The position numbers and the translations under genes were made by a program. Shown one piece after another: positions 1-64,000 of a stretch of 64,000 bases of DNA. Origin of the DNA: Apostichopus japonicus (taxonomy: Eukaryota; Echinodermata; Holothuroidea; Aspidochirotida; Stichopodidae); NCBI RefSeq assembly GCF_037975245.1, contig NC_092568.1, positions 32,644,501 through 32,708,500 of the forward strand. The letters run 5' to 3'. The notes under the pieces were generated by a model, which was not told the origin of the DNA, did no database searches, and was given only the letters and a program-made list of their open reading frames with translations. The stretch's first letter is position 1; every line of letters starts with the position of its first letter.

Positions 1-234
1 CTTGCGTCTTTGATAAGCCAATGATGGCTTCTTCGCGAGTTCCTGCCTGCAGGAGGATCTAAAATGCATACATACGTACATACAAACCGTCAAGTTAACC
101 ATGTACCAGTCTCTTATACTGACCCCACCAATCGTAGTGCTGAGACGCGAAACTTTAGAAAGTGATGGTGGCGCACTGTAACTATACGGTTCTGAATGAG
201 ATCAAGGAGACAGGGGTGACCTATTTAAAGGCTT

Positions 235-660
235 AACATCAATTTCTGTGCAATACTACCGTATTGCATAGACATTGATGTTAAGTTAGTGTTTACTTCT
301 TTTAAAAGCCGTAGTATGTTTGCTGTCAAAGATTCCATTTATTTAAGCCTTAGCTCTCGTGTGGTCTATGAATTCATTTGCACAAGCTGTAGTGCTTGCT
401 ATATAGGGGGTAACCAATATACAACCTCGCTATACGGATTTATGAGCATCTTAAAACTGACAAGAAATCACCTATTTACAAACACTTAGGTAAATCACAC
501 AATTTGAAGAAGCAATGCGATCACAACTCTTTATTAAAATTATTGACTCAGTTAACACTAAGCTCCAGCTCAGGATCAAAGAAAGTCTCCACGTTAACTG
601 AGAGAGGCTTAATCTTAACAAACAGCTTCACAGCCCCTTGTTCACACTGTTAAATTAAAT
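235..660 (+). mobile_element. Penelope-like element, 3' end fragment (GIY-YIG endonuclease region)
   Basis: The translation from about 250 to 650 carries the C-terminal pattern of Penelope-like retroelements: a segment reading VKLVFTSFKSRSMF, then VVYEFICTSCSACYIG (a C-x2-C-type knuckle followed by YIG of the GIY-YIG endonuclease), then SEHLKTDKK-like and IYKHL-like stretches. No reverse transcriptase domain is present upstream, so only the 3' end survives. The coding frame is broken in several places and the copy looks old. It lies just outside the tRNA palindrome. Family assignment rests on recalled motif patterns, not a search. Confidence 0.7.
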
Positions 661-818
661 CTACTATAATTTCACCTTGTGCTATTGCTATTAGCCATAT
701 GCTACCATTACTCGTTCATTGTTAGTTTATAACCTGAAGATGAATTAATGCATCGTTAAGATCACAGTGACAGCTGATCTTCCAGTGAAGAATAAAAAGC
801 AATCTTCATACCAATAGC

Positions 819-890
819 GCCTCCATAGCTCAGTGGTTAGAGCACTGTTCTTGTAAACCAGGGGTCGTGAGTTCAAATCTCACTGGAGGC
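819..890 (+). tRNA. tRNA-Thr (TGT), slightly degenerate copy
   Basis: A 72-nt cloverleaf with acceptor GCCTCCA/TGGAGGC, anticodon loop CTTGTAA and T-arm GTGAG/CTCAC. One base in the 5' side of the anticodon stem differs from all other copies (CTGTT instead of CTGGT), giving a T-C mismatch. The 3' flank has also lost the block that contains the first downstream T-run in other copies. It may be a decaying gene. Confidence 0.8.
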
Positions 891-1689
891 TGCTGGTTGA
901 GCCAAAGTTCGGCATAATTCTCCTCATCATTTTAGTATTCCTTGTCTTTCGGCGCTTTTTTTTCACCATCAGCAACCATGCATTCTACATGTGGTAACGT
1001 TCTATTTGTGTGCATGTTTACTATGTATTTCCACTATGTCAATGTTGTATATATACATTGTATAATTTTGTATATTTATAACTGTGCTGTACAATGCAAT
1101 AAACTGAAAGGAAAATATTCCTTCATTTAGCAAGTAAAGCAAGGAAGATTGTCCCACTGAAGCATGACTCTGGTGGTTTAGGTTGAGACTATTTTAAGCA
1201 TAAAACGAACGCCCAATTTGGCCAACCCTTGCTTCCTTACATGTTTAATGATGATTCCATTTCTGCTGACTATCGGACTACAAGGTCCTTTCTACCCCCC
1301 CTCCCCCGCCCCTCAACAAAACACTTCGTACTGGTTATCCACATCTTCGGTCGAATATAAGTCGTAACAGTTCAGAGATGTCACCGTCGTACTGCCCGGG
1401 TGTAAAGTTGTCCGAAGTCTGGTCATGTTTGATCCGTGATTTAAAAAAAAAACAAGAAGAAGAACAAGATATAATAATAATTTTAAGGTCTTATTCGAGC
1501 GAAAATGCATGTCAACGAACAAAAGAATGCATTTCCCATGGGTCTTCTTTATATAGTTTATCCTTAACAAACAACTCTAGAATTATTGCTATGAATATTT
1601 GCGAGCGAGGGTGTGGATAATTGGGTGAATAGAAAACCAGTTAAGGAAGTAAAATATACATACATGTATGACAAGCTAAATGTCCAATA

Positions 1690-1920
1690 ATTAGATATTC
1701 CCAGGTTAACGACCGATAGACCTGGAATACCTCTAATCCAGGTTCATCACTCAATAATCCAGCTTTTTCAACTGAAAATCCAGACTTATCAACGATAAAC
1801 CTTGATTATAGCTCGAAATATCGGGTTTGTTGTCGATTAACCTTGATTATCAATGGAAAATCTTGGATTTTCAGCCTAAAACCAGGACTATCAGCACAAA
1901 ACCTGGATAATTTGTTTTTA
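1690..1920. repeat. Degenerate ~20-bp tandem repeat (left palindrome arm)
   Basis: About ten loosely conserved units of 20-21 bp follow one another, each resembling AAATCCAGGATTATCAAC. Spacing is kept although many bases differ. One or two units of the same phrase occur in the spacers of the tRNA array (for example 3955-3990, 4345-4375, 5085-5120), so this motif belongs to the tRNA-bearing repeat unit. Confidence 0.7.
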
Positions 1921-2107
1921 TATTTGTTTTCGTCCGGCTCGCTCTCTAATTGAAGCATTTAATTAATGCATCGTTAAGATCAAAATATTTTCACAGTGAC
2001 AGTTGCTGACACATGCACTATTGTGGCTCAACGATCTGAAATTGGTAGGGATGCAAATAACACATCTTCCAGTGAAGAATAAAAAGCAATCTTCTGCTAC
2101 CAATAGC

Positions 2108-2179
2108 GCCTCCATAGCTCAGTGGTTAGAGCACTGGTCTTGTAAACCAGGGGTCGTGAGTTCAAATCTCACTGGAGGC
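2108..2179 (+). tRNA. tRNA-Thr (TGT)
   Basis: Complete cloverleaf, all stems paired: D-arm GCTC/GAGC, anticodon stem CTGGT/ACCAG with TGT anticodon, T-arm GTGAG/CTCAC. It sits in the spacer of the palindrome. The first TTTT in the downstream strand is about 30 nt after the acceptor end. No CCA is encoded, as expected for a nuclear eukaryotic gene. Confidence 0.92.
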
Positions 2180-2403
2180 TGCTGGTTGAGCCCAAGTTCG
2201 GCATCACCTATTTTGCTAATTCTCCTCATCATTTTAGTATTACCTATCTTTCATGTACTATTCCTTGTGTATTGTGAAATGGGGCCGAGACAAGATTTGT
2301 CACACACAGTATATATATAGGGATTTAGTGATAATGACGTACGGTACATCTTGGGAAAGTCAGAGACGATCGATGCAAAGAAATCAGCCATTCACGGTTC
2401 CAC

Positions 2404-2600
2404 GGTCTTCGTATAAATCAACTGATAATCCAAGTTTTTTGGCCGATAATGCATGTTTTTTGCCGATAATCTTGGATTTTCGAAACGATAAGCCAAGTTA
2501 TTGACCGTTTATCCAGTTTTTTCGCTGGATTATTGCATGAGTGGTAAACCTGGATTAGCGATATTCCAGGTAAATCAGTCGTTAACCTGGAATATATATT
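2404..2600. repeat. Degenerate ~20-bp tandem repeat (right palindrome arm)
   Basis: Inverted counterpart of the 1690-1920 repeat, with the same GATAATCCAAG/CTGGATTA phrase in about eight units. Units correspond across the palindrome but have diverged in order and number. Confidence 0.65.
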
Positions 2601-2849
2601 ATTGGACATTTAGCTTGCCATATACATGTATGTATATTAACATCCTAAACCGGTCTTTCTATCCACCCAAAAATCCACATCCTCGCTCTTATATCCATAG
2701 GATATAATGGTTGTTTGTGAAGGATATTTGGTACGAAGACCCATGGGAAATGCACTCTTTTGTTCATTGGCATGCATTTTCGCTCGGATAAGACCTTACA
2801 ATTATTATTATATCTTGTTCTTCTTCTTGTATTTTTTAAACAACGGATC

Positions 2850-3228
2850 CAGTGGGGTAACAATGAGCCTGGGCCCCCGGCTCCCGGCCCAAACGGGCTT
2901 AAGCAAGCGCGTCCGCAGAAATGTTGACGAGGGGGAAGGGGGGGGGCAGTAGGTCATATAGGTATAACACACTACTTGGTACTATCTTAGCGGAGCGCCA
3001 CCATAAGTTAGCGCGGAGCGTACCACGAATGTGTTTTTTTGCCAAAAAATACTCACTACACTTCCCGGGTGTTTCAAGTTGCATTTACGCATCGGTTATT
3101 TTGAGATATCATGTCTTAGGATTTTGACTTTCAATAATTTCAGTAATGCATCAGTATAGCGGGGGGGGGGCCTTCGGGTCGGTGGCCCCGGCTCAGCACG
3201 GTCTGAGCCCATATGAGTTACGCTACTG
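2850..3228. mobile_element. hAT-type non-autonomous element (MITE), 379 bp, perfect TSD
   Basis: The element starts CAGTGGGGTAAC and ends GTTACGCTACTG, imperfect terminal inverted repeats of the CAGTGGCGTAAC kind. It is flanked by a perfect 8-bp duplication AACGGATC (2842-2849 and 3229-3236), the TSD length of hAT transposons. It carries G- and C-runs and, at 2981-3087, the ~100-bp GCGCCA-hairpin module shared with other elements here. No transposase is encoded. The matching point in the left palindrome arm (about 1423-1445) is uninterrupted. Confidence 0.85.
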
Positions 3229-3711
3229 AACGGATCAAACATGAACAGACTTCGAACGACTTTACACCCGGACAGTACGACGGTGACATCTCCGAACTGT
3301 TATGACTTATATTCGACCAAACATGTGGATAACCAGTACGAAGTGTTTTTTGGAGGGGCGTTCGTTTTATGCTTAACACAGTCTAAACCTGAACCACCAA
3401 AGTCATGATTCAGTGAGACAATCTTCCGTGCTTTACTTGCTAAATGAAGGGATAATTTTTTCCTCAGTTTATTGCGTTCTACAAAAACAATTATAAATAT
3501 GCAAAATTATACAATGTATATATATATACAACATTGAAATAATGCAAATAAATACGGAAAACATGCACACAAATAGAACGTTACCACGAGTAGCAAAGTT
3601 GCTGATGGTGAAAATTTGCTGTTGATGTAAAAAGCGCTGAAATATAATTAATACTCAAATGATGAGGAGAATTAGCAAAATAGGCGATGCCGAACTTGGG
3701 CTCAACCAGCA

Positions 3712-3783
3712 GCCTCCAGTGAGATTTGAACTCACGACCCCTGGTTTACAAGACCAGTGCTCTAACCACTGAGCTATGGAGGC
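3712..3783 (-). tRNA. tRNA-Thr (TGT)
   Basis: Intact 72-nt copy. It is both the right-arm counterpart of the 819-890 gene in the palindrome and the first unit of the tandem array. Its anticodon stem is fully paired, unlike its partner at 819. Confidence 0.92.
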
Positions 3784-4059
3784 GCTATTGGTAGTAGAAA
3801 ATTGCTTTTTATCCTTCACTGGAAGATGTGTTATTTGCATTCCTACTAATTTCAGATCGTTGAGCTACAATAGTGTGAAAATAGTTTGATCTGAAAGAAG
3901 CATTAATTAAGTGCTTCAATTAGGGAATCTGACGAAAACAAATATAAGAAAAATTATCCAGGTTTTTCGTTGATAGCCCAGATTTATGCCTAAAAATAAT
4001 ACTAAAATGATGAGGAGAATTAGGCAAATACGTGATGCCGAACTTGGGCTCAACCAGCA

Positions 4060-4131
4060 GCCTCCAGTGAGATTTGAACTCACGACCCCTGGTTTACAAG
4101 ACCAGTGCTCTAACCACTGAGCTATGGAGGC
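4060..4131 (-). tRNA. tRNA-Thr (TGT)
   Basis: Intact copy, array unit 2. Its unit is nearly identical to the one at 5187, including flanking sequence. Confidence 0.92.
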
Positions 4132-4448
4132 GCTATTGGTAGTAGAAGATTGCTTTTTATTCTTCACTGAAAGATGTGTTATTTGCATTCCTACCAATTT
4201 CAGATCGTTGAGCCACAATAGTGCATGTGTCAGCAGCTGTCACTGTGAAAATATTCTGATCTTGAAAATATTTTGATCTTAACGATGCATTAAGTGTTTC
4301 AATTAGAGAGCGAGCCGGACGAATACAAAATATAAACAAAACTTATCAACGTTTTTTCGCTAATAGTCCAGGTTGATGCCTAAAATAATACTAAAATGAT
4401 GAGGAGAATTAGCAAAATAGGTGATGCCGAACTTGGGCTCAACCAGCA

Positions 4449-4520
4449 GCCTCCAGTGAGATTTGAACTCACGACCCCTGGTTTACAAGACCAGTGCTCT
4501 AACCACTGAGCTATGGAGGC
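4449..4520 (-). tRNA. tRNA-Thr (TGT)
   Basis: Intact copy, array unit 3. The transcript 3' flank reaches a TTTT about 30 nt downstream. Confidence 0.92.
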
Positions 4521-4799
4521 GCTATTGGTAGTAGAAGATTGCTTTTTATTCTTCACTGGAAGATATTGTTATTTGCATTCCTACTAATTTCAAATCATTG
4601 AGCCACATAAGTGTGAAAATATTTTGATCTTAAAGATGCATTAATTAAGTGCTTCAATTAGGGAATCTGACGAAAACAAAAATAAGAAAAATTATCCAGG
4701 TTTTTCGTTGATAGCCCAGATTTATGCCTAAAAATAATACTAAAATGATAGGGGGGGATTAGAAAAAAAAGGTTATGCCGAACTTGGGCTCAACCAGCA

Positions 4800-4871
4800 G
4801 CCTCCAGTGAGATTTGAACTCACGACCCCTGGTTTACAAGACCAGTGCTCTAACCACTGAGCTATGGAGGC
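4800..4871 (-). tRNA. tRNA-Thr (TGT)
   Basis: Intact copy, array unit 4. Its 3' flank reads into a run of at least eight T about 27 nt downstream (AAAAAAAA on the + strand near 4764-4771), a stronger Pol III terminator than in neighbouring units. Confidence 0.92.
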
Positions 4872-5186
4872 GCTATTTGTAGTACAAGATTGCTTTTTAT
4901 TCTTCACTGGAAGATGTGTGATTTGCATTCCTACCAATTTAAGATCGTTGAGCCACAATAGTGCAAGTGTCAGCAGCTGTCACTGTGAAAATAGTTTGAT
5001 CTTGAAAATATTTTGATCTTAACGATGCATTAATTAAGTGCTTCAATTAGGGAATCTGACGAAAACAAATATAAGAAAAATTATCCAGGTTTTTCGTTGA
5101 TAGCCCAGATTTATGCCTAAAAATAATACTAAAATGATGAGGAGAATTAGGCAAATACGTGATGCCGAACTTGGGCTCAACCAGCA

Positions 5187-5258
5187 GCCTCCAGTGAGAT
5201 TTGAACTCACGACCCCTGGTTTACAAGACCAGTGCTCTAACCACTGAGCTATGGAGGC
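5187..5258 (-). tRNA. tRNA-Thr (TGT)
   Basis: Intact copy, array unit 5, the recent duplicate of the unit at 4060. Confidence 0.92.
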
Positions 5259-5517
5259 GCTATTGGTAGTAGAAGATTGCTTTTTATTCTTCACTGAAAG
5301 ATGTGTTATTTGCATTCCTACCAATTTCAGATCATTGAGCCACAATAGTGCATGTGTCAGCAGCTGTCACTGTGAAAATATTTTGATCTTGAAAATATTT
5401 TGATCTTAACGATGCAATCGTTAAGTGCTTCAATTAGAGAGCGAGCCGGACGAAAAAAAAATGTAAACAAAAAATTCCCAGGATTTGCGCTGATAGTCCA
5501 AGTTGATGCCTAAAAAT

Positions 5518-5892
5518 GGGGGCATTGTGGTCAAGTGGTTAAGGCAGTGGACTGGTGATCTAAGGATAGGTTCGAGCCCTGGCCAGATCATTTCGTTGTG
5601 TCCTTGGGCAAGGCACTTTATCTCCATTGCCTCTCTTCACCCAGGTGTATAAATGGGGACTTGCGAGGTAACTTGTAAATATAGTTGCGTGCGCCGGTTT
5701 TTGGCTACACCCTATATGCAAGTCCCCCGGGAACACTAGGTTGTGGTACACTGTGGTGCCCCAGGAGAGATTGATTGAATTGCGCACACTTTGGTGTGTA
5801 GGTGTGACAAGTTACCAATGACCAAGGCTAAGTTGTAAAGCGCTACGATCTCGATGTAGCAGCGCTATAGAAGTGTCTGATATGTATGTATG
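5518..5892 (+). mobile_element. tRNA-derived SINE inserted in a tRNA-Thr unit
   Basis: A tRNA-like head (A box-like TGGTCAAGTGG, B box GGTTCGAGCCC) is followed by the core TCCTTGGGCAAGGCACTTTA, a block reading ACCCAGGTGTATAAATGGG, and a tail with GTAAAGCGCT and (TGTA)n. Flanking duplications TAAAAAT are at 5511-5517 and 5893-5899, and the interrupted sequence (GATGCCTAAAAATAATACTA) is intact in other array units. The same family is at 30136-30441 in the opposite orientation. Confidence 0.88.
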
Positions 5893-5961
5893 TAAAAATA
5901 ATATTAAAATAATGAGGAGAATTAGCAAAATAGGTGATGCCGAAATTGGACTCAACCAGCA

Positions 5962-6033
5962 GCCTCCAGTGAGATTTGAACTCACGACCCCTGGTTTACA
6001 AGACCAGTGCTCTAACCACTGAGCTATGGAGGC
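5962..6033 (-). tRNA. tRNA-Thr (TGT)
   Basis: Intact copy at the array's right edge. Its 3' flank is still array-like, but its 5' flank (6034-6250) differs from the array and resembles that of the 8361 gene, including a TGACGTCA site. The array's original end gene may be this one. Confidence 0.92.
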
Positions 6034-6830
6034 AGATGTGAATTACTGTGATTTGGTTGAGGTTTTGTACATTAACACGACGAATTGGTTGCTCTCGATC
6101 GATAAAAATGGGATATAGAACAAACGACTGGCTCTGCAGCTGTTCCTATGTATAGGTTTATTTAGTCTGAGCCGTGAAGATGCACTTGTATAAATCTGGT
6201 GTATGAGTCATTATGACGTCATAGCCTCTGACAGTGTTTGTTCACGTTTGGATTATCCAATGATTATACCAATGAATTTAACCATAAACCCAGATAGGGT
6301 GGTTTTCATTTCATATTTAGGTTAATCACACGAAATTCACAAAACAATATATAGTACATACAATTTTGTTCATGTTCACCAAGAAAAGAGAAAAACATAG
6401 GCTAATACAGATATATACAAAACCAAATAAAATACAAAAGACAGAACGAAATGGCCCATTTACAAGGGCCATGTCGTGCCTAAGTTATATTGACCAATAA
6501 CTGAATAGGGGTTGTATCATGTACGCAATTTTGGAAAGTTCATATATGTCACAACATCAAGAGCCACGCCCATGACAGTTGCAACTCTCTTGTCAGAATA
6601 CCGTATAGGTTCATATTTTGTTTTTCTTCAAACTCTCAAATGCCGCTGAAAAATAGCTTAATGAGGGAAAGTTAGTCGAATATGAAATTAATTTTCTTTC
6701 AGTTTATTGGCAAATTTCATTGTACAAAACAGTAGTTAATATTCATTTTTATCCTATATTCAACATTTACATATGTGGAAATAAAAGAACAGCAACATTT
6801 AGCATTATGTTACATAATAGCATGGGCGTC
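6034..6830. other. tRNA 5' flank and non-coding sequence
   Basis: No gene seen. The first ~220 bp match the 5' flank of the tRNA at 8361 (shared GCAGCTGTT, TTTATT..TCTGAGC and TGACGTCA). The rest is A/T-rich with no reading frame of note. Confidence 0.5.
6214..6221. promoter_or_regulatory. CRE-type TGACGTCA upstream of tRNA-Thr
   Basis: A palindromic CREB/ATF-type site 181 bp upstream of the 5' end of the tRNA at 5962-6033. The site and its approximate distance are conserved upstream of the tRNA at 8361. Function is inferred. Confidence 0.35.
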
Positions 6831-8077
6831 AATCCTGGGGGGGGGGGGGACGGGGGACACGTCCCCCATATTTCGATGGGTGGAGGACACATTACCAAAT
6901 GCCCCCCCCCCCCCCCCACACATTTGGAAAAGAGTAGTGGCGTGGCTCTATTTGGTTCGGGCTTACACATCTCAGGATTCATATCATCGAATATTACAAG
7001 TTCAGTTCTATGAAAAGTGACCGAGATTTTTCACATCGGTAGACCTGCAACTTTGTCTGTTTGTCGCGACGATACCGGAGTTTACTCCACAGTGAGAACA
7101 CTGGGTACATGGTGGTTACATAGTACGCTCCGACCAGAATTCACCCGATTACCAGATGAAGATCCACCTAGCAACCGAGGTAACTTGCGTGAGGACTCCA
7201 ACGAACAACCACTGATTTATTTTGATGCCTTCATCACTTTAGCCACCACTCACATTGGACTTAAGGCTATTCTAAGTCTGACAATACATGCGCATGTGTG
7301 AGGTCCTGAAAATATAATTAAAGTGGTTTGTCTTGCCATCCTTGTTTCAAACTTCATAGAAATGTATTCTCGTAGACCTAGCAAAACATTTAAACTGACA
7401 CTCGGATCTGGACTGTGCCTAATTAGTTAGTTATTTAAGTTATTATAATGGCGTATGAGGAAATGCACCATTTTGTGGTACGACTCCCAAGTCGAGAAAC
7501 TCCCCATGCAGTCGCAGCGGATAGCTTCCTTCACCTATATGTCAAGGGACATTTTGGGACATTGTTCCTATTGGCCTATATCTGAGGCACTGGTGTCATT
7601 CCTTGACCGACTTGGTGCAATATATTGTGCCCATTTCGAAGCAAATGTATTCACAGATTGTTAGTTGTCATGGGTTCGAACAAATAAGGGGTATTCTATT
7701 CTGAAACATTGGGCAAAATGAGGCTGGGGTTTCCAGTTCGCCGCATCATTTGTCAACTTGCAATGGGTTCGAATGTTCATGTCAATGGGAATCAGTAATA
7801 AAAGAAATAATCCACCAAAAATTAAGGCCGCATGAACTTTATTGCCGGGTTCCTGAGTGACGAATTTGTAATTTTCTCCAGAAATCACGCAACTAGATGG
7901 CTGCTATTCAGCCTGGCAAGTGCCATCTCTAGCGATCTGGCAGGTATTGAAATCTTAAATTTTCGTGGTACGCTGCGCGCCAACTGATGGTGGCGCTCCG
8001 CTTAGATAGTACTTACGGCCGGAATACTCGAATCGATTACGTCCCCCCCAACGTTTCCAATCGGATTGACGCCCCTG
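6831..8077. mobile_element. hAT-type non-autonomous element, 1247 bp
   Basis: Termini CATGGGCGTCAATCC and, on the other strand, CAGGGGCGTCAATCC form an inverted repeat followed inward by G-run and C-run sequence. Flanking octamers CATAATAG (6823-6830) and CATAGTAC (8078-8085) agree at 6 of 8 positions, consistent with an older insertion. The shared GCGCCA-hairpin module is at 7911-8010. No transposase was recognised; short frames inside look non-coding. Confidence 0.65.
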
Positions 8078-8360
8078 CATAGTACACACACATATATCAC
8101 TGCACATGTGCAATGAAAAAGCAACTTTCATCTTTCTTTTAGTCAATTTACGATTTCACTCTAGAAAACATTTATAAATATAAAAATTTATACAATTTTT
8201 ACTGGTTGGAAATAGAACAGAAAAGCAACTTAGACATTAAATTGTTACATGTCATTGGTAGCACATATACACAACTAGAAAGTTACCACTCGGCAAAGTT
8301 GCTCTAACGAAGATGAAATCAAACCAGCCAAAATGAAGGTCTAAATTTATTATTGTAAAA

Positions 8361-8432
8361 GCCTCCAGTGAGATTTGAACTCACGACCCCTGGTTTACAA
8401 GACCAGTGCTCTAACCACTGAGCTATGGAGGC
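8361..8432 (-). tRNA. tRNA-Thr (TGT) with immediate terminator
   Basis: Intact copy outside the array. The transcript 3' flank begins TTTT directly after the acceptor end, the canonical Pol III terminator position. The upstream side has the TGACGTCA site 172 bp away. This is the best candidate for an actively transcribed founder gene. Confidence 0.93.
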
Positions 8433-8603
8433 TTGCCTATTATATAGAAATTTGTTTTATTTTTTATCTAGTTATGTGAGTTATTTGCTCTCATTCGATT
8501 GATAGTATATATCATACATTTAAACGCTGCAAGCAGCTGTTTCTAGGCTTTTATTTATTCTGAGCTTTGCTATTCACTTATTTACCTATTTGAAGAGAAA
8601 TAG

Positions 8604-8611
8604 TGACGTCA
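8604..8611. promoter_or_regulatory. CRE-type TGACGTCA upstream of tRNA-Thr
   Basis: Second occurrence of the octamer at an equivalent position (172 bp) from a tRNA-Thr 5' end, in an otherwise diverged homologous flank. Confidence 0.35.
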
Positions 8612-8940
8612 TTAATGCGTATCGTCTCGTCCATGGTATGTCAAATATAACAGGATCGTGTATCAGACTGAATCAAAGCTGACTTTCAGACTTTTCAGAA
8701 ATAAGCCATAGCGCCAATAAGAACAAAAGTGATCAGCAAGACAAGTCGCTTTTTACCTGTATTTCCTTTATCGATTTACAAGAAAATGATGAACCAAGAG
8801 TAATCCGAGCTCTACACCCAAGTGTCAGAGAAACAAGTTTAGGAAACAGACCGTTATCATTCGGTTCCCCAGGGTTCTATGGGACCTAGGGATCGCCAAC
8901 TACTATCATAAGGGCGTTTTAGCCAAAAGAAATTCCATCT

Positions 8941-8945
<5 letters not shown>

Positions 8946-8973
<28 letters not shown>

Positions 8974-8974
8974 A
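8946..8974. repeat. (AT)n microsatellite
   Basis: Uninterrupted AT dinucleotide run of about 28 bp. Confidence 0.9.
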
Positions 8975-9021
8975 TTGATATCGTAGTGAGTTGGAAAATC
9001 CAGAACAGTGAAAAACTTCCA

Positions 9022-9092
9022 GCCTCCACCGGGATTCGAACCCGGGCCTTCCGCTTAAAAAGCGGACACCTTAACCACTAGGCTATTGACGC
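9022..9092 (-). tRNA. tRNA-Lys (TTT)-like, probably degenerate
   Basis: The reverse strand has a strong T-arm CCGGG/CCCGG with loop TTCGAAT, an anticodon stem TCCGC/GCGGA with loop TTTTTAA (anticodon TTT) and a D-loop AGTGGTTAA. The acceptor GCGTCAA/TGGAGGC has two mismatches, and there is no T-run in the first bases downstream. It may be a pseudogene or the head of a tRNA-derived SINE. Confidence 0.5.
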
Positions 9093-9500
9093 TGATTGTA
9101 TGTCCAGAGGTTCGAACCCGGTAAGGAAGGTCGTAATTCCACTGTAGGCGTGCATCCGTCTGTCAGTGCTGCAGCCGATCTATGAACACAAAAAAACATT
9201 CATACCTTTCTAGCATCAATGAAATATGCGATCACACTGCATAACCTATTCTAAATGTAAAGGTTCGACATTTTAAGTTTGATTCATAAATATCTCCTGA
9301 TCACCCCTGTCGAATATTTCCGTCAGTACGTTACACTCTCAAAATGCATGACGAACCGATTCTGACTTTGGATGAAAAAGACAACGTCCATCTCCAATCA
9401 CAACGTTTCTATATTTTTAACTCTTTAGCTGTCCCTAGTAACCCATGGCAATAACATTCAAAATAACATTAAAAAGGAAATACGTGCATTAGCTCATGCA

Positions 9501-9572
9501 GCCTCCAGTGAGATTTGAACTCACGACCCCTGGTTTACAAGACCAGTGCTCTAACCACTGAGCTATGGAGGC
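9501..9572 (-). tRNA. tRNA-Thr (TGT)
   Basis: Intact copy. The 5' flank (to the right) is array-type unit sequence, while the 3' flank is unrelated and has TTTTT about 24 nt downstream. This is a junction between an array unit and other sequence. Confidence 0.92.
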
Positions 9573-9853
9573 GCTATTGGTAGTAGAAGATTGCTTTTTA
9601 TTCTTTACTAAAAAGATGTGTTATTTGCATTCCTTCCAATTTCAGATCATTGAGCCACAAAAGTGTGAAAATATTTTGATCTTAACGATGCATTAATTAA
9701 ATGCTTCAATTAGAGAACCGGACGAAAACAAATATAAGAGAAATTATCTACGTTTTTTTCGTTGATAGTCCAGATTGATGCCTAAAAATAATACTAAAAT
9801 GATAGGGGGGAATTAGAAAAAAAGGGTTATGCCGAACTTGGGCTCAACCAGCA

Positions 9854-9925
9854 GCCCCCAGTGAGATTTGAACTCACGACCCCTGGTTTACAAGACCAGT
9901 GCTCTAACCACTGAGCTATGGAGGC
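9854..9925 (-). tRNA. tRNA-Thr (TGT), one acceptor-stem change
   Basis: The acceptor 3' strand is TGGGGGC instead of TGGAGGC, turning a T-A pair into a T-G wobble; everything else is intact. The 3' flank is array-type with a T-run; the 5' flank is unrelated sequence. Confidence 0.9.
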
Positions 9926-10788
9926 GCTCGCCATGTTCTCTTTTATTTTAATTATGCCAAGACAACTGCTAAGACAAGCTAGCATCTTGAATTATCTCTG
10001 AACTGACTCTATCACTCTGGTCTTCCAAACTTTTACTAGAGTTAAATAGTTTGCTCTCAGATATGAGTAAAGATACAGAGAGAAAGAGAGAGAGAGTGGG
10101 GGCGGGGGAGGGGGTGTAGGCTGGCTGATATATATTGTTATGAAAAATAAAACCTTATCAGTAAATAAATGACAACAAAATTGATTGGGAAATAATAAGA
10201 CAATTCGAAAAGGACGACTTTTTATTCTTTTTTTTGGGGGGGGGGGTACTTTTCCAGTAAACTCATTCTGGTATACGCACGACGGTATTTGTTTTCTGTA
10301 CCATTATATCGTTCTTTATCTATGAAAATTCTTTTGCTTTGAATATCATGAAAGAAAGTTATCATATACCTGCAAATGTAAGTATTACTTTCCAAGTTGA
10401 GAAAAGCTGGAGGTTCGAAAACCGTACTGACGTGGCCTTCTAAAGAAAAAATGCTGCCTTACATTTGTGGAAAAGATTTTATAACGCCAAAATGCATTGT
10501 TTTATACTATCACACTGCAGTTGAAAAGTTAGTAGTTGCGAATGGTGAAATCGATGGCGCTCTTACGGAAAGAGTCCCAGAGCCGTATATAGAGATACGG
10601 CTCTGAAGATTTATAGAGCTAAGAGCCGTACAAATCATTACGTGTGATAGCCATTTACATATGTACATAATGTATAAATAAAACCATAACGGCTGGTCAT
10701 TTGAAGTAAACTTCAATATGCTGACAGGGAAAGTTTCGAAGGTTAGAGTCTACCCAACGATCAATTTATGAAAGGGACCAGAGCCTTT
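9926..10788. other. Intergenic, no gene seen
   Basis: Contains a GA-rich run (10078-10100) and a T/G homopolymer run near 10230. Frames at 10397-10606 and on the opposite strand show no recognisable domain. Confidence 0.5.
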
Positions 10789-11455
10789 ATTATCAACAGT
10801 GGCGTAGCTACGGGGGGGGGGCCTGGGGGGCCGGGGCCCCCCCATGAAATCGGCTGGCCCCCCCACTGGCCCCCCACTGGGAATGGGGTAAAAAAAATGT
10901 AAAAAAAAAAAATTGTAAAAAAAAAAAAAACCTCATCAGTGGGATTCACTAATATTTTTTGTTCAATAATTTGGGAAATAGAGTTACACAATTTTCTCGT
11001 CTGCATCTGGCAGAATAAGAATAATACAATATCTGAAGTAATCATGAGAATGGTCATACAGCATGGCATGGCAATGGTCGATGCGACGGTTGCGACCATA
11101 CACCACGAACCTTGTGCATGTGCTGCGCGATATCGATATCTACCAATACATGTTATCGGTCATCGATTGGCACAAAAACCCAGATTCTGATGACAGCTGC
11201 CTCAAGAAACCCAATAAATGGCCTAATTAGCACCGAGCCACCAATGTGGACCATTACCGAAACATCGATGCGTGTTAGTCTTCCATCCCCTTCTTCTAAT
11301 GCTATTTAAGTCCACATGTGGGCATTTCCTGCAAACCTACCGGTAGCCCACAGGGGTTTGAGTTGGGAGAAAGGCCTTGACACCTTGAAACAACAAATGA
11401 TGCCAACCATAGGCGTACGAGGCGGGGGTGCAGGGGGGGGCAGACTGCCCCCTAA

Positions 11456-11588
11456 ATTTCCAGAGGACAAGAAATTCGGGCAAAAGTCCTGAAAAATTCG
11501 GGCAGCCTAAGAGGAGAAAAAAATATTTTTTCTCCTCTTAGGCTGCCCGAATTTTTCAGGACTTTTGCCCGAATTTCTTGTCCTCTGG

Positions 11589-11592
<4 letters not shown>
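11456..11592. repeat. Near-perfect 137-bp palindrome (hairpin)
   Basis: Two ~66-bp arms meet at AAAAAATATTTTTT (centre about 11524) and are almost exact reverse complements out to ATTTCC/GGAAAT. It is followed directly by an (AT)n run. The near absence of divergence implies recent origin or a sequencing/assembly fold-back. Confidence 0.92.

Positions 11593-11658
<66 letters not shown>
11593..11658. repeat. (AT)n microsatellite
   Basis: About 65 bp of uninterrupted AT dinucleotides abutting the palindrome. Confidence 0.95.
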
Positions 11659-11661
<3 letters not shown>

Positions 11662-11814
11662 TGCAGTAGCTTGCCCGAATCTTTTTCAAATTTTTGCCCG
11701 ACAATTCCATGATTTTCTTTATTTAACACCACCGTAAGCGCAGTTCACCTGGGCTACCACGCTTTTTGCACGATCAATTTTTTTTCTTCTAACTAGTCAA
11801 TTGTATACCTGGAC

Positions 11815-12464
11815 CAAGGGCGGCGGAACCGGGGGGAAAAAGGGGGCACGTGCCCCTCCCCCACTTTTCCTCAGGTTAGAAATGTGCCTTTTTTCTACAT
11901 AAAAATGGAGGTGCCTCAAGTGAGCAAGAGGCCAGGGAACCAGAATGAACACTCGGGAAGGGCCGTTTCCGGCCATCTGAGGGGTTTGTGAAACCAACAT
12001 TTTTAAAAAGTACGCTCCGCGCCAACTGATGGTGGCGCTCCGCTCAGATAGCCGTGCATACAACTTTGCAAATCCTGGCTAAGCCCGTGACTTTTTACGA
12101 ATTTCTGTGAGTCAAACTTTCGAATGGAAAAAATTTGTTAAGATATTAACAATAAAAAAACTCTAATTCGGAAGATTCCTACATTAGTAACTAGCATGAT
12201 TTCACCTCATTTTGTCTCAAAAGAAAATTTGTTCCTTGTTTCCCAATTTGCGCAATGGATATTGCAGTGCTAGTATGCATATTTTCCTTGAGGGGGGGGG
12301 GGACGTTGATGGAGTGATGTGTATACACAAATAAGATAATACAATTAGAGTTATAAAGGGTACTGAATATAACGCTGCATCATTCCAACCGAATTTCTGC
12401 AAAGTGCCCTTTGATGTCGGTGCCCCCCCCCCCCCCCAGATAAAAAATGCTTCCTCCGCCCTTG
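11815..12464. mobile_element. hAT-type element E, nested in D (650 bp)
   Basis: Termini CAAGGGCGGCGGAAC and, on the other strand, CAAGGGCGGAGGAAG. Flanking octamers ACCTGGAC (11807-11814) and ACCTGGAT (12465-12472) match at 7 of 8. Shared module at 11952-12051. It has G-runs at the left end and C-runs at the right, as in the other elements, and is non-coding. Confidence 0.85.
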
Positions 12465-13329
12465 ACCTGGATATCCCCGACATGAGTGTATAAAAGAAAC
12501 ATTTTCTTTTTCATGGATGGTGGGGGGGGGGGGGGGAGTGTCTACAAGCCTAGAAGTACATGTTTATCATATTCTTTGTTATATTTTATACTTTTTTGTG
12601 AGAAAAATTGCAGTCTCACCCGACACAGCGACATTATCCCGCCTACGTGTCGTTGAACAATGTTTTTCTGGGGGTAGCTGAGTACTGTGTTAAAATAATA
12701 AATAAGGTAACTAAATATAGCAGCTTAAAAAATATACTGTCCCATTTTACCCCTTCAAAGTGATGTTACCATTTTTTCTTCTTCTAATTTACCAAATTTT
12801 GGGGGAACTGTAAATTTCTAAAACGTGAGATTATAAAATAAAGAATGTTTAGATGCAACTTGCAAGGCCTCAGAAGTGCCGTTTCCGGCAATCTGAGAGG
12901 CATTGTGTGCCAAAAATTTTCTTGTTCGCTACGCGCCAACCGATGGTGGCGCTCCGCTTAGATAGTGTCACGGGAACTTTCGGGCACAAAAAGTTTTGCC
13001 CCCCCCAAACTGAAATGGTCCCGTACGCCTTTGATGTCAACTTCACTCAAGTTAAAAGTCTGGCTGAGTTGGCAAGGCCAGTCAGCATGAAAGAGAAAAA
13101 AAAATTTGCATTTCTGTCACCAAAGTTGCACATCTTTTTGGTTGCTATTTTGCCTTACAGGTGCCATCTCCTGCGATCTGGGGGGTGCTGAAATCTCAAA
13201 CTTTCTCTGTGCGCTCCGCGCCAACCAAGGTGGCGCTCCGCTCAGATAGTAACCCGGCCCCCCACAAGAAAGAACAGCCCCCCATGGCCCCCCCACTCAA
13301 AAAATCCTAGCTACGCCACAGATTATCAA

Positions 13330-14442
13330 TGAATGGCTCAAAATGGGACCCTAGTCCGTATTCTGTATTCGCAAATAATTCTCAAGTGGTAACATAATAT
13401 ATTTTTCGCCTACACTCATAAAGTACGTTGAATATGAATGAATACTGAACAGTTCCATGTTATGTAGGCCTATGTTCTACAAATTGAAATCTTTCACGGC
13501 CCTTCGGGGAACCGCCGTTATTTAGCTGTAACCCGCCTCCTCTCCCTCACCGGCCCCCACCTGTAAATTCCTCGCCACATAGACTGTGGCCGACGGCCCG
13601 GTGAAGGAAGAGAGAATGATGGCTAGTTAGGTTCGGGAATGATAACGTACGGTGCAGTTGCCGCGGAGTTATATGTTTATTTTGTTTCTCATTTAAACTC
13701 ATCATAATCGAGGGTATAGCTGGACAAAGCTAGGACTTAACCTCACCGCGCCATATCGATGGCAAGAATTAGTAGCTAAAGTGGCAACTGGCAAGTATGT
13801 TCGAATGTTTAAACAAATGTTGGTTACTAACGCACTTTACAGTGCCACATAATTTTTACGGTCCTATATACTCCTCTGGGCCCAATCCATCAAATTTATA
13901 TTGATTTCTTACCGTTCGCTACATACGCAAGACACAGCATTATATAGACATATATACTAACAGAATGACACCTCACGTGGTATCCGATCAAAGGAACTGG
14001 TTACGGGTTACACTTACACGGCGGTCATGCACAACATAATCATATAAAAACAAGGTGTGATTAAGAATATGCACAGCATCGACTCATGCTGTAGCCTACT
14101 ATTGCACCAAGATGATACCTGCACTCTAAAAAGATGGGTAATATTTTCTGGGTAAATGCTCGGTTGGGGAGTTCTTTAACAATATTGGGCAAAATCCCTG
14201 CTCTATGTGTTGACCAACTTATAGTAAAACAGAATTTAGTAAACCGCTGTGCAAAGTGAATGGAATATACCCAATATTTGGTAAGCGTCCCGCCAAATCG
14301 AAAGTCACTGCAGGGGTACTGACTGGGTCGACGCGCACATCTGCGACGAAAAAATGAACGTTTTGCCTATACATTTGTGTGTGTTTGCATGGACAAACAC
14401 CGTACGTTACGTATCATCGCATAGCTCATACATACAGTGTAG
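13330..14442. other. Intergenic, upstream of the SAMD3-like gene
   Basis: No gene seen. At 14121-14300 there is a repeat starting CACTCTAAAAA followed by TGGGTAA/TGGGCAA motifs; an inverted relative ends at 21705. The last ~150 bp would hold the promoter of the SAMD3-like gene; no TATA box is obvious. Confidence 0.5.
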
Positions 14443-17400
14443 ATGACGAGTGTAGATGAAAATATAGAAGATGGCAGGCCTATCGAAGAAATCCTACAAA
14501 AATGGGGGGTTGAAGAGCTGATAGACAAGTTTCAAGGTAAGAATGTACTATTGAAGAGCAGGCTAACAAAATTACAAACCTATATTATGTTGATATGAAA
14601 ATGATGTAAATATTGGTATACAAAGAGATAGCGTCAGGTAAGGTCGAAAAGCATAATGAGTAACGTTACTCGATAGGTCAAACGTAACTTAACTAGTGTA
14701 GCCTAGGTCCAGATTAGGCCTAGCTTTTGGCTATATTGTTATACTACTACTAGTAGCTGCAACGATCGAATTGGAATTGTATTGATGTTAATATTGACGA
14801 AAGACATTGGGACCTAACTTGACACCAGATAACCGTGCATGAAATTCATTAATGTACAAGTTCCAAGGGTACGTAGATAGTAGGAGTAGTGTACGTAGTA
14901 CTTTTCTAGCCTACGTACTTAGCCTATGCTACTGGCCAACTAGCACAGGTTTAACGTTAGGCTATGCCAAATTTGCTCAATCGAATTTGTACAAATTAAG
15001 CTACCAAGCAAACCCTACCGTCTGACGTTAGGTCTAGTAACCTAGGGTTGTGCCCAGGAATTTTTAAATTTAGAATTAGCGAACTGGTTGTTATTCTAGT
15101 GACAAATTGGGGAAGGGTCAAAACGAGGGGAAATGTCAACTCGAGTCAAACTCAACGTGAGAGTAGGGGGATGGAAGTCAAATTAAATTTGCTCAGTATC
15201 AGATACCAGATTATGCTACTTTTGGAGCCCATAAAACTGACGATGTCCTTGAATATTTACTTCAAACGTAACCACTTAACGTAGTTTAAGCCTGTATTAC
15301 CCTAGCCAATACATCGTAACTTAAAAAAAATGGTAAGATTGAGAACAAATCCTGTAGGCCTAGGCTATGGGCATAGGAATAGGGCCAGGTTAGTTTAGTG
15401 ATCACTATATGTGCACCAGTTAACTGCTTACTTGCTTGAAGCTAGCAGCCATTAAGACTAAGAGCAGCCACTAACACTGTAACAGCATTCATCATTTCAT
15501 CATTGATATTGAGCTATATATGCATCAGAGTACTGTCTGCGCTTGAACTTAGTGGCCGCTAGCTTCAATGAGGCAAATCGCTTGCATATAATGACAAATG
15601 CAGTATTCAGATCCAGTAACTAACGGTACGTACAGTAGGTCACATGCAAAGCTCGCCAATGATAATAAGCTAAGCCTATGTAGGTTAACTATATATGAAC
15701 TGATGCTTTAACAATGCAAACTACCACAATAATTCAGAATGTAAGATTGATTTAATACTATACACAACATTTTAAGTGTAGAATTTCTATCAGTAATTGA
15801 GTAATATAGGTTAGATATTTGAAGTTTTCCTTGCACCAGATGGATATAGTGAACAGCGTAATTGGCGATTTTTGATATAGTGCTGGGTGAAAATGTTCAG
15901 TGCTGGGCGGAGCCAACAGACTTAGGCACCGTACTTTATAGTGCAACTAAGTGTAATACAAGTTTACAATGTACAACACTGTAAGATGGGGCACTAATGG
16001 CAAAATATAAAGGGCATGATGGCGCAGCTTCTTTCAGCTGTGGGTTATGTCAAGCCATGCATCAGATATACCTTGATGGCAATGAATTTAATTGTTGTCA
16101 CAATTGTGCATGGTTGTATTTATTAATGTTGCAACCACTGTTATAAAGGGGGGGGGGCTAGGGCACTGTTCAGTCAGTTGTAATAATGAATATATACAAT
16201 ATAAATTAATTTTAAGGGATGTTCCTCCAAATAAATTAAAGCTGCAAACTGTGACAAGTGTTATCACTGAGGATGCTTTGCAGGTTAGACCAGAAAAATA
16301 AATTGCCCAATACCACAAACAAATTAACATGTGCTAATAGTATATGGAACTTCCTTCAAAACTGACTTCAAAGTTAAAATTTGAAAGCAAAAGCTTCCAA
16401 TAGGGCAGCATCCATCAAAATCCAGTCCTATTACAGTCAAATGATTATGACTCCCAAAGCTTTCAAACTCTGCTGCCAATGCTAAGTTGTGGTTCATTGT
16501 TTTTCTTCTTTTTTTTCTCAACAGAAAATGGAATTGATGTGACTGCATTCGCCTTGTTGGATGAATTAAGTATAAAAGAATTGATTCCTAAAGTCGGACT
16601 GAGACTGACATTTTTAAAGGGTTGGCGAGAAGAGGTAAGCTCTAAAGATGCACCTGTTTCAAATGCCTTAGGACTATAGAAGGAGGCAACAAGAAACTTT
16701 TTTTCCACCTCAAGCATGTACATGGCATTGCCAATAAAAGCAGGGTGAAAGTTGTTTGCAGTCAAGGTAAATGTGTGCTAACATTTAATACATTATGTGG
16801 CTACAAAAGCTTGTAAAGACTATATCTCTATAACAATTATAATGGATTGATTACAACAAATGCCTTGTGGTGAGTGAAGTCTGCCTGTTTCTTGGGGTAG
16901 CTATAACAAGAATAGTAACAATGAGGCATGACTTAAATTATCCTTTCTCAGTTTTAGTAGGATAGATTTCTATCATCTTTTGCAGGATAGTGGTACTGTA
17001 GGTACATATTACATATTGAGTAACATCATCCAGATGAACACCTAAAGTTGTATATAACAGCATTAACAAGCCTATCCAGTTCATGCAGTCAGCATACAAG
17101 AGTAAGTGCAATAAGCCCGCACAAAGCAAAAACAATTACATAGAAGTTACTTTACAATTCATTTCTCAGCACCAGTAGCACCTGAAAATGAAGAAGAACT
17201 TGTTATGATGAATCAATGGCTTAAATACAACAAGGAACCTGAAGACCAAGTTACTGTTTTCATGGGGAAAACAGCTTTCTACCGCCAAAAGAGAATAAAA
17301 GAAAGTCTGGGGAGTGTTAACACCACCATTGCTGAGTTTCCGTGATTGTTGGACCCAGGAATGGTAAAATTCTATTAAATACTTTGCTTTTTTTTTAATG

Positions 17401-19243
17401 ATTAATATGATTGCACCTGACACTCATTCCAGCCAAGTTAGGCATTTTCATATATATTTTTATCTTTAAAGACAGCTGGCTATAGACAAATTTGATTTGT
17501 TTTTGTAAGGCTTAAATGAAAGTTGTGTATGTAAAATCTGCAGGTAATCTATGTTCTTACACATTGAGGGGGAATAGTAAAGCAGAATGCCAAACAGTGT
17601 TCACTGATAGTTTGTTCTCATGAAACCATCGTTACCCTGGGTTACTTTATGTATGTTGTTTGGCTGTTAAAGGTCTGAAATAATTATCATTAGTTATCAT
17701 TTAATCCACAAATAATTGGGTTCCACAGTAACTATTTTCTAAGCTTTTTAATGTGTGAGTCTTTCCATGTATAGCATGCAGCTGTTCCCAAAAAGAGTCA
17801 TGTTCCACTGGTGACTTAAAAAAACTATTTCATTTTCATTTTAGATTGAGCAAGACTTTGCATTGCTGTATCCATCAAGATCAAACAAACTCTATCAAAG
17901 ATGGGAGAAGGTGGCAAGAAAAGTTATTTTATACAGCCAACAGCTAAATTGGAGGGAGGTCCTAGGTATGCAGAATACAAAAATTGATGACCTCACAAAG
18001 GGTAAGCCTAAATATACAAAACAAACAGACATATGTTGACTTTTTGGTCCATCAAATTAGATTCTCATGAGCTGTAGGTACATGAATGGTGATATTGACA
18101 GTAAAGTATGCTCACTGCTTTGTACTTAAAATACGGTTCCAGCAATTAATAGTATGCTGCCTCTCATTGGTGATTGCTGTTCAAAAATCAAGGAATAGAG
18201 CCTTTTAATTGTTGGACAATTGGAAAAACCTTTTAAATGGTTAATAATGAAGTCTAACATTGGGTTAAGTTTTAGGGGGACTCCAAGTCTGTGGTACTCT
18301 CACATCAAGGCAATATTTCCATCTTTACATCAATCAGGCAATGTAAATTGCACATGCATGTCAGTGACAACCCTCTATCAGACTCTCTGTGAATCTGTCC
18401 ATGCACATGCACCATTGTGTGTTGATATATGATCATATCTTGTGAGGTTGTTATCCTTAATTTATTCTTGTTAATAGAAATAGGTCACCAGCCAGAGGTC
18501 AAAATCTGCAAAGTGCCTCTTCTAGAGACTATACAAAAATGTTCACGTAATGAATATTTGGAAACTTGGTTGTTTAACGTTACCAAGGGTTAGAATGTAT
18601 ACTGCTTCTCTCATTACTACAATGAAGTTAAACAATGAAAGTGATTCTCATAAACAGAAAGTGAAGTTTATTCATGAAGATGGCAAGAGTCATTTAAGAA
18701 ATTTTAAAGGGTGCCTAAATATTATATTTTGTATTCTGCAGAAATTTAACTAGCCAGATTTAAGGGGTGAATAATTAACAGTTTAACTGTTTTTATCTTC
18801 ACAGAAGAAACAAAGAATCTGGCCTTTTCCCTGTTAGCTATCATATTCAGAAGTGGAAGGAGTGGAAAGGGTAGAAAGGGTCACAACTCAGCAAATGATT
18901 CAGTAAACTGCTTCATTGATGTGCAACCAGTAAGTTTTTCTACATCCCCATTTGAATGCAGGGCTCAAACAGCAGGTTTGAAATAGTGACTCAAATAACT
19001 CAGACTGGGAAGCTCAGATCTCATATTTGATGTGTATATCAACCATATTCAGTGAAAGAAGTCTATCCCTTTCTTTTTTTTTTTTTGGGGGGGGGGGTCA
19101 AACGTTATTTGAGGTCACTGGGTAAAACTTTTGAAAGTTTTCTTGACAGCTCCAGTAAAATGGGGAGCTTAGAGGGATCTCAAAATTGTTGAAGACTGCT
19201 CATTTATATTTACATTTATATTTTATATATATATATATGTATA

Positions 19244-19321
<78 letters not shown>

Positions 19322-19724
19322 TAGCTACATGGTTTTTTACATTTGTGTCATTTCATGAAATTGTGGATAACTACACTTCTTAAAATATTGCATTTTTCTT
19401 TCTTTTCATAGGAAGTGTTTGACATAGACCAATATGTAAAGACCCTCAAAGCAATAGAAACCCCACAGCCATTTGTTGTGCAGGGGAAGTCGGATAACTC
19501 CATCACAAACTTATATCATCAAGGGAACGCACTACCTCAGCAGTCACTCATGAAAGCTATTGACGTATGCTTTAAGGCCATTTACATATTTGACATTGAA
19601 TATCAACCAATGTGTTAAGATTGCATGGCAGTTTTTGCAGGTTGTGATCTATGACTTCACTGAGGCAAGCATCACAAGTTCCATTCGAAATCTGCGTGCA
19701 TTCATCGCATCAGATTCAAAGTAG
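14443..19724 (+). pseudogene. SAMD3-like SAM-domain protein gene, probably a unitary pseudogene
   Basis: Seven coding segments with GT-AG boundaries: 14443-14536, 16525-16634, 17170-17363, 17845-18001, 18478-18546, 18805-18929 and 19412-19724. Segments 1-2 encode a sterile alpha motif (ILQKWGVEELIDKF, then LLDELSIKELIPKVGLRLTF). Later segments match the body of the SAMD3-like family of fish and invertebrates (FYRQKRIKE, IEQDFALLYPSRS, ALPQQSLMKAIDVCFKAIYI). Lesions: an in-frame TGA at 17343-17345 between FP and LLDPGM, where the family usually has an arginine or similar (CGA to TGA would fit); a +1 shift after QPMC at 19615-19618, beyond which KIAWQFLQVVIYDF continues one base out of frame; and a phase clash between segments 2 and 3, with no exon for the usual YPFL..GTGY..W stretch. 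Introns are retained, so it is not a processed copy. Function is unknown for the family. Alternatives are assembly errors or an unrecognised exon in intron 2. Confidence 0.75.
19229..19318. repeat. (AT)n microsatellite in an intron
   Basis: About 90 bp of AT dinucleotides with a few GTATATGT interruptions at the left, in the last intron of the SAMD3-like gene. Confidence 0.95.
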
Positions 19725-20276
19725 TTCTTTATTCCTAACTATTCATTGTATTTATATCATGCATTACATCTTGATAGAACAAATTTAAAGTGTAAATACT
19801 GTGTAAAATTACAGATGATTTTTCTTAACTTCCATTGTTCTATTACTTAGCTTTCATGGCTTGGCGTTCAAGGAATTTGGTGAAGTACAGTATCAGTTAA
19901 CTTGGTTTCATCATTCATGGTTAAGTGTTTGCCATTTTATTTCATACTGAATCAGCCAAAAATAATTTGTTTTAATAGATTATATTCATTAACACCATCA
20001 CAGTAATGTCTTACAAAATCAGTTAATATTTCGGAAAACCTGTGCAACATGTACTAACATGACATGATGGTACCTCTAGCTTTGGTTTAGCATCACAATG
20101 ATCTGGTGTTAGCTAACCAGTCTCGTTCCATCAAAACTAAAATGTAATTGAACATGCTGAAACATAAGATATGTGTTTCCACCTGTGCTGCCTACATTTG
20201 GATTAGTTTTCTATTACTGATAGAAGATTTAATATGGAAATCAGCCTTTTGTCATCTTTTAAAGCTTATCTAGACT
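19725..20276. other. Intergenic, 3' side of the SAMD3-like gene
   Basis: A/T-rich sequence with no gene seen, between the last SAMD3-like segment and the minisatellite. Confidence 0.4.
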
Positions 20277-20279
20277 TGT

Positions 20280-21078
20280 GCCAATGAGTGGACGAGAGTA
20301 GCATGCTACAATAGCAATGGGTGAACGAGAGAAGTATGCTACAATAGCAATGAGTGGACGAGAGTAGCATGCTACAGTAGCAATGGGTGGATGAGAGTAG
20401 CATGCTACAATAACAATGGGTGGATGAGAGTAGCATGCTACAATAGCAATGAGTAGATGAGAGTAGCATGCTACAATAGCAATGGGTGGATGAGAGTAGC
20501 ATGCTACAATAGCAATGGGTGGATGAGAGTAGCATGCTACAGTAGCAATGGGTGGATGAGAGTAGCATGCTACAATAGCAATGGGTGGATGAGAGTAGCA
20601 TGCTACAATAGCAATGGGTGGATGAGAGTAGCATGCTACAGTAGCAATGGGTGGATGAGAGTAGCATGCTACAATAGCAATGGGTGGATGAGAGTAGCAT
20701 GCTACGATAGCAATGAGTGGATGAGAGTAGCATGCTACAATAGCAATGGGTGGATGAGAGTAGCATGCTACAATAGCAATGGGTGGATGAGAGTAGCATG
20801 CTACAGTAGCAATGGGTGGATGAGAGTAGCATGCTACAATAGCAATGGGTGGATGAGAGTAGCATGCTACAATAGCAATGGGTGGATGAGAGTAGCATGC
20901 TACAATAGCAATGGGTGGATGAGAGTAGCATGCTACAGTAGCAATGGGTGGATGAGAGTAGCATGCTACAATAGCAATGGGTTGACGTGAGTAGCATGCT
21001 ACAATAGCAATGGGTGGATGACAGTTACATGTTACTATGACAATTGATTGACAGTAGTAGCATGCTACAATAGCAGTG
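20280..21078. repeat. 33-bp minisatellite, about 24 copies
   Basis: A 33-bp unit containing the 10-bp palindrome TAGCATGCTA is repeated with very few differences between about 20290 and 21000, with degenerate units at both ends. Because 33 is a multiple of three and the unit lacks stops, long frames open on both strands (243 codons on -, 177 on +); these are artefacts of the repeat. An A/G variant (ACAATAG/ACAGTAG) recurs every 3-5 units. Confidence 0.95.
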
Positions 21079-21389
21079 GGATGTGATAAGTGTATTTTTT
21101 CTTCATGATTTCATCAGTTTTATCTGCTTTAAATTTGTTTTGATATGCTGCTTCAAGAAAGTAGATGTTAAATAAATCATCCTACAATACACTGTGTTGT
21201 TAGATCTGTCTTTTTGGTTTGGTGTATGCTGTACTTGTTCACAATCATCCAACCTTCCATGTTCATCCCACCTATTTTAATTTATATCATTCAACATTTT
21301 TGTGTATAGTCAGTAAAAAATGGTGAAATAGTGAAATACCTGTATTGATCATTATGAATATATTGATTAACTATCCATTACCCAATAAA

Positions 21390-21712
21390 GGGAGAAAAAC
21401 TGCTTAAATAATGTCGAAATATCGACCAATAAATAGCCCTATGTTGCCCAATTAGTAGTAAAGGATACCCAACCATATGATATGCGTATTCAACATTTCG
21501 CCAACAAATGATAAACATTGCCCAACAGGCCAGTTGGGTAATTTCTTAATTACTATTTATGGGTAAAATAATATGCCCAACTATGAGTAAAAACATTACC
21601 CAGCAGCAATTGGGCAAAAAATGCTCAACAGTTGGTTGGATACATACTTCCCCAGCGTTGGTTAAAAATTGGGCAAAAAAATTGACCAACTTTTTTAGAG
21701 TGTGTAAACACC
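21390..21712. repeat. TGGGCAA-rich repeat ending in CACTCTAAAAA (inverted)
   Basis: Many TTGGGCAA/TTGCCCAA and GGGTAA motifs run up to TTTTTTAGAGTGTG at 21696-21709. The end is the inverse of the one at 14121. It looks like a DNA-transposon end or a short MITE; no TSD was found. Confidence 0.5.
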
Positions 21713-23770
21713 GCCAACGGACCCAACCTTCGCCCCCCCCCCCCCTTCACCAAAACACATACACTATATTCAGTAGGGCCGTTGCTAGGCCCTTGATATG
21801 AATATGCCTACCTCAATGAACTGTGACGCTTATGAAGAAGCACTAAGAAACAGATCAATAACTTAATTCGGTAATAAAAACTGTTATACTATAAGAAACG
21901 GCTGTATATACCGTTTCTAAAAACACAATAGCCATCCATTGTTATCTATCCCCGATCTTCATTGTACAATGTCTGTATACAAGACAATTCAAAGTCTCGC
22001 TTGAGTGACGTCATGTGAATTAAATTATTGATTTAGGAGACTACGTCACAACAGCGGCAATGTAAGGTCGCCAACAACTATACCATCGTCTCTATAAGTT
22101 ATAACAGGGAGTTATAACAACTCCCTGGTTATAACGTGTTTTTTTTTTACTCGGCATAGTATATGCGAATAATCGGCTTCAAAATTAACACAGCCGAATC
22201 TTATGCTGTATAGGATCACTTTGTATTGAGTTGTAATTTCAAGTTTGTTATTCTGGCCCAACCATGTAATGGAACAAGGGCCTCTCAAATCAGTAATTTG
22301 ACATGCTAAGCCAAATTAGCGGGCCGTCTTAAACCGTTTACTTTCCTTTTCGTTCTTCGTCTAGCCCCGGGAATGTCATGCTCCAACACAAGACATTTAT
22401 TATGCATTGCTCTATTGCAAAGTGTTGGAATATAACCTAAATCGTGTGCATTGTTCCAGTTGAGATCAACTTGACGGAATCTAGAAAAAAAGTAGGCTAC
22501 ATTTTCTGATCGGGTGAAGACTTTATTTCTTTCAGCGATCGAGTTTGATACCATCAGGTTGTGACTGACGGCAATGGTTTATCAAGCTCTTTAATAATTC
22601 AGTTTATGGGCCTACACAAACAAATGGCGTTCATGTTCATTTTTCTGAATGTTCTTCTACCTTTTATTTATACGTGTTAATTTATTGAAATCCGGCATTT
22701 TCCGACATACTTTCTGCATTTCTGGTATTATTATTATTTTTACTTCTCACAAATAGGGTCTGGCCTAAAAGGACCTTTATTTATTTTTCATAATTGAGGC
22801 CTGGTGAACTACCAAATGGCACTAAGAAATATTTCAGTTCTCCAATTCTTGTCTGTTTTTTCTCTGTTTTTGGCCCTTTCAACTAGTGGTAAGAGAGCTT
22901 TTACCTCATTGAAGAGCAAGCTGTAATAAATACCTTTCGTTTTGGGGCAACCTGCAGTTATCTAATTCCAGTATCGATCCTTTACATAATCTTGCACTGT
23001 GAAGCATTACCTACCCTCGTGAACGGATCATCCGATTGCCCTCATTGCGAAACATAAGGTCAAAGGTAAGCGCCTCAGAGTATGGCAAGGATTCTTTACT
23101 GTCGCTCTACATGAGGGAAACGACAGTCATCGATATTTTCAAACCAATTTGAGAGAGTGGGAAAATCTCAATTCTACGGGAGCCTCTAGGTTCTTTACAG
23201 ACCGAAATTACACAGAGAGTCAGTTGTACAAAGATCAAATTCTCTGTGTCCCAGCAAAATGAAAGAAAGTTTTAGCTGTTACTTTTTAGATGCTAATACT
23301 GCATAATTGCTGACTGATACTTCCTAGTGTGAAATGAGCTATTTTTTAGCATCAAATTCAGCTGAGAAATCTGGTTTAAATATATTTGCTTTGCCGTTTT
23401 ACCAGCCTCAGTAAAACGGAACGCAAGGTAATAACATAATAAATGTCTTATTCATGAAATATGTGAGAGAGAAAAACAATTTTTTTTAGGAAACTGATTA
23501 AATATGATTTAGGAACATCAACATCGCCAAAGTTGGACCTCTATACCTTTAATGAGGGGAATTTACACACGTACACCCTCATTGAACAAGTTCAAAGATT
23601 TCCCCGTCATGACTCAGTGATCATCTTTGATATCGAGGGAGTTAACTATAGGTACATGTCATGCAAGTAAAGTACATACTATATGACTATTCCATAATAA
23701 GTGGTTCTTCAGATCAATTGTATGGCATTCTTGGTCTCTGCGTAACACACCGCTTGTATTTCATAAACAA
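21713..23770. other. Intergenic, no gene seen
   Basis: Includes a small inverted repeat GGGAGTTATAAC/GTTATAACTCCC near 22105 and A/T-rich sequence. The frames present show no recognisable domain or splice pattern. Confidence 0.5.
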
Positions 23771-23778
23771 AACAATAG

Positions 23779-25597
23779 CAGGCGCGTATCCAGGATTTTC
23801 TAACCCGGGGGGCGCGAATTACTATCTAAGCGGAGCGCCACCATCGGTTGGCGCGGAGCGTACAAGAAAATTTCTGGTTTTGATACCCCCCAGATCACCG
23901 GAAATGGCACTTCTCGGGCTTGAAAATGAGCAACCAGATGTACACTTTTGCCTGAGAACCAAGTATTTCCCCAAAGTTTTTTTTTTCCATCAATAACCTT
24001 TTTGAAGATTGTCACCAGTCACACATCATGTTCGACCTCATTGCATGTCCTATGGATCATTGCTTTTGTAGGTTATTCTACGTCACGGCCCACAATATCC
24101 GAAAGCCCCACTTTTCAAGGTTTTAAGCCCATTACTTGTTGAGAATTTGAAAATTCACTTTTCTCGTGAATAAAATCACCTGAAAACATACCCATAATGT
24201 TGCACAAAATTCAATCTATAGACAACCAATATAGAAAAACCTCCTTGAACCCCTAACAGACGGGTCAAAATTGAACGAGTAGAGGAAAGTATGATGAAGA
24301 ATGTTGGTGAGGAAATTTTGGAAAATTCCGACACAGTTAATTTATTGGTGTAGAAATAGTGCAACCTCTTATAATGGCTTTTACAAAACTTGGTATAAGG
24401 AACAGAAAAATAGCAGATATTTCCGATATGAGGTATATCGAAACCGAACACTTCACTCATAGGCGTAGGTCCCGTAGGAGGCGGGGGCTGCAGCCCCCCC
24501 CCCTCCCAATTGTTTTCCCTTTTTTTTGGGCACCTACTGAAAGAAAAATAAATAGCAATGAATAGCTTAAAATGATCTCCTTGGTAATTGAAATAAAGTT
24601 GTAAGCTTGGCCGACATTACTACTGTAAAAGAGAGTTTTGACATAAATGGATATGGTTTTTCTCCATCTACATAAGACATTTGGTTGTTTACATTAGCAT
24701 CCGGCGGTATACTGTGCAACTTTGACGGACCGTGCGGTACACGATGCCATACAATGTAATGAGCGATCTTGCCTATATGATATTGGCATCGACATGTTGA
24801 ATGCGCGCTTTGCGCGCGAAAAATTTTGGCTTTTTTTTCGGGCAAGTCATTACAGCCCCCAAATCCAATGTGGCTCCTACGCCTTTGACTACACACATTG
24901 ACAGTTTTTGAGGCTGTACATCGTGGAACATGCATTTAAATGCTCATTGATATGATGTTATATCTGCTCTTTGCTTTACAAATTCGAACAGGCGTGTAGC
25001 GAGTAATTGCCAAGGGAGGGCGAAGCCTGTAGGCAAACTATCTAAGCGAAGCGCCACCATGAGTTGGCGCGAAGCGTACAAGAAAAATTTTGGCCGAAAA
25101 TGCCTCCCAGATCGCTGGAAATGACACTTCCCAGGCCTTGTAAGTTGCATCTAAGCATTGTCTATTTTGAAATTACTAGCGATGTCATAAAGAAAATTTG
25201 CTCGGGGGGGGCGGTCGCCCCCTTCCCGAAATGCGTTATGTTCCCCGACGACTCGGTCGAGTTCAAGTACATTAGTGAGAGAGGAAAAACGGAAACGTCA
25301 AAAATGGAGTTGTCGGGGTAAGGGGTAGGGTGAGGCGCACACCCCCTCCGTAATCCTTGATCTGTCACTGGCTACCCTGTGTATATAATAGGGATCTTTC
25401 TCTTCCCGAGGTCTTGACTATCTTCTACTCCCTCCTTTTCTCCTTTTTCTCTCTTTTTTCTTTTTCTTTTCCCTTCCTTCCTCTCCTCCTTTTCTCTTTT
25501 CCCCTCCTTTTCCCTTTTTTCTTCTCTTTTTTTTCTCTCCTCTTTTCCTTACCCGGGGGGCGCGCGCCCCCAACGCCCCCCCCTGGATACGCACCTG
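23779..25597. mobile_element. hAT-type element F, composite (1819 bp)
   Basis: Starts CAGGCGCGTATCCAGG and ends CCTGGATACGCACCTG, a strong inverted terminal repeat. Flanks share only AATAG, so the TSD is unclear. It contains two copies of the shared module in the same orientation (23821-23921 and 25036-25152), element G, and a long pyrimidine tract (25430-25550). The second module and a CAGTGACAGATCAAGG-type end at 25347-25366 suggest further nested, incomplete elements. Confidence 0.75.
24458..24887. mobile_element. hAT-type element G, nested in F (430 bp)
   Basis: Termini CATAGGCGTAGGTCCC and, on the other strand, CAAAGGCGTAGGAGCC, close to those of element D. Flanking octamers ACTTCACT and ACTACACA match at 6 of 8. 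Non-coding. Confidence 0.65.
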
Positions 25598-27174
25598 AAT
25601 AGTAATTTTTAAAGATTGCACGCATTCTATAATAAAGAATTTGTATATAGTATTAGTATGTATTAAAAAATTCCGCAGCCTTTGCTATATACTGTAAACT
25701 AAATGGTACAACATATATTCTGAAGTTATTTAGTGACTTTCAAGGAGTGACTGTGACATTAAACCAGCCTGTCACACTGAGTTGGAACCTTTAAGGAAGA
25801 TTGTACTTGCGGGGACGTGCTTGAGACTGAGGATGTTTGGAAACAATAGCCTATCACCTGCATGGCATTATTCCATGCAGGAAGCATGGTTTGGAAGGAA
25901 CATTTGCAGCTTGAGGTATATGTGATATGTATATGTGGATGGGATGGGGGTCCGGATGGGTGTGTGTGGGGGGGGGGAGTGGATTGTTCACACTATGAAA
26001 ATTAAGACACGTACCATCAAATAACCTACTATATAGGAGAGAAAGTGGATGGGTCACGTGAAAGATTGTTAAACTTTTAATCCTTAGTTTTGATCAACAA
26101 CTGATTGTATTTACCAGTTCTTTGGTGGATTAATGAAATCTACATATTGCATAGGACTCTTGACAAACTGATCAAATGAAAACAAATTGTCTACTGGTGA
26201 CCATGAATTTCCAATCATTTGAGTCACCTGTTTTCGCTACTTCACAATGTTTTGACGCTAAAGTTCTAATCACTGATTGCTTAGATCGTCTGTATATAAC
26301 CATATTATATGGTAACGGGTGTTACATTGTTTATTAAATATAGCCTGATTATCTCTTTGCTACAAAGACTCCAGGCCTGAAAATTGTTCAAGAGATGGGG
26401 AAAAACATAACACACCGTAACATAATATGAAGAGCACTAGAAAACAAAGATAATATAAACAAGGGTAATGAAAATAAAGAGAAAATGCAAAAACAAAAAA
26501 AAACTTCAAAGTAGGAAACAAGAAAGAGACAGGACAGTAGGAAACTTTACAAAATAGTAGAAAGAGAATTGGGAAAGCCAAATGGCCTAGATAGAGCGGA
26601 ACGAAGAAACCCCCACCATCTGGGGCAACTCTCTCCCTACACTTCATCGCTATATAGACGATGACCAGCAGATTAGTTTAGTAGAAGAAACCCCCACCAT
26701 CTGGGGCAACTCTGTTCCTACACCACACCGCTATTCCTACACTACACCGCTAAAGACGAAGATCAGCAGTTAATTCTATTGCTAACTTTCTACATTGACT
26801 AAGCACAACCTTTCCCGTCTCAATCAAGATGAAATTGGCCTACTACGGTACCAGCACGACAACGGTTTGAACAATCATGTACATATTCCACATCCGTATT
26901 CTCTGGGTTCACATCCTTGAATTGTCATACACAGAAGACTCCTTGGTTGCAGTGTTTAGCATGTAATCGTATGTGTTGTATCTTTGAATACACGTAACGT
27001 ACACAGCTGTTGCGAGCACCGCATTTGTATCACGATATAGTATTACTGGCTTGCCCCTCTAGCAACTGGTGCAAACTAAACTTAGGTTGGACTTCGTGTC
27101 ATAGTGGAGGCTACTCTATTAAACCCAAATCGTTCGTTTAAAAGCAAAAACTACATAGAAACGGACAGAAAAAA
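25598..27174. other. Intergenic and 5' flank of SPTLC2
   Basis: No gene seen. A segment starting at 26603 is duplicated at 26684 (81 bp apart, core GAAACCCCCACCATCTGGGG). The last bases before 27175 include an in-frame TAA at 27139-27141, so translation of SPTLC2 does not start further upstream on this exon. No TATA box or initiator could be assigned. Confidence 0.5.
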
Positions 27175-27444
27175 ATGTACGAGTATTGGGTGATGGAAAT
27201 GATGGAAGCTCATCATCAGCAGTCTCTCACCATGCAAATGAAACAACGGCGATTGGGGTTTGGCAACGGACACATTTCTGCATCAAAAACAGGACCCTCG
27301 CGAAGTGGTGATATTGCTAGGCTCACTCCCAATGGTGTACGATTGGGCGGCTCCTATAAGAAATCGGCTCCTAAGAATGGAATCCATAAGTCAAGATCAT
27401 CAGCGAAAAACTTCAACGAAAGAGCTGAAACCCAAATCCAGGAG
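27175..27444 (+). CDS. SPTLC2: SPTLC2 exon 1 (coding)
   Basis: Encodes residues 1-90, a basic, serine/glycine-rich cytosolic N-terminus with an unusual Met/Gln-rich start; this part is poorly conserved in the family. Ends in phase 0 at CAGGAG/GTGAGG. Confidence 0.85.
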
Positions 27445-30400
27445 GTGAGGCTACCAAGGCTCAATTGTTCGGCTGTCCTTTTCCAGAATTCAATGGTGCT
27501 CAGCTTAGGCTTGGTCTAGCGTTACCTTCATGCTCGCGGAGTTGGGCGAGCCTTTATTTAACAGTGATAGTGTTACTGTTAGATTTTTGTCTTAAATTTA
27601 GGTCAATCATAATAATAAATAAACATCAAGAGAATAACAGATTTTACATGGTGAATTTCCACTGAGTTCGGCAGATGCATTATTATAACATTAATATGTG
27701 CATCTAAGTCATAACGTCAAATTTTCGTTGTAACTGTACTAGGCCTAGCTAGGTTAATGTGTAACCACTAACAAGTAACATACTGAAAGCCCTCCCTGAA
27801 AGTGAAACCAGATCTCAAAACGCAACAACTTTCTGGCTCATGCATGTTCATATTAAATTTTGAAATATGGCTTTGTAATACTAGTCCATACATAGTAGTG
27901 ATAGTACTGTTGTATTTTTCAAAATATGGTATTAAACCTAGAAAAGCATAACAAAATATGATATTACACTATTTTTCTTTTAGGTTATGAAATTTTCAAA
28001 GGTGTACAGTTTGATCAATATTTTTTAAAAGATAGCTAAAGATTTTAATCAAGAAAGACACTGAGGGACAAATTTGGGTATAAACATTATTAGTGTTCAG
28101 TGTTAGACATGAAGCAATTTGAAATAATAGTTTGATTGTGAATTTAAGAACATATTCAACAGGTGCTTTGATATTTGTAGAACAGGGTGTATTGTGAATG
28201 GAACTTTAAGTGCTGGGCAACAGTAACTTGATATGTTCACTGTTGTGCAGTGTTATCATGTATTAATGTTGTGATAATACCAAATTTAAACTTGACCTTT
28301 CCAGATGCAGGTTTCATATCAATATATTCATTATTTTTATAGAGTTATCTGTCCTTAAAAATTATGAGCTGAATAAATTCGCCACATTTTTAACGAGTCC
28401 ATAGATTCTACAAAATTTGCAAGCCCCGTCCCAACAGATCATGTGCCAATCAAATCTCTCTGTTTTGTTTCTGACCATTAGGCCTCAAGGACTTTCACTT
28501 TTTCTCTTGAATGGTATCTTTCTCTCGGTCTTAACGATGTAGCTTGCAAAATTAATTTTTCTTTTCCTTCCATTGCCATGAAGAAACAGGTGTTTCAGAC
28601 GTTTTCACTGTGGAATCATAAAAAGTGGACAATACGAGAATAGCACTGTGTTAAAATCTTGATCGAGCCGCATGTGTAGACTATATTGTTTACATTTGTG
28701 AATAAATGAACATGCTGAAATGGGCGGTCCTAGTGATTTTACAGTAAATCGTTTGTGTCATAAGGGCAACAGAAAATAAATTTCTTTCTTTCGATTGTGA
28801 TGGCTTTTCTTAATTAAACCCACCTGGTCAGAGTGCATTAGAATAAGAAACATCAAATTTACTTGTTTTCCGAAATTCATCAGCAAACAGGTATTGAGAC
28901 TTTAAGCTGAGTCCAAAGTATTTGACCTTAATATTGTTTGATATTTACTTGAAAGATGTTTGCTCTCATAAGAATATGATGTCTATGGAATTTCAAATAA
29001 GTCAAGAAGTACTATGCAAACAGGAAAGCGTTTTTTATTGTGTAAGCACATCATATACACTGGCTAATGCCATTGAAGAGAAGGACTTTAGAACTAGACA
29101 TACAAATATTAACTTTTGAACCTTTCAAAAGTTGTAAGGATCACAGAGAGATGAACACCTCTGCGATAAGAAGAGTTGTAGCAGAAAATGTTCCAAACCA
29201 TGTCTGCTCCTGCCTTATTCCACCATAATTACAGAATTTCTGCTGGCCATTGCTAGTACTTTAGTCCACCCTCCTCCTGTGACCCCCCTTCCCTGCCCCC
29301 CTGCCAACTATCCCAAACAAATGTGTAATGTTCAGAAGCCCCACAGTACATGTCCCACTTTGTTTACAAAAAAAAAACTAAAAAAGGCAAACATTTCTAT
29401 TGAAGCCTGGTTGCGATCTCCCGTTTTGCAAAAACACAGTTTGAGCTGACCGAAGCGGTCGGTCAGTTTGGGCTGACTGAAGTGATCGGTCAGTTTGGGC
29501 TGACCGAAGCGATCGGTCAGTTTGGGCTGACCGAAGCGATCGGTCAGTTTGGGCTGACCGAAGCGGTCAGTCAGTTCTACCTCTGCTTAACTTTGGCAAG
29601 TTTCCATTATATAGGAACTAGGTCATCAGCACCTGTAATTGGCTGGTTTCATTTTGAAAATATTTACCCAGTTTCAAATAGTTAGTGAAAAGTCTATGTG
29701 ACCTTAGTACAAAGTGTTACTTAGTTGTTGAATAAGATCATTTTAAAGATTCTACAGGCTAGTGGTGATATTTTACATTAAGATATACTTTTTGTTTTAA
29801 CATGTTTTCAACATTACATATGTTCTTACTACTGAAGGATTTTAAGTTCATCATGATTTAGATGTGGCATTTTGTTTTTAAGAATTGATACAAAAAGCAA
29901 TGTAAAAAGAAAGAAAAGAAAAAAATGAATGTTCTGATTTTTATTAATTACGCTCTGTCATTTCTGAACAGACGGATGGCCATTCGTATGAACCTACTCC
30001 TCTACACTGGGCCGTCATTACCTTCTGGTGCTACCTTATTCTGACCATCGTCGGGTGGCTCCGAGACCAACTGCGAAGACTTGGTATTGAGAACCTGAAA
30101 GGTGCCCAAGAGCAAAAGAATTTGAAGGTATATATGTAATAATGATAATAATAATATTCCACTTTTATATAGCGCTTTATACCAGCAATAGGTCTCAAAG
30201 CGCTTTACAGATGATATGTTACACCTGGTCAATGATAACCTGTCCCAAAGACAATCCCTCCAGGCGGGGGCAGTTATATACTGCGCCCAATGACAAGTTA
30301 CCTCACAGGTACCCATATAACCCCTGGGTGGAGAGAGGCAATTGAGATAAAGCATCTTGCCTGCCCAAGGACACAATGTAGTGAACTAGGCAGGAGTTGA

Positions 30401-33400
30401 ACCAGCAATCCTTTGGATCACGAGTCCGACGCCTTTTCCAATATACAGTTTGATAATTTTCTCTACATACAGACCCCTCACAACAGAAGCTATAAAATGA
30501 GAAAGTTTTATACTTTAGAAAAGTCTTTCCTGTTTAATATACATGTATTGAGAGTAAACAGACCTTAATAATGCATACATCTACAGAGTTGAATTTCCCT
30601 GTTTTGGTCACACAGTTTTATCCTTTCTTTGCGAGATGACCTGGTTTGTAATGGTGAAGTCATGGTTGTAGTATCAGGCAATCCCAGATAACAGAGTTGT
30701 TTTTTTTTGTAATATGTTCTTTGTTTTGTTGTGTTTTTGATGTTTTTATAATACCAAATAAATTGTCACTATTTTGCTAAATGTTGACAGTCTATTTCTT
30801 CAAACTGCTGTGTGCCTAATTAATGCTAAATGATTATGTTATCGCCTTATGGTTCCCTATTAGCCACAGCTCCCTCCCATTGGCTATCAAAGAAATGGAA
30901 GTGGAAAGCTTTTTAATATTCTTTCCCTAATGACTATCAGAGGATCAAAACCACCAAGTCTGGGTTGTTTTAGAGACCTCTTACAAGGTTCATCCACAAC
31001 ATTGTAGTAGACTAGGTATATAACCAAGAGGTGATAAATAAACTTGAAGTGTGGTCAACCATGGAGCTATAAACTGTTTATACAGTAGCTCCATGGGTCA
31101 ACTGATCACATCAGGTCAAAGAGCAGCCATAAAAATATAAACTGACCGTTACACTTGGAGTTACGGTTTTTGTGGCAGATCTCAAATGCAGGCTTCAATT
31201 CCTGTATTTTAGTATATATATACAGCACAAACTGCTGATTACTATAAAATCAGCATTAATCATGTTTTTCAGTTTGGACAGACTTCCCCTGTAATAAATT
31301 AATTATAATGAGGTACCTTTTTTATTTTTCCTTCAATAATTAGCCCCTTCACAAACAATGAGCAATTTATTATTTCGTCTGTCAGTGTTAGCTCAGTCAC
31401 TGTCTTGTTTGTACATTAACACCAAGGGGAGGTCTCCTAGATTTGAAAGTAAGCCCCTTGTCAAGTATCACTAATAAGACTAATATATTTAACGAAGAGA
31501 AAGGATGCCCCAATTGTCACCATGGTGATAGGTCAAGCTTTGGTCTCCTTTGTGTCATCAAGTTCCCAAGAGACAATATTTTGGGATGAATTCTTGGAGA
31601 CCATTAGAAAATTGTCCAGACTGGCTGTTGGAGATACTGTTTTGTAAATTTTTGTAAATGTAGTAGGTAGTAGTACAGTAGGTAAGGGCAAGTACCCTTA
31701 AAAACGGTCGGTCTATTTTGAAACAAGGATGGTACAAATTTGTTTCCTCACCGATATTCTTTTCCCCATTCTATGTGAAGGTTACTATTGTACTGTAGGA
31801 AGAAAGCAGCTCATCTCTTATATGTTGATTGTTTGTTCAATATCAATGTAATGGCAGTATTGAATTCTGCTTTGCATTAAAAGCCTTGGGGGGGGGGGGA
31901 AGGTCAACCCTCTCCCAAAGCAACCTTCCTCTCAAGGTGAGTGGCGAAAAATATCCTGGTGGTGCGGGAGATTTTTGCAGATGTCGAGATGTCGGAAGTT
32001 TAATAAATCAACTGTTGGAGGTTGCTGACAGAGTTGGATGCAATTGTTCTTTTAACATCAAGTCAATAGTCAAAAGTTAGCTTTCATGCGTAAGGAGTAT
32101 TAGTTTGGAGCGGAGTTCTCACAAGTCCTCATCCGGAAGATCCTGAGTCAACTGCAGAAAGTTTGCAGACCACTGTCATAAAGAGGCTAAAGGACATGTA
32201 TTTCAAAAGCATGAGGACAATACATCTGCAGGGTTGTGGTTGTCCTTATCTCAAAAACATGGGGACAATACAACACTACTGGTGATCTGCAGGGTTGGGG
32301 TCGTCCTTATATCAAAAACATGGGGACAATACAACACTACTAGTGATCTGCATGGTCACGTTTTCCTTGAAAGAGTTATTTGTCGCTTAATCATATTTAT
32401 TTTGTTTAAAACCTGGCAAAAGTTCTTTTCTTTTTTGTTGTTAACTTATATGATGTGTTGTTTTTTAATGTATGTGACAGATTTGGGGCAAAGCAAGTTT
32501 TCTGTTAAAACCTTTTTTAAATCTATCTGAGTTCACTTCATTTAGGATATGGAACTGTTGACTCTTTTTTCGAGTAGGTACAGTAAGTTTAGTTGTACCT
32601 TTTGTTGTACGTAGGACTCTAGATTCAGGATATTTACTCGCTAAATGCCAGTAGAAAGAAAAAAAAAACCAGGTGGGACCGTGGGAGCAGTGCAAGAATA
32701 TTACTAGTTGTTAGGCTAGGCTAGGGTAGATTGGAGTGTGAATGTACAGGGGACAGATAGGAGAGAGAGGAATTATAGATTGTACGGTTACTGGTCTCCA
32801 GTTGAAGAGGTTACTTTAGCCGCACACATTTAACTGAAAACCAAAATTTACAACTTGTTTTCATTGGCTATACAGTTCCCTTGACCTACAAAGCTAAATT
32901 GAAAGCTCTAAGCAGTTTAATTCTCAGCTTATCAACCTTTGATAGAAGCTCCAAAAATCATGATTTATAATCTCTAGTCACTGATAGTTTTATTGCTTTG
33001 ATGTTTTTACTGCCTCGGGTACTTGTTGTAAATTGCGCAGATAAGAAAGGCTGATAGGTCTTTCAGCCATCTTCAAGTTAGACAACAAATTAGTTAGAGT
33101 TTGAAAGAAAGGCTGTGCTTGGTACGTCTTCAAATTCATTTTTACCACTGTGGAATGGATTTAGTAATTATTTTCTGAAAGTGGATAAAAAAGGTACAAA
33201 CCTTCCCTTCCTTTGTGATGTGGATCTGCTTAGAGGGGGCATCATTATTGTCCATCAAATTTTAGGGCCTGCTTTCAGTTTGAAAAGTACTTTCCTGTTT
33301 GGTTCGTAACCTCCAAATTATTTGTAGACATCAGAGGAGTGCTAACTTAGACAATTCAATGTCCTGGTGAGTGGAAAACACTTTGATGGTGGCAGTGAAA

Positions 33401-36400
33401 ATGAAATTAACTTGTTGAAGACTTGAGTATGAGTGAATACTTGAGTATGAGTGAATACTTGAGTATACTTGAGTTTATAGTTGAGAATGAGTTGAGTATA
33501 GAGTATACTTGAGTATGAGTGACCATTATTTGACAATCTAGCATATTTGGGGCCATGCTGTTCAGTCTGATGACCTTCATTGATTAGTATTATATGCAAT
33601 GTACAGTATGTCTCTAGGACAAAACACACTATTCTTACAACACAAAAATCCAGTGATATCTTATCAGGTGCATTGTGGCTGTTGTGTTTCTTGTGCAAAT
33701 ACTCCTGTTGTTTACTGAGTAAACAAACTAGTCCATCTTTAAAGAGTGAACAAGCAAAGCGAGTTTATCAGAGCTTTGAAAAACATGTGGTCAAGACGAG
33801 GTTATGTAACACGTGAGGAAAAAAAAGAAGAGAATTCGCGGGAAGATTGAAGAACCAACAGTTGAAGAGATAAACGCAATGTTGACGGTGTTGAGCGAGT
33901 GAAGAGGCAAATTAGAAGATTACAAGTCTGCTCTCGCAAAGGTTCCTTCTGAAGAACTACTGACATAAAGCATTAGAGAGATCTAGCAGAGATTATCAAG
34001 TGATGTAATCTAATGATAAATAACAGAAACTTGAACTTTATGAGATACTGGAAGAATTTTGGTCACAGGTGTGGTGAAGCCGTGTAATAATGCAAGAGTG
34101 ATAAGTACTGTGGAATGTTGAAAACAAGAATATCCTTCTCTAACGATGAAGAATGAGTGGATGCAAGATGAAGGATATCAGGTTTTTTTTTTTTTTTTCT
34201 TTCTGTCCATGATAACATGGACAAACAAATGAACATCCTATCAGTATCAGTCTAAAAGTTCCTGGCCCGAGGTCTACAGTTTCTCTTCACAAGTTATCAT
34301 TATTATTATTAACATTTTGCATGACCATCCTATCAGTATCAGTTATAAATCGAAGAAAAAAAATTCAACCCCAAATTGTAAATGAAATACTGGTTAAGGT
34401 AACAAATATAGAAAGCTGGGTTAAATTTTGAAAAGTACTTATGAGCCACAATGGCTTGTAGTTTGTATGCGAAGCTTGACCAGTCACTCTTTTTCGATTC
34501 TATTTACTGGGTTTAGGTATGGCCATCAGATGCACAAATCGCTGCTGTACAGTATGCTCTTCCTCTCTGTCCTATTCCCACTGTAGTTATTCATGCCTTA
34601 CAGTAGTTCCTCATGTCATTGTTTCACTTGCCTTAGTTTGACACAACAACTTGTTCACTAGCTTGCCTCTTTTTTTGAAATCAGATAATTGGAGGAACAA
34701 GAATATCAATCATATACACGTGTGTGTTATAATTCGCATGCATTGTAAACCGATTCCTTTTCATAGTTTTTTCTCATTAAAAATTTGTTCAAAACAAAAA
34801 TATTCTCTGTGACCAATTTCCCCTGCATAATATTGTAGACCAGATTGCACGGTTTACAGCTAGTTCCTTGACTACATCATGTAGCAGAGCAGGCTTCCTG
34901 CTGTTCCCAGAGGCAATATCATTCTACCAGTGTCTGTTTTCTGAGCAGGGACACATGCCATGAAATTAAATTCCTGTCATAACATATGGGATCATTTGAC
35001 TCGGGTTACATTGAAACCTTGAGAAGGTATGTAGGGACCTATTCAACTTTCAGATGTTTATATACCTGGAGGGGTAACCATGTAACTGACCTGTGACCTT
35101 AATGAGGTCAATCATAGGAAAACACTGTCAAGACTAAATCATGTTGTTTCAACAGGCAGTTAATACTGTAGGCTTATCCCCCCCCCCCCCAAAATCTAAA
35201 TGATAAGCCATCGCTAAACAACCTTGAGGATATCTGGTATAACATTTATACATTACAGAAGGCGACTACTGTAAGGGGAGTCAATGGCATTTATGCTGCG
35301 CAGACAAATAATATGGTAAAACTTGATAGTGACTTTAGGGGACTAGGTGTCCTTGTTAAGTTTGAAAAGTTTAAAGTACTGTAAGCATACATACTAGCAG
35401 TATAATTACGTGTAGCTGACTTGGTCCCCTGCAATGATTTTGTAAGGTTTCAGTGTACCAGCTGTCTTTTATGTACACACAGTAAAGTAGCATTGATATT
35501 GATAATGCATCCACATCTAACATCGGCATCTTTCACGTGTGAGTAATCTTCAAAATACCTATATCAAAAACAACTTTTAAACAAAATGTTGGTCTTTTAA
35601 AATTTAATGCTGAAAGTGTAAGTCAGCTTGAAAAACCACATGAAAACTCAGCCATATATATCAGTATTGAGTCCTAGATAGCTTCAAGTATATTTATGTT
35701 GTTAGCTTTTCAGTTTTTGCATTTCAGTCTAACAGCTATTAATTCAAATGGCACTTAAATTAGTAGAAGATATACTGTACACTCTACTTCAAACTGGCAC
35801 AGAATATTACAAAGTTTTAATTATGTTGTTAAAGTTAACTTTGAAGTTAACTTTGAATGAATTCTACACAACAACTAACTACAAAAGCTATTGGCAGACA
35901 GCTACAAAGTACATGTACTGAATTGTTATAAATTACTTACGGAGGTGAACTGTCCCTTCAATGCTAACTTTTCTGTATGTCAATAAAAGGTTCAAGCATT
36001 TGTTAACATTTAAATAGGCTTTGATTTTATTATATTGTTTACCATTTTGAAGCTTGCAATTTTCATGAAAGCCTGGTTATTTTCAAATTGTATTAGCGTA
36101 GGTAGGCTGAATTGATCAGAACTTTAATAGAAATATTTTTAGTGTGGTCTTGTGTAGATTGTAGTATGTCTATTGTCTAGTATATGACTATGTACTGTTC
36201 AGCTGTTTGAAGGAGTTAAAGGTGTAGGCTAACTTGTATATAGTACAACCTATCGATAGGATAGCCCTATATTACTAAATTTTTGGTTTCATTCATATAA
36301 AATGCAGTTGAAATAAATGGGGGACCTGAATTTGATTTTCATTTCAGAGTTGACAAGCATGTATGGAGCATTGCCATAGTAACTAGTGAGCTGACAAGCA

Positions 36401-39400
36401 TGTCAAGACAACTTTTATTTGCAATTAAAGAAAAAAGTAAGGAGCGTTTGAGTGAAATTGATTGCAAACAACCTTCAAAGTTTCACAGAGTACTAAGCAT
36501 CAGCCCATTGTAACTTTCTAAAAAAAATTGGCTACATAAATAAGGGCATCTTCCTATGTGTCTAGGTAACAAAAGTTAAGATTGTTTTGCCCAAACAGAC
36601 TTTTTACCTGAGGTCCTTGCTGCCGGCTGATCATTTTTATAAACTTGTGAGTTGTGAGGGACTTGTGAGGATATTTGGAATGGGTCTTTCCCTTTCTGTT
36701 TGATGAAAGAAAAAAAAGGGTTTCCTTTACAGCACTATCAGCAATACATGTAGTGCTAAGGGTGTTTTATCTTTCACGCTCTAAAACTGTTAGTGCACTC
36801 CGGTGTTAATCTTGATGCAACTCGTAAACGGTCACATTTTGCTTGTCAGATCTACACCTGTTGTCATTTGTATCAAGAAATCCGCAATTGTAGCACTGGG
36901 AATGCACATCACACACACATTTTCCTAAAGGCTCATGTCAGTAAGTACTATAACAGAAAAGGTTAAATTAAAAGAAAATATTGCATTCCTTACACAGTAA
37001 CTGGGTAAGCATACCTGTACATACAGTATGTATGTATACACATACATGTGTGTGATACATGTACATGGACAACTTGTTATCAAACAATATCTGAAACTAT
37101 TTGTCTCTGTTTTTACTACTACATTTTGGACTACCCTAGCACAGACCCTACAGTCACCATCACTGCTTGTAGGCTTCTGTACGTGTGCAGAAGTATCATA
37201 CTTAAAAATATATATTTGTTACATATTTAAGTGAAGTCAATTCATTGCAATATATTTAACTCTACCAGCAAAACTTTCAGACAGACTCTTCTTCTTTCTG
37301 AGTTGAAAGGAGTCATACATCTCTCTGTCTACATGTAGAGCTTGTATGAGTTCTGGTAGCCATAGAGAGCTGTGCAAATAGAAAGACCTGAGACACTCGA
37401 TCTTAATACCATACAGTGGGTAAGGTATGTATACACTGTTATACAGCACTGGTAACGTACATCTCTTGAGTTACTATATACAATAATCTGTGAAACATTT
37501 GAGGTTTGGTAACAAGTAGCTCAATAAACCAGAGTTTATAGATACATGTAATTTAACTCAACTACAGTAGATACTAGAAACATAAGATTATTAGCTCAAA
37601 TATTTGTGAAAACATGCTGTTAAGTAGCATGGAATTTAATTTAAACCTGTTGTTTATTGAAATCAAGAATGCCAACAGTATGAGGCCAACAACCAAGCTG
37701 CCTTCATGAGTTACATAATGTTGTACTCTCTTGATGTTTATACATGTGGAAACATAGGATTGTTCACTACAGTGTGAGATTCTTAGATGGTACAAATGAA
37801 GGTAACTTCAGCTCTGTTGGGCCTATGAAGAGCTGATATGCTATCTATTTATCTGTCAAAAAGTGCACTAATGATACATACACCCACATCTTCTTAAGAT
37901 TTCTTTACATGTGTACATGCATATCTAATCAAAGTATTCCACAACATGGTCTCCCAACGACACTGGTATTACCTTAATTAACTTAAAGTTCAACATTGGA
38001 AATCATAAACAAAGTTGGCGGCTTTGTTTGTGAGGTGCCATGGTCGTGGAACGTCAAAAGTCAAGTAAAGTTTAACGATCAAGTTTCCAGAAAGTTTTAC
38101 CACACCCACTGAGTAATGTACAATGCACAATAATCAAACTGATTAGTCACTCTCCTAAGTGCTTTCTGCAACTCATGGTAATTAAGCAATTAAGTAATTA
38201 ACACTGCAAGTACATTCAATTCCTAAAATAAAAATTGTCAACCAGGTATTGTTCATATTGATACTAATCACACGCTTATAGTAAGGACATTTTCAATGCG
38301 TACATTTGTTCTTGTTCTTTGAAATAACTTTTTATGTGGGATTTTATTGTCAATAAGAATATATAATGACCTGGTTGATGGTGACCTATGGGACTGGGAA
38401 GAAGTGAACATATCAAACATCTATTTAATCACCACAGTCTGTCTTCAATAATGATCTACTCTCTATCAAACACATCATTTAAATCACTGATTGCACATGT
38501 ATGACACTTTGAAATACAATTTCTCATTTGATATTAAAAGGAAAAGCTGTCCTCAGTTTCCATTGAGCTGCATTGCTCAAGTTGCTGTTATAATTTTTTA
38601 ATATCCAATTCATTCCCAGTTTCTCCGTTGTGTTGAAGAATTTGCTACCAGCAAGTCTAATACAAGTTTTGTTGTAGCTGTATGCAGAGTCGGATAATGT
38701 TACAACATTTTACACATAAATTTTTTATCACGAATCCAATCCATACTGCCAGAGATGTATTCTGTAGCTCCTTTGTGCCCGGTGTTATTATTTTTGCTAG
38801 TACACTAATTCATTCGGTGTGAGAAACCCTAAGTATTGTGTATGCATATGTTTTTTGCTTTGCTGCATTTTTCGATTGGCCCCTTAGGCTTTTAAGCATG
38901 ACAGATCTATACTGCACATTTCAATTTACATTAAATTATGTGTCCTTAAGGTTGTCGTAGGAAAACACTGCAGGCTTTAAGCATATATCTGAGATATACA
39001 GTTTTCTAAAGCGTACAGTAGATGTATAATGAATGCCTACAGTTAGTGTAATGCAAGCTTCTGTACGATGCCATCATCCTTATTGAGTTAATCTTTGCAA
39101 GTTCACTAGGTTTTAAGTTTTGCAGGTGTTTTATTACTAATGGTGATTAGCTAGAATAAGATTATTACATGGTTTAATATCAGCATTTGAAGTTACCATA
39201 ACATGAACTACCTCCCTGCAGCTTTGCACTCAGTTCAAATGACATATATTATTTCAGAATGCGAGATTCTCACATTAATGGAGATTTTCTAATTATGCCC
39301 TTTGGTTATGATCTGTCAAAACACCATTTTGAGGATTTTCAGGGTGGAGATGAAATGTCTAACGATTTATCTAACGTTATGCAAGCAGCGGAATAATGTA

Positions 39401-42400
39401 TCTGGTTTTTCCATATACAGCCATATGATTATGCTACACGAGACAACTAACGTCCCTACACGATGTATCACAGATGCATGGCAGTGTGTGCACTGAACCT
39501 GCATGGTTTCAGTTTATATTACAAAACATTCTACACTACAGTGAACATCAACACCATCATGTAGCTACAGGTAACATATAGTAGATTACTCTCTGACAGA
39601 GCATCATAATAATGTCATGTATGTTATTTTACCTAATTAATGTACTTTTGTCATTTGTGTGCACTGCTTGTTAACATACCGTACATGTCCTACAGTCACT
39701 ATATTGTATGAGCTTTGCTCTAATCTGCAAATTCTCTTGGAATTTAAAGTATGCTATAAAATATGCTATAACTGAAAGTGGAATTGAAATTGGACAAAGC
39801 TACCTTCAGGTGGGCTTTGAATTAGAGCAGGTTTTTTTTTTGGAGGGGGGGGGGAGAGGTGAGAGTGGGGAAATTGTTCAAAGCAATGCTAATATGTAAG
39901 GTATTAGCTCATATGACCCTAATACTGCACATGTGCAGAACACAGGACGATGAAGCAATGCAAATGAACTACTGTATGACCCATGGAGCCATTAGAACTT
40001 TAAGCGAAGGGATTTGTCTATATACAGGTATATTTTGATTTCATGAGGTATAATTAAACTACCTGTGTTGACTTGTATTATAGTACTGCACTTTACCCAA
40101 TTTAGGCATCATGTCTTTCCATTGTATTTTCAAGACCCAGACCAGTAACTGCTCCTCGGAGAGAGGTTATCATGTGTTGTTTGTCTGGTAGCCAAGATTT
40201 AAACGGGAGATAAGTCTATGTTTTGTAACATGTGTCCTTAGAAGACAGCAAGGGACCTGATTATATCAGATTTATGATAACAAATTATCTTTATCTAATT
40301 TACTGACACAATAGTTTGGATTTGACTGGCCATGAGTAGGAGATGGTATCTGTAACAGGTTTCCTTCATGAATTATTTTGAGATATTTATTCACTTTTCA
40401 CTCTTCATTTCTCATCCTTCCAAAGATTTAAACATGGGACTTTTACCTTGTCTCAAAGTTTAAACCATCCTAGTTTATTGGAAAAATAATATTCATTTTG
40501 GTTCTATTAACATAAAACTTGTTTTATAGTTGTGATTTCTATGTTCAGACTGAAAGTGTTGAATTTAAAGAATGACTATATATATACAACAACAGCATAC
40601 TTCATAGCAAAAAGACACAAATGCAAATATTCTAAAATTTACTTCCCTCCTCTCTTACCTGTCTCCCCACAACCTTAGCACTCTCGTTGTACCATGCTTA
40701 GAATGAATCGATTGGTAACCTTTTAACACTGTGCGCCCTCTATGACCGGCCCCTCCAGTCAATGTCCTTCTCATGTTGTCAAGTGTAGTGTATAGACCAG
40801 TATACCTGTATGTTAAATGCTCAATTTATAAGATTTTTTTTTTTTGGCAAACATGTAAAAGGTGGATTTATTTCCAACTAATATAGAAAAAAGATTTCCC
40901 AAAGTAAACCAAAACACATTGAGGTCTTCCTTTTAATGTTACTGCCCTTGATATCAAATTGAAGCTTATGCTTGTTTTATAGCATGATATAAACTAAAGT
41001 TGTATAACAGTTCAAGACCATGCCCTACAGTATAGTACCTACTGTACTTAGTTATTGATGCTGTACCATGTCAGTGTACAGTGAAGTAAATTGAGCAGGT
41101 TTGTAACATTACTATTAATGTAACATGATCTTTGTGCGTTTATCTTCAATAATCGCTGACAGGAAGGGCAAGAGGGAAGGAAAAAGAAAAAAAAAGTGTT
41201 GCCTCAGTTGACAATTTTTTTTAAGAAGTCTGGTTCACAAGCTTGAACTAAATTCACATCCTGCATTACAGTATGAGCTCTTCTTTAATATTGCAACAAT
41301 TTTGGGTGTAGAGTTTGAGTGCGAGTTCCTGTACAGTTCGTCGAAATTAAGGTCCAAAGTTCATACTCAATGACAAACTGGATGATGTAAGTGGCTGAAT
41401 AAAGAGATGACTATGTACACACTGAAGCCATTAGTGACTGATGTGTTGTTGTCATTGACTGGATCAAATCAAACAGTTGAGATCTACTGAGAGATGGTAG
41501 AGGTGTAGATGATCTTCAGATTCCACGTGCCATATCCACTGGTTCAAGATTGGGACAGATTTGGTAAGGATGTAAGACCTGTGGGAAAGACACAGTAATA
41601 TTGTATGGTGGTGGTTGTCGATGGTAACTTGACATGTCCCCCCCAAATTTTGTGTTCTGTGTTTATGCACATGTGTGTATGTATACAGCTGGATTCATAG
41701 ATAATATAGTTGCCAAGTTAGAGTTTCAAAACATTGAAATCACTAAAAACGACCAAAATTCCCATGGTTAGTAAGGTAAACCTCTAGTTTGTATTTTGAG
41801 ACATTAACATTTACTCATTCACCAGAATTTATAAAATAAACTTCACTGCATGTGCGAAGTTAGGGGTAGTTTTCTGTTGATTCAGACAGTTTGACTCCCA
41901 AGCTTGACAAGTATAATTCTTCTCTCTCATTCTGTCAATATCTGATCAAACCATCGATGCAATCACATAGCTGAAGAATGTACGACTAAACCACATAGCT
42001 GAAGAATGTACGACTAAACCACAGAGCAGAATCAGCAAGATCGTCATAGACCTCTGGCCTTTCAAAGAACGTTAATTCCCTTTTAGTATCGCAAAGTTAC
42101 CAGATACAATCCTACAATTAGGAACCAATTAAAGTTCATTAAGTAACTCTTCTCTCTTACACTTATCACAGAAAATAGCACCAAGTAAACTTGAATAAAA
42201 ATAGAAAAATCAAATCAACAGCCTATAATTATCCCAAAATGGATTTGCCCAACTATAGCTGAAATATATGGGGGACAATTTCAAAGAAGGCAATGTTTAT
42301 ACCAAGTATGTTGAAACATGGCCTTCAGTTGATACAACACGACTATTCCTACTACTGTATATATTGCCACAGTGAAACCATATATGTTCCAATGCACTAC

Positions 42401-45400
42401 ATATACATTATACATACATACATATACTATACTCTCTGCTTTCAGAAGTGAGATTTGTCACGATCTGCTATTCTGTAGAGAAGCTTTGCCCTTCCCCACT
42501 GCCCTGGAAGGGAGGTCAATGGTTCATTTGTCTGGTATTATGGCCTGTTAAGCACCATCAGCTGCTAACGGATTACCTCCTTGTCTGCCACAGTGTGGTA
42601 GTCCCTGATTTGCCCTTTTATAGGCAGCAATTCTTTTGATTTTGGTTGCTCAATATTGAAAGGTCAATACAATACAGAAATGAAGAATGGAGTGTTGATT
42701 TTCCTAGCAGAGTGAATTGCTTCAAAATCTTTTTCATGCTAGCCTGAGCAGCTATTGTTCCCTATGAGAGTTAGGACATATTTTACATACCTTTGATTTA
42801 ACTATAGTAATTTGTTTGAATTTTTTTCTCTGTTGAAAATGTTTTGTTTTAATGTTTATTAGGCTGAACCTAACTGTACTGTACAGCTTGTGTTTACCCC
42901 ATTGAGCTCAAATTACAGTTAGGTGACATATTTGTAGTTTTTTCGTTAGAAATTATCACTAACTGGCATTTGTAAGGAACAAGTTTCCCTCGTTAAAGAT
43001 ATATATGTAGATCTATTAACTAGGTAAAACAGTAGGAATGTAAACAGTAAATTGCTGTACTATGTTTATTTATCCTGTTAGTTGTGAACACATTTTTGAC
43101 TGTCTGCGATCAAATGTTGCAATTAGCAACTATTCTGTGGGACATAAATTGACGAAGTAAACTCTCATTCCCGTAGTTATTTTTGTAGCATTTAGTGGTG
43201 AAGATATAAATATTCCGATTTAATAACCAATATGGCATGAAATATTAGAAAGCTTTCAATTCTAACTTGTAACTCTGCCTTCCTCCCAGATTGTAGATTT
43301 GTCATACTCTAAAGAATTGCCATTCCATGCTATAGTGCTGTGCCGTTTACACGTTTAAACGTGTAAACGAACGAAACATCGTTTAAATGTTTAATAAAAC
43401 CTTATGAACGTTTAAACGAAACTATGATATCAACTGAAAATTAAATTATATCGATTCCCGTGTTTATTTTGTCTACTACGCGAAATAACAAAACAACTTA
43501 CGATCAGTCGAATCATAAACCGCGAACGTAATCCTACTTTTGTCCCCCCCCCCCGATGTATCCGGCGATATGAATGGCTTAAACTTGAACGCTGTTATCC
43601 TTTTGTGAAAACTTCCTGATTCGCGGCACAAGTGTACTTTATATCGATCCGACAGCGGCGGCGCAGATAATCCAGTCAATGCATGTTCGATCGAAATGAT
43701 TACAATCCCTGTCCATCACTTTGAACTCTCCGACCAGACAATACCGGGTCGAATACTCGACTTTGTAATAGTTGTTCAAATACATGATCAAAGGAAATGT
43801 ATTGATTGGAGATCGTAAAAAAAACTCTGAAAATCAGTAGAAAAATTACCAATTGTGTACGAAAAGTAAGTTGGTACACCTTTCAAATTTTACGAAAGAT
43901 CTAGCAAAACACTTTCGAAAAATTCACGCGAAACTGGCAAATCGTGCTAAATACAACTAATGTCATGTATACAAGGCTCTAGTACACCCATTTATGAATA
44001 AACCGTAAGACCACATCTAGTGTTAAGCGGGGGGGGGGGGGGGGGAGAAAGTATTTTCTAGAATTTCCAAAAATACGGAAAAATAATATCCTACCACAGT
44101 TAAGTGTATAGCAAATAGCCTAACCACCTCGTCTGTTACGGATCTCACGTAACTACAAAAACACAACCAATTGTATTTTGCGAACTTGACGTTTTCTACA
44201 AGAACATGGAAATAATGTTAAGCATTAGTTAATCATGCCGTGTGGCCTAAAACATATTTTATTACAAGGTTTACTTTCATAAAGATGACCATAGCTTGAT
44301 ACTGTATCTTGGCTGCGTGTATCAACTGTGCCTCGTGTATCATGGGGAATACTCTATGAAACGTTTCTTGGAAACGTGCCAAAAATGTTAACAAACAGGT
44401 GTTAGACAGGGGATGAGCGCGCAGTTGTTTGGCAAGATATATGGGAAAATTCTGAGCACATATACAGTATCCTACCGTAGTATTTAAGTTAGGTTAAACC
44501 GTACTGCAGTTGTAATCTGATGTACGTTTAGTGCGCGCTATTCATTGTTAGGCATTCTAGAAACGGGGCTTTGCCGAACGTTTTTTGTTTCATAATATCG
44601 GAGGTTCTGTAAGTTAAACTTTTTAAAGATTGTAAAACAGATTAAATCTCTTTTCATTTTAAAACAAAATACAGCTACTCTAACTTGTCATTTAAAATTT
44701 TTCATCTGCTTCGTGACAATTTAAATTCAAAAAGTTGTCAGTATTTTGCATCCTCAACGGCGAATTTTTTTATCGCCAGACACGCAAAAAATTCCTTTTC
44801 CTTTTCCGGGGTCTTCGCCCCACCAGGGCCCTAGGGCGGTCCCCTGGACCCCACGCCTTATACTCGGCGTTTTCTCGCGATATTCGCGAACGTTTAAACG
44901 TTTAAACGAACGAAAAAACGGCCGTTTAAACGTTTAGGTCTTTAAACGAAAACTCACAGCCCTACCATGCTACTGTTCATGTACTCATAAACAGGATAAA
45001 TTTGCTTTTCTCGCTGTGCCCCTCTGAAGCTAAAATTAGACTAGAGCAGTAATCCTGACAGCCTTTCAGTCTGCCATCTATTTTTTATATATAATGTGAA
45101 TAATCACAGCAGCTTTACAACAAATCTTTGGGGAGTTGGGGGCCAAGAAATATCCCAACAGGATATGAGCTGCTGTTGTCGATTTCACAGTTTGTCAGTT
45201 CGCATACAGTAGTTAACATATTGGAAGGCCTAGAATTTCAAAATTTTAACCACTTAGTAAAAATGCCATGTGTGTAAAAACAGCTCTTATGGCTAAAATC
45301 AAGTTCTCACTGACAGTTTACTGAATTTTCAGCACAATTCAGTTACTATAATTCACAGCGCATACTCCCTCACCTCATATAACCAAGTAGATGCATTACC

Positions 45401-48400
45401 GTATTTACCTCTCTCTAGCATCTGGCAATTCTTTGTGTGTGTGTATGGCCATCTCCCTTCTGTAATTGCATCGCTCTTCTATCACTCTTGATAATCTTAA
45501 ATCAATCCTTCTCATCTTACATCTTTCAATCACTTTGGTACTGTAATACGTACAGGCTTTTAAGGGCTGATAATGAGCAGTAATACAGGGCTCACATTAG
45601 GTAGGGAAATCAGGAATTCAGGATAATTATTTGGACTGACATTTTGTAAATGAACTTGCCATATGTTTAAGTTCTTAATGTCTGCTGGCCAAAAAATTTC
45701 TCTGTTAGTACCGGCAAAGTCAAAATCCACTGTGGAGTCTCATTTTATTCACATATTCTCTTGAATTCATTGGTTCTTAAAGTACTGCATAGTAGACAGA
45801 CAGTAATTAACTGTTAAACATGTGCCATCAATAATTAGCATAAAATGTTATGCACAGTTGCACACACTTCTTGCAGAAAAGACTCACTTTATAATCAGGG
45901 AGAAGATACAGGCCTGCAGTATGATATTGCATAATTTACAGATCATTTCATTGCCTGCTACTACTGTACATGTGCATGCTCAATGCGTTATTATCACACA
46001 TGGACTTTAGTGTAGAAACACAGTAGGAATATGACTAGAATACTGTAGGACAGCAGCTGTCCTACTGTATGCTGTATAGTAGATACAGTATTGTTGCTGT
46101 GCGGTGCCTATCCTTATGTCACTGTAACACAACAAAACAACAAAAATCAATAAACTAGTCTGCTGATCAAAGCATGACCTGTGAAAAATTAATGCCGGTA
46201 ATTGGTTTTCATTTCTGATGTAAAGAGAGACAACGGGGATCACTCCATTTTTTTTTTACTCTTTTTTTTATTTTTTTATATTTTTTTTATTGATTTAAAA
46301 AAAAAATGTTTGCAGCATTCATGAATTGAAAGCCATTCTTGGCGAAAATAATTTCCATTGAGGGATCGTTTCCTATTTTGATAAAAGAACGAAAAGAAAG
46401 TTTGTTCCCAAGTATTATTTAAACCTTTTTTTTCACCATTAGATTATGAGAATTGTGAATCAAATTTGTTTCAAATATTGAGTGAAATATTAATTGTAAG
46501 AATTGACAAAAAGGTTACTGTATCATTTTGACAAGGATTATCCCACTAAACCCTACAGTGATAATCCCATTAACGAGTTGCATCTCTCAGTGTAATGTTT
46601 TGTTCTTTGGCTCTTTCAGGATTTCCCTCCACTCTACCAGGACTTTGACAACTTCTATGTGAGAAATATCTACCTGAAATTGAGAGACAACTTCAAGCGT
46701 CCTGTTGCAGGTGTCCCAGGTGCTGAGTTTGAACTCTTGGAGAGAGTAACCGAGGATCACAATTGGACTTTCAAGTGAGTAGATAAAGCAGCACAATTTG
46801 AATTTGGTTTCTAACCCTCTTTTTTTTTTAAATTTCCTGTGCAATTGTAACAGTTCACAGGTCATCAATCTCATGATGGACTTGGCCTAGGATGTAACTA
46901 AGTAGGGTATTTTTAACCTTTGTACTGTAACCATGACAATGTGAATCTTGCCAATGTTCATTGAAACTTTCTGTATTTGAAACAGAAAACCAATGTGTTT
47001 TGAAATTGTTCTGAGACATGTTTTATTAGTTTCTCATTTAAATTTTTTTTTTTAATGGAACATCGCCTTGAAATATCTTTGTACGAGCTGTTGTAATTTA
47101 CTTCACTCCTCGTCTACCTGTCTCCCCACAACCTTAGCACTCTGGTTCTACCGTGCCTAGAATGGCTTGTATGTGTATATACATGCCTAACGTTAGCCTA
47201 ATTCAGAAGTACTTTGTTGGCTTTGAAGTGATATCATATTGATCACATACCCTGAAATGTCATTAATGAGTAATGTAGCTCTTATCTTCAACCTGACATA
47301 GGACACACCCCACTTATCATGATCACGTGTTACTCTAAGACTCTAAGTGCTCATTCCCCACTACAATTATATTGCTTATTATCCTGTTGACATTTAGAAC
47401 TGAATCAGAAATGGATCAGGCAACAGAATTAGTACAGAGACTACAACTAGCATTTAATATAAGTTGGATTGAATTATAAATTTATCTTGAGTAGAATTGG
47501 TGTGCAAGCATGGCCCTCCAAATAGGGAGCAGTTTTGAAAACTTACATAGAGGGATGGGTCAAAGTCAGAAAATCTTGTAAATAATAACCCAAACTCTAA
47601 GTGAAAATTAGAAAGGTATTTGGATACCCCCACCTTAATGAGTGCAACATAATCAGTGGTTGTTTGTGTAGGTCAAATGTCAATAGAGGACAACTTCTGG
47701 AAACTTTTGTAATTTAGTTAATTTAATTAGGTCTATTTATACACTTTCCTCATCTGACCAAACTAACTGGTAACAGTTCAGCACTACATCCCCCTCCACC
47801 CCTTCCCCCCCCCCCCCCCACAGTTGCAACACTCAATCCTTCCGTAATATTTAGGAACAGGATAACTCAAAGAAAATAAATTGATGTAGATCCATCTAAG
47901 TGAGTGCAAGAACCTTCTTGTTTTTGTGGTCAGAATGTCCTTTGAGGTCAAGAGTCTAAAAACCTTGTAAACATGACAACCACTGTATAAGAGACAGTGT
48001 TCTCCATAGAAATTAAAGGAGTGCTGATATTTGGTATGTTTGACAATGCCAACCATTAAAACTGGCAATACAAACAACAAATTGTTTACTTTGTTGATAT
48101 CAGTCTCATACTAAGATAAAAATTATCAGGGAATTGATATGATCATTTCAGAGTAAATAATCATCAAATACTGTCAATGGTTGCCTGAAGGACAACTGTC
48201 AGACATAACACATTGGTCTTTGTGGACCAACCAAATTTGAAGTTGCAGGAAAAAATGGGATGACCTGCAGAATTGTGTAGCCTATTGAGTCAAAAGATGG
48301 TCAAATACACTTTCATTGGTATAGTCTGTATCTAGGGGTAACATACAGTATTATATATGCATACTGTATTCTACTGTACTTACAGAACTTCTGTCGTCAG

Positions 48401-51400
48401 GGAATCAATTATTTTTCACATCTTGTGTATGTAGTGTCTGAATTTTGGCCCTTATAAAATACTATGCAATCCTGTATAAAACACATGCTATACATGTTTG
48501 CACTTGGGGAGCAGCTTGACCCATCTTGCATAGCATTTTGCTATTCCATAGTACTGGCTACAGTACATCATTCCCCCTGTACTGGACAGATCTAAGTTTG
48601 AATTTACTGTATATGTCAACTTTTAACTGCTTCAGAGGGGGAACAAAACCAGAAGGGATGGAGTCTATTATTGTAGGAATGTAGGGTATCCAGGTGGAAA
48701 AGCACTGAGCTTTGTCTAATGACAATGGTAGTCTGTCTGGTTGGCAAGAGTAAGAGGGTCACTGACTATGGAGCATGGTACTACACAGTAGCTCTCTGCA
48801 TGCGGCATACTTCAGGCTGTTTAATAAAGGGGGCAGGGAATTGTTGAAAGGGTCGGTTGGATTCTGTGTCAGGTACTCTCTCTGTATTGTAAAGCAAGTA
48901 TATACCACATTATAATTGCAGAGAATTTGTTGTAATGTTTAATAACAGCTCAGTCCAGTAGTATAAATAGTACTGTAGGTTAAACTGTAGTTGGAAAACA
49001 CAAGTTACAGAGGAATACTGCTTAGAATCACTGAGTATGTGTGTTAGGAAAGGAAAATAAAATAATGTAGTTTTGTCATGGACTCATATCAGAGGAAATG
49101 AAGTAGAAAAGATTTAAATGGGATTTTATTGGGCTGGTTGGATTCCTACAATCAGGGTCAGATAAGAATATCAAGGGATGTGTAACTGTATTGTATGATA
49201 TAAGTTATAGTTAATTATTGGTCAATTATAATGTGAAATGTAGTTATGGAATGCACTACAGAGGCACGGTGTGCAGATGATGTTTGGTAGGCCTGATGTT
49301 TGGTAATCTACAGATAGATTAAGGAAAACACTTCGATGATTCAACAGTCTGCATGGCTCGACAGATAGAAATTTAAGGGAAATCAAATAGTCTCCACTGT
49401 GTTCTTGATCTGGGAACATGTTTTTTTTCTATACTTTGTTTCCCAACTATTCTAGAATCATTCCGATCAATTCCATCAATCCGATCAATTCCGATCAATT
49501 CGACTTGAGTTACGTTAGGACAGTGAAAGTCACTTTCACCATTTAGTGAGTCCATGACAAACCAAAATGCACAGGAGTAGAAATTTTGGATTTACTTCAC
49601 TTCTTCTCTTGACATTTTAGCACTAGTTAGCCCTTTCCAACCCCCCCCCCCCCTGCCACCCACTTCATACCAACCCCACTCTCTTCTTCCTTCCAAATTT
49701 ACCATTCCCAAGTCTCACAAAGTTTTGCAATTCTATGGTAATTTTGAATCCCCTTGAATTGTGTTGGTTTTTATTTTTCGGGTACAGTACCTAGGCAAGA
49801 ACAATGTCGCCAGGTACCCACTGTAAATAAAATGTATTATTAAGTTGAGATGAGAGTACTTCATCTGTTGCTTGACGTATTGATTTTATTATATCTTTGT
49901 TAAGTGCTTAAAAATCATTGTTTTTTAATCTCTTTCATAAACCACAGATTGACAGGTCAAAAGAAACGCTGCATCAACCTTGGGTCATACAACTATCTAG
50001 GATTTGCTGAGAACACTGGGCCAAGGATTGAATTAGTCAAAGATTCAATAACGCATTATGGATGTGGCACTGGCAGCCCTAGGCAAGAATTGGGTAAGTT
50101 AATGGAAAACAGTGTGGGAAGGGTTAAGAGGTGCTTTGCTAATATATGCACTTGTCCGCTGAAGCTCAGAGAAAGTGAAAAGATCGCCGAATCAAGTAAC
50201 CGCATTGTGATTTACAAATCAAACAAAATGTCCCCAAGATTTGTGGGTAACTGTAGCCTATAGTATGGAGGTAGGATGGAGACCCCTATTTTTGTGCCGT
50301 TAGGATAGCCTAAATTAGATGTAGGCTTAACGCTGTCCGTACTTCACGAAAATGAACGCAGCATACTACTAAGAATGCACTGTCCAGTTGAACACTCAGT
50401 TGTGTCAGGTAGCGTCTAGAGGCAGCTGAGTTAAAAAAAAAGGCTGGCGCCTAATTTTTGTTGTTGTTGAGGCGGTTCATTGAGAAACACTTGTCCCAAG
50501 TGATAAATCTAATGTGAGCTAGTCAAGTCCAAGTCTTTCTTAAAGAATTCACCGTATTACATGCAGCTGAAAGGTCAAGATGCAATCAGTAGACAGGACA
50601 ATATCATTTATAATAGAACAGTCTCAATACTATGTGCCCTTCGGTTTACGGACTGAAAACGCTCGTACAGTGAACAACTGACAAGATGTCTTTTGACACT
50701 CATCGAAACCACACGGTCCAGCAATCTAGATATATTAAAAACAATAGATAATGAAATTAAGATCGTTAAAAAGGTAATCATTAAATTGATAGATTAAGGA
50801 AATGATAGGGAAGTGAAACAGATTGCAATGCCGTCAGGTGATTGTCTGAGATCTGTGTATGTTCTTTGTTAATCATAACATCGTTTTCAGTATCATAACA
50901 ACACGACCTATATTTATGCTTGCTCTCACTTCCTGAATGTTGGTTTCGGATGAGCCGCTACGACTACTGTCACTCATTATTCACCACGCTTCTCGCTTAC
51001 CTGTCTCCACACAACCTTAGACACTCTTGCGCTACCCTGCCCAGAGTGATTTGGTAACCTTTCTAGCACTGTACACCCTCTACGACCAGCTATTTCTGGT
51101 GGGGGCCACTCCTCATTCTAACACCCAGTGCCCAGATTTTTTTTCTTAGCGCAATTCTGTTTCTTTCTTTGGATCCGCATGTTTTCGGTAACTTGCGGAC
51201 ATGTTTTGGGTGTTCACCAAGATGTTCCAGATTGATAGAATGTTCAGTTTGTCTTAATCAACCAGTAGACTTGCAACGTCAGACCAGTTCAGCTATCGAA
51301 GAACATCAAAGCAGAGGAAGGAGAAATATTGCCTTATGATCAAGGGCGTAGGAACCGGGGGGGCTGGGGGGCGCCAGCCCCCCCAGTGAAAAATATGGGG

Positions 51401-54400
51401 GGGCGGAAGTATCATTCCGCCCCCCCGCTCAGCAAGTCAGAAAACCCCTTTTTCATTTCCAAATCAGAAAAAAATCTCATTTGGAGCACCAAATTGCATC
51501 TAAGGCCAGGTGAAAATGCAAAATTATTTACAAAATGGAGTTGGTGTTGAAGTGTGCTATATTGCACCAAATTGCATCTGAGGCCACCTGGAAATGCAAA
51601 AAAAATCCAAAGGGGAGGGGGACACCCCCTCCCCTTAGACCCCTCCCCCAGGCCGGCCATCAGTCTTCAGCCCCCCCACTCAAAAGTACGTTCCTACGCC
51701 ACTGCTTATGATAATGTGATATCTAAATAACCCATAAATAGGACTTCTTTGGGGAAGAGGTGGAAAAGTTCATAACATGGGTAGAATTGACAACAGGTTT
51801 GAAAGATGATGTCCATGCTAAGGACAATGTACTATTAAAAATGTTGTGTAACCAATCAGTCTTTGAGCAGAAATACCCTCGGGATTGCTTTCATAACAGC
51901 TTTCGCTTAATAAGTTTCACTCAGTTGAATTATTGATTCATTGAGCAATTTACATACTACCAGGTCCGTGCAACAAGCTGGTAATGTGTGACAGACCTTG
52001 CAAGTCTGTATGCAGTGGTAGTGCGTCATAATACTTATTATTCAAACCCGATTGGTTTTTAGCTGCATGATTAGTTAATGCATACATATAGAAGTTTTAG
52101 CATTGTAACCTGCCCTATATGTGCTTGTTTTTGTATTCTAGCTTTTATTGCCAAACAATTTTTGCATCTTAAAATGGTAGATTTAACAGTTTTATCTGCC
52201 CTGTTTGTGTGTGTGTCTATGTGCGTGTGTGTTTGTGTGTTATTTTCTCTTTGTACAAGTTCACTTGGGTGGTATGGCATGTTTTATCTGCCGAAAAATC
52301 AAAGGCCATATTTGCTGTCCATGCATCCATCCATACAATTAGTTTTAGCTCCATATAACCCACACAGTTCCAGGAGAAAGAATTGTAAACAGAAATGAAA
52401 TGAGCAAACATCTGCCTGAACTTGTGAAGAGCTAAGGAGTGATTTATGGCACCAAAGTTAATAAATAACCTTAAATATGAAGTCATCTCATTGCATACTA
52501 GTGTCTTACTGTACAATAATGCACTGTAAAAGGGAAAGTAATATGTAGCTTTCAAGCAGTCACAAATTGGAAACTATTTTTGGTAACGATGATGAAAGCT
52601 CGGTAACCTTAGTAATCGTGTTGGCGTGTGTGTGTGTATGTGAAGGCTAGCTTGTAAGCATCATATCTCAGCAACCACAACTTGAGTCGTCATTGTACTT
52701 GGAAGGTAGATGCCCCATGATGTGTAGATGTACCCTACATCATAAATATTAATGAGTGGACGGGGCTTACTGTAAAAGTTTCAAAATGTCAATATCTCTG
52801 CAACCGTATGTCTGATTCAGATTAAAACATGGTATGGTGATGTAATTACAAATTACATAGTATGTAGATTTTGTCCATGTTGCTTGAATTTTGAGTGAAA
52901 TTTGCTAGTCAAGTGGTACAAATATTGACCATAGTAGAAACGACACAGTAGGTAACAGAAAACAGTGTGTTACCTCAAGTCTAACAAATTGCATCACATT
53001 TAGACATACTGTAAAAAATTACATGACAATTGTGCAACTCAGCATTGTCCTTGTTTGAACTTAACAGCTCTAATTGATTGTAACCAGATGTACCTAGATT
53101 TACTTCGTTCCCCGCTTACCTGTCTCCTCACAACTATAGCACCCTATTCTACCGTGTCTAGTATGCCCTGGTAATCTTTTAACACTGTGCACCCTCAGTG
53201 ACCGGTCCTATCCGGTCAATGCCCTGCCTTCTCATTCTACAAAGGTGAAATCCAACACTTAGAAAGCGAACAAGTAATGAAAGCACATGAAAACAATCAT
53301 AACATCTTAGAAAAAGTATAACAGATAAAAACATGTACACAAAGATGAGAAACCGCCTATTCGCGATACTGTGAAATAGGCGGTTCGAACGAAGTAGTTT
53401 CGCGGAACTACTACCTGAGAAAATAACGTTACGCTAATAAAAAACAAACACATGGGCGTGAGTTGCACACTAAAAACAGCCCCCAAACTCCCTCCCTATA
53501 AGAAAAGGATACTTATCGGGCTGTAATAGGCTGTTGAAATGCTTAGAAATCCAATAGGTTGTTAAGAAGGTAATAATCCAATATAATCCGGGCACTTTTT
53601 CGAAAGATTTGAATCCACTACGGAAACGCATGAGTAAACACTTTGGATGGTAGAATGAGAAGGCAGGGCATTGACCGGATAGGACCGGTCACTGAGGGTG
53701 CACAGTGTTAAAAGATTACCAGGGCATACTAGACACGGTAGAGTAGAGTGCTATAGTTGTGAGGAGACAGGTAAGCGGGTCACTCGTAAATATATAAACC
53801 AGTAAGTTTTATAATATACATACACTCCGATCAATCCTTCGATTCCTGCAGTGCGCCCCCATCGACCCTCTCTAAGGTCATCGGGGCCCTTTCTTCCAAA
53901 TCTACTGTGATTCAGATGCTCCCGAGACACACAATTGTGAGCAGGATTCTCAACATTCCAATTTTGTGCCTGCTATTACGTTCTCCGTGGATTTTTCGAA
54001 CCATATAGCTAGATCTCTCAGTTGGATTAGAGATTATCTGTGCAAATATACATCTCGGTCAAAGTAACAAGTGAACTCAAATTGCAGCTATGTTAAGACC
54101 TGTCGTTAATCAACTCAATCGTTAATGAATTTTTTTATTCATTCCCTCTCTAATGAAAAGGTACGTTGGATATTCATCAAGAACTGGAGAGCTTGGTTGC
54201 AGAGTTTACCGGACAAGAGGATGCTCTCACCTTTGGGATGGGATTTGCCACCAATGCACTTAACATACCAGCTCTAGTCGGCAAGGTAAGGAAGAGATAA
54301 TGAAATCAAATCTAGGTTCAGTCATTATCGAGTGTAGATTGATTTCGAAAGTGAGATTTCAAAAATTTAGGACAAGTTCCTACCTTTGATCGATTGTATT

Positions 54401-57400
54401 GTACAGGTATTGATTAGTATGAGAATAGTTTGATTGTAATGATAGTTGCTATCATCTTAAAGCATCCTGTATGGGAGCTCTTGAGCACTGGTTTTGAACA
54501 GCACTTGATTATGTTTCCTTCTTAGAGTATGGATATAGTGTTACATGATATGTATTTGTTAGTTCAAGTGATCTGCTTGAGCTGTCACCCAGTCTTTGCA
54601 TAGCATATCTTGTACAAGGGAGGATGTTACAGTCACTTCTAATTATAACTGTGTTTAGAGATGTTGACTTAATGATTCAGGGGTGATGTCCACTGTTTCA
54701 ATTCTACACAGCTTTGTGTACTATACGATAAATAGTACAACAATTATTTATAGGGAAATGTGATACTTTCGTTATTAATTAATCGTTTTCTGTCAATTAT
54801 TTTTATTAGTGTTTTGGACAGTTACATATTATTGCAAAACCTTAATAAAACTTGTATAACCTGAATTTAATGAATTATGCTGGATATCTGACTTTGCGAC
54901 TATCACCGTTGGCTTTGAGTCTTAGCATTCTGGAACTGAGCTTTATAACTTTCAAAGTTACTTTCCCAGAAGTTCTGAATTTTGGAAATTATTTCCAGCC
55001 ATTGAGAGGTGTTAAATTCATTTTACGTGATGAAAATTGATTTTGAAATTGATGGTTTCGGGTCCTTTGAATACAGAACATATGTGGGTACTAACTGACG
55101 ACACTCAAGCATTTTTAGCGGCACTTTTGGTGATGTTCAAGATTTCATGGTATATATATATATCTATGTATATCTTTTCTTTTCAGGGCTCTCTGATCAT
55201 CAGTGATAAATTGAACCACGCTTCCCTCATCCTAGGCATCAGGCTCTCTGGCGCTGCCGTCAGAGTATTTGAACACAATGGTAAGAAGTGGATCTTTGAT
55301 TCTTAATTCATGAATGTTAAAGTGGGTCATATTTTTTCTGGAATATTAAAATAATATCGTGCAGGAGCTATGTAATCTCCTCAAGTGTGCCAATGAAAAT
55401 TAATAATGGTGGGGGGGGGGGTGGGGGTTGGCATTGGGGAACAACATCTTGATATACTTGCCCTTGGAGAGTTGAACTGAATAAGACATTTAAAAAATTG
55501 TTGCAGTTTACATTTAATTGTTGCAGCACCTCTTCTGCAATTTATCTCTAGAATATGAATTATCTCTAGAATATGATACATTGTACATATTTCATTTGCA
55601 TTTGCATTTTCAAGTTGTTTTTGTGTCATTGGAACATGAGGAAGCTGGTTATCTAAGTCAAAAGTATCTCGTCATGTGGTTAAAGATCTGGGAGAGGGGA
55701 TTGACCTTAGAGAGGGTCAATTGTGGGGGGGGGGGGGGGAGGCAGTGAAAGAATGTTACCAGTTCTCAGGCTAGATCATCTTAAGGTAGATGGAAGTGTG
55801 AATGTATTGGAAACATGTAAGTATAGTCATGTGTAAAAAAAAAACAAGCAGTAAGTTTCAGGCCGTTCATTTGATCGGTCAAGACGACAACTCACAGTCG
55901 ATGTAATGTAATAATACAAGAGCAATTCTCGAGTCAGAAGGCAACCACGAACACTGGAATTTTCAGCAATGTTAAACGTTTCTTTCCCAACAGATGTGAA
56001 GAGCTTAGAAAAAGTTTTGAAGAAGGCTGTTGTGGAAGGGCAGCCAAGGACGCACAGACCCTGGAAGAAAATACTCATCATAGTGGAAGGAGTTTACAGG
56101 TAAAAATATTTTTGATTTAAAAGATAATTTACTTTTATCAAGCACGACTTATGACTGAAGAAATTGGGATTTTTTAAGTGACCAAAACTTTGACATGCAT
56201 CCAAGCAAAAGTTCTGTGTGGGATTACTGTTTCTGTAACCTGCTGATGTTGTGAGTGGAAGTAGATGGCGTTAATTGAAATATAAGCTGTCGATATGAGA
56301 CTTTTTTCCTTTAAAATTGGAATTATGAGGTGTATTTCTCATCAATAAATATAGGAATCAGTTCCATACTTCATTTCTTGCTTTCACCATTCCTTTCTCA
56401 TGTTTACAAATGGTTAATAATCCTGGTTTCCTCCCACCCTACCTCCACCCCCCCCCCTCCCAAACATTAGATTAATTTTTTGGAAGACTAATAAATATCC
56501 ATCTAAGCATTACAGTGTGTGATGCCTTTTTTTTTTTGTTTACTTGGTGGTGATGTGTAAACTCCCATGAAAAAAATGTGAAAGTCGATGTTAGTTTTTA
56601 GCATCCAGGTTCTTTGAATAATGACGTGTGCAATTCACATAGTTTGTGATCAACTTGTAAAATCATATTCTGACGTTGCTCTGTATGTTTAAGTATCGTA
56701 CACCTTTCAGAGAGATACAAACCATGCTCCAGGCTTTATTAGCATTGGTCTATCAAGTTACAATTATCATACGGTTACATAGCTTGATGGTTACCATGGA
56801 GATATCCTACCAATACCAGAGCACGTTCAAATCAGTGATGAAGAATTCCAGAATTGAGAAATTTGTTACTTTACACTATTGAGATTTTCTTGCTCTTTAA
56901 CTCCTTGTTTAGATGGTTATTGCAATATATATGTCAGTCTTTGCTCTTTGTTAAGTTCCTATCAATATTGAAGCGTAAAGCTGGGTCTTTGAGTGGGTGG
57001 GTCTTGTTTCTTCTCCGATCAGTTATTTATGCTTTGAAGCATAAAGCGGGTCTTTGAGTGGGTGGGTCTTGTTTCTTCTCTGATCAGTTATTTATGCTTT
57101 GAAGCATAAAGCGGGTCTTTGAGTGGGTGGGTCTTGTTTCTTCTCTGATCAGTTATTTATGCTTTCACACAGTATGGAGGGATCCATCGTCAGACTCCGT
57201 GATATCATCGCCCTGAAGAAGAAGTACAAAGCCTACCTGTATCTGGACGAGGCTCACAGCATCGGAGCGATGGGGAAGTCCGGTAAGGGTGTGGTAGAGT
57301 ACTGGGGTATCGACCCCAAAGATGTCGACATCATGATGGGAACGTTCACCAAGAGCTTTGGATCCGCCGGTGGTTACATAGCATCGAGTAAGGTGAGACT

Positions 57401-60400
57401 TGTCGGGTCACGTATCACCACCGTGACACCCCGTATGACCTTCCTTCTCATAACTTTGAATATGCAATAAGGAAGCGTGACAGGGGAAAGTGTCACACGT
57501 GTCACGTTTGCTCACTAGACTGCGAAACGAAACTCTTCAAACGGCTCCCTTCTGTTTGGCCTAAAGCAGTCGGCTCGCTTTCTTTTATTGTTTTCTTGGC
57601 TGTTTTAAGATTAGTTAATATTTATAAATTCACTTTGTTTGCAATAAAAGGTGGAAGGGAAGAAAGAAAATAGGTAACCTCGTTGTACGAATTTTTTAAT
57701 TTTGTTGAATAACCACAGTAATGAATAAGAAAACAGTTTGCTTATTCCTCGCTCCAAATGAAAAATATTATTATTAAGTTATGCTACTTTTACAGAGAAT
57801 CATAAACCATTTGAGACTGCATTCACACAGCGCCACTTACTCTACTGCTATGCCTGCACCTCTAGCACAGCAAATTATTGGATGTTTCAAATCCTTGATG
57901 GGAAAAGATGGCACATATGAAGGTATTCATTTTCAGTATTATTATTATTATTATGATTAGAAATATATTTGTTGACTCTGTCCCACTATCACAGCTTTCA
58001 ATGTCATTTTGGCCCTTATTCTTAAAGCTGCACTTTTATATAGTGAAGTTATTGTGATCGTGTGATATCTGTTAAAGTCAAGTTAATAATGTAAATGTTA
58101 AATCCGTAACTGTGAATTTGTGATACCGTACTCCACTGTTAAAAGAACGATGGTCCTTTTTTTAGCTCATACCAGCATGCTGGTGTGAGCTATTGTTACA
58201 GTGCGGCGTCTATCACTCTATCCGTCAACAATTGGTAAAACCGCTCCCACTCGCACAGTGTTTAATGGAATTTCATGAAACATGGACACAAGGACCATTG
58301 GGTATAGGGCCATCAGAGATTTGGGGTCAAAGGTCACCTGTGGGCCATAATGGGCCATTTTGTGGAAATACGCAAAATGCTTCTTCTCCTACAGATTCCA
58401 TGGTACAATGTTGAGGGTTTGTCACGATAGTACTATGGAAGTTTTACCTTCAGGGTGTTCATGAATTTGAGATCAAAGATCAACTAGGGGTCTTTTGTGG
58501 CCCGGGCCGCGGCCCTATGTTTTCAAATTGCTTCCGTTCGTACAGTGTATGGCCAGTTATAATGAAACTTGGTCACAACGTTCCTTGGGATGAGGGTTAC
58601 GAGGGGTGTTCGGAAAATTGAGGTCAAATGTCATTTAGGGGGTCATTCTTTGTAATATTTTCAAATATCTCAATTTCCTCAAGATTTTGATGGATCACAT
58701 TCAAAGTTGAACTGATGACTGTTGGATTGTGTATGAATAAGGTGATACCTAATAATTTGTGGTCAAAAGTTAATTAATTACAATTAATCCCCATTGTTTA
58801 AACAAATCTGAGCCTTCACCTTTTTGCCAAAGCTCCTTTAATTTGTCTCCCAGTCTCTGCAGTGTTTGTTTACATTTGTGGTTAAGCTCTGCAGAGGCTG
58901 TTAGTGGAATTCAAGCAGGATTGGGAGTTGTTATTAACTGTTGAACTGTAAGCATGAGAGCCCTATAGCCAATCAGCACTTGCCAATTCTTAGAAGTCTT
59001 TGAGCCTGAGGTATGTAGGCAACCAGCCAAAATTTTGGGAAGGTGAGCTTGTGAAGTTATGTCTGCTCAGGTAGAGGGGAGAAAGTTTAATAGGGTAGGT
59101 CAGTGGTATTGTTTGATAGAGTGGGTAAAATAGGATTTAAAGGGGAAAAATAGGAATTAAAGCCAGTGGTGTGGCCAGGATTCTGCTAACGGAGGGGGGG
59201 GGGGGGGGGGGTTATCGCCGTTTTGAGCTAGGGGTATAAATTTGTCTTTGAACCTCAAATGTTTTGCCTCATGGGCCCAAACTTGGTGGAATCTGGAAAA
59301 TGGCCTGAAATTTGGTGGGCCATAAAGTTTTGTGGGCCCTACATTTTTGAGCTCGAAAAGGTATGAGCTCTGCACCATAGTTGCTCTAGTTCCTTCTCTT
59401 TTTGGTTTTTCTTGTCCTCCATCTCATTTATTGTTTTCTCTTTGGTTTGTTACTTCGTGACAATTTATACTTTTTTGCAAAATTAGAAATCCTCAACACT
59501 TCCACAAATGAAATTTTCAACTTGCTAGACTATATAGGGTAAAGAAATTAACTCACACAGTCAATACAAAAATGTGCAAGTCATTGTTTCGTTTGCAAAG
59601 GATATGATGCTGTATTTGTAACAGAAAGTAGACATACAGACTATAGCATTGTATATCGGTAGACTAATAGACTAAGCATTGTACACCAGTAGGCATACAG
59701 ACTAAAGCATTGTACACCGGTAGACTAACAGACTAAGCATTGTACACAAGTAGACATACAGACTAAGCATTGTACACAAGTAGACATACAGACTAAGCAT
59801 TGTACACCAGTAGACATACAGACTACAGGTTTTCACTGCAAATGCAAACCACAATCGTTTGCACTACACTTGATACTTAATTAGTGACACAATTATCAAA
59901 GGTATGCCATGTAGTTTGCAGGTTATTTGAATTCTAACCAGTGACCTCAGGATTATATTATCCTGTTTGGAAAAAAAAAACAACCATAAGTACTATTAAG
60001 ACAACCTGAGCAGTGAGTCGCTGTTGCCATAGTGATGCTCAGCACTATAGGAGCACATTCCATGGAAAGCCGTGATTGCAAAATTTCCCCAGTCAGTAAG
60101 AATTCAAAGGATGCAAATCAAAGTTTTATTGCTGTTCTGTTATGACAACAAACAAGCATTCTCATTTCAAACTATCTTTCTTTCTGTCTGTCTTTCTTCC
60201 TCGTTTTAGGTCTTTATAGAGCCAAAGTACTTGCCTGGAATGTGAAGTACTTCAGGAACAGGATCAAGGAACTGGGGTACATTGTTTATGGTCATGAGGA
60301 CTCCCCAGTTGTGCCTATCATGTTTTATCTGCCATCTAAAGTTGGGTAAGTAGAACCTTCCTTTTCTCCTACAAGGTTTCCCTTATCCCCCCCCCCCCCC

Positions 60401-61395
60401 CTTCCAATTTCACCATGGAATAATGACATCTAGGTCATATTTGCATAGCGATCTCAGCCCGTAAATGACAAACCATACTTTTTTTCCGTTTGTTACAGAG
60501 CAATATGCAGAATGTGCTTTGAGAGGGGCATTGCGCTAGTCATCGTGGGTTTTCCAGCGACTCCCATCACAGAGGCTAGAGTCAGGGTCTGTTTGTCTGC
60601 ATCTCATACCAAGGAAATGTTGGATGAGGTAACTAAGGTTTCCTTGCATGATTCATGTTTTTTTGTTCCTTGTCTTGTTATTTAGACAAAAAAAGGAAAA
60701 ATCTCTCGGATCTAGTGATCGTTAAAATGTTAGTAAGTGACAAACACTTTAACCAGAGTATTCCAGTCACATCCAGAAATTCTCAAAGGATACCCTAGAC
60801 TTTCTTCATTTTGATTATTATAAATATTTTTTTTCATCTTTCCTCGTTTTGTGTTTGTGCCAAAACCCAGATTAGATTTATAGTTAACCATTTTAAGTTA
60901 TTCTCTCAAATAGGTTTGAAATTTCTCTCTTGTTGCAGCAAGTGTGGGCTGTTGGGCTGTGTGGGCTGTTGTGTGGGCTGTTGCAGCAAGTGTGGGCTGT
61001 AGTTTATAGTGTGAATGTCTTCACGATAGTCAACACTATCGTAGACGACAATGATCCATATATCTTTGAAATTGATTTGATTTATTTTTCCATCTTCATG
61101 CATATATTACAATGAAAAGACATAAAACAATCAATAAAGAAAGTGGTGGAAGGGCTTTGAAGCGGAAGCTTTTACAAGAAGCCCTCCATAACGTAAATAA
61201 TTACAGAGTAAATGTATAAGAAAGGGAAAACAAAAAAATTACAAGAAAGTAATTGCGGTGTTCTCTTAACAGGCCATTGATGCTTTCGATGAATTCGGTG
61301 ATCTTCTTTGGGTGAAGTACAGCAGTGTGAAACCAGTTCTTCCACCCATACCTGCATACCCTAAGAGAGAAGACTTTAATCTACCGCCAGAATAA
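27175..61395 (+). CDS. SPTLC2: Serine palmitoyltransferase subunit 2 (long-chain base subunit), 12 exons
   Basis: Encodes the catalytic subunit that, with SPTLC1, condenses L-serine and palmitoyl-CoA to 3-ketodihydrosphingosine at the ER, using pyridoxal phosphate. Coding segments: 27175-27444, 29972-30127, 46620-46774, 49948-50093, 54161-54285, 55187-55280, 55994-56099, 57173-57392, 57796-57922, 60210-60345, 60499-60628, 61273-61395. All junctions are GT-AG and all phases agree, giving 1788 nt and 595 residues (human is about 562). Order: a divergent N-terminus (1-90); a transmembrane segment near 101-120 ([20 protein letters not shown]); [12 protein letters not shown]; the glycine-rich [20 protein letters not shown] with H379; the PLP lysine K411 in [13 protein letters not shown]; and a C-terminal fold with [10 protein letters not shown] and [13 protein letters not shown]. 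No lesion is visible. The start is the first ATG after an in-frame stop. Extra 5' non-coding exons are possible. Confidence 0.96.
27445..29971 (+). other. SPTLC2 intron 1
   Basis: 2527 bp, A/T-rich. The only structured content seen is the 27-bp hairpin repeat at 29437-29576. Confidence 0.8.
29437..29576. repeat. 27-bp tandem repeat of hairpins, five copies
   Basis: Each unit contains CTGACCGA and TCGGTCAG separated by five bases, so every unit can form an 8-bp stem. Units are nearly identical. Since 27 is a multiple of three, a repetitive frame (GQFGLTEAI) opens, which is not evidence of coding. Confidence 0.92.
29972..30127 (+). CDS. SPTLC2: SPTLC2 exon 2
   Basis: Residues 91-142. [19 protein letters not shown] aligns with the human FEETPMLVAVLTYVGYGVL membrane anchor, followed by WLRDQLRR. 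Phase 0 at both ends. Confidence 0.93.
30136..30441 (-). mobile_element. tRNA-derived SINE beside the exon 2 donor
   Basis: On the reverse strand: a head with B-box GGTTCAACTCC, the core TGTCCTTGGGCAGGCAAGAT, CACCCAGGGGTTATATGGG, then GTAAAGCGCTTTGAGACC, AGCGCTATATAAAAGTGG and an (ATT)n tail. It is the same family as the 5518 SINE but more diverged. Its tail end is within about 10 bp of the exon 2 splice donor. No clear TSD. Confidence 0.85.
32190..32350. repeat. 61-bp direct repeat, two copies plus a partial
   Basis: Copies start at 32224 and 32285 (AAAAACATGGGGACAATACA core), with a diverged partial copy just before. They are almost identical, so recent. Confidence 0.9.
33418..33525. repeat. 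Short tandem repeat (ACTTGAGTATGAGTGAAT-type)
   Basis: Two exact 18-bp units followed by irregular GAGTATACTT/GAGTATGAG variants. Confidence 0.85.
40636..40795 (+). repeat. CTTACCTGTCTCC interspersed repeat, copy 1
   Basis: About 160 bp starting ATTTACTTCCCTCC, through CTTACCTGTCTCCCCACAAC, to CTTTTAACACTGTGC and CCAGTCAATGTCCTTCTCAT. Unclassified family, five copies in SPTLC2 introns. Confidence 0.8.
43333..44964. mobile_element. hAT-type element H with clustered GTTTAAAC motifs (1632 bp)
   Basis: Termini TAGTGCTGTGCCGTTT and, on the other strand, TAGGGCTGTGAGTTTTCG. A perfect 8-bp duplication CCATGCTA flanks it (43325-43332 and 44965-44972). CGTTTAAACG-type palindromes are packed within about 100 bp of both ends (43350-43425 and 44888-44950), as expected for subterminal transposase-binding repeats. 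The interior has no recognised transposase. It lies in SPTLC2 intron 2. Confidence 0.9.
46620..46774 (+). CDS. SPTLC2: SPTLC2 exon 3
   Basis: Residues 143-194. [20 protein letters not shown] matches human [20 protein letters not shown]; it then reads [19 protein letters not shown]. Ends in phase 2. Confidence 0.95.
46775..49947 (+). other. SPTLC2 intron 3
   Basis: 3173 bp. It carries a 5' fragment of the CTTACCTGTCTCC repeat (47096-47165), a C-run near 47808 and a short ATCAATTCCGATCAATTC repeat near 49465-49500. No gene seen. Confidence 0.75.
47096..47165 (+). repeat. CTTACCTGTCTCC interspersed repeat, copy 2 (partial)
   Basis: Only the first ~70 bp of the family is present (TTTACTTCACTCCTCG to CCGTGCCTAGAATG). 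Confidence 0.8.
49948..50093 (+). CDS. SPTLC2: SPTLC2 exon 4
   Basis: [16 protein letters not shown] matches the conserved human [16 protein letters not shown]; the exon ends in [10 protein letters not shown] (human GVCSTRQEIG). Phase 2 in, phase 1 out. Confidence 0.96.
50985..51130 (+). repeat. CTTACCTGTCTCC interspersed repeat, copy 3
   Basis: Diverged copy with CGCTTACCTGTCTCCACACA and CTAGCACTGTACACCCTC, ending in CTCATTCTAAC. Confidence 0.75.
51341..51704. mobile_element. hAT-type MITE I, 364 bp, perfect TSD
   Basis: Starts CAAGGGCGTAGGAACCGG and ends GTTCCTACGCCACTG. A perfect 8-bp duplication CTTATGAT flanks it (51333-51340 and 51705-51712). It has G-runs at the left and C-runs at the right, plus an internal direct repeat of ACCAAATTGCATCT. 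It lacks the shared hairpin module. The perfect TSD suggests a fairly young insertion. Confidence 0.92.
53097..53790. repeat. Inverted pair of CTTACCTGTCTCC repeats (foldback-like, ~690 bp)
   Basis: Arms at 53097-53245 and 53640-53790 are almost exact reverse complements over ~140 bp, including CTTACCTGTCTCCTCACAAC and GACCGGTCCTATCCGGTCAA. They enclose ~400 bp of unrelated sequence. This may be a complete element whose solo arms form the other copies, or two copies that came together. Confidence 0.9.
54161..54285 (+). CDS. SPTLC2: SPTLC2 exon 5
   Basis: Encodes [20 protein letters not shown] and [18 protein letters not shown]; human has [18 protein letters not shown]. Phase 1 in, 0 out. Confidence 0.97.
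54286..55186 (+). other. SPTLC2 intron 5
   Basis: 901 bp, A/T-rich; nothing further seen. Confidence 0.75.
55187..55280 (+). CDS. SPTLC2: SPTLC2 exon 6
   Basis: [18 protein letters not shown] matches human SDELNHASLVLGARLSGA; the H of LNHAS is expected near the PLP ring. Acceptor is TTTTCAG; phase 0 in, 1 out. Confidence 0.97.
55281..55993 (+). other. SPTLC2 intron 6
   Basis: 713 bp with two G-runs (near 55410 and 55727) and a short duplicated TTATCTCTAGAATATGA; otherwise plain. Confidence 0.7.
55994..56099 (+). CDS. SPTLC2: SPTLC2 exon 7
   Basis: [20 protein letters not shown] then [11 protein letters not shown], matching human [20 protein letters not shown]. Phase 1 in, 2 out. Confidence 0.97.
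56100..57172 (+). other. SPTLC2 intron 7
   Basis: 1073 bp. Its last 200 bp are the 65-bp tandem repeat that supplies the 3' splice region of exon 8. Confidence 0.75.
56970..57165. repeat. 65-bp tandem repeat, three copies, abutting the exon 8 acceptor
   Basis: Copies at 56970-57035, 57036-57100 and 57101-57165 differ at only a few positions. Each has a pyrimidine-rich TTTCTTCTCTGATCAG. Only the last continues into CACACAG, the acceptor of exon 8; the first two continue into GAAGC. Confidence 0.95.
57173..57392 (+). CDS. SPTLC2: SPTLC2 exon 8 (PLP-binding lysine)
   Basis: Residues 351-424. [13 protein letters not shown] gives the PLP-contacting D and H, and [15 protein letters not shown] holds K411, the Schiff-base lysine. 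It is the largest internal exon and more GC-rich than its surroundings. Phase 2 in, 0 out. Confidence 0.98.
57393..57795 (+). other. SPTLC2 intron 8
   Basis: 403 bp; nothing but plain intronic sequence seen. Confidence 0.7.
57796..57922 (+). CDS. SPTLC2: SPTLC2 exon 9
   Basis: [20 protein letters not shown] and [11 protein letters not shown] correspond to human IDYLRTHSHSAVYATSLSP and MKCIMGQDGT. Phase 0 in, 1 out. Confidence 0.96.
58164..58760 (+). repeat. Unclassified interspersed repeat with palindromic head
   Basis: Starts with a 28-bp near-palindrome centred on CAGCATGCTG (58164-58191), then TGTTACAGTGCGGCGTCT and repeated blocks of the type ATGAAACATGGACACA, GGGGTCAAAGGTCACC. Such sequences are common repeats in marine invertebrate genomes, as I recall; class unknown. 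Confidence 0.6.
59639..59830. repeat. 30-bp minisatellite, about six copies
   Basis: Units of the form CAGACTAAGCATTGTACAC plus AGTAGACATA; the middle copies are identical and the outer ones diverged. Confidence 0.92.
60210..60345 (+). CDS. SPTLC2: SPTLC2 exon 10
   Basis: [20 protein letters not shown] and [16 protein letters not shown] match human [20 protein letters not shown] and DSPVVPLMLYMPAKIG. Phase 1 in, 2 out. Confidence 0.97.
60499..60628 (+). CDS. SPTLC2: SPTLC2 exon 11
   Basis: [20 protein letters not shown] and [13 protein letters not shown] match human [19 protein letters not shown] and CLSAAHTKEILD. Phase 2 in, 0 out. The preceding intron is only 153 bp. Confidence 0.97.
60629..61272 (+). 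other. SPTLC2 intron 11
   Basis: 644 bp with a short irregular repeat of TGTGGGCTGTTG and GTTGCAGCAAG at 60936-61004. Confidence 0.75.
61273..61395 (+). CDS. SPTLC2: SPTLC2 exon 12 (C-terminus)
   Basis: [17 protein letters not shown] matches human ALKEIDEVGDLLQLKYS; the proline-rich tail after it is not conserved. Ends with TAA at 61393-61395. Confidence 0.95.
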   Translation, partial: AIDAFDEFGDLLWVKYSSVKPVLPPIPAYPKREDFNLPPE

Positions 61396-64000
61396 AACAA
61401 ACGTTGCAACCGTGGATGGAGAAGATGTCCAAGTACTGGTCGTGAGAGAAGGGTTGAACAGGATTGACGACGGATTGCTTCATTTTATGTTCTTGGTCTT
61501 AAGACATGCAGGGTTTCGTTTAGTTAGTTTGTGAGTTGTTGAAGGTTACAGCAACAACGGTTTTCTCGTGTTTTCTTCGGTTAATTCCATTTTTGGTTGT
61601 GTGTGGAAGGTTCGGTGGCCTTATCAGACTATAAATTAATAAACGTCGAGTCTCTCACCTCTTGTTGTGTTGCTTGTGTTTTTTGCAATTTCCAAGGAAA
61701 TGATGAAGAAGTGTTCTAGGTGAGGGCTATGAGCTCAAGATAAATGGTAAAACAATCATAGATTGCAGAGAGACCAAGCTCCCTTTCATAAATGGAAGTT
61801 GTTTGTTTAGCTGTAAAATTTGCATCATTCTGTTATAAATAATATACCGCAAGCAAAAAAAATAAAAATAAAAACAAGAAAAGAAAATAAACAAACATTT
61901 AGCCACTTGATACGAGTAGTATCAGATGCTCTTGCCTAGTTACAGACTTTCATCAATAACTTTGCATCGAGGTAGAAAGTGGTTGAAAATGCATTGCTTT
62001 TAAAGAGACATGTCTTTTTTTTAAATTGTTTTGTAGGTATGATGTTTGATAAAATATTTAACTTCAGTATCTCTTTCAAGAAGAAAAAAAATCTTTTGGT
62101 AAGTTTTCTTAAGTTCTCTCTAGGCTTTGGAAGAACTACTCAGAAGAGAGGCTCACATTGCGGCTGAGTTTTTTTAAAACATTTTATAAGCAACCTTGAA
62201 TTCTAGAAGGTTTTCATGTAATTGTACTAACGATGATGGTTGTTTTTCCATTCTTTGTTGCTCAATACAGTTTGTTGTGCTTCTGTTTTCAACAGGTCTG
62301 TGAATGTTGACCTGTAAACTGACTTCCTTTCTACGGTGTTGTTTTATATTATCTGTATGTATGGGTGTCGGATTTATCTTCATTGTGTGGGGATGATCTC
62401 AACGGTGTATTGTTAGTTCTGTGTGTGTGGGTACAGTACAGTTCACTCGAATTTCATATGATTCCGAGAGATTGATTATCCTAGTGACATGTTGTTTCTT
62501 TCTTTGTGTTATAGCAAAAGGGTTCTCATTTTTTGGTCAGTCTATTTGGCTTGACAAAATTTCGGTGAATTGACTGACATGTATGGTTAGTGTGTATGTC
62601 GTTTATATGAGGTTACTAAAATCCTTGGCCTATTTTATGAGAATTGACTTTTTCTAGGGAGTTGTACTTTCCAAAACATGAGGTGGTTACAAATATCTAA
62701 TCATAATAACAAAAATCTCATGAAGTTGATTACATCAATTGCTTAGATGGTTGTTATAGCTTATCATATCATTGCCAGGTTTTATAAGCAGTCTGCTGAA
62801 TCAGGAAGGGAGTTTTCAAAAACTGCAAAAGCTCAGGAGGATTCCTCGGGACAGTTCTTAATTCTCACCAAAATATTGCACAATTCTTTGTTCATAGATT
62901 GTCATAAAACCCAACCTGTTTTGAGTAATTGCCCTTCCTTGACTTCAAAAACAAAACAAAACTTATGATTTTGAAGACTGGTATTGTAAATATAATATTT
63001 GAGTAGTTAGTTAGCTTATTAAAACAGCAGATATTTTAATCTCAGGCATAATCAAATGAAAAATTATTCCATGGAATAATCGAATGAAATAACAGTATAA
63101 CTCAGAAAACAGTCCTTTTTTTTCCATTTTTGAATTTTTTCTTTTTTTGTAAAATTTAGACAAATATTTATAAGTGATCAATGGAAAATTTCAGTCAACT
63201 ACTGACCTTAATTGACCTTGACATGGTTGCTTTTAACCAAAAAAAAAAGGTTGTAAGGTTTTAAAATGATAAACATGGCCTAATCTATTGGAAAAATAGT
63301 TAAAAACGTTTTGATTAAAAAGCCACAAAAATGATTCCAGTATATTTCCATTTTTATAATCGTTGTCAACTAAAACAAGTAAAGCAAGCGGTAGTTTGGG
63401 CGAAAAAAATGTAATCAAATAATGTGTCTAATGTATATAAATGAAGTTGAGTAAGTATCTGTTATTATAAACAGGAACAAAAACTCTGTATTGCTCAGCG
63501 GAAAGACTCCCCTAATATTATTCGTGTAAACATGAGTGGGGCAGTTCTGTTTTGAAGTTGGTTGCATGTGTTTCTCCTAGAGACAATGGGGTGCATATCA
63601 CATTTTATTGGAGGTACAATGATGCGGCACATTGTTTGTGGGAGGGGGCATAATCATTCCCAACCCCCTCCATGGCACCTTTGATATTTTATTCATTGAC
63701 TAATATTCATGGTCATATAAGCATTGCTCAGCAAAACCTGCCAGTGAGTGATTTTGTATTCATTTGCTAACCAATTTCTCTTCCCAATTTTTGTTTTTGT
63801 ATGTTTAATGAAGAGTCTAATTTGACATAATTTTTTCTCCTTTTTGTTGTTTTTGCTTTATTTTTATTGGGATTATGGAAGAGGCGGTTATAAGAGGCAT
63901 CCATGCAGAGTTTCAGAGGTTGTTATTTACTGCTTGTTATTCAAAGTAGTTGCTTGCATTTTTTACATTTGATGTAACAAAATTCTTTGTCTGGTTGTTA
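61396..64000. other. SPTLC2 3' UTR and downstream intergenic DNA
   Basis: The 3' UTR runs to about 61660. Beyond it I see A/T-rich DNA with no domain-bearing frame or tRNA. Part of it may be an extended 3' UTR if distal poly(A) sites are used. Confidence 0.5.
61638..61643 (+). terminator. Poly(A) signal AATAAA of SPTLC2
   Basis: AATAAA 243 bp after the stop codon, followed within 30 bp by a GT/T-rich stretch (TTGTTGTGTTGCTTGTGTTT), the usual downstream element. Further A-rich signals near 61860-61890 could serve as alternatives. Confidence 0.75.

Follow-up and report, generated by a model that had tools for sequence, protein, structure and literature searches.

A subterminal module shared by hAT-type transposons with different termini in Apostichopus japonicus

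Elements and module copies in the window

The window, a 64,000-nucleotide stretch of Apostichopus japonicus DNA (NC_092568.1, positions 32,644,501 to 32,708,500), contains transposon-like elements with terminal inverted repeats (TIRs) and target-site duplications (TSDs), together with seven copies of a module of roughly 100 bp. These features are as follows:

2850..3228, minus strand: element A, 379 bp, TSD AACGGATC on both sides, module towards tip 2850
2981..3087, minus strand: module copy A, core 2981-3023 (profile and hold-out)
6821..8077, plus strand: element B, TIR CATGGGCGTCAATCC / CAGGGGCGTCAATCC, TSD matching at 6 of 8 positions
7911..8010, plus strand: module copy B, 67 bp inside tip 8077 (profile and hold-out)
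10797..13321, plus strand: element E, TSD ATTATCAA on both sides, host of nested D
11408..13033, plus strand: element D, TSD ATGCCAAC/ATGTCAAC, host of nested C
11815..12464, plus strand: element C, TSD ACCTGGAC/ACCTGGAT, module towards tip 12464, 413 bp off
11952..12051, plus strand: module copy C, adjoining a fossil tip (profile and hold-out)
12067..12089, minus strand: buried TIR CACGGGCTTAGCCAGGATTTGC, 37 bp outside module C
12853..12966, plus strand: module copy D, 67 bp inside tip 13033 (profile and hold-out)
13161..13250, plus strand: module copy E, 71 bp inside tip 13321, core with a 1-bp deletion
23779..25597, minus strand: element F, TIR CAGGCGCGTATCCAGG / CAGGTGCGTATCCAGG, no clear TSD
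23821..23921, minus strand: module copy F1, 42 bp inside tip 23779 (profile and hold-out)
24458..24887, plus strand: element I, nested in F, TSD 6 of 8, no module, right end like that of D
24989..25011, plus strand: fossil TIR before module F2
25036..25152, minus strand: module copy F2, 48 bp inside TIR 24989 (profile and hold-out)
51341..51704, plus strand: element H, TSD CTTATGAT on both sides, no module

The seven copies had been proposed by a first-pass annotation, and a direct check and a profile search confirmed all of them at the coordinates it gave. A profile built from all seven returned exactly those seven, with nothing else below E 4.8 in the 64 kb searched. Leave-one-out profiles of six copies each recovered the held-out copy in 7/7 cases (E 2.8e-14 to 1.7e-28), and a single unrelated weak match at 21610-21660 appeared in two of the seven runs (E 0.2 and 0.66). 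At up to three mismatches, the 26-bp core was matched six times in the window versus never in 100 shuffles, copy E having its 1-bp deletion. The profile search also bore out the proposed distribution, with the module present once in each of A to E, twice in F, and absent from H and I. The strings listed by the annotation as common to the copies stand as a consensus but not as exact shared sequence: GCTCCGCGCCAAC is exact in three of the seven copies, ATGGTGGCGCTCCGCT in five, TAGATAGT in four (and at two other places in the window), and CCATTTCCGG and ATCTGGGAGG in one each, the latter also at one other place. The flanking block is partly absent from copy A.

TSDs match at 8/8 positions in A, E, and H, at 7/8 in C and D, and at 6/8 in B and I, and the nesting order is C within D and D within E. 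Module C lies 37 bp inside the buried TIR at 12089 (chance ~0.0005), while element C's own tips are ~204 and 413 bp from its module, a layout that is repeated in seven fetched C-family elements with TSDs. The second F module has its own TIR, at 24989. Module pairs 1.08-1.23 kb apart occur at at least five places among the first 100 matches listed for contig C1, and the sequence beyond the TIR of F2-type modules is constant among copies; the double module is therefore a trait of the F family. A recent nested insertion was considered for F2 and dropped on the recurrence of the same pairing elsewhere.

Anatomy, position, and carriers of the module

The module consists of a 43-bp core and a block of ~57 bp. 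Within the core, two direct copies of GCGNAGCG, 23 bp apart start to start, are arranged around GCGCCA/TGGCGC half-sites, with a spacing of 4 at 71 of the 73 pairs (a count that leaves out 13 lone half-sites, some plainly deletion variants). Among 86 of the 87 copies collected, both repeats carry the least information at position 4 of GCGNAGCG (1.36 and 0.26 bits, compared to 1.34-2.00 for the other columns). Copy E was left out of this calculation and, owing to its deletion and the offset used, scores 0 in the later copy scoring. A column that is weak in both repeats would be predicted for recognition of the two by a single protein.

Comparison of 16 families (120 pairs) yielded pairwise z above 4 for the core in all 120 pairs and for the block in 93, versus two pairs for the outer 30 bp and seven for the inner 60 bp; f10 and f12, in which the module lies beside another insertion and the interior is like A and F, were left out. 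The outer boundary of the module is sharp across families and its inner side fades across the block. End-to-end homology of whole elements, which the first-pass annotation would have taken as ordinary shared ancestry, is not seen. Copies were gathered by core pattern, which biases the set towards conserved cores, and the nine core columns outside the search pattern are conserved as well, as is the block.

Across the 671.6 Mb of the genome there are 8,038 occurrences of an exact 33-bp core pattern and 0 of its reversed control; among the viral contigs of IMG/VR and the genome contigs of GTDB, exact core patterns had 0 matches. In copies with defined ends, the module sits inside one ('right') end and towards that end; in 22 copies bounded by TSDs, 41-155 bp separate it from the tip that it faces. 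In eight TSD-bounded copies of the C family, the facing tip is ~400 bp away and a fossil tip is 37 bp away, an arrangement that counts against a strictly subterminal position. The check proposed earlier, for a fixed place inside elements with 8-bp TSDs, puts 30 of the 87 copies in TSD-bounded hAT-type elements, at a place that varies.

These 30 comprise 22 credible copies from a first tip search, which covered the outer side, and the eight C-family copies from a later search of both sides. The outer-side search gave 24 TSD finds, from which L053 (F2 family, 130 bp) and L041 (tip 180 bp out) were left out, and the inner side, at a tip window of 330, gave 15, made up of the eight C-family copies and seven already counted (A 3, f4 1, D 1, f9 2). 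Foreign-8-mer controls gave 0-2 of 87, and copies with no found TSD often have just 1.5 kb of inner flank or, as in F2, fossil ends. Clustering by TIR merged C and F, which were split by hand afterwards. Counted with a strict single motif, by which many F tips and every F2 tip go undetected, hAT tips lie outside the module in 42/84 copies versus 9 and 12/84 inside.

A module that is itself a small mobile unit, inserted into many elements, would fit the sharp outer boundary and the f7 (two copies), f10, and f12 cases, where no recognisable own tip lies within ~220 bp. We consider this highly improbable, given that the module faces the right-type end in copies with defined ends and that its fading inner side has no sharp stop.

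The TSD-bounded copies have the character of hAT elements. Their 8-bp TSDs match at 7-8 of 8 positions in the 22 credible copies (nine families), to which the eight C-family copies are added, and their short TIRs start with CA, the two ends agreeing at 9-15 of 16 positions in the 22 copies. Most tips read CANNGGCG, exceptions including CAGTGACG (f4), CAGGGACG (Cb), and CAGGCCCG (T). Members of A, D, f4, f6, and f13 are MITEs of 347-1,026 bp (a range that omits two D copies with nested inserts, L052 and window D), with TIRs, TSDs, and many copies. Ten window ORFs tested, of which elements contributed eight, matched no hAT family, and eight ORFs scanned among the 76 listed around fetched copies (at least 130 aa, some with runs of N) gave host-type genes and reverse transcriptase, with no hAT.

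A transposase-bearing carrier, which the first-pass annotation had suggested looking for, was found in T, a hAT element with its module 3' of the transposase gene, ~970 bp downstream of the stop codon. The hAT dimerisation domain (Pfam accession PF05699) lies inside 12 of 14 T right tips in the right direction (150 of 633 candidates were scored), and the module beside the T tip was read in two fetched T copies. T frames listed are of 130-308 aa, with one of 514 aa, and zf-BED (Pfam accession PF02892) gave ten matches genome-wide, none near any T copy. Over 340 bp, the T copies L066 and L069 share 99.4% identity, with homology ending within 2 bp of the tip; T looks recently active. Three transposase loci (L060, L065, and L067) have a visible tip and no module and, together with H and I, indicate that hAT elements generally do not need it.

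The location of the module downstream of the T stop codon disfavours the promoter suggested earlier. A promoter or small-RNA gene of the elements would accord with a site near one end and a short GC-rich inverted repeat, yet we regard either as very improbable: besides the 3' position in T, RNA folding z is below -3 in one of seven window copies, Rfam at gathering score returned tRNAs and no module match in the 64-kb window, and the CCACCAT string yields an ATG in one of seven copies. Rfam matches over 11800-13330 and 23770-25400 were at chance level. The folding result likewise gives no support to the proposed hairpin as a folded structure. A subterminal hairpin at every end was also tried and rejected; strong DNA hairpins occur at many ends, but the best hairpin at each of A.R and Cp.R is not the module, and Cout.R is weak.

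Replaced termini and a second cassette

A comparison of the F and f9 families revealed that their termini were replaced. These families are ~90% identical inside (0.83-0.92 over 500 bp) and at chance level outside (0.62-0.77 over 20-33 aligned columns, versus 0.69-0.72 for shuffles, in 26 comparisons). The break falls ~7 bp outside the core, leaving the outer 44 bp at chance. Both f9 copies have TIRs of their own and exact TSDs, and the left end of f9 matches f6 (79.5% over 88 columns). Together with the 16-family comparison, F/f9 supports the earlier proposals of a module kept while termini change and of a recombination-swapped cassette, with the reservation that tip types overlap.

Element H carries another cassette, M2, with a core match at ~51631-51648. 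A near-identical tip accompanies the module (M1) in F and M2 in L014 and L051, the F tip resembling the outer tip of L014 with z +9.0. The tip of T (M1) similarly resembles that of the H-type L067 (M2; z +4.7), and F and T score +0.9. These sequence comparisons support, though less firmly, the view that two cassettes have reassorted with two types of tip, which themselves overlap, partly via shared G-runs (F with L067, +3.3; L014 with L067, +3.2; H with D, +4.0). D ends are also like H (z 3.9-7.2), and D, with the module, and I, which has none, have a common outer end (z 5.2-9.8 in six D copies).

Plain shared ancestry would make the module the slowly changing remnant of a single ancient hAT family in which tips and interiors diverged quickly, with no swapping. 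Several observations are compatible with such descent: CANNGGCG is kept at tips, the TIRs of C, Cb, E, and F1 are related, inner sequences form groups (D-F2 and f5-f6-f8), and tip types grade together. We nevertheless judge it unlikely, since it is contradicted by the F/f9 break and by the tip that occurs with either cassette, unless the F/f9 and L014 junctions are assembly artefacts.

A candidate transposase-recognised cassette and known systems

We think that the module probably acts in cis as a subterminal cassette in DNA transposons of the hAT superfamily and has been reassorted among hAT families, and that this cassette, and not the tips alone, may be recognised by the transposase. The proposal builds on its position and facing in copies with defined ends, its conservation, the replaced F/f9 terminus, and its presence in T. 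In many non-autonomous families, and in at least one element with a transposase, the cassette lies inside the right end; there the transposase DNA-binding domain would bind the core, assembling the transpososome on that end, and little of the TIR beyond the CANNGGCG tip would be needed for cleavage. Cassette and terminus would have parted and recombined, most simply by template switching in gap repair between elements, with one cassette in families with unrelated tips as the outcome, and T-like transposases could cross-mobilise the module families. Among the functions suggested earlier, an enhancer of transposition would fit best, as a role that we infer. The presence of the module at one end only counts against the cassette explanation, since a transpososome needs both ends.

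Alternatively, the partner of the module might be a host protein, such as an anti-silencing factor or a CGG/GCGC-binding domesticated hAT protein, with selection acting on expression or chromatin and not on transposase binding. The core is rich in CGG and GCGC, CGG-binding domesticated hAT proteins occur in other animals (excerpted from PMC8097297), and the C-family module is far from its facing tip. A general host site would not need the facing and nearness to one tip kept in the 22 TSD-bounded copies, and the module is 3' of the T gene, so we hold this explanation to be quite unlikely.

A further-reaching form of the cassette explanation, which we put forward tentatively, is that the address label of these elements is the subterminal cassette and not the TIR. 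T-like transposases would read the 43-bp core and tolerate nearly any tip similar to CANNGGCG, elements would compete by gaining cassettes, and at least two interchangeable cassettes (M1 and M2) would reassort with the tip pool. By what means non-autonomous transposons are mobilised when they bear little likeness to an autonomous partner is a long-standing question; a cassette constant across varying tips, and present in T as well, makes it directly testable with one protein, one 43-bp site, and many tips. Sorting such elements by terminal repeats can mix lineages.

The module resembles the subterminal repeats of Hermes and Herves, short sites just inside the tips that are there protein-binding and needed beyond the TIR; Kat1 and Tgf2 are reportedly further hAT transposons with such repeats. 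According to the portions of these papers drawn on here, Hermes BED domains bind subterminal repeats, with sites asymmetric between ends (PMC10368747), and the Herves transposase binds a subterminal motif (PMC3143072). Whereas those repeats belong to one element each, the 43-bp site of the module is common to families with unrelated tips.

CGGBP-type hAT-derived DNA-binding domains mostly prefer CGG, and some GCGC; for four transposon proteins, the preferred motifs have matches in the subterminal regions of the corresponding transposons, and two insect hAT proteins favour AT-rich motifs (PMC8097297, as excerpted). In that excerpt, the CGG/GCGC preference of many such proteins and of hAT-19 transposases, and the matches in the transposons' subterminal regions, resemble the module, to which any link of these proteins would be putative; T has no zf-BED match.

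A literature search limited to swapped-tip hAT elements, subterminal sites, and this species' transposons yielded the CMITEs of Acropora corals as the sole close case, and within it we did not find a hAT cassette with swapped tips in print. By analogy, CMITEs are a precedent for the module. They are piggyBac-related MITE families with different TIRs and a common 75-bp internal region that is better conserved than the TIRs, ~100-bp elements with TTAA target duplications and an estimated count of about 1600 copies in A. millepora; their authors propose a role in transposition and cross-mobilisation and caution about ascertainment bias (PMC2872659, in the part cited). That warning holds for the sea cucumber module too, which is likewise better conserved between families than the ends, as judged by the 16-family comparison. 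Unlike CMITEs, with their TTAA duplications and CCYT tips, module elements have 8-bp duplications and CA tips, and the module is a one-sided hAT cassette that faces one end and has more than 8,000 exact cores. It differs further in having a known transposase-bearing carrier and a second cassette that occupies the same place in other elements.

Module copies in the window and across the genome

All seven copies of the module (a ~100-bp cassette made up of a 43-bp core and a ~57-bp block) that the first-pass annotation had described were recovered. A profile built from them matched those seven only, with no other match below E 4.8 in the 64 kb, and leave-one-out profiles built from the other six copies recovered every copy (E 2.8e-14 to 1.7e-28). 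The strings quoted for the module hold as a consensus but not as exact sequence, as several copies carry substitutions. All window modules have the same orientation relative to the tip they face and lie 37-131 bp inside a terminal inverted repeat (TIR); read from the facing tip (the element end toward which the module points) inward, they begin with ACTATC in six copies and GCTATC in C. Window GC content is 38.0%.

hAT-type elements of the window, with their target-site duplications (TSDs)
2850-3228, element A; TSD exact
6821-8077, element B; TSD 6/8
10797-13321, element E, with D nested inside; TSD exact
11408-13033, element D, nested in E and with C inside; TSD 7/8
11815-12464, element C, nested in D; TSD 7/8
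23779-25597, element F, with I nested inside; TSD unclear
24458-24887, element I, nested in F; TSD 6/8

Two of the tips faced by window modules are fossils. One is a buried TIR at 12089 (score 11/13, chance ~0.0005 within 150 bp), from which the module of C is set back by 37 bp; the other is the TIR at 24989 that belongs to F2, one of the two modules of F, and lies 48 bp outside it. Beyond the TIR, the sequence is unchanged in most of the F2-type modules fetched (TTCGAATTTGTA), and F2 thus represents an end that had become fixed in the F family. The first 100 matches listed on contig C1 include five places where two modules stand 1.08-1.23 kb apart.

An inverted repeat of 70 bp, 99% complementary around a 3-bp loop, lies in element D (11453-11595). 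G-run hairpins (GGGGGG...CCCCCC type) are present just inside the TIR at the left ends of B, E, F, I, H and C, opposite the module or the position it would take. Eleven tRNA-Thr(TGT) genes and one tRNA-Lys gene occupy 819-9925, some in ~387-bp tandem units, and a 33-bp minisatellite of ~24 copies (20282-21080) has more than one open frame (177 and 243 aa). Exon-like stretches lie at 49904-50260 and 57123-57467, which we take to be exons resembling serine palmitoyltransferase subunit 2; the latter matches the Pfam aminotransferase class I/II family (1.3e-12) and the former has no Pfam match.

Exact matches to the core pattern number 8,038 (4,038 + 4,000; exact cores only) in the 671,581,487-bp genome of 35 contigs, and the same pattern read backwards gave 0 matches in that genome. 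Our sample comprises 87 copies: 81 from 58 loci plus six window copies (window copy A is already represented as locus L001). Of the loci, 30 stem from the first pattern places listed on C1, 20 from stretches fetched from C1 and eight from similarity to copy A. The sample is therefore not random: the core or copy A was the route to every locus, and 50 of the 58 fall within the first 5 Mb of C1.

Core conservation and the place of the module in its elements

Family-weighted information content (86 copies, 17 families) defines the core as ACTATCTAAGCGNAGCGCCACCATNNGTTGGCGCGNAGCGTAC. Within it, GCGNAGCG occurs twice as a direct repeat at a spacing of 23 bp, and GCGCCA and TTGGCGC are well conserved. 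The N of GCGNAGCG is the weakest column in each repeat (1.36 and 0.26 bits; other columns 1.34-2.00). Core positions 35-43, which lie outside the search pattern, are conserved too (mean 7.54/8, with E counted as 0 through its deletion). Half-site distance is identical in 71 of the 73 sites with both half-sites found, a number that excludes 13 half-sites without a partner; these include deletion variants and one half-site that belongs to a palindrome in locus L022. That palindromic module form, ~450 bp inside its f5 element, places two right half-sites head to head (CGCTACGCGCCAACCATGGTTGGCGCGTAGCG). Single-stranded RNA folding of the module was not clearly better than that of shuffles in six of the seven copies.

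Comparison of one copy from each of 16 families, in all 120 pairs, delimits the conserved segment. The core exceeds z 4 in 120/120 pairs and the 57-bp block in 93/120, while the outer 30 bp do so in 2/120, the inner 60 bp in 7/120 and the next 60 bp in 1/120; module edges across families are sharp on the outer side and fade on the inner side. Many family pairs have little in common over whole elements beyond 42-120 bp starting near the core edge, and a few have longer common sequence via nesting or true kinship. Loci L006 and L034, with A-like and F-like interiors, carry CAGAGCC(G/T)TATA at nearly equal offset outside the module, perhaps a preferred insertion site.

A search on the outer side for 8-bp duplications with matching TIRs bounded 24 of the 87 copies, two of which are not trusted (foreign 8-mer controls: 0, 2, 1, 1 and 2 of 87). 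The 22 credible copies represent nine families (A 3, Cb 4, D 6, E 1, f4 1, f5 2, f6 2, f9 2, f13 1), and their TIRs agree among members of one family and are mostly unlike across families. A mirrored search yielded 15 copies, consisting of seven elements already counted and eight from the C family (601-663 bp, with CAAGGGCGGCGGAAC-like tips). The idea that the module occupies a fixed place inside elements does not survive these results: it lies 41-155 bp from the facing tip in the 22 copies, whereas in the eight C-family elements 172-211 bp separate its inner side from one tip and, as calculated by subtraction, ~396-426 bp separate its outer side from the other tip. As these C elements are TSD-bounded, they moved with the module well inside, and close distance to a tip is thus not needed for movement. 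The module of window element C nonetheless faces a right-type tip.

Replaced tips, a probable reassortment of cassettes, and a transposase-bearing carrier

Sequence comparison of F and family f9 shows that termini were replaced. The two are 0.83-0.92 identical over 500 bp inward of the core edge (26 comparisons), whereas their outer 44 bp show no likeness above chance (0.62-0.77 identity versus 0.69-0.72 shuffled); GCGAATT just outside the core is common to both. Both f9 copies are flanked by exact TSDs and carry a TIR of their own at either end, and the f9 left end matches f6 (79.5% over 88 columns). The outer right end is also common to D, with the module, and I, without it (z 5.2-9.8, six D copies), and the D end resembles H (z 3.9-7.2).

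Where other elements have the module (M1), H and several more have a cassette of another kind, M2 (...GGGGAGGGGGACACCCCCTCCCCTTAGACCCCTCCCCCAGG). At ≤3 mismatches M2 occurs at 16 places in the loci and window, with several different tips; five form a tandem array in L007. The F tip accompanies M1, and nearly the same tip accompanies M2 in L014 and L051 (z +9.0 and +9.1, 0/400 shuffles), with a less close one beside M2 in L060 (z +5.9). H-type tips accompany M2 in H and L067, and the transposase-bearing element T combines M1 with a tip related to the H type (z +4.7 to L067, 0/400 shuffles; +3.6 to window H). There is no relation between the tips of F and T (z +0.9, 86/400 shuffles). We read these crossings as reassortment, with the T-H relation as the weaker leg. 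Cross-likeness (F and L067, z +3.3; L014 and L067, +3.2; H and D, +4.0) means that tip types are not fully distinct, which argues against a clean four-way table.

A genome search for PF05699 gave 150 scored matches among 633 candidates, and flanks of six loci were fetched. L067, beside a 752-aa frame, has the right end of H as its terminus (90% over 247 bp), and module-less H is thus probably the small partner of this transposase element. L060 and L065 have hAT tips and no module, and the stretches fetched at C2:24.8 Mb and C3:25.7 Mb contain neither module nor tip. In L066 the stop codon is followed after ~970 bp by an exact module and then by the tip CAGGCCCGTCGGAAGG. A second copy with the same arrangement, L069, is 99.4% identical over 340 bp, and homology ends within 2 bp of the tip; transposase end, module and tip therefore belong to one element, T. 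Its transposase has 24 of the C-terminal 50 residues in common with the H-type enzyme.

The T tip occurs at 14 places (module beside it read in two), all exact despite three allowed mismatches (control 0), and this uniformity suggests a young family. At 12 of the 14 a correctly oriented PF05699 match lies further in, at a distance of 1,162-1,166 bp in four and of 2,445-3,001 bp in eight, the longer distance being the one expected with an inserted F. In five further T copies the corresponding place is taken by F-type sequence that includes an F2 module, and both with a fetched left junction carry F at one identical site (L066 position 743), where L066 is uninterrupted. Copies at F-insert spacing, including L075 and L076, outnumber uninterrupted ones by 8 to 4 among the 12 measured (insertion read in two), as if the T+F composite moves as a unit.

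A candidate mechanism and its nearest published counterpart

Gap repair with template switching after excision would keep an element's tips and replace its interior, and could provide the route by which cassettes were swapped. With its two CGNAGCG repeats and two GCGC half-sites, whose spacing is mostly fixed, the core is a candidate binding site for the T transposase lineage. Transposases of the hAT superfamily bind subterminal sites and cut at tips (Hermes, PMC10368747; Herves, PMC3143072). Among hAT-type DNA-binding domains tested, a preference for CGG prevails, GCGC is favoured by several and AT-rich DNA by a few, with the motifs of the four transposon proteins matching their own subterminal regions (PMC8097297). 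No zf-BED domain was found near T copies, which counts against the simplest version of this proposal.

The nearest published case we found is that of the coral CMITEs, which combine different TIRs with a conserved interior, as the module families do, and whose authors suggest a role for this interior in transposition (PMC2872659). CMITEs are piggyBac-like, whereas the module-bearing elements belong to the hAT superfamily. What the sea cucumber elements add to the CMITE case is that termini were replaced, that a second cassette exists and that a transposase-bearing element carries the module.
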